NCBI GenBank assembly: GCA_027603945.1
Contig: JADIIU010000180.1
Coordinates: forward strand, 1 to 20,830
DNA: 20,830 nucleotides
Direction: 5' to 3'
Source: Terramyces sp. JEL0728
Taxonomy: Eukaryota > Chytridiomycota > Chytridiomycetes > Rhizophydiales > Terramycetaceae
The notes beneath the pieces are model-generated. The model made no database searches, had not been told where the DNA came from, and worked only from the letters and a program-made list of their open reading frames with translations. Positions 1-20,830 of this stretch are shown piece after piece; position 1 is the stretch's first letter; every line of letters starts with the position of its first letter. Both the position numbers and the translations under genes were made by a program.

Positions 1-28
1 TTCAACATAATAATATATTAATATCTAA
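1..28 (+). repeat. Left copy of 28-bp inverted repeat
   Basis: The first 28 bases are the exact reverse complement of positions 20776-20803. The repeat is AT-rich with only three C and no G on this strand. Identity stops at position 29, so on the inner side the repeat is exactly bounded; the outer side is cut by the window edge. It could be a terminal inverted repeat, a dispersed repeat that ended an assembly, or a shared 3' flank. The sequence alone does not decide. Confidence 0.9.
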
Positions 29-257
29 TTATATACATTTTAGTTACTTTTGCTTGTTTACTATGAATCATTAAATAAACATTTTTACCTCTCTTGGCCA
101 AGCGTGCAAGAATCACTTCTTTGAATTGTGCTATGGTAATATTCTGGCCAACTGTAACTTTCTCCCATTAATGTCCATTAATCTTTCAATTAAGATCGAG
201 TAGATTATCCACATCTAGACTGGACCAGAAACAGTTTTTCACAGACCTTCCTGGCAT
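18..257 (-). pseudogene. Decayed small protein frame with two internal stops (unidentified)
   Basis: Read on the minus strand from an ATG at 255-257, one frame runs 80 codons to a TAA at 18-20. It is interrupted by TGA at 186-188 and TAA at 168-170. Both sides look protein-like: it starts MPGRSVKNCFWSS, and the later part contains VGQNITIAQFKEVI followed by a basic segment. A strand-turn-helix pattern of this sort recalls ubiquitin-like or DIX-type folds, but I cannot assign a family. A 51-nt in-frame intron (162-212, GT-AG) would remove both stops. That is longer than any other intron here and lacks a clear branch motif, so decay is equally likely. The final stop lies inside the terminal inverted repeat. 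Confidence 0.3.
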
Positions 258-694
258 TTAGGTGATGTTTCGCACCCCTATCCCAGATATTACTTTTTAT
301 TGGATGACGCGTCGAACATACTTGAAAGTATACCTCTTTGGTAATTGATGATTATTTGTGTGTAAATGAACATGCGATTTGGATCAAACAGTTGAATTCA
401 ATGAAAATGGCCAAGGATTAGCTCCAATCCATTAATGTACCATGAAGTGTGTACGTGTTTTATCATGTGCAAATAGATTTCAGGCAACACCACTAATTTT
501 TTGGAGTCGGCGTGTTTGTAAACCTGACTTTAACAGTTATTTGTAATTTTGATATGAACGAATTAAGACGAGCGGAATAAATTGCCATTAATCGGTTTAT
601 GGCTAGGTTCATCCTTCCCGTGTATTCCTTTCATAATACTGACGAATAACCGTTTATCTGTGACCCTTGTTTTTGAAATTTCATCAAAGGACTG
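258..694. other. Stretch without a recognisable gene
   Basis: No frame on either strand is long enough or protein-like enough to call, even when short introns are allowed. A short minus-strand frame (starting MFIYTQIIINYQ, about 310-370) could be an upstream exon of the decayed gene to its left. A 43-nt GT-AG interval would join them, but I cannot support this. No tRNA-like cloverleaf was seen. The right end presumably carries the promoter of the membrane-protein gene. Confidence 0.5.
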
Positions 695-703
695 ATGTAC
701 GCT

Positions 704-1662
704 ATGACGTCAAAGAAAAAGTTACCTCCAATGTCCTTTGACCCTACAGATGCTACCCTGGGTGCCAAAATCTACCTTGATATTAACCAAGGATGGCTGG
801 TATGTTACAGCTAACGCAGGTTGCCAAACTCATAGAGTTTACAGTAATTCCTTACGGGTACTTTTGTCTCCGGCCAAATAAGGTTGCCTTTATCCTGTTC
901 CTTATTTCGATGGTCAACATTCCGCACAATATTAGCGCCTACGTTGCAAACTACTTGACTGATATAGACCTGGTTGACGCGCAACAACTTCATTTCCTCT
1001 ACAATCCTCTTCCCTGGTGGATAGTTAATTCTATTTGCGTGGCTGCAATAAGATCTTTAGAAATGTACTGCAACTACCTTATTGTAACTGCTGTTGCAGA
1101 TAAAGGTCACTTGTTACGAATCCGTATCATCACTGTTTTCTGTATGGTGATTACCTTGTAAGCGGATTTGACTTTAGAGCTAGTAGGATTTATGACGGAG
1201 CCACTGGTATGTGCTGTGGACGCTATGGCTTGCTGTTTGCAGCCATAGCTGGCGTTTTGCAAAGTGTGTTCTGTTTGGTGTCAATTTTTCAGGCCATCTC
1301 CAAGATTGCAAGCAGCGAATCTTTGGCTCACGGTGAAGTTCACCAACTGTTGTTCAAGAGCGCTTTGCGTTTGATTTTTATCCAATGTATTGATTTCATT
1401 GTCATTGGTAACATTTGCTAACTTAGTGGGAATCCTTGTCGAACCTTTGAACAGTATTTACTTTGCAGTTTGGTGGGATATGCTTGCAGGAACCTTTGAC
1501 AACTGTAGAGCTTTGCTCATGTTCATTGACTTGTTGATGACAAAGTTGGAAACCGCCAGGTCAAGATCAACGAAAAACACCGCGATGGGAACAGCGGCAA
1601 AAAGTGAAACTAAGAGCATAACTCTCGGTAAGAGTGATCACAAGAGTAGTACTATGTTATAA
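704..1662 (+). CDS. Multi-pass membrane protein, function unknown (4 exons)
   Basis: Exons 704-799, 820-1157, 1178-1407 and 1427-1662 join to 299 codons. The introns are 20, 20 and 19 nt; the first and third carry CTAAC just before the acceptor. The start at 704 gives MTSKKKLPPMSF; an in-frame ATG at 695 is also possible, and a TGA at 674 closes the frame upstream. The protein has a short soluble N-terminus and then about six or seven hydrophobic segments, roughly residues 35-60, 60-80, 95-120, 125-145, 155-180, 200-220 and 225-260. A hydrophilic Ser/Thr/Lys-rich tail follows. There is a conserved-looking loop SRIYDGATG after the third exon junction. This topology suits a transporter or 7TM-type protein, but I see no diagnostic motif and make no functional claim. 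Exon joins are well supported because each restores the hydrophobic pattern. Confidence 0.75.
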
Positions 1663-1692
1663 AACTGGTTTCTTTTAATTTTATTGAATTAC

Positions 1693-1712
1693 ACATTGCC
1701 GGACATTGCCGG
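1693..1712. repeat. 10-bp tandem direct repeat in intergenic spacer
   Basis: The motif ACATTGCCGG occurs twice head to tail, immediately followed by a C-A-poly-T run. It lies between the membrane-protein stop and the phosphatase start. It could belong to the 3' end of the first gene or the promoter of the next. Confidence 0.6.
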
Positions 1713-1748
1713 CATTTTTTTCATTTGCCCAAAAAAGAAAAAAACAAA

Positions 1749-2235
1749 ATGCCATCCGTTCTCTTCGTTTGCCTTGGTATTCACCCGCTAATAACTAGGA
1801 AATATTTGCCGCAGCCCAATGGCAGAAGCTGTATTTACCGCATATGCAAAGAAACTAAATTTGAACTTTACGATTGACAGTTGTGGAACAGCGGGATATC
1901 ACGTTGGAGAGAACCCAGATTCCCGATCAGTTGCTGAATGTAAGCGGAACGGCGTGCCTGTCAATCACAAAGCCAGACAATTAACTAAATCTGACTTTAC
2001 CAATTTCGACTACATTCTAGTAATGGACCACGACAACAAGGAGGATGTGCAGAGCGTTAAACCACAAAATTGTACCGCCAAAATATGTCTATTTGGAGAA
2101 TTTGATCCTGAAAATGATTTGGTAATCAAGGATCCATATTATGGAGGAAGAGATGGGTTTGAAAAGAACTTTAGGCAGGTGACTAGATGCTCTGAGGGCT
2201 TCATCAAGTATCTACAGGACAACAAGGAAATATAA
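1749..2235 (+). CDS. Low-molecular-weight protein tyrosine phosphatase
   Basis: Two exons, 1749-1776 and 1799-2235, encode 154 residues, the usual length of this family. The 22-nt intron splits the catalytic loop. Only after splicing does the active site read VCLGNICRSPMAEAVF, the C-X5-R-S signature in which Cys forms the phospho-enzyme and Arg binds phosphate. The general-acid motif near the C-terminus is present as DPYYGG. These enzymes are soluble cytosolic phosphatases acting on phosphotyrosine and small phosphate esters. Without the intron the frame has no Met before residue 16 of the true protein, so a start at the internal Met (1819) would lose the nucleophile. The gene is co-directional with its neighbours and there is 86 nt to the previous stop. 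Confidence 0.95.
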
Positions 2236-2239
2236 TAAA

Positions 2240-2353
2240 ATGAACATAAATGAGAGGCACAGTATTGCCTGTAGGATCTTGCGTGATGCTGGAGATATGA
2301 GACTCGTCATAGATTCAGGACCTGAAGCTATAGAAGAGTGTACACAGTTGTGA
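2240..2353 (+). CDS. Possible 37-residue small ORF directly after the phosphatase
   Basis: An ATG lies 4 nt after the phosphatase stop and opens a 37-codon frame, MNINERHSIACRILRDAG and onward, ending before the RPC7 promoter. The composition looks protein-like (balanced charge, no low complexity), but the length is too small to be sure and I recognise no family. It could be a chance frame in the 3' UTR, a small gene of its own, or one exon of a gene whose other exon I did not find. The following 44 nt contain a poly-T tract and TAG just before the RPC7 start. Confidence 0.3.
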   Translation: MNINERHSIACRILRDAGDMRLVIDSGPEAIEECTQL

Positions 2354-2397
2354 AATTACTTTAAATTCTGCAACTTGAATTTTTTTTCTAGTGAAAA

Positions 2398-3058
2398 ATG
2401 AGCAGAGGTCGAGGAGGGTTTAGAGGAGGAAAAGGAAGAGGAAACAACAACGGACTAGATATACCCGATGATTTGAAACTGAAATTAAATTTTATCGAAG
2501 CTCCAACTTACCCAGTACTCAATGTTTTATAGTAGGAAATGGAAATTCCACCATTCAGACAATTAGATCAAAATGAAGAGCATATACTAGAGATTGAACA
2601 GCGCATCAACAAATTCATGAAAGAGAGTCCATTTTACCTTGAGCCGGATCCACCAGCGCCAGGTTATTTTTCATTAATGTAGAAATTGAACGATATTCCG
2701 ATAGATATATAGCAGTGAGTAAAAAGCCTCCGTTCAGAACACAAATGCAGTCGCTAAACATAAGTAGTCTTGTAATAACATAGATATGGAATTCTTTCCA
2801 GAAGAACTGCACGTTGCATTTACAGGAACAAACAAGCGACGGAGGTCTGTTAAATACGCAGACATTGATTTATCAAAACTCGATGATATTGAAAAGGATG
2901 ACAAGAAGGAGCAAGATAATGATAACCAGGAAGCAGATGAGGACGAAGATGAACCAGACGAGTTTGAAGATGAAGAGGAAGATGATAATGACTATGTGAT
3001 TGATCACTATGATGATGAAATGGATGCGATAGGGAACGAGGATGATGGTGATTACTAG
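2398..3058 (+). CDS. RPC31: RNA polymerase III subunit RPC7 (Rpc31/POLR3G family)
   Basis: Four exons, 2398-2514, 2536-2662, 2683-2763 and 2784-3058, give 199 residues; the introns are 21, 20 and 20 nt. The order of parts is typical of the Pol III-specific subunit of the RPC3-RPC6-RPC7 subcomplex, which helps initiation at tRNA and 5S genes in the nucleus. There is an RG-rich start (MSRGRGGFRGGKGRG), then a central conserved block with PPFRQLDQNEE, FYLEPD and EIERYSDRY. Next comes FFPEELHVAF, and the protein ends in a long Asp/Glu tail with a DY terminus. The EIERYSDRY block matches DIERYSKRY of the human protein from memory, and it appears only after the 20-nt intron at 2663-2682 is removed. 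The 21-nt intron is a multiple of three but contains two in-frame TAG codons. Confidence 0.92.
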
Positions 3059-3257
3059 TTTTGTAATAATATAATCTTGCGTTTACAGACGTGTTTCATT
3101 GTTATTGGACTGCCGCCAACTTTTGTTTATTTGAGTTGATTGCAACAGTGTAAGGATTGGAAGTTTAAACAACTGCGCATTATTAACTATCAAAATTTAA
3201 CGCGTTAATATGCTGCAGTCGCTATTCAACAAAATAAAGGGTAAATCAAAGGCAACA

Positions 3258-4778
3258 ATGAGCGCATTCGAAAAGTTACCCGAGGATTTGTTTGAATTCA
3301 GGATATTATACTACTTGGATGGAATTGATATTTGGAAACTGTCGCGACAATGCAAATCTCTGCAGTCAAGGTTAAAACCATTGTGCGACTTTATCGAATA
3401 TTCAGGATTGTATCCGCTACAAGTCTGGCCAACTCTATATTTGGCTGGAGGATCCATTGACGAAAAACTACTAAAGAAACTGACAGTCTCTAGCCTTATA
3501 TTCGAAAATATAATAATTGATGCAGATACTTACTACACCGTTCATACTCAGTTGCCCAAGTGCCACAAACTTACTCTCGCTATCAATAGCTATTACCAGA
3601 CATTCCTGCATCCATCAAATATTATGGGTACGACTGTGGACAAAATTTCCAGTCTTTGTTTGAAAGGAATGGACAGAGGCAACATTGGATTTGCAACAGA
3701 TTTGAGTAGATTAAAAGAAATGCGTCTGCAGGAATTGGAATTTTCTGTTTGTCGGGATTTTATCGTATCATTAGCAACAATAATACCATCATTATCATTA
3801 TCAAAATTGGTACTCGCACACTGCGCAGTTGGCGACACTCAGTTAAAATTATTGATGGAATCCGTTACATGTACTAAAATTTCTTATCTGGAATGCACAA
3901 ACCTTAATATTACCAAAGTAGGTGCAGCGTCGTTAGCCGAATTGCTACCGCACACCAATTTGATTAGCTTGGTCGTACGAAATTGTCCAGTACGTAAATT
4001 AGGTGCAAACGTATTTGCCGAGACAATTCCTTATAGTCGTCTGGAATATTTGCATTTGGAAAACAACGAGTTCATTCAAAACGATATTTTCAATCTAATT
4101 CAATGCTTGCCAGACACTAAATTAAAAGAATTTTGGTGCGATGCCTACACTTCCGTCAAAGAACAAGAGTTGTTGGCACGGTTACTGGCTCAAACGCATA
4201 TTAAACATGTCAGTATATGCATTGAACCAAAATATTTGGTTGGTTTACTTGGCACGGCAAAGTTAACTAAATTAAAAGTAATTGGCTCAAATGGAGACTA
4301 TATATGCGAAGCACTTGCGGAATGTATAGACAGACTACCGCGGATGCTGGATCTTGGCTTTACAGAAATATCTATTCATGGACTCCAAGCACTACTGTCG
4401 CATTTGAAACCATCAAACCTGAAAGAATTGGATTTAACAGGAAATACTTTCAAAAGAGATGGATTAATCATCTTGAAGGATAAGCTGCATCTGCTTGGAC
4501 TGAAGCAGATATCCCTGGGAAACACAAACTTTGTTACTTTTGAACAGTTGGATGATATCAGTCTAGATATGGTTGCAGAGTTTTTACAGCACCTACCATT
4601 GGCTGAAACAATTATAAAATTCAAGCAGATTAATTTCAGGGATATTACGGTAGATAAATATAATAGAAAATTTGTCGAATATAAAGGAAACGCTTTTTTG
4701 TTTTCTGTCGATCAGCATATTAATTGCATAGAAAGAAAAGGAAGGTCGGACGGGAAATGCAAGTATTTTGATGAATAA
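3258..4778 (+). CDS. F-box-like leucine-rich repeat protein
   Basis: A single-exon gene of 506 codons from the ATG at 3258; an in-frame ATG at 3210 would add 16 residues. I prefer 3258 because the resulting start, MSAFEKLPEDLFEFRILYYL, aligns with the start of the paralogue at 7380 (MSLLEELPFDVLEFQIFYYL). Residues 5-45 resemble an F-box: LP, a hydrophobic helix, then a DIWKLS-type segment. From about 90 to 440 there are degenerate ribonuclease-inhibitor-type LRRs, such as LKELDLTGNTFKRDGLIIL. This architecture usually makes a substrate receptor for SCF ubiquitin ligases. That role is inference, since the F-box is divergent. It is intron-free, unlike most neighbours, which suits a recently amplified family. 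Confidence 0.8.
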   Translation: MSAFEKLPEDLFEFRILYYLDGIDIWKLSRQCKSLQSRLKPLCDFIEYSGLYPLQVWPTLYLAGGSIDEKLLKKLTVSSLIFENIIIDADTYYTVHTQLPKCHKLTLAINSYYQTFLHPSNIMGTTVDKISSLCLKGMDRGNIGFATDLSRLKEMRLQELEFSVCRDFIVSLATIIPSLSLSKLVLAHCAVGDTQLKLLMESVTCTKISYLECTNLNITKVGAASLAELLPHTNLISLVVRNCPVRKLGANVFAETIPYSRLEYLHLENNEFIQNDIFNLIQCLPDTKLKEFWCDAYTSVKEQELLARLLAQTHIKHVSICIEPKYLVGLLGTAKLTKLKVIGSNGDYICEALAECIDRLPRMLDLGFTEISIHGLQALLSHLKPSNLKELDLTGNTFKRDGLIILKDKLHLLGLKQISLGNTNFVTFEQLDDISLDMVAEFLQHLPLAETIIKFKQINFRDITVDKYNRKFVEYKGNAFLFSVDQHINCIERKGRSDGKCKYFDE

Positions 4779-4863
4779 ATAATCTCATTTCTTTGATTTA
4801 TTTCACGATACTACTGGATTCAAAGTGATAAATACGACAGCTATTGGAAATACAAATTACTAT

Positions 4864-7045
4864 TTATTGCATATTAAAAAAGGATTGATGGACATTTCCA
4901 AATGTCAATTTTAATGTCACATCACAATCAGATCCGATTGTAGGGTAGATTTGTGAAGGAACAAAGTCCAAATTAGTGAATTCTCCATCCAATTTGGTTC
5001 CGTTTAGTGTAAAGTAGAATGTCAAAATTGGTTGAGTTCCTTCAAATGCTACTCTGTACCCAAGTCCGATAACGTCACCTTCGTTTACGGCAAACCCACA
5101 CGGAGCGCCAAAATCAACATCGTTCATAAAGACAGCTCCATCGTCACTGTGGTAGGCGATTGATTGTATGTCCCACCCGGGCAATCTAAATGGAGGGTAT
5201 GGACAGCCAGCGAAACCAATAGCCAGTGTTCCATCACGGTTAGATTTCTTTAGGATCTCTACTTGATAGTAGCATTCATCTACAGGCGCTTGAGATGAAT
5301 CCATCACATGGGGAAGGAGCGGGACGTTAGATTGAATAGAGCAGTCTTGTTTCGTGTTTATAGTTACATACTGTACTCCAGAAACAGGGTCTAATGGACC
5401 GATATCTACTACTGGCTGATGTCCCAAGAATGGGAAATCAGGAAAGTATCTAGGAGCCATCATGCTCGTTTTGATTTCAGCATATTGCATGGATGGCGGG
5501 AGATTTGCAGTAGCGACTGCAGCATCAACTGCAGCCTTTGAGCCTGGTGGGTACCTGTCAATAAATGCATTTGCTCTCATTAGCTCATCGTGAGTCGCAT
5601 TGTGAATATTGTGGAACGGAGGCAGAACATCTTCTAATTGTTGATCTCCACTTCTTTCATTGTTAAAGACCGTTGCTGAACTAAAGGCTTGTTGCTGACT
5701 GAATTGTTGAGGATATTGCTGGTTGTATGTTGGTGCAGTAGATTGATAGTTGGCTGGTTTCTGGTGTCTACCTCTGCAACTTTTAGAAATGCAATAAATA
5801 AATACACCAATAACGCCAACTCCAATGCATCCAATAATAACGTACAACCATGGGAAAGATGAGGACGATGAACAAGAATCAATTTCAACCGACACGCCAG
5901 AGAAATTGAAGCTGCCAGACTGAAACAAGACATCACCATAAGTAGTCACATTCCAATTATTGAATTGGAGAGTTGATTGTTGGTTTACTTGTATTACTAT
6001 TGTTGAATAGTCTCCAACCGTTGTGGTGTACAATAAGAAAGTACCTTTGAATTGGGGATTAGCTCCTGCCAAACCAGAAGTGGAAATATTACTGTTGAAA
6101 TTAAGATTGGCACTTTGGATATTGAATAATCCACTGTAGACTACTAAATTTGCAATTGAAAACAAGCTTCCATTAATCTGTGCAGAATTGATGTTTAGAT
6201 TAAGTGAAGAAATATTGAGCTTTGTGTTTCCAATCAAACTAGTAACTAATGAAGACGAATTAGCGTCAACATTGATGCTCTGAGCAAGTGAAGTGTTTAA
6301 ACTGGTAGCAGTGGAAACCAGGCTTCCAAAATCAACAGATTTACCATAAAATGTGGCAGAGAATAACGATACTGTCATGGTTGAATTCCCAACTAAATTT
6401 ACATTATCTGAATTGTTGAATGGTGTAAATGCATTCTGAGTGACTTGTGCTGGGTCAGTGACAATAGAGAAACCCTCTGTGTCTGCGTTGTTGGTGGCAA
6501 ATGAGACGCAATCGCTGGAAACTCTATTTACACTATTTGTACTTTGATAATTGTTGTAATAATAAGAATTTCTTGAATTCTGCAGCAAATACCACATGTA
6601 AAAGTTGTTGTAGCCATAATTGGAGTAATAGCCTCCAGTTGGGTACCCTCTAACTGATCCGTACCCTACATTTGAAGCACTGGTGCTGGATTGTCCAACT
6701 GAGCGTGTGGAAGACGATGTGCTGGACGTACCCCCAAAAGTTCTCCCATTCGAGCTTGTGCCTCCAGAGCTTGTTGTACCTCCAGAGCTTGTACCTCCAG
6801 AGCTTGTACCTCCAGAGCTTGTTGTACCTCCACCTTTTGTACCTCCAGATGAACCACTAGAACCTCCAGAAGAACCAGAAGAACCACTAGAGCCTCCAGA
6901 ACTTCCACCAGAAGAACCACCAGAACTGCCTCCAGAAGAACCACCACCTCTACCGCCTTTATTAGCATTATGAATTACCTCCACCGCCTCCTTTAGGAAT
7001 CGATAGCACTTGAAGAATAAATATAAACAGTAATAGAATTTGCAT
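4864..7045 (-). CDS. Single-pass membrane protein with Gly/Ser stalk and cytosolic SPRY domain (Ssh4/Ear1-like)
   Basis: Two exons, 7045-6979 and 6956-4864, flank a 22-nt intron with a GCTAATAAAG end and encode 719 residues. The start at 7045 gives a clean signal peptide, MQILLLFIFILQVLSIPK. Residues 19-117 are Gly/Ser/Thr repeats. Residues 118-385 are an Asn/Ser-rich region with many N-X-S/T sites and repeating hydrophobic strands. One transmembrane helix follows at about 390-415 (LYVIIGCIGVGVIGVFIYCI), then a Gln/Pro-rich juxtamembrane region. The SPRY domain spans about 585-715, with GTLAIGFA, LPGWDIQSIAYHSDDG and PTIGSDCDV. Fungal Ssh4/Ear1 combine a membrane anchor with SPRY and recruit Rsp5 to endosomal cargo. 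I see no strict PPxY motif here, and the large ectodomain is unlike yeast Ssh4, so an adhesin or receptor role is possible. Confidence 0.85.
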
Positions 7046-7379
7046 TGCTGTAGTTTGGAAAGCTTTATTTTGCCAAAATTTAAACCTTTCGCGCCACCAG
7101 CGGCTGTAACACTTTTAATTGACCTCATAGCCAAATCGTACAGCAAACCTAAAGAACATCTGTACTGATTTCCAGATTGGAAAGACCATTCGCTTTGATC
7201 ACAATGTACCGGTGAATATCAACGTAGAAGGTCAGATTGTAATCATGGTGCCGGTAACCTAGTCAGATCAATCAATGATTTTGGTGGTTAGGGGTAGAAA
7301 CCTGGTAGCGAACCAGTGATTCGCAAGATGTGTCTACCAATATCACCAGCACCCATAAGGTATTTTTTTCTTTTTAAAA
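7046..7379. other. Divergent intergenic region with ambiguous coding-like segments
   Basis: This 334-nt gap separates two divergent start codons and should hold both promoters. It also contains unusually protein-like frames on both strands. On the minus strand, 7356-7302 joined to 7258-7149 (43-nt GT-AG interval) gives 54 codons starting MGAGDIGRHILRITGSLPG. On the plus strand, 7133-7240 is open with NICTDFQIGKTIRFDHN and could be extended by 24-25-nt intron-like gaps, but it has no ATG. The two are antisense to each other, so at most one is real. I recognise neither and leave both uncalled. Confidence 0.3.
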
Positions 7380-8999
7380 ATGTCACTCTTGGAGGAATTG
7401 CCATTCGATGTATTGGAATTCCAAATATTTTATTACTTGAACGGACTAGATATCTGGGCATTATGCCAATTAAACAAATCACTTCAACAGCGACTGCATC
7501 TGTTTCTCCAGGTACTGTGCAATACAAAATTTCACACATCAATGATTTGGCCAAATTTGGATTTGGATGGGTTTACTAGAATCGATGATTTCAAGCAACT
7601 GAATTTGCAGAAATGGAAGCTAAAATTCCTTGCAATTTCAATAGACGGAAACAACTTTTTGCGTTTGAATAATCACTTGCCAAAAACTACTTTATTAACG
7701 CTGAATGTTACAAGATTTTCAAACTTTGTTACCCGCAAGAATCGATTAAATTGTTCTGTAGAGAATGTGACTTGCATCGATATCGCACAAATGGGAAATC
7801 ACCAAAATATTGATTTTGGAATTTTCAAAGAAATGAATTTGAATGAAATCAGACTTGGAGAATGTCAGCGGCCAGGGTTTGAAAAGTTCATGGCTGTTCT
7901 TCCTTCCCTGCATATCACTAAACTATCCCTTTCAATGTCTCTTACCACTGTCCAGCAGGTACAAACATTGTGTCAAGAGATTTGGAAGCTGCCAATCAAT
8001 TTCCTGGCTTTGTGTATGATGACACTTACCAATGCTTCAGCTACATATTTGGCAGAAATGCTGCCGAAATCAAACATCACTGAACTGTTGATCATGTATT
8101 CTGAAATTGGAAAACCAGGTTTAGATACAATTGCACGAGTACTACCAGACACAAAATTAAAAGCACTCCGATTTGAAAATGCTAATCCTGAGGGAGATTT
8201 ATACTTTGAACTATTCAAAATACTACCAAAAACGCAAATTACAAAATTATGGTGCGACAACATCTCTGATGATGAAGTGCAAGAAATAATTGTTGAAAAT
8301 ATCGGGAAAACGCAAATCACCAATGCTCATTTATATATCGAAAATGCATTTTTGGAAAAATTCTTGAAGGCAAAGAAACTGGAAAAATTCAAGAACTCAT
8401 GCGTCTTTGGGGATGTAGGGTGTGAAATTTTAGCAAATAATTACAAGCATTTACCTGTAGAATTGGATGCGACTGATTGTTCAATAACAAGCTACGGATT
8501 AAAACTACTTTTAGAAGGGATTTGCAAAAGTGATGTAAAGTCGCTTTTATTAAGTGGAAATGACTTTGGAAATGATGGGTTTAACTATTTGAAACTATAC
8601 TTGAAAAATACTCTGCTCGAACGATTAGTTTTCGGAAATTCTTGCCAGGGCTATATTGTAAGAAAAAACACCTTGGATGATTTCTTTGATGGGCTTGAAA
8701 GCAATCTTAAATCGATTCAAATCAACAATGTCTTTCAAAACTATCCCGAATATTACAAACGAGTTTTGGTGGAATACTATATAGATCCAGGCACAATGTC
8801 CATCTTTGAATATAAAAAATTAACACGTGGAATATCTCCAGGCTATGCTGCTTGGGTAAATGAAGCTAATGCTGAATTTGATGAAGACGAATTGTTTGAT
8901 TATTCTGATAGTGATTGGGAAGATGACAGTGATCCAGCCCACGAAGATTTGCAAGAATCTGATTATATCCACGAAGAGTCGCAAGATGAAAGTGAATAA
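7380..8999 (+). CDS. F-box-like leucine-rich repeat protein with acidic tail (paralogue of 3258-4778)
   Basis: A single-exon gene of 539 codons. The N-terminus MSLLEELPFDVLEFQIFYYL and the following LDIWALCQLNKSLQQRL match the first LRR gene segment for segment. The central LRR-like repeats also correspond; for example LPKSNITELLIM and LPDTKLKALRFEN echo LPHTNLISLVVRN and LPDTKLKEFWCDA. Residues from about 490 form a strongly acidic tail with DYSDSDWEDDSD that the paralogue lacks. Function is probably protein recognition, perhaps as an SCF adaptor; this is inferred only from architecture. The two copies lie in the same orientation on either side of the SPRY gene, so they are an interrupted tandem pair, clearly diverged rather than recent duplicates. 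Confidence 0.8.
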   Translation: MSLLEELPFDVLEFQIFYYLNGLDIWALCQLNKSLQQRLHLFLQVLCNTKFHTSMIWPNLDLDGFTRIDDFKQLNLQKWKLKFLAISIDGNNFLRLNNHLPKTTLLTLNVTRFSNFVTRKNRLNCSVENVTCIDIAQMGNHQNIDFGIFKEMNLNEIRLGECQRPGFEKFMAVLPSLHITKLSLSMSLTTVQQVQTLCQEIWKLPINFLALCMMTLTNASATYLAEMLPKSNITELLIMYSEIGKPGLDTIARVLPDTKLKALRFENANPEGDLYFELFKILPKTQITKLWCDNISDDEVQEIIVENIGKTQITNAHLYIENAFLEKFLKAKKLEKFKNSCVFGDVGCEILANNYKHLPVELDATDCSITSYGLKLLLEGICKSDVKSLLLSGNDFGNDGFNYLKLYLKNTLLERLVFGNSCQGYIVRKNTLDDFFDGLESNLKSIQINNVFQNYPEYYKRVLVEYYIDPGTMSIFEYKKLTRGISPGYAAWVNEANAEFDEDELFDYSDSDWEDDSDPAHEDLQESDYIHEESQDESE

Positions 9000-9009
9000 A
9001 TAATACATT

Positions 9010-9217
9010 ATGGGCTTGAGACAATTGTGTAGTCTTGTTTCATTGCGAAAGATAAGGAGGAAATCAATTCTGCATGCATTCCTCAAGTTACAATCACTAT
9101 TTAAATCAAGTCGGTGGTGATTGCTTCACTACAAGTACAGAACCCCAGATCAAGTGGAACTATGAGCTCATTTCCCCAAGGCAGTGGAATACTGTGGCTG
9201 TTCATGACGAATTATAA
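9010..9217 (+). CDS. Small protein, 61 residues, probable mitochondrial targeting (2 exons, unidentified)
   Basis: Exons 9010-9113 and 9136-9217 are joined across a 22-nt GT-AG intron to give 61 codons. Without splicing the frame stops at codon 37. The first 35 residues are Arg/Lys/Leu/Ser-rich without acidic residues (MGLRQLCSLVSLRKIRRKSI), as in mitochondrial presequences. The spliced second half contains IKWNYELISPRQWNTVAV, which looks like folded protein and not chance sequence. I do not recognise the family; a small mitochondrial assembly or ribosomal factor would fit. It lies 10 nt after the LRR stop and 65 nt before the next start. The intron has no textbook branch motif, which lowers certainty. 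Confidence 0.45.
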
Positions 9218-9282
9218 ATTGGGGCGAAGCACCACCACAGTGTTTATAAATAAGCTACGGACATTAGCACGAATATCATATT

Positions 9283-10182
9283 ATGAAGTGCATTATCACC
9301 GAAACAATCAACTCTTTAATCCACAAAGAGCCAAAGGAAAAGTCTTTTGTTGTTATCCGCCGCCATTCAACCATTAAATTTAGCAATAAAGAATCAGCAG
9401 CAGACTCTGCAGTTAGCATTGAAAATCGTCTTCCTGTAGAAAAGGCGGTCCAGGCTGAACAAGAATACATGTCGTCCAAAGCTTATCGTCCAATTGACTG
9501 TGATTTCCTGCCATACAACAATCAGGCAGATCAACCTCTCCAAATGGAAACCGAATTCAAACCTCTAAATAATCTGCGCAACTCGCATAGCACTTTGGCT
9601 GAACGTGAATTCGTACCGTACACATCCAATCCATACAAGACTAGAAAATCCGATTCGTTCCGTCCCAATCCATACAAAGCTCAACCGCAAGAGCCTCAAA
9701 CAAAAGAGTACACTACAAATCCGTACAAGACTCAAACAAGCAATCTCGAACAAATCTATACTTCAAGCCCTTTCGAAACCAAAGTTCCAATTAAGATTGG
9801 ATTCGATACCCAGAAATATGACACGTTCAAACACCCGCAGTACGTCCAACCGCCAATTATCCAGCAAAACGTTTACAAAATTCAAGTTCCTAGCGCTCCT
9901 CAAGCCCAAGAATATCCCAAACCTCATTATTATGACGGAGCACAAGAAAGATTGGGCCATCGCTTACAAAATGATCGTTTTGATTGGGCTAAACCAGCAG
10001 CTGCGCTTGAAGAACCTCTGAACCGTTATGCAAATATTGCCGAACAGGTCGACGATCAGGATTACGATGATATTCCATATATCGATGACTTGTACAGTGA
10101 AATCAACGTTACTTTGTCCTTGCCAAGAAAAGCAAATATGCACAGATTCCCAACCAGAAAAGTATTCCGCAATGTATATTAA
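9283..10182 (+). CDS. Disordered protein with NPYK repeats, function unknown
   Basis: A single-exon gene of 299 codons starting MKCIITETINSLIHKEP. Most of it is Gln/Pro/Asn/Tyr-rich and probably disordered. Residues about 110-170 carry four spaced repeats of the type TSNPYKT, RPNPYKA, TTNPYKT and TSSPFET. A preceding set of related motifs reads DFLPYNN, EFKPLNN and EFVPYTS. The C-terminus has an acidic stretch (DDQDYDDIPYIDD), then a basic end. Repeated short Tyr/Pro motifs suggest a scaffold or an adaptor-binding protein, but I know no matching family. It converges on the ankyrin gene, with only 30 nt between the stops. Confidence 0.65.
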   Translation: MKCIITETINSLIHKEPKEKSFVVIRRHSTIKFSNKESAADSAVSIENRLPVEKAVQAEQEYMSSKAYRPIDCDFLPYNNQADQPLQMETEFKPLNNLRNSHSTLAEREFVPYTSNPYKTRKSDSFRPNPYKAQPQEPQTKEYTTNPYKTQTSNLEQIYTSSPFETKVPIKIGFDTQKYDTFKHPQYVQPPIIQQNVYKIQVPSAPQAQEYPKPHYYDGAQERLGHRLQNDRFDWAKPAAALEEPLNRYANIAEQVDDQDYDDIPYIDDLYSEINVTLSLPRKANMHRFPTRKVFRNVY

Positions 10183-10212
10183 TAATTATTACTTTTTTTA
10201 TTTACTAGGTTT

Positions 10213-12156
10213 TTACATTAATTGTTTTATGCATGACGCGGTTTCCAAGAACCCATTATGCGTTGCAGCTTGGTAAGCTTCCGCCAAACCAAAATCAACC
10301 ACTCGGGTGTCTTTTAGTAGACATTTAACTACATTAAGCTTGCCGCGAGAAGCCGCTTCAACTAGCGCTTGATTGTTTTCGAAACTTGGGTCAATGCGAT
10401 CATCGGTAATCAGATATTCTACGACCTTAAAGTTGCCGTTTCTAGATGCGTGTACAATACCAGAGTTTACATCAGCAGAAGGGTCAATTCTGGAATCTTT
10501 GGACAATAACTTTACGATTTCAACATGGCCTTGGGAGCAAGCATACCGGAATGGATAGTTACTTTCAACAGCAGGATTGACTCTCGGATCTAGCAATAGG
10601 ATTTCTACAACTTTAAAGTGTCCATTTCTAGCTGCCTCCTTGATGGACGCATTGTTGTCATCTGCAGGGTTCACCAATGGATGTGATAGCAATAGCTCAA
10701 CAACATGATGATGTCCATTGTGACAGGCTAGTCTAATTGCTGCGTTCCGATCTGCACCAGGGTTACAGTTTTGGTATTCTAAAAGTAATTCAACCACATC
10801 AAAGTGACCGTTGAACGATGCCATCTTGATTGCAGAGTTATCTTCCGCTTCTAGTGACACTCTTTTATCCGACAGCAATAATTTGACTACTTCTAAATGC
10901 CCATTCCTTGCTGCACCTCGAATGGCCCCGTTACAATCCGCTGCTGGATCTACTCTAGGATCCTTGAGCAAGAATTGTACAATATCCAAAAATCCTTTTT
11001 GACACGCATCAATCAAACAAATATTGTTACTTGCGCTTGGATCTACTCCCTCTACTTGAACAAGCAACTTGACTATATCAAAATGTCCACTGCAGCACGC
11101 GTAAATAATTGCAGAGTTATTGTCGCCAGCAGCATCGACCCTTGGGTCGCTTAATAGCGCTTGTACTACAGCATAGTGTCCATTTCTAGAAGCCATTCTA
11201 ATTGCAAAATTACTGTTTGCAGCTGGATCGACAGTAGGAACTCCTAGCAGCAATCGGATAATCTGCACATTTCCGTTCTTTGCAGCATCCCTAATTGCTG
11301 AATTTGAGTCTGCGGCTGGATTAGTTCTTGGATCAGCAATCAAAAGCTTGATGACTTCAGTATGTGAATTCTTTGCCGCATCACGGATTGAAGAATTGTT
11401 GTCGGAACTAGGATCGCTTCGCTTGTCTTTTAGCAGTAATTCGACGATTTCTGTAAATCCATTTCTCGAGGCGTAGCGAAGTGCCGCGTTGTTATCAGCT
11501 GTTGGGGATACCCGTTGATCTTTTAGCAGCAGTTTTACGATATTTACATGCCCATATGTACAGGCGTATCTAATTACAGCATTGTTGTCTGCAGAAGGAT
11601 CAGTGCGAGGATCTGCAACTAATAATTTGACAATATCATAATATCCGGCACAAGTAGCATGTCTGATGGCCGCATTATTGTTGACGCTAGGATCAAATTC
11701 TTTTAGTTGAATCATTTCCTGTAGGATTTCAATATTCTTGCAGTTGACCACCAAGATAAATAATTTGTACAGCTTTTTAAAGTTCTTTGTCGCAAGATTG
11801 CAATACAGCAGCCAAGCGACAACTGGGTTGAATTTTGGTAGATCCAGAATATCCATCAGTGTCTTTTCTCTGAGTTCCATCGCAATACTTGGGGATTTCA
11901 ACATCCGTTCGAGTTGTGAAATGTGGGATTTGGCGACGACGAATTTGAAACTTTCGCTGTTGTAAGAATCAGAATCCAACATGATGAATTCTGACTGATC
12001 TTTTGCCCTAATTTTCGATTCTTTGTACTGCGAAAAATGTAATGTTGCGATTGATTTGAGTGTAACCTGCGCAGAAGCGAACCGCATATTGTGGTATTCG
12101 TTAAAGTTGAGGTATTTTGAGATCAGGAACAATTCGTCTGGTATGAATGAGAACAT
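10213..12156 (-). CDS. Ankyrin repeat protein with F-box-like N-terminus (15 repeats of 31 residues)
   Basis: A single-exon gene of 647 codons. I start it at the ATG at 12156 (MFSFIPDELFLISKYL). Residues 1-40 resemble an F-box: IPDEL, a hydrophobic helix, then a helix with FASAQV. Residues 155-619 are fifteen repeats of exactly 31 residues with the pattern DPxADNNxAIRxAxxNGHxxVVKLLLxDxRV; a 28-residue cap follows. Canonical ankyrin repeats have 33 residues, and this 31-residue DNN-type variant is common in some early fungi and in giant-virus families. No repeat is broken and none shows near-identity to its neighbour, so the array is old and maintained. Likely a protein-recognition module, possibly for a ubiquitin ligase; the partner is unknown. 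Confidence 0.85.
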   Translation of the reverse strand: MFSFIPDELFLISKYLNFNEYHNMRFASAQVTLKSIATLHFSQYKESKIRAKDQSEFIMLDSDSYNSESFKFVVAKSHISQLERMLKSPSIAMELREKTLMDILDLPKFNPVVAWLLYCNLATKNFKKLYKLFILVVNCKNIEILQEMIQLKEFDPSVNNNAAIRHATCAGYYDIVKLLVADPRTDPSADNNAVIRYACTYGHVNIVKLLLKDQRVSPTADNNAALRYASRNGFTEIVELLLKDKRSDPSSDNNSSIRDAAKNSHTEVIKLLIADPRTNPAADSNSAIRDAAKNGNVQIIRLLLGVPTVDPAANSNFAIRMASRNGHYAVVQALLSDPRVDAAGDNNSAIIYACCSGHFDIVKLLVQVEGVDPSASNNICLIDACQKGFLDIVQFLLKDPRVDPAADCNGAIRGAARNGHLEVVKLLLSDKRVSLEAEDNSAIKMASFNGHFDVVELLLEYQNCNPGADRNAAIRLACHNGHHHVVELLLSHPLVNPADDNNASIKEAARNGHFKVVEILLLDPRVNPAVESNYPFRYACSQGHVEIVKLLSKDSRIDPSADVNSGIVHASRNGNFKVVEYLITDDRIDPSFENNQALVEAASRGKLNVVKCLLKDTRVVDFGLAEAYQAATHNGFLETASCIKQLM

Positions 12157-12185
12157 TTCAGTAATCAAAAGATTTTTTTAACCTT

Positions 12186-12549
12186 TTATTCTCTCCTGTC
12201 ATTGTGGCTTGTAGAACGTGTGACGAATCCCCCTAATGATTGGGCATCAAAATAGATTTCCTGCCAGGACTTGAGAACGTTGAATGCACGCAGGGATGTC
12301 AAGAACGTGTGTCTGTCGAATAATTGTCTTGGGTTTCCATCAAATTCAATCCAACTTACTGTTGCGGTGCCTTTCTTTAATTAGCCAAATTAGGCTGAGC
12401 TCCGTCATCCGCATCCAATAAAGTGGACGAAAAACTGCAGATAATAATGAAATCCTCTGGAGAATTTTCAGGCTACTCGTTGGTGAACTGGAATTAGGCT
12501 GTAATTAAGAGTCGACTAAACGACACATAACGTAGATCGAAATAGCCAT
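12186..12549 (-). CDS. Unidentified 99-residue protein (4 exons, one GC-AG intron)
   Basis: The last exon, 12374-12186, is clearly coding: GTATVSWIEFDGNPRQLFDR, then a helix-like part and a basic tail. Upstream exons 12549-12517, 12498-12477 and 12456-12401 complete 100 codons in frame. The introns are 18, 20 and 26 nt. The 26-nt intron begins GC and ends GGCTAATTAAAG, matching the branch-acceptor pattern of other introns here; no GT donor is available there. An alternative treats the first two introns as one of 44 nt (12473-12516), giving RLPENSPEDF in place of RLPNSSSPTKDF. A one-base frameshift in place of the GC-AG intron cannot be ruled out. I do not recognise the family. It sits 14 nt from the TCP11 stop and 29 nt from the ankyrin start, all on one strand. 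Confidence 0.5.
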
Positions 12550-12563
12550 GCAGGGTTCAATGT

Positions 12564-15277
12564 TTATTGATAAAATAGTTTTTTAAAAGCCAAAGAATCT
12601 TCTCCATTTTTTATATCTTCCAGAATGGCAGAATACAGCTTTCCATACACGGCCTTATTTAACACTGCTATAGTTTGGAGCTTCTTGATCAGCTCTTCGA
12701 TTTCCTTCTCTACGCAGACCAAGGCATGCTTATTTAGTAGATCCTTGTTGATCGGTTCATTGTTTAGCCCATTTTGAACATGGATTCCGACCCGTTTTTG
12801 AATCAATTCGTATAATTTCGATTCTGGCGCTAGAGTTTTTTCTGTCATTGAATTGATGGCTGTTATTTCTTCAGGGGACATTGCTTTGCCTCTAATTTTA
12901 CCAGCCAAGTGAGCCATTTGCAGAGTAATGTGAGACATTGTCGATTCGGAATCGTTTAGTAGTACCCATAAACTAGTTTTGGCTTCAATCAAGTCTGAAT
13001 TTGTACATTTTGGACCAGCAGCCTGCTTAAACACGACAAGAATGGACGATAGGATCGTGATATCTTGCCAGCTATTGAAATGAGCAATCAATCTGCCAAC
13101 ATCCATTTGCAATGTTTCAGGGACAATACTCTCTGAACTGAATTTCGCCGCCTTTAGTGTAATGTTAACAAGCGCTTCAGGAAACAGATCATAATTAGGA
13201 TTAGGAGAAGTAGCAAGATTAGACTTGTATATGGTCCATACTTCTTCAAGCCATGTTCTTGTATTATCAACCGTAATTTGTCCAGATTCAAATTGATTCT
13301 TGAACCACTTCCATTCAAATGTCACAGAATGTTCCAATATATGCGGTCTTAATCTCGACAACTGATGGTTTGCGTAATCCTGGTATTAGCAATATTTACA
13401 AGTTTCATAAGTTCCAAGATTTCAAAACAGAGCTGCAACGTGTGACACACATCACCCGCTTGACAAGCTGCTACCATTGCATCAACTTTAGGATCTCTAA
13501 TCGGAGCACAGTTTGTTTTCATAATATCAGCGATATAAGTAATCAACGGGCCGGGGTTCATTATTCCGTGTTCAATTTGTTGTGCAATTAAATGGGTATC
13601 GATATTGTTCATCAAGTCATCCTTGATTTCCAAACCATTTGGTAATAATTCAATCAAGATAGCCCGGACTTCGGCAAGTAATAGCGGCACTCTGTAAAAC
13701 TGACCTTCGGCAATTTCTTGTTCCAATTCTTGCCAGTAAGCATCTTGTTTTGGAGATGCGTCCTCGTCAGATTCGACGCCAGGCTTAAATTGTAGATCAG
13801 CATCAAAAATGATATCATGGCGAAGCTGTGCGTTACCAAGGATTTCATCCATATCCAATTCTCGCAAAGTAAATCTGGTAATTGGTGGTAGTAAATTGAG
13901 CAGTTCCAAGAAAGTCACATCATCACCTTCCTTTAGTACCACATCTGGTAAGGATTTTGTCCTCCTAATAGATGCAGTTAGTGATTCTGCTTTAACTGGC
14001 GAATCCTTAAACAAAAAGTTGGATGATTTCGCAGAAGCATTCGCAGAAGTGTAAGCAGAATGAAATTCCCTTTGATTTGCATTTGGGAATTCTTCACTCT
14101 TTTCTGAAGATGGGAAATCGTGCTGGTGTTCTTCGTCTAGTTCGTATTCATCTTCCTCAAGAGTAACATTAAGCCCCATTGGAGTAAGAGTAGCCAAATC
14201 TCTTTCAGTCAGATTGAAATCTTGTTTCAGATAGTCTGTAAAGTTTTCTGAAAGAGCTCTACGCAATTCCATGAACTTGTGCATCTTTTGAATCAGCATA
14301 ATTCTTTTCGCATGTTCTACCTTTGCACCAAACTGTTCGCGTATTTTTCGCAGAATCATTTGACGGTTTAATTGCGCTGAAGCTGCATTGTACTCTACTT
14401 TGGCATGCAATCGCATCTTTTCTAGTCTCTGTCTAGAATCGTGGATCAGCATCTTGTATTTTATCGTTTGTGCATCTCGATATAGCTTCATTTTGCGGGC
14501 ATTCAGGATTCTAGTCCTTCTAGTTGCTGCAGATTCCATCCGTTCTGCTAAGCTTGAGCGTAGTTCTTCTGCAGGTGGTCTAACTAAATGAGTTTTGATT
14601 TTTGGGAACGATTTAAGTCTCTTTAATTCGTGGTTGACAAGTGTTTTTGTCTCTATCTCTATTGGCTTAGTAATTGTCGCAGTGCTAGTCCCAGTTTCTT
14701 GTCTTGGTACCTGCTTTTGAACGGCAATCGTTTCTGTTGGTATTCCAACGGTTTTTGGAGGTGGGATATCATGATTCAATACGCATCTGGGGCTCTTTTG
14801 TAAATCCAATTGGTCCATTGGAGTAGTTTTCATACCATTAGCACTCTGTGGTGGTAAATCCGTTTCTATAATTTTTTTGGGATGTTTTTCGGGCGATAAT
14901 AAATCAATGAAAAATGATATCGATCCCTTCTTTCTCATTATTACGTTCCCTAGAATGGCTGAAGCGCTTGGTGAACTCGGTGCTTTCAACGGACTTGATG
15001 TCGCAGTGCTAGTAGTAGCGGTTGCTGGTTGTGCAGGATAATTCGACCTGGCGGTCATTGGACTTTTTACATGGTGCTGCTTTGCTGGATGCACCGAAGT
15101 ATCAATCGATAAACTGATTGATCCAGTATTTTGACTTGACGTTGTTTTGAAATTGACTAAATTGCGCTCTTGTGGGTTGGCGTCAATCATTTCCGACTGA
15201 GTTTCTTCTGGACTTTGGTTATTGACTTCAGACGAATTCATAACATACGGAGAGTTGGAAGTTGTGTCTGTATTCAT
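12564..15277 (-). CDS. T-complex 11 / Sok1 family protein
   Basis: Exons 15277-13400 and 13379-12564 give 897 residues across a 20-nt intron with GCTAATACCAG at its end. Splicing converts a broken junction into KLDYANHQLSRLRPHILEHS, the signature segment of the TCP11 domain. Residues 1-220 are Ser/Thr/Pro-rich and probably disordered. Residues about 230-360 are a basic, helical region, likely coiled coil. The TCP11 domain runs from about 470 to the end and includes YWQELEQEIAEGQFYRVPLL and a helix rich in conserved Leu. In yeast Sok1 acts in the cAMP/protein kinase A pathway; in animals TCP11 acts in sperm. The exact role here is inferred from family membership only. Confidence 0.9.
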
Positions 15278-15420
15278 GAAATATATTCAACGTGGATAAG
15301 AATTTTCAGTGTGCTCTCCACCTCAACGTTGGCTGGAACAATGCTGAAAGTTCAGGGAAATTGCTCTACCAACCAATATCTAATTTCCAAGAATTGATTT
15401 ATATTTTATTATTGTAACAA

Positions 15421-15681
15421 TTAGATCTCGCTGGGTTTCTTATTCTCGGGCATGTCGGTTATCTCCCCATTCATAATCTTTTGTCTGATTTTAATCCATC
15501 GTATTTTGCAATCCTTGTATTCGTCAAATTGTTGTTTGCAATGAGCTGAATACTCGTCACTGCCATTAATTAAAATTTACCGATTATAGTTGTATTTGTA
15601 CATGCATTTCTTACTGGCGACTGCGTAATCGCCACAGTAAGACTGGAGAGGTTGAATTAGACTGGATTCTGCTTGTCCCAT
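15421..15681 (-). CDS. Twin CX9C protein, COX23-like
   Basis: Exons 15681-15581 and 15559-15421 with a 21-nt intron encode 79 residues. The protein has two CX9C motifs, CGDYAVASKKC and CKQQFDEYKDC, the hallmark of proteins imported into the mitochondrial intermembrane space and oxidised by Mia40. The sequence around the second motif (QFDEYKDCKIRWI) resembles Cox23 (YFDxYKECKKxW), a factor for cytochrome c oxidase assembly and copper handling. Cmc-type proteins or CHCHD7 relatives are alternatives. The 21-nt intron is a multiple of three but includes an in-frame TAA. The start lacks any presequence, as expected for this import route. Confidence 0.85.
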
Positions 15682-15834
15682 TTATTCAGAATAAAAAAAC
15701 TGGTGCGGCTTTTTCAGTCGAGATGTAATTAACCTGCAAAAGTGCGAGTCAAGATTGGATATCTGTCGGGCTTAGCACAGTGCATTCTCTGTATCTATCT
15801 GCACTGCTTAAATATTCGCCGCGTTCTGTTAAAA
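15682..15834. promoter_or_regulatory. Divergent intergenic region between COX23-like gene and globin relic
   Basis: 153 nt separate the COX23-like ATG on the minus strand from the globin ATG on the plus strand. It must hold the COX23 promoter. I see a 7-base A run immediately upstream of the COX23 start and no coding-like frame. No specific transcription-factor site can be claimed. Confidence 0.4.
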
Positions 15835-16108
15835 ATGAGTTCATTATACGACCAACTCGGCAGAGAACCGGCTATTGATGCAGCATTTCCTAACCGCAGC
15901 GTTCAAGGCTTTACCAATTAATGTTGGCCGATCCTCTCATACCAATATTATAAAGTCATGCTTAAAAATTTTTCACCAAAAAAAAATAATCTGAATGTAG
16001 ATTTTCGTACTGTGCATACACTATCAAATCCTACGCTAACCGCATGTTATTTCATCCACTGATTTTATAGTCAACTGGATAGTAAAGATGTGCAACATCA
16101 ACTTCTAA
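15835..16108 (+). pseudogene. Decayed truncated-haemoglobin gene
   Basis: The start MSSLYDQLGREPAIDA, then after a 17-nt GC-AG intron (15883-15899, containing CCTAACCGCAG) RSRLYQLMLADPLIPIL, is the A/B-helix region of group 1 truncated haemoglobins. This frame stops at 15951-15953. One base out of frame, the reading continues and includes DFRTVHTLSNPTLT, which matches the RxVH segment carrying the proximal haem histidine. A 25-nt intron-like gap (16046-16070) then leads to FNWIV, matching the following helix. The middle part (helix E, Gly-Gly hinge) is missing or unrecognisable and the end terminates early at 16106-16108. I read this as a relic with at least one frameshift. A sequencing error cannot repair the missing middle. 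Confidence 0.5.
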
Positions 16109-16270
16109 CTACCTTGTCAGCAACTTCTTTTATGTTGGTGCTTGCATCAATATTAGCATTGTTGAAAGATACTTTGCGGATAGGAAAATTGTCTGGAGGA
16201 TTAGATACATTATTGTCTTGTTTTCTACAATTTCAATAGCCAAGCAAATAGTATTATCACTGTAAAGCAT
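16098..16270 (-). CDS. Possible small spliced gene directly downstream of DDB1
   Basis: An ATG 7 nt after the DDB1 stop opens a frame MLYSDNTICLAIEIVENK. A 32-nt intron (16141-16172, with GCTAATAT before AAG) joins it to an exon ending NIKEVADKVVRS; the total is 46 residues. The alternative is a 44-nt intron (16217-16260) giving a longer, more hydrophilic second exon with NPPDNFPIRKVSFNNANID. Both keep the same C-terminus. Frames on the opposite strand are open too, so coding status is uncertain. I recognise no family. It converges with the globin relic and overlaps its end by about 10 nt. Confidence 0.3.
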
Positions 16271-16277
16271 TTATTTG

Positions 16278-19200
16278 CTAATGGATCCTAGAAAGATCTT
16301 GCACAATTTTAATCAATTCTTCAACTGGCTCGCCAATCTCGTTGGCAACTTGTTGCCTCATGTCGGTATCCAGATCAATGAAAGCTTCAATCAAATCTCC
16401 ATCGATAAATCCTTCCTTTTTGACACACAACTTTTGACTCTCAAATTCTCTAAATCGATCGTGAGAAAGATTGCCAATGGTAGGCAATTGCTTGAGACTA
16501 TTTTCCAGCTTTTCTAAAAGTTCAACATGCTCCGATAAAGTGCAAATCACTCCAAGCGCACCGTTAATCGTAGCGTAAAGGAGAATTGGATTTGCAATGA
16601 ACGGCTGGTCGGGATTGTTTACTACAATTGAGCCTCGTTAGCAATTTCAATACCTAGTCGGAATCGGTTTATCTGCTGTCCTAAATGATATCTTGCAACA
16701 ACATGCAATCTTTTGAAATCTTGAATGTCGCTGTTCTTTTTTACACAAATAATGTTGCACTTGTCATCGCTGCCAATATAAAAGTCATCTGATATTGCTT
16801 GAACATTAATCATCCAGTTGGTATCGTAATCACGGGCACGTTCGACCAACTTTTTTTCAATTTCATCGTACACTAGACAACTAAACGATTTCATCAGATC
16901 ACCAACAATGATAAAATCACCGTACGATGATAATGTAACAGCAAGAATATGTCCGTGATGAGTAGCGATATGCACCAAACCATCCTGCCATTCATACAGG
17001 CACACTGTCGAATTTACGGCAACAGCCAATCTATCCCTGACGGTTGTAATTGAATAGCAAGCTCCTGCGATATCAACGGAATGGACCAGCTCCAGTACTC
17101 CGTCTGATACTCTAAAAACCAAAAGTCTTCCTTGCTCAGGTTCTTCTTGGTCTGGTAAGGCAATGCACGTCCCAAATATAATGAATTCTTCGCCATCCAA
17201 AGTCCATGAATAAAGAGCACTCCCAAGTTCATGTTCATTCAATTCATAGGAATCCAATACTTCAAAAGTTGCGGAATCCAGCTGTTTCAGGTATCCCACA
17301 TATATAGACTCCCCTTCACCACCGACCCTGAATATTTGCGTCATGATTAAAATGGTTGAGCTTTGTTCGTGCACTGCTATTCTGCGCACAGTTTCACCAA
17401 TAGGCACTGTCTTTACATGCAGTTTTTGTACCTTTTCAATAATGCCAATTTTCAGCGAATCATCTGTAGCAACAGCCAGCCAATCTTCAAACTGTACGAC
17501 GCTCTTTACATGTCGCAGATTGACATTGCTGTATACAAGTTTGGAGTGTTGACTGTAGATAATTGTTGGTCTATCAGAGCAGCAGAACACATATCCATCA
17601 AAGGAATGCAGGGAAATCGGCCCTTTGCCAAGCGAAATCATTTTCTTTTTGAAATCGTTGGTTGTAAAAGTGTACAAAACTCCCGTGCCTTCCGCAACCA
17701 CCAAGTAATCTACATCTTCCAAAGTAGCTAACAGTATTGACTTTGGAATGTTTGACAGCCGTTCTGAACGCGTCTGACCTAAACTAGGCAGTTTGAGCAC
17801 TCTGACAGTCGAATCCCACAAGCCAACAGCAACTTGATTGTCTTTTATATGTAGACAAGAGATGTTTGTATTTAATCTAGTATAGCTACAGTTAAATAAT
17901 TGCTACTTTTTTTCAATCAACTTTCCATTGCTGATCCCAAAGTGCTGCAACTCAGATCCTTGAGCAATCACAATATCAGTCTCATTAAAGCTGGCAATGG
18001 TAATTTCCTGGCTGGACCTGTATTCATCGTACAACTGGAATTCGTTTGTTGTGGTTTTTATACCTCTTTTTGTTATTTGAATAAAATATTCACCAATATT
18101 TCCACATTGAATGGTTGGCAAATCGAATTCGAAATCTCCTTCGTCAAACTCTTGCAATTCATCCCGTAAAGCCAAGATTCTAGTCTCACAGATAAAACTA
18201 GCAACAAGATAATTTCCCTTCAAGGAAAACAGATTCAACACCTGTAAATCAATTGAGCTTAGTTCTTCAATCCCAATTCCATTTCGAATGACACGCAGCG
18301 ATCCGCTATGTAGATATCCGCTGCAAGTAATCAATTGCGACTGCTCATCCAAATCTGTCAATACAAAGTCCGAGATTGGACCTAAATTTGGGTAGACGAT
18401 CTGCTTTTCTGAATTTAACTGAATCAGTTGAGAATCTGAGAAAGAGCTTCCAATGTACACATAGTCTTCGGCAATCCAGGACAAAGAAGAAATTCCAATA
18501 GTATTCATAATTTCGTTACATTTCAATAATTGCAGGTTCAATAAATGCAGGTTGCCCTGGTAATCTCCAAACAAAATGCTGTCATTCATTATTGTAAAAG
18601 CCTTCATAACTGTCGGTCTGAAGATGGTCTTTTGGTGATTTAATTGAATAGAGTGCTGGCCTTTATAAATTGAAATTTACCGACAATAACAAGGCCGTGA
18701 ACGGTAGAGACCAGCATATTGGCTTGATCTTCAACTTGGAAATCTTTGAGTTTGTCCAAGTCATCATTCACATCATAAATAACTACACATCGCTCTTCCT
18801 TGATATTTTGATACAGCACACACAGTTTTTCATCTTTGTTATTCGCGGATTACCATGGATAGTCATATAAATGACATCCAGCTTATCCAATCTCTTATTT
18901 ACACAGTCTCCTAGCTGATTGCTGTTAATTGGTAATATTTTGAAAATCCCTTGGTAAATGTGAACTCCAATAAACTTTGCTGTAACCAACAGAAAACTAT
19001 TATCTGATAACTTTTGTCCTCTGTCTTTAATTGATCCGCTGGAGACGGTAACAACAGTATTATCTTTCCATTGCAGCAACGACAGCTGTTGTTTTTGAGT
19101 CAAAACTACAAGAGTGTCAGGCTGATTAGGCGACTATTTTAGAATCAACTACTTTGAGAATATCCATCGCAGTTACTCTACCATTGATTGGTAAATTCAT

Positions 19201-19390
19201 TACAAGCTTCAAAGTATCCGTGAACAGGTGAATTTCAATTCTAGTGATTTTGCTACATAAATCTGGGAATTACCTACAGATCAGTAACCAATTACTTGAC
19301 TATAAGGTTCAAGTGGTCCGGGTGAGTGAAATTGCAAGTTAGGGAATCACTAACTGCATCCGGTGGATGTGCTTGCTTAATGTAAAACAT
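16278..19390 (-). CDS. DDB1: DNA damage-binding protein 1 (DDB1), 7 exons
   Basis: Exons 19390-19296, 19252-19153, 19121-18854, 18833-18681, 18660-17907, 17885-16654 and 16633-16278 join to 985 codons with every phase consistent. The introns are 43, 31, 20, 20, 21 and 20 nt. The human protein is about 1140 residues, so this one is shorter, mainly in loops. Matches run the full length: the start with HPDHLNLIVNKITRIEI, then GSLRVIRNGIGIEELSSIDL, CSDRPTIIYS, KLVYSNVNL, KLHVKTVPIGE, NSTVCLYEW and FIIVGDLMKS, ending GFIDGDLIEAF with a final LSRIH. DDB1 is the three-propeller adaptor of CUL4 ubiquitin ligases, linking CUL4 to DCAF substrate receptors in DNA repair and replication control. The 31-nt intron could also be read as 28 nt, because GTAGTT gives two in-frame donors. 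Start chosen by alignment to the conserved N-terminus. Confidence 0.95.
19253..19295 (-). other. Doubled (head-to-tail) intron in DDB1
   Basis: The first DDB1 intron is 43 nt and consists of two complete intron-like units without an exon between them: 19295-19274 (22 nt) and 19273-19253 (21 nt). Both begin GTAATT and both end TGTAG. Removing both gives LNLIVNKITRIEI, which fits DDB1 spacing exactly; removing only one leaves an immediate TAA. Confidence 0.75.
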
Positions 19391-19437
19391 TGAGATTCGT
19401 TTAGAAAATAATGAAAAATTTATTATATACTGAAAGG

Positions 19438-19917
19438 CTATTTGATACAGAGGATTTCATACTCTGAAACCTCTACTTCTAGCCCGTTATAACCGATGAA
19501 TCCAGCAGGCAGACCGAACCCGGCTTTCCCAGGAATCCATCTTCCATCCCTTTGAGCACGGATAATGAATATTTCATTTTGCGGATGCTTTTCATACCCA
19601 GCACTTACTGGATTAAAGTCAAATTTGCCTTGGTTAACACAAGATACCTGGCTTAAGTCTGCCTACAACAGGGATCCACTTTAGTTTTTCCATATCCCCG
19701 CATAAAATCTCATAATCATTTGTAAATATCTCTTTTTGTCCCCATCCGAATGAACATCCATTTCCAGAAGTTTTACCAGGATGGTCTCCGCCGTTATAAA
19801 AAGTTCTGGCAAGATACACTTTATTACCATGTGAATACCTGGTTTTCCTTCGTGAGTTCCTCCGACGATTGCATTTTTTGGTATATTTGTTCCTCCTTGT
19901 TTCCACACAAGATTCAT
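19438..19917 (-). CDS. DM9-domain (DUF3421) lectin-like protein, 3 exons
   Basis: Exons 19917-19839, 19818-19648 and 19628-19438 encode 146 residues; the introns are 20 and 19 nt. Two DM9 repeats fill the protein. Repeat one has IPKNAIVGG, VYLARTFYNGGDHPGK and NDYEILCG; repeat two has IFIIRAQRDGRWIPGKAGFG and SEYEILCIK. DM9 proteins form small beta-prism-like dimers, and some bind mannose and act in pathogen recognition; natterin-type toxins carry related modules, but no pore-forming part is present here. There is no signal peptide, so it is probably cytosolic. Both exon joins fall inside the repeat cores and restore the YVAR-like and PGK motifs. It lies 47 nt upstream of the DDB1 start on the same strand. 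Confidence 0.88.
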
Positions 19918-20183
19918 AAAAAGAATTTCAGAATTTGTGCAATTAAAAATGATTTGACAGTTGGACCATTCAACAAGCCAGATGCGGATTAAGGGCTTCC
20001 GTTACCTTAAGTACAGACAGCAATGCCAAATACTATCTGTATTAAAATGATTTGCAATTGATGAACTTGCCGTACTTTTACGCACAATTACATAACCACC
20101 ATAAAACAGTAGCCTTGCAGCAAGATTGCCACCAATTTTGTGGGTGGTGGATGAGAAAGTATATAAAGAAAGAAAAACTGCAA
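19918..20183. promoter_or_regulatory. Divergent region between DM9 and DUF1003 genes
   Basis: 266 nt between two diverging start codons. A TATATAAA element lies at 20160-20167 on the plus strand, 17 nt before the ATG I chose for the DUF1003 gene and 29 nt before the next in-frame ATG at 20196. An open frame continues upstream to about 20052 without a clear start, and its composition (many His, Trp, Gln) does not look like part of the family. Confidence 0.4.
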
Positions 20184-20690
20184 ATGGTATGTCAAATGAA
20201 CGCAAGCAACGAAGAGGAGATTCAGATCGTTACCAAGAGTGATCTGTGTGATTGTAAGAATCCTGTCGTCACAGAAAATGTCAAACTTTGTGCTGAAGGA
20301 AATTGGATTAATCAAACAGTGGTCAATGAAAAAGCAGGGGATAAATTGCTAGAAACTGTTACTGCTATTATTGGGACGTATTCCTACATGACTGTCTTGG
20401 GATTGTTTGCGTTGACTTGGATACTGCTCAACGCGTATTTAGGATGGGATCAGTATCCATTTGGCTTACTAGCACTAATTCTATCCGCATTGGCGTCCAT
20501 TCAAGTGACATTGATCTTGATTTCTCAAAAGCGTAAAAGTCACCTAAAGTATTGTGATTTTGCCAGTCGCACAACCAGAAGAAACAGCTTTCACGATAAA
20601 AAGGGAATCGGAAATCACTTGAAAAGGCGAGCGGAAATACTGGAATTGCAAATGGAAATATTCAAACTAAACTCATCAAACAGATCTTAA
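20184..20690 (+). CDS. DUF1003 family membrane protein
   Basis: A single-exon frame. From ATG 20184 it gives 168 residues; ATGs at 20196 and 20061 are alternatives. The soluble first third contains DLCDCKNPVVTENV, NQTVVNEKAGDKL and ETVTAIIGTYSYM. Two transmembrane helices follow, YMTVLGLFALTWILLNAYL and PFGLLALILSALASIQVTLI. They are separated by WDQYPF, corresponding to the DPYPF turn of the family, then ISQKRK in place of the usual MSQNRQ. The C-terminus is a helix, LKRRAEILELQMEIFKL, as in bacterial DUF1003 proteins. Function is unknown in the family. It is mainly bacterial, so transfer into this genome is plausible; the lack of introns, while most neighbours have several, is consistent with that. 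Confidence 0.75.
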   Translation: MVCQMNASNEEEIQIVTKSDLCDCKNPVVTENVKLCAEGNWINQTVVNEKAGDKLLETVTAIIGTYSYMTVLGLFALTWILLNAYLGWDQYPFGLLALILSALASIQVTLILISQKRKSHLKYCDFASRTTRRNSFHDKKGIGNHLKRRAEILELQMEIFKLNSSNRS

Positions 20691-20775
20691 TAAAAAAGTC
20701 GTTACTTGTTTTTCTATTACACCTATAGATATATGAGGAATCTTCCTACACAAAAACTTGAAACGAGAATATTAT
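20691..20775. other. 3' flank of the DUF1003 gene
   Basis: AT-rich spacer between the DUF1003 stop and the right inverted repeat. An AATAAAA-type signal overlaps the stop codon (TTAATAAAAAAG), a likely polyadenylation signal. No coding frame was seen. Confidence 0.4.
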
Positions 20776-20803
20776 TTAGATATTAATATATTATTATGTT
20801 GAA
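20776..20803 (-). repeat. Right copy of 28-bp inverted repeat
   Basis: Exact reverse complement of positions 1-28. The inner flanks differ from base 29 on, so this is not one end of a longer inverted duplication running inward. Another 27 nt follow to the window edge. With the left copy it encloses 20.7 kb of ordinary genes. Confidence 0.9.
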
Positions 20804-20830
20804 CAACACAATTAGGAAGATTGGTATTTG

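Follow-up and report, generated by a model that had tools for sequence, protein, structure and literature searches.

Genes and introns of the window

The window analyzed here is a 20,830-bp contig from the 15.0-Mb assembly of Terramyces sp. JEL0728, a soil chytrid of the order Rhizophydiales whose strain code we take to be a culture collection code. The forward strand carries a gene of no known family (704-1662; no Pfam match to its protein), a low-molecular-weight phosphatase gene (1749-2235), and an Rpc31/RPC7 gene (2398-3058). The reverse strand carries genes for a SPRY-domain protein (4864-7045), TCP11 (12564-15277), a small protein presumably of the twin-CX9C family, as judged by its motif (15421-15681; no Pfam match), DDB1 (16278-19390), and a DM9-repeat protein (19438-19917). 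Three further genes proposed in the initial annotation (9010-9217, 12186-12549, and 15835-16108) were not called by the gene finder, and Rfam and ARAGORN searches of the window returned no match. Eighteen introns were reproduced, 17 of them of 19 to 22 nt and one of 43 nt:

800..819, forward strand, 20-nt intron, gene 704-1662; two open frames joined, gene finder
1158..1177, forward strand, 20-nt intron, gene 704-1662; gene finder; 26-nt alternative (1158-1183) also in frame
1408..1426, forward strand, 19-nt intron, gene 704-1662; gene finder
1777..1798, forward strand, 22-nt intron, phosphatase gene; rise in Pfam LMWPc score on splicing
2515..2535, forward strand, 21-nt intron, Rpc31 gene; gene finder and PF11705
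2663..2682, forward strand, 20-nt intron, Rpc31 gene; gene finder and PF11705 match of the spliced protein
2764..2783, forward strand, 20-nt intron, Rpc31 gene; open-frame join, gene finder; 17-nt reading (2767-2783) also in frame
6957..6978, reverse strand, 22-nt intron, SPRY-domain gene, near the N terminus; called by the gene finder only, without a homology anchor
13380..13399, reverse strand, 20-nt intron, TCP11 gene; Pfam Tcp11 profile runs from 158 to 159 across it
15560..15580, reverse strand, 21-nt intron, twin-CX9C gene; found in the looser gene-finder run, absent from the stricter run
16634..16653, reverse strand, 20-nt intron, DDB1 gene; identical join in public protein P0001, collinear with Boothiomyces protein P0002
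17886..17906, reverse strand, 21-nt intron, DDB1 gene; open-frame join, gene finder, public proteins
18661..18680, reverse strand, 20-nt intron, DDB1 gene; gene finder, identical join in P0001
18834..18853, reverse strand, 20-nt intron, DDB1 gene; gene finder, public proteins
19134..19152, reverse strand, 19-nt intron, DDB1 gene; gene finder, homology
19253..19295, reverse strand, 43 nt removed, DDB1 gene; gene finder, flanking protein collinear with P0002
19629..19647, reverse strand, 19-nt intron, DM9-repeat gene; open-frame join, gene finder, DM9 score
19819..19838, reverse strand, 20-nt intron, DM9-repeat gene; gene finder, DM9 score

The intron at 1777..1798 interrupts the CLGNICRSPMAEA loop of the phosphatase, and the spliced protein scores 162.6 bits against Pfam LMWPc (profile positions 1 to 143), compared with 147.7 bits for the unspliced frame (6 to 143) and 125.2 bits for a product starting at the ATG at 1819 (14 to 143). 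The spliced Rpc31/RPC7 protein matches PF11705 with 38.5 bits, and the spliced DM9-repeat protein matches DM9 with 96.7 bits. The window DDB1 is 100% identical to a public Terramyces sp. JEL0728 protein over 94% of the query, and four of the six DDB1 joins are found exactly as predicted in P0001. At 19134..19152, P0001 uses the same acceptor with a different donor, and P0002 is missing residues there. At 18661..18680, the Boothiomyces protein carries seven additional residues, as if a 21-nt intron were retained. In the public annotation of this contig, DDB1 and the neighboring DM9 gene are merged into one record, from which the first DDB1 exons are missing.

The gene finder, which was blind to length, recovered 14 of the 18 window introns at 18 to 22 nt, along with the 43-nt case. 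The introns at 1777 and 16634 were given wrong sizes (49 and 32 nt), protein homology setting them at 22 and 20 nt, respectively, and 15560-15580 was missed. The gene finder also called four long introns there (110, 88, 90, and 101 nt), which bridge adjacent genes. The initial annotation had listed 23 window introns, mostly of 17 to 22 nt, with single cases of 26, 31, and 43 nt. Eighteen were recovered, and the full 23 were not. The range held as short and narrow and is better given as 19 to 22 nt, with 17 nt unsupported; the 17-nt intron can be read one codon apart as 2764-2783. The 31-nt intron was not reproduced, and the 26-nt intron may be 1158-1183, for which a 20-nt intron that is nested within it and keeps the frame is preferred. 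The 43-nt removal stands as a length but is made up of two introns that abut, one of 22 nt (19274-19295) and one of 21 nt (19253-19273). A second abutting pair, also of 43 nt, was found in one sampled sequence (L019).

Intron lengths across the genome sample

The blind sample comprised the window and 20 regions from 20 other contigs, chosen regardless of introns, for a total of 220,830 bases, and the full sample comprised 33 sequences from 28 contigs (258,885 bases, about 1.7% of the assembly). A sequence duplicating part of the window was left out of the counts and was retained in one GT..AG spectrum (to 70 nt). The gene finder used a flat intron-length prior from 13 to 120 nt and intron penalties of -10, -12, and -14, of which the -12 results are quoted. 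A looser run with a weak intron penalty gave 1214 introns that hopped everywhere and was not used for counts, although the 19- to 21-nt peak was conspicuous in it as well. Introns of 18 to 22 nt served as the training set for the splice-site matrices, and longer introns carrying other signals would be called too rarely; this bias is limited by motif-free spectra, in which GT..AG segments were counted if their excision left two open frames joined, with control dinucleotide pairs for comparison.

In the blind sample, such GT..AG segments numbered 24, 50, 31, and 15 at 19, 20, 21, and 22 nt, forming the sole peak, whereas five control pairs gave 2 to 16 each at 19 to 22 nt without a peak. No second length peak was present in the motif-free spectra up to 60, 70, or 150 nt. 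The gene finder called 260 introns in the same bases, with 184 at 19 to 22 nt (50, 84, 35, and 15, respectively), 1 shorter, and 75 sparsely distributed at greater lengths, and calls within 19 to 22 nt occurred in 20 of the 21 sequences. Across all 33 sequences, 219 of the 310 calls lay at 19 to 22 nt (59, 100, 42, and 18). The peak has a median of 20 nt, and the mode is 20 nt in both samples. This agrees with the initial claim of a fungus-like nuclear genome with a mode near 20 nt, here in a true fungus and on about 1.7% of its assembly, and the length plot put forward there as a check gives a mode that is not above 40 nt. Scaled up from the blind sample, the genome would hold about 12,500 introns. 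Of the 219 peak introns, 215 either cause a frameshift or contain an in-frame stop, cases that the gene finder favors.

Eleven genes could be anchored by homology, namely, those for DDB1, the low-molecular-weight phosphatase, TCP11, Rpc31, DM9, Prp8, U2AF65, Slu7, SF1, Prp18, and U1-C, the splice sites of the SF1, Prp18, and U1-C genes being placed by hand. In these genes, 28 intron removals restore continuous conserved protein, and 27 of the 28 introns are 19 to 22 nt long, with none above 43 nt. Splicing joins the two pieces of the Slu7 domain (139.2 and 104.2 bits) into one match of 289.2 bits and those of the large U2AF subunit (251.7 and 27.9 bits) into one of 334 bits, which exceeds the cutoff of 310.3, and it raises the Prp18 domain from 109.1 and 55.5 bits to 178.5 and the U1-C domain from 52.4 to 71.2 bits. 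Prp8 residues 6 to 1985 align unbroken to human Prp8 (3jcr) over five introns.

Splicing signals and spacing

Each intron opens with a donor resembling GTAAT, which is followed by a U-rich stretch, then by a YTAAY branch motif, and finally by AG. Their third base is A in 88% of 120 clean introns, for which GT and AG were required, and GTAATT is the commonest donor hexamer (36 of 219). One GC..AG intron occurs in the Prp18 gene. A TTAAT, CTAAT, TTAAC, or CTAAC motif is present in 145 of the 219 introns, the branch A is base 14 or 15 in 192, and the tail after it is 5 or 6 nt in 197. The branch had been placed 10 to 13 nt from the donor and 3 to 6 nt from the acceptor, which is about right for the motif edges and needs shifting for the A itself. 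The two spacers are nearly fixed and show no significant dependence on each other (P = 0.30), and a near-independent choice between two options on each side accounts for the 19/20/21-nt distribution with its mode at 20. In a motif-free check, TAAY with a tail of 5 or 6 nt after its A occurred in 59 of 105 segments of 19 to 21 nt, and also in 30 of 211 background segments of 30 to 45 nt, which are taken to be true acceptors joined to wrong donors. About one-quarter of the excess GTA..AG segments are estimated to lack TRAY at the expected place.

Splicing machinery

Seven of the ten splicing components searched for were found: Prp8, U2AF65, SF1, U1-C, Slu7, Prp18 (six of the seven proteins searched), and U2 snRNA, which scores 140.2 bits with its branch-pairing GUAGUA unchanged. 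RED (RED_N) gave no match in a search run without a positive control, and its absence is not claimed. Likewise, a genome search for U1 snRNA, also without a positive control, gave no match. Two near-identical 27-bit U6 matches (on C199 and C111) were rejected; they fall below the family cutoff, lack the AGC triad, and are repeat-like, and a U6 core pattern with up to two mismatches allowed was not found, again in a search that had no positive control. Reduced spliceosome components had been suggested as a further check, but since seven of the ten components searched are present, the sample does not clearly point to spliceosome reduction.

Interpretation

The introns combine an extended donor, a branch motif that fits pairing with U2 and lies at a set distance from AG, and protein continuity, as in U2-type introns, and in the sample they have the narrow lengths below 25 nt and the fixed branch position of the ultra-short class. 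From lengths, motifs, spacing, and protein continuity, all of which can be read in the DNA, we infer removal by the spliceosome: these are very probably spliceosomal introns of the ordinary U2 type, reduced in length to a near-uniform 19 to 22 nt across the Terramyces sp. JEL0728 nuclear genome. An alternative is that the segments are bypassed during translation, are cut out and rejoined at the RNA level by a non-spliceosomal route, or are kept as protein insertions. In its favor are the missing U1 and U6 snRNA matches and lengths below the tolerance of the human spliceosome (PMC6692369). It is highly improbable given the U2-type donor, branch, and acceptor motifs, a branch motif that fits the intact U2 snRNA, the encoded core splicing proteins, and the 215 introns that shift the frame or carry a stop, even though the gene finder favors these. 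It is still harder to credit that the short lengths are artificial, produced by the assembly or by a choice of splice sites that mends frames. Sites were picked by eye in the initial annotation and by hand here in three genes, and the choice can be arbitrary, as between 17 and 20 nt at 2764 or between 20 and 26 nt at 1158. However, automatic length-blind calling reproduced the mode across sequences of 28 contigs, control dinucleotides show no peak, and independent homologs are continuous through most joins.

A less improbable, though still unlikely, alternative is that the short introns are real but represent one class only, with a substantial number of longer introns missed. Ninety-one of the 310 calls lie outside 18 to 22 nt (4 at 13 to 17 nt, 27 at 23 to 49 nt, and 60 spread over 50 to 120 nt), the search range ended at 150 nt, and short introns served to train the matrices. 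This is countered by the single-peaked motif-free spectra and the homology-anchored introns of eleven genes. Eight of the 91 calls were inspected, seven from the window and one from the SF1 gene. Four of them bridged adjacent genes, three were short introns given the wrong size, and one was the 43-nt removal. Because the inspection covered these eight and the methods reach to 150 nt, longer introns may nevertheless exist as a small class.

Under the preferred reading of short spliceosomal introns, splicing would likely proceed by intron definition on a very small RNA. The 5' splice site would be recognized first, the branch site would then pair with the unchanged GUAGUA of U2, and a lariat loop of about 14 to 15 nt would form. 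The AG immediately after the branch would be used, so that a polypyrimidine tract could not fit between branch and AG. A test intron in human extracts was no longer spliced once its donor-to-branch distance was down to 46 nt, and about 52 nt was estimated to be required to span the B complex (PMC6692369), whereas this distance in Terramyces is 13 to 14 nt, scaling to more than 10,000 introns. Because U1 and U2 cannot plausibly fit on such an RNA in the human arrangement, either the handover of the donor from U1 to U6 would precede full U2 pairing or the extended helices of the human B complex would be shortened.

Comparison with known systems and implications

The precedents named initially, Stentor and the chlorarachniophyte nucleomorph, are apt, and the mikrocytids (16 to 17 nt; PMC10245619) should be added. 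Stentor coeruleus also has genome-wide uniform tiny introns (15 to 16 nt), a free-living habit, a fixed branch A, and a 5-nt tail, but the branch A is described as the 10th or 11th base within a weak motif, compared with the 14th or 15th within a clear YTAAY in Terramyces, and the published Stentor table gives no homolog of Slu7 or Prp18, both of which were found in Terramyces (PMC9505925). Mikrocytid introns are likewise numerous, uniform, near-minimal, and nuclear; these rhizarian parasites have 17 to 19 identified spliceosomal proteins, with 224 introns in M. mackini (PMC10245619), whereas Terramyces is a fungus with its thousands of introns (roughly 12,500, scaled), and of the seven splicing proteins looked for in it, six were found. 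Nucleomorph introns have a nearly equal length range (18 to 21 nt; cited in PMC10245619), but the nucleomorph is a relic endosymbiont nucleus and Terramyces a free-standing fungal genome.

Other fungal introns share the YTAAY branch and the GT..AG logic, and microsporidian introns are short, from about 23 nt upward. A survey of 644 fungal genomes termed the introns of Cryptococcus neoformans, with a mean of 63 bp, relatively short (PMC8476143), and microsporidian introns are few, with 37 junctions in Encephalitozoon cuniculi (PMC3629993). Among the matches listed in a search of titles and abstracts, lying mostly outside the subscription literature, no report of chytrid introns this short was found, and the word "intron" does not appear in the main text of the Paramicrosporidium genome paper. 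This fungal variant of the known ultra-short intron phenomenon would be new.

RED is needed by human spliceosomes at short donor-to-branch distances. As a tentative proposal, which we consider possible rather than probable, Terramycetaceae may be a fungal lineage that has independently driven nearly all of its nuclear introns to a two-spacer minimum (14 to 15 plus 5 to 6 nt) with a splicing protein set that is not stripped down, perhaps without RED. U1 might depart at an early stage, or the extended helices of U6 with the donor and of U2 with the branch might never become full, and abutting introns with a zero-length exon (the 43-nt stretches in DDB1 and L019) might be spliced sequentially.

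The DDB1 record that is fused to DM9 and has lost its first exons suggests that the gene sets of such genomes may contain further errors of the same sort. Fungi offer the strongest ground for spliceosome genetics and structures, and the smallest RNA that a spliceosome can hold would become directly testable in a culture-collection fungus beside its relatives.

Introns anchored by protein homology

The assembly comprises 15,016,339 bases in 231 contigs, with the window as contig C180, and the genes identified in the window are those for LMW phosphatase, SPRY, ankyrin, TCP11, DDB1, Rpc31, and DM9. Two long unbroken frames of similar size (window 3210-4778 and 7380-8999; 522 and 539 aa) look leucine-rich by eye and have no Pfam match.

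In DDB1, the excision of 43, 19, 20, 20, 21, and 20 nt yields a single open frame of 989 codons, which can be aligned with Protein Data Bank chains of DDB1 over two long segments, 3-643 and 651-989. Protein searches show that this product is 100% identical to the public Terramyces sp. JEL0728 protein (P0001; 94% of the query covered) and 79% identical to DDB1 of Boothiomyces sp. JEL0838. Four of the six joins in P0001 are identical to those placed here. At the 19-nt intron, P0001 shares the acceptor and has a different donor; it also lacks the first DDB1 exons, including the 43-nt intron, and has the DM9 gene fused on upstream of the four shared joins (window 16278-19917). The fusion, the differing donor, and the missing exons are read as annotation errors. 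The Boothiomyces protein is collinear at four of the six joins; its record is several residues short where the 19-nt intron is removed and has seven additional residues (GKILLTE) at the 18661 join, which read like a stop-free 21-nt intron left unspliced. The 22-nt intron of the LMW phosphatase interrupts the catalytic loop, and splicing raises the Pfam score from 147.7 bits (profile 6-143) to 162.6 bits (1-143). The TCP11 profile runs from position 158 to 159 across the TCP11 intron.

Counting only introns within homology-recognised domains or alignments gave 28 introns, distributed among DDB1 (6), LMW phosphatase (1), TCP11 (1), Rpc31 (3), DM9 (2), Prp8 (5), U2AF65 (3), Slu7 (3), SF1 (1), Prp18 (1), and U1-C (2). 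Six are 19 nt long, twelve 20 nt, six 21 nt, three 22 nt, and one 43 nt. Introns without such an anchor were left out: three in the 704-1662 gene, the SPRY and twin-CX9C introns, and the N-terminal introns of U2AF65 and Prp18. The anchored Prp18 intron (L033; contig C7, around 207.06 kb) is a GC..AG intron of 20 nt through which the Prp18 domain is continuous. In U1-C (L031; contig C76, around 63.3 kb), a 10-nt exon lies between introns of 21 and 22 nt, which argues that introns, rather than exons, are recognised. The U2AF65 model of Kappamyces sp. JEL0680 (P0124) ends in VRIGLLTW and stops at the site of the last Terramyces U2AF65 intron; this end looks like read-through into a same-site intron, perhaps slightly longer than 20 nt.

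Intron length distribution and chance controls

Intron lengths were also called by a simple gene finder built on donor and acceptor matrices, with codon usage taken from open frames of 250 codons or more and an equal length prior from 13 to 120 nt. At an intron penalty of -12, it predicted 110 genes and 310 introns in 33 sequences from 28 contigs (258,885 bases), with 59, 100, 42, and 18 introns at 19, 20, 21, and 22 nt, none at 18 nt, 4 at 13 to 17 nt, 27 at 23 to 49 nt, and 60 at 50 to 120 nt. The 21 sequences chosen blind contributed 260 introns (50, 84, 35, and 15 at 19 to 22 nt, 1 at 13 to 17 nt, 24 at 23 to 49 nt, and 51 at 50 to 120 nt), and short introns were present in all of them except L014. 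Penalties of -10 and -14 gave 424 and 253 introns with an unchanged distribution shape. The 91 calls outside the peak are not clean, as judged from those inspected in the window and SF1: four long calls in the window span neighbouring genes, the 22-nt phosphatase intron was given as 49 nt and a 20-nt DDB1 intron as 32 nt, and a 73-nt call in SF1 masks a 19-nt intron backed by the SF1 domain. Scaling from the 184 blind-sample introns of 19 to 22 nt gives a rough figure of 12,500 introns for the assembly.

As a chance control, segments of all lengths whose excision joins two long open frames were counted in the window and 20 place-picked regions (220,830 bases). GT..AG segments numbered 24, 50, 31, and 15 at 19, 20, 21, and 22 nt and 4 to 9 at 13 to 18 nt, with a background that climbs slowly above 22 nt. 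A stricter frame rule left 13, 30, and 16 segments at 19 to 21 nt (227,565 bases in 23 sequences, one duplicating part of the window), and demanding GTA and a TRAY near the end gave 39, 48, and 24 at these lengths and 0 to 5 at each remaining length from 12 to 45 nt (242,061 bases). The initial annotation had proposed a fungus-like nuclear genome with an intron mode near 20 nt and called for a genome-wide length plot. In the sample of contigs covered here, the mode is borne out, with 20 nt the commonest length in the length-blind calls, and the peak is confined to 19 to 22 nt for GT..AG, with none for GT..TG, GA..AG, GG..AG, GT..AC, or CT..AC in the same 220,830 bases.

Anatomy of the introns

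Of 219 gene-finder introns of 19 to 22 nt, 192 have the branch A at intron base 14 or 15, and 197 have 5 or 6 nt after it. The spacer pairs 14+5, 15+5, 14+6, and 15+6 occur 52, 51, 45, and 32 times, respectively (180 of 219), with no dependence seen between the donor-side and acceptor-side choices in this set (p = 0.30). The branch picker slightly favoured 5- to 6-nt tails, and the count was hence repeated without a motif filter on 105 joined segments of 19 to 21 nt, where the A of TAAY lay 5 or 6 nt from the end in 59 cases and gave another tail of 4 to 13 nt in 14; TAAY hits with tails of 15 to 17 nt come from the donor GTAAY itself. Thirty of 211 background segments of 30 to 45 nt also have TAAY at a 5- to 6-nt tail, and these are taken to be true acceptors coupled to wrong donors. 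The donor-to-branch stretch is T-rich (38 to 56% T at intron bases 5 to 9), and there is no space for a polypyrimidine tract downstream of the branch. An in-frame stop occurs in 38 of the 42 introns of 21 nt, a proportion from which no inference is drawn because the gene finder is biased towards such introns.

Abutting introns

The single 43-nt intron divides into two segments, each a full intron under the local rules, and a scan for abutting pairs, whose branch rule the DDB1 pair narrowly misses, found one further pair.

Window 19253-19295, minus strand: DDB1, GTAATTGGTTACTGATCTGTAG + GTAATTCCCAGATTTATGTAG, 22+21 nt
L019 3842-3884: 22+21 nt, linking frames of 100 and 232 codons (the gene finder favoured a 64-nt call here)

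Both pairs have a zero-length exon between the introns and are possibly twin introns spliced stepwise. Single and stepwise excision give an identical mRNA, so the sequence cannot separate the two.

Splicing machinery and comparison with other systems

The initial annotation also proposed a search for spliceosome components. Seven of the ten searched for were found, namely, Prp8, U2AF65 (which passes the curated cut-off after splicing), SF1, U1-C, Slu7, Prp18, and a U2 snRNA that retains the branch-pairing GUAGUA. The genome search gave no match to U1 snRNA or RED_N and no convincing match to U6, results of little weight since the named control genomes are prokaryotes. Two near-identical U6 candidates (C199:4823-4928 and C111:34941-35045; 27 bits) have an ACAGAGA box, lack the AGC triad, and are probably a repeat. 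Homologues of Slu7 and Prp18 are absent from the published Stentor table (PMC9505925), whereas Terramyces has both, which indicates that near-minimal introns do not require their loss.

Terramyces sp. JEL0728 and Boothiomyces sp. JEL0838 are placed in Chytridiomycota, Rhizophydiales, Terramycetaceae, and the top U2AF65 matches by score are from Boothiomyces macroporosus (93%), Globomyces pollinis-pini (65%), a metagenome protein (54%), and Kappamyces sp. JEL0680 (56%). By this placement and these matches, the source organism is a true fungus. A survey that covered 644 fungal genomes describes the 63-bp mean of Cryptococcus neoformans introns as relatively short (PMC8476143), and no report of chytrid introns as short as these was among the literature matches listed. 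Some of the introns are already excised in public gene models, so the raw fact is already in databases.

The predicted introns show the defining sequence features of U2-type introns. Their donor-to-branch distance is 13 to 14 nt, whereas one report gives 46 nt as already abolishing the splicing of a test intron in human extracts and estimates that the human B complex needs about 52 nt (PMC6692369); how the assembly steps cope with so short a distance is a matter of inference. In how they work, the introns resemble the tiny introns of heterotrich ciliates, mikrocytids, and the chlorarachniophyte nucleomorph. Terramyces is a separate, fungal case with a spacing of its own.
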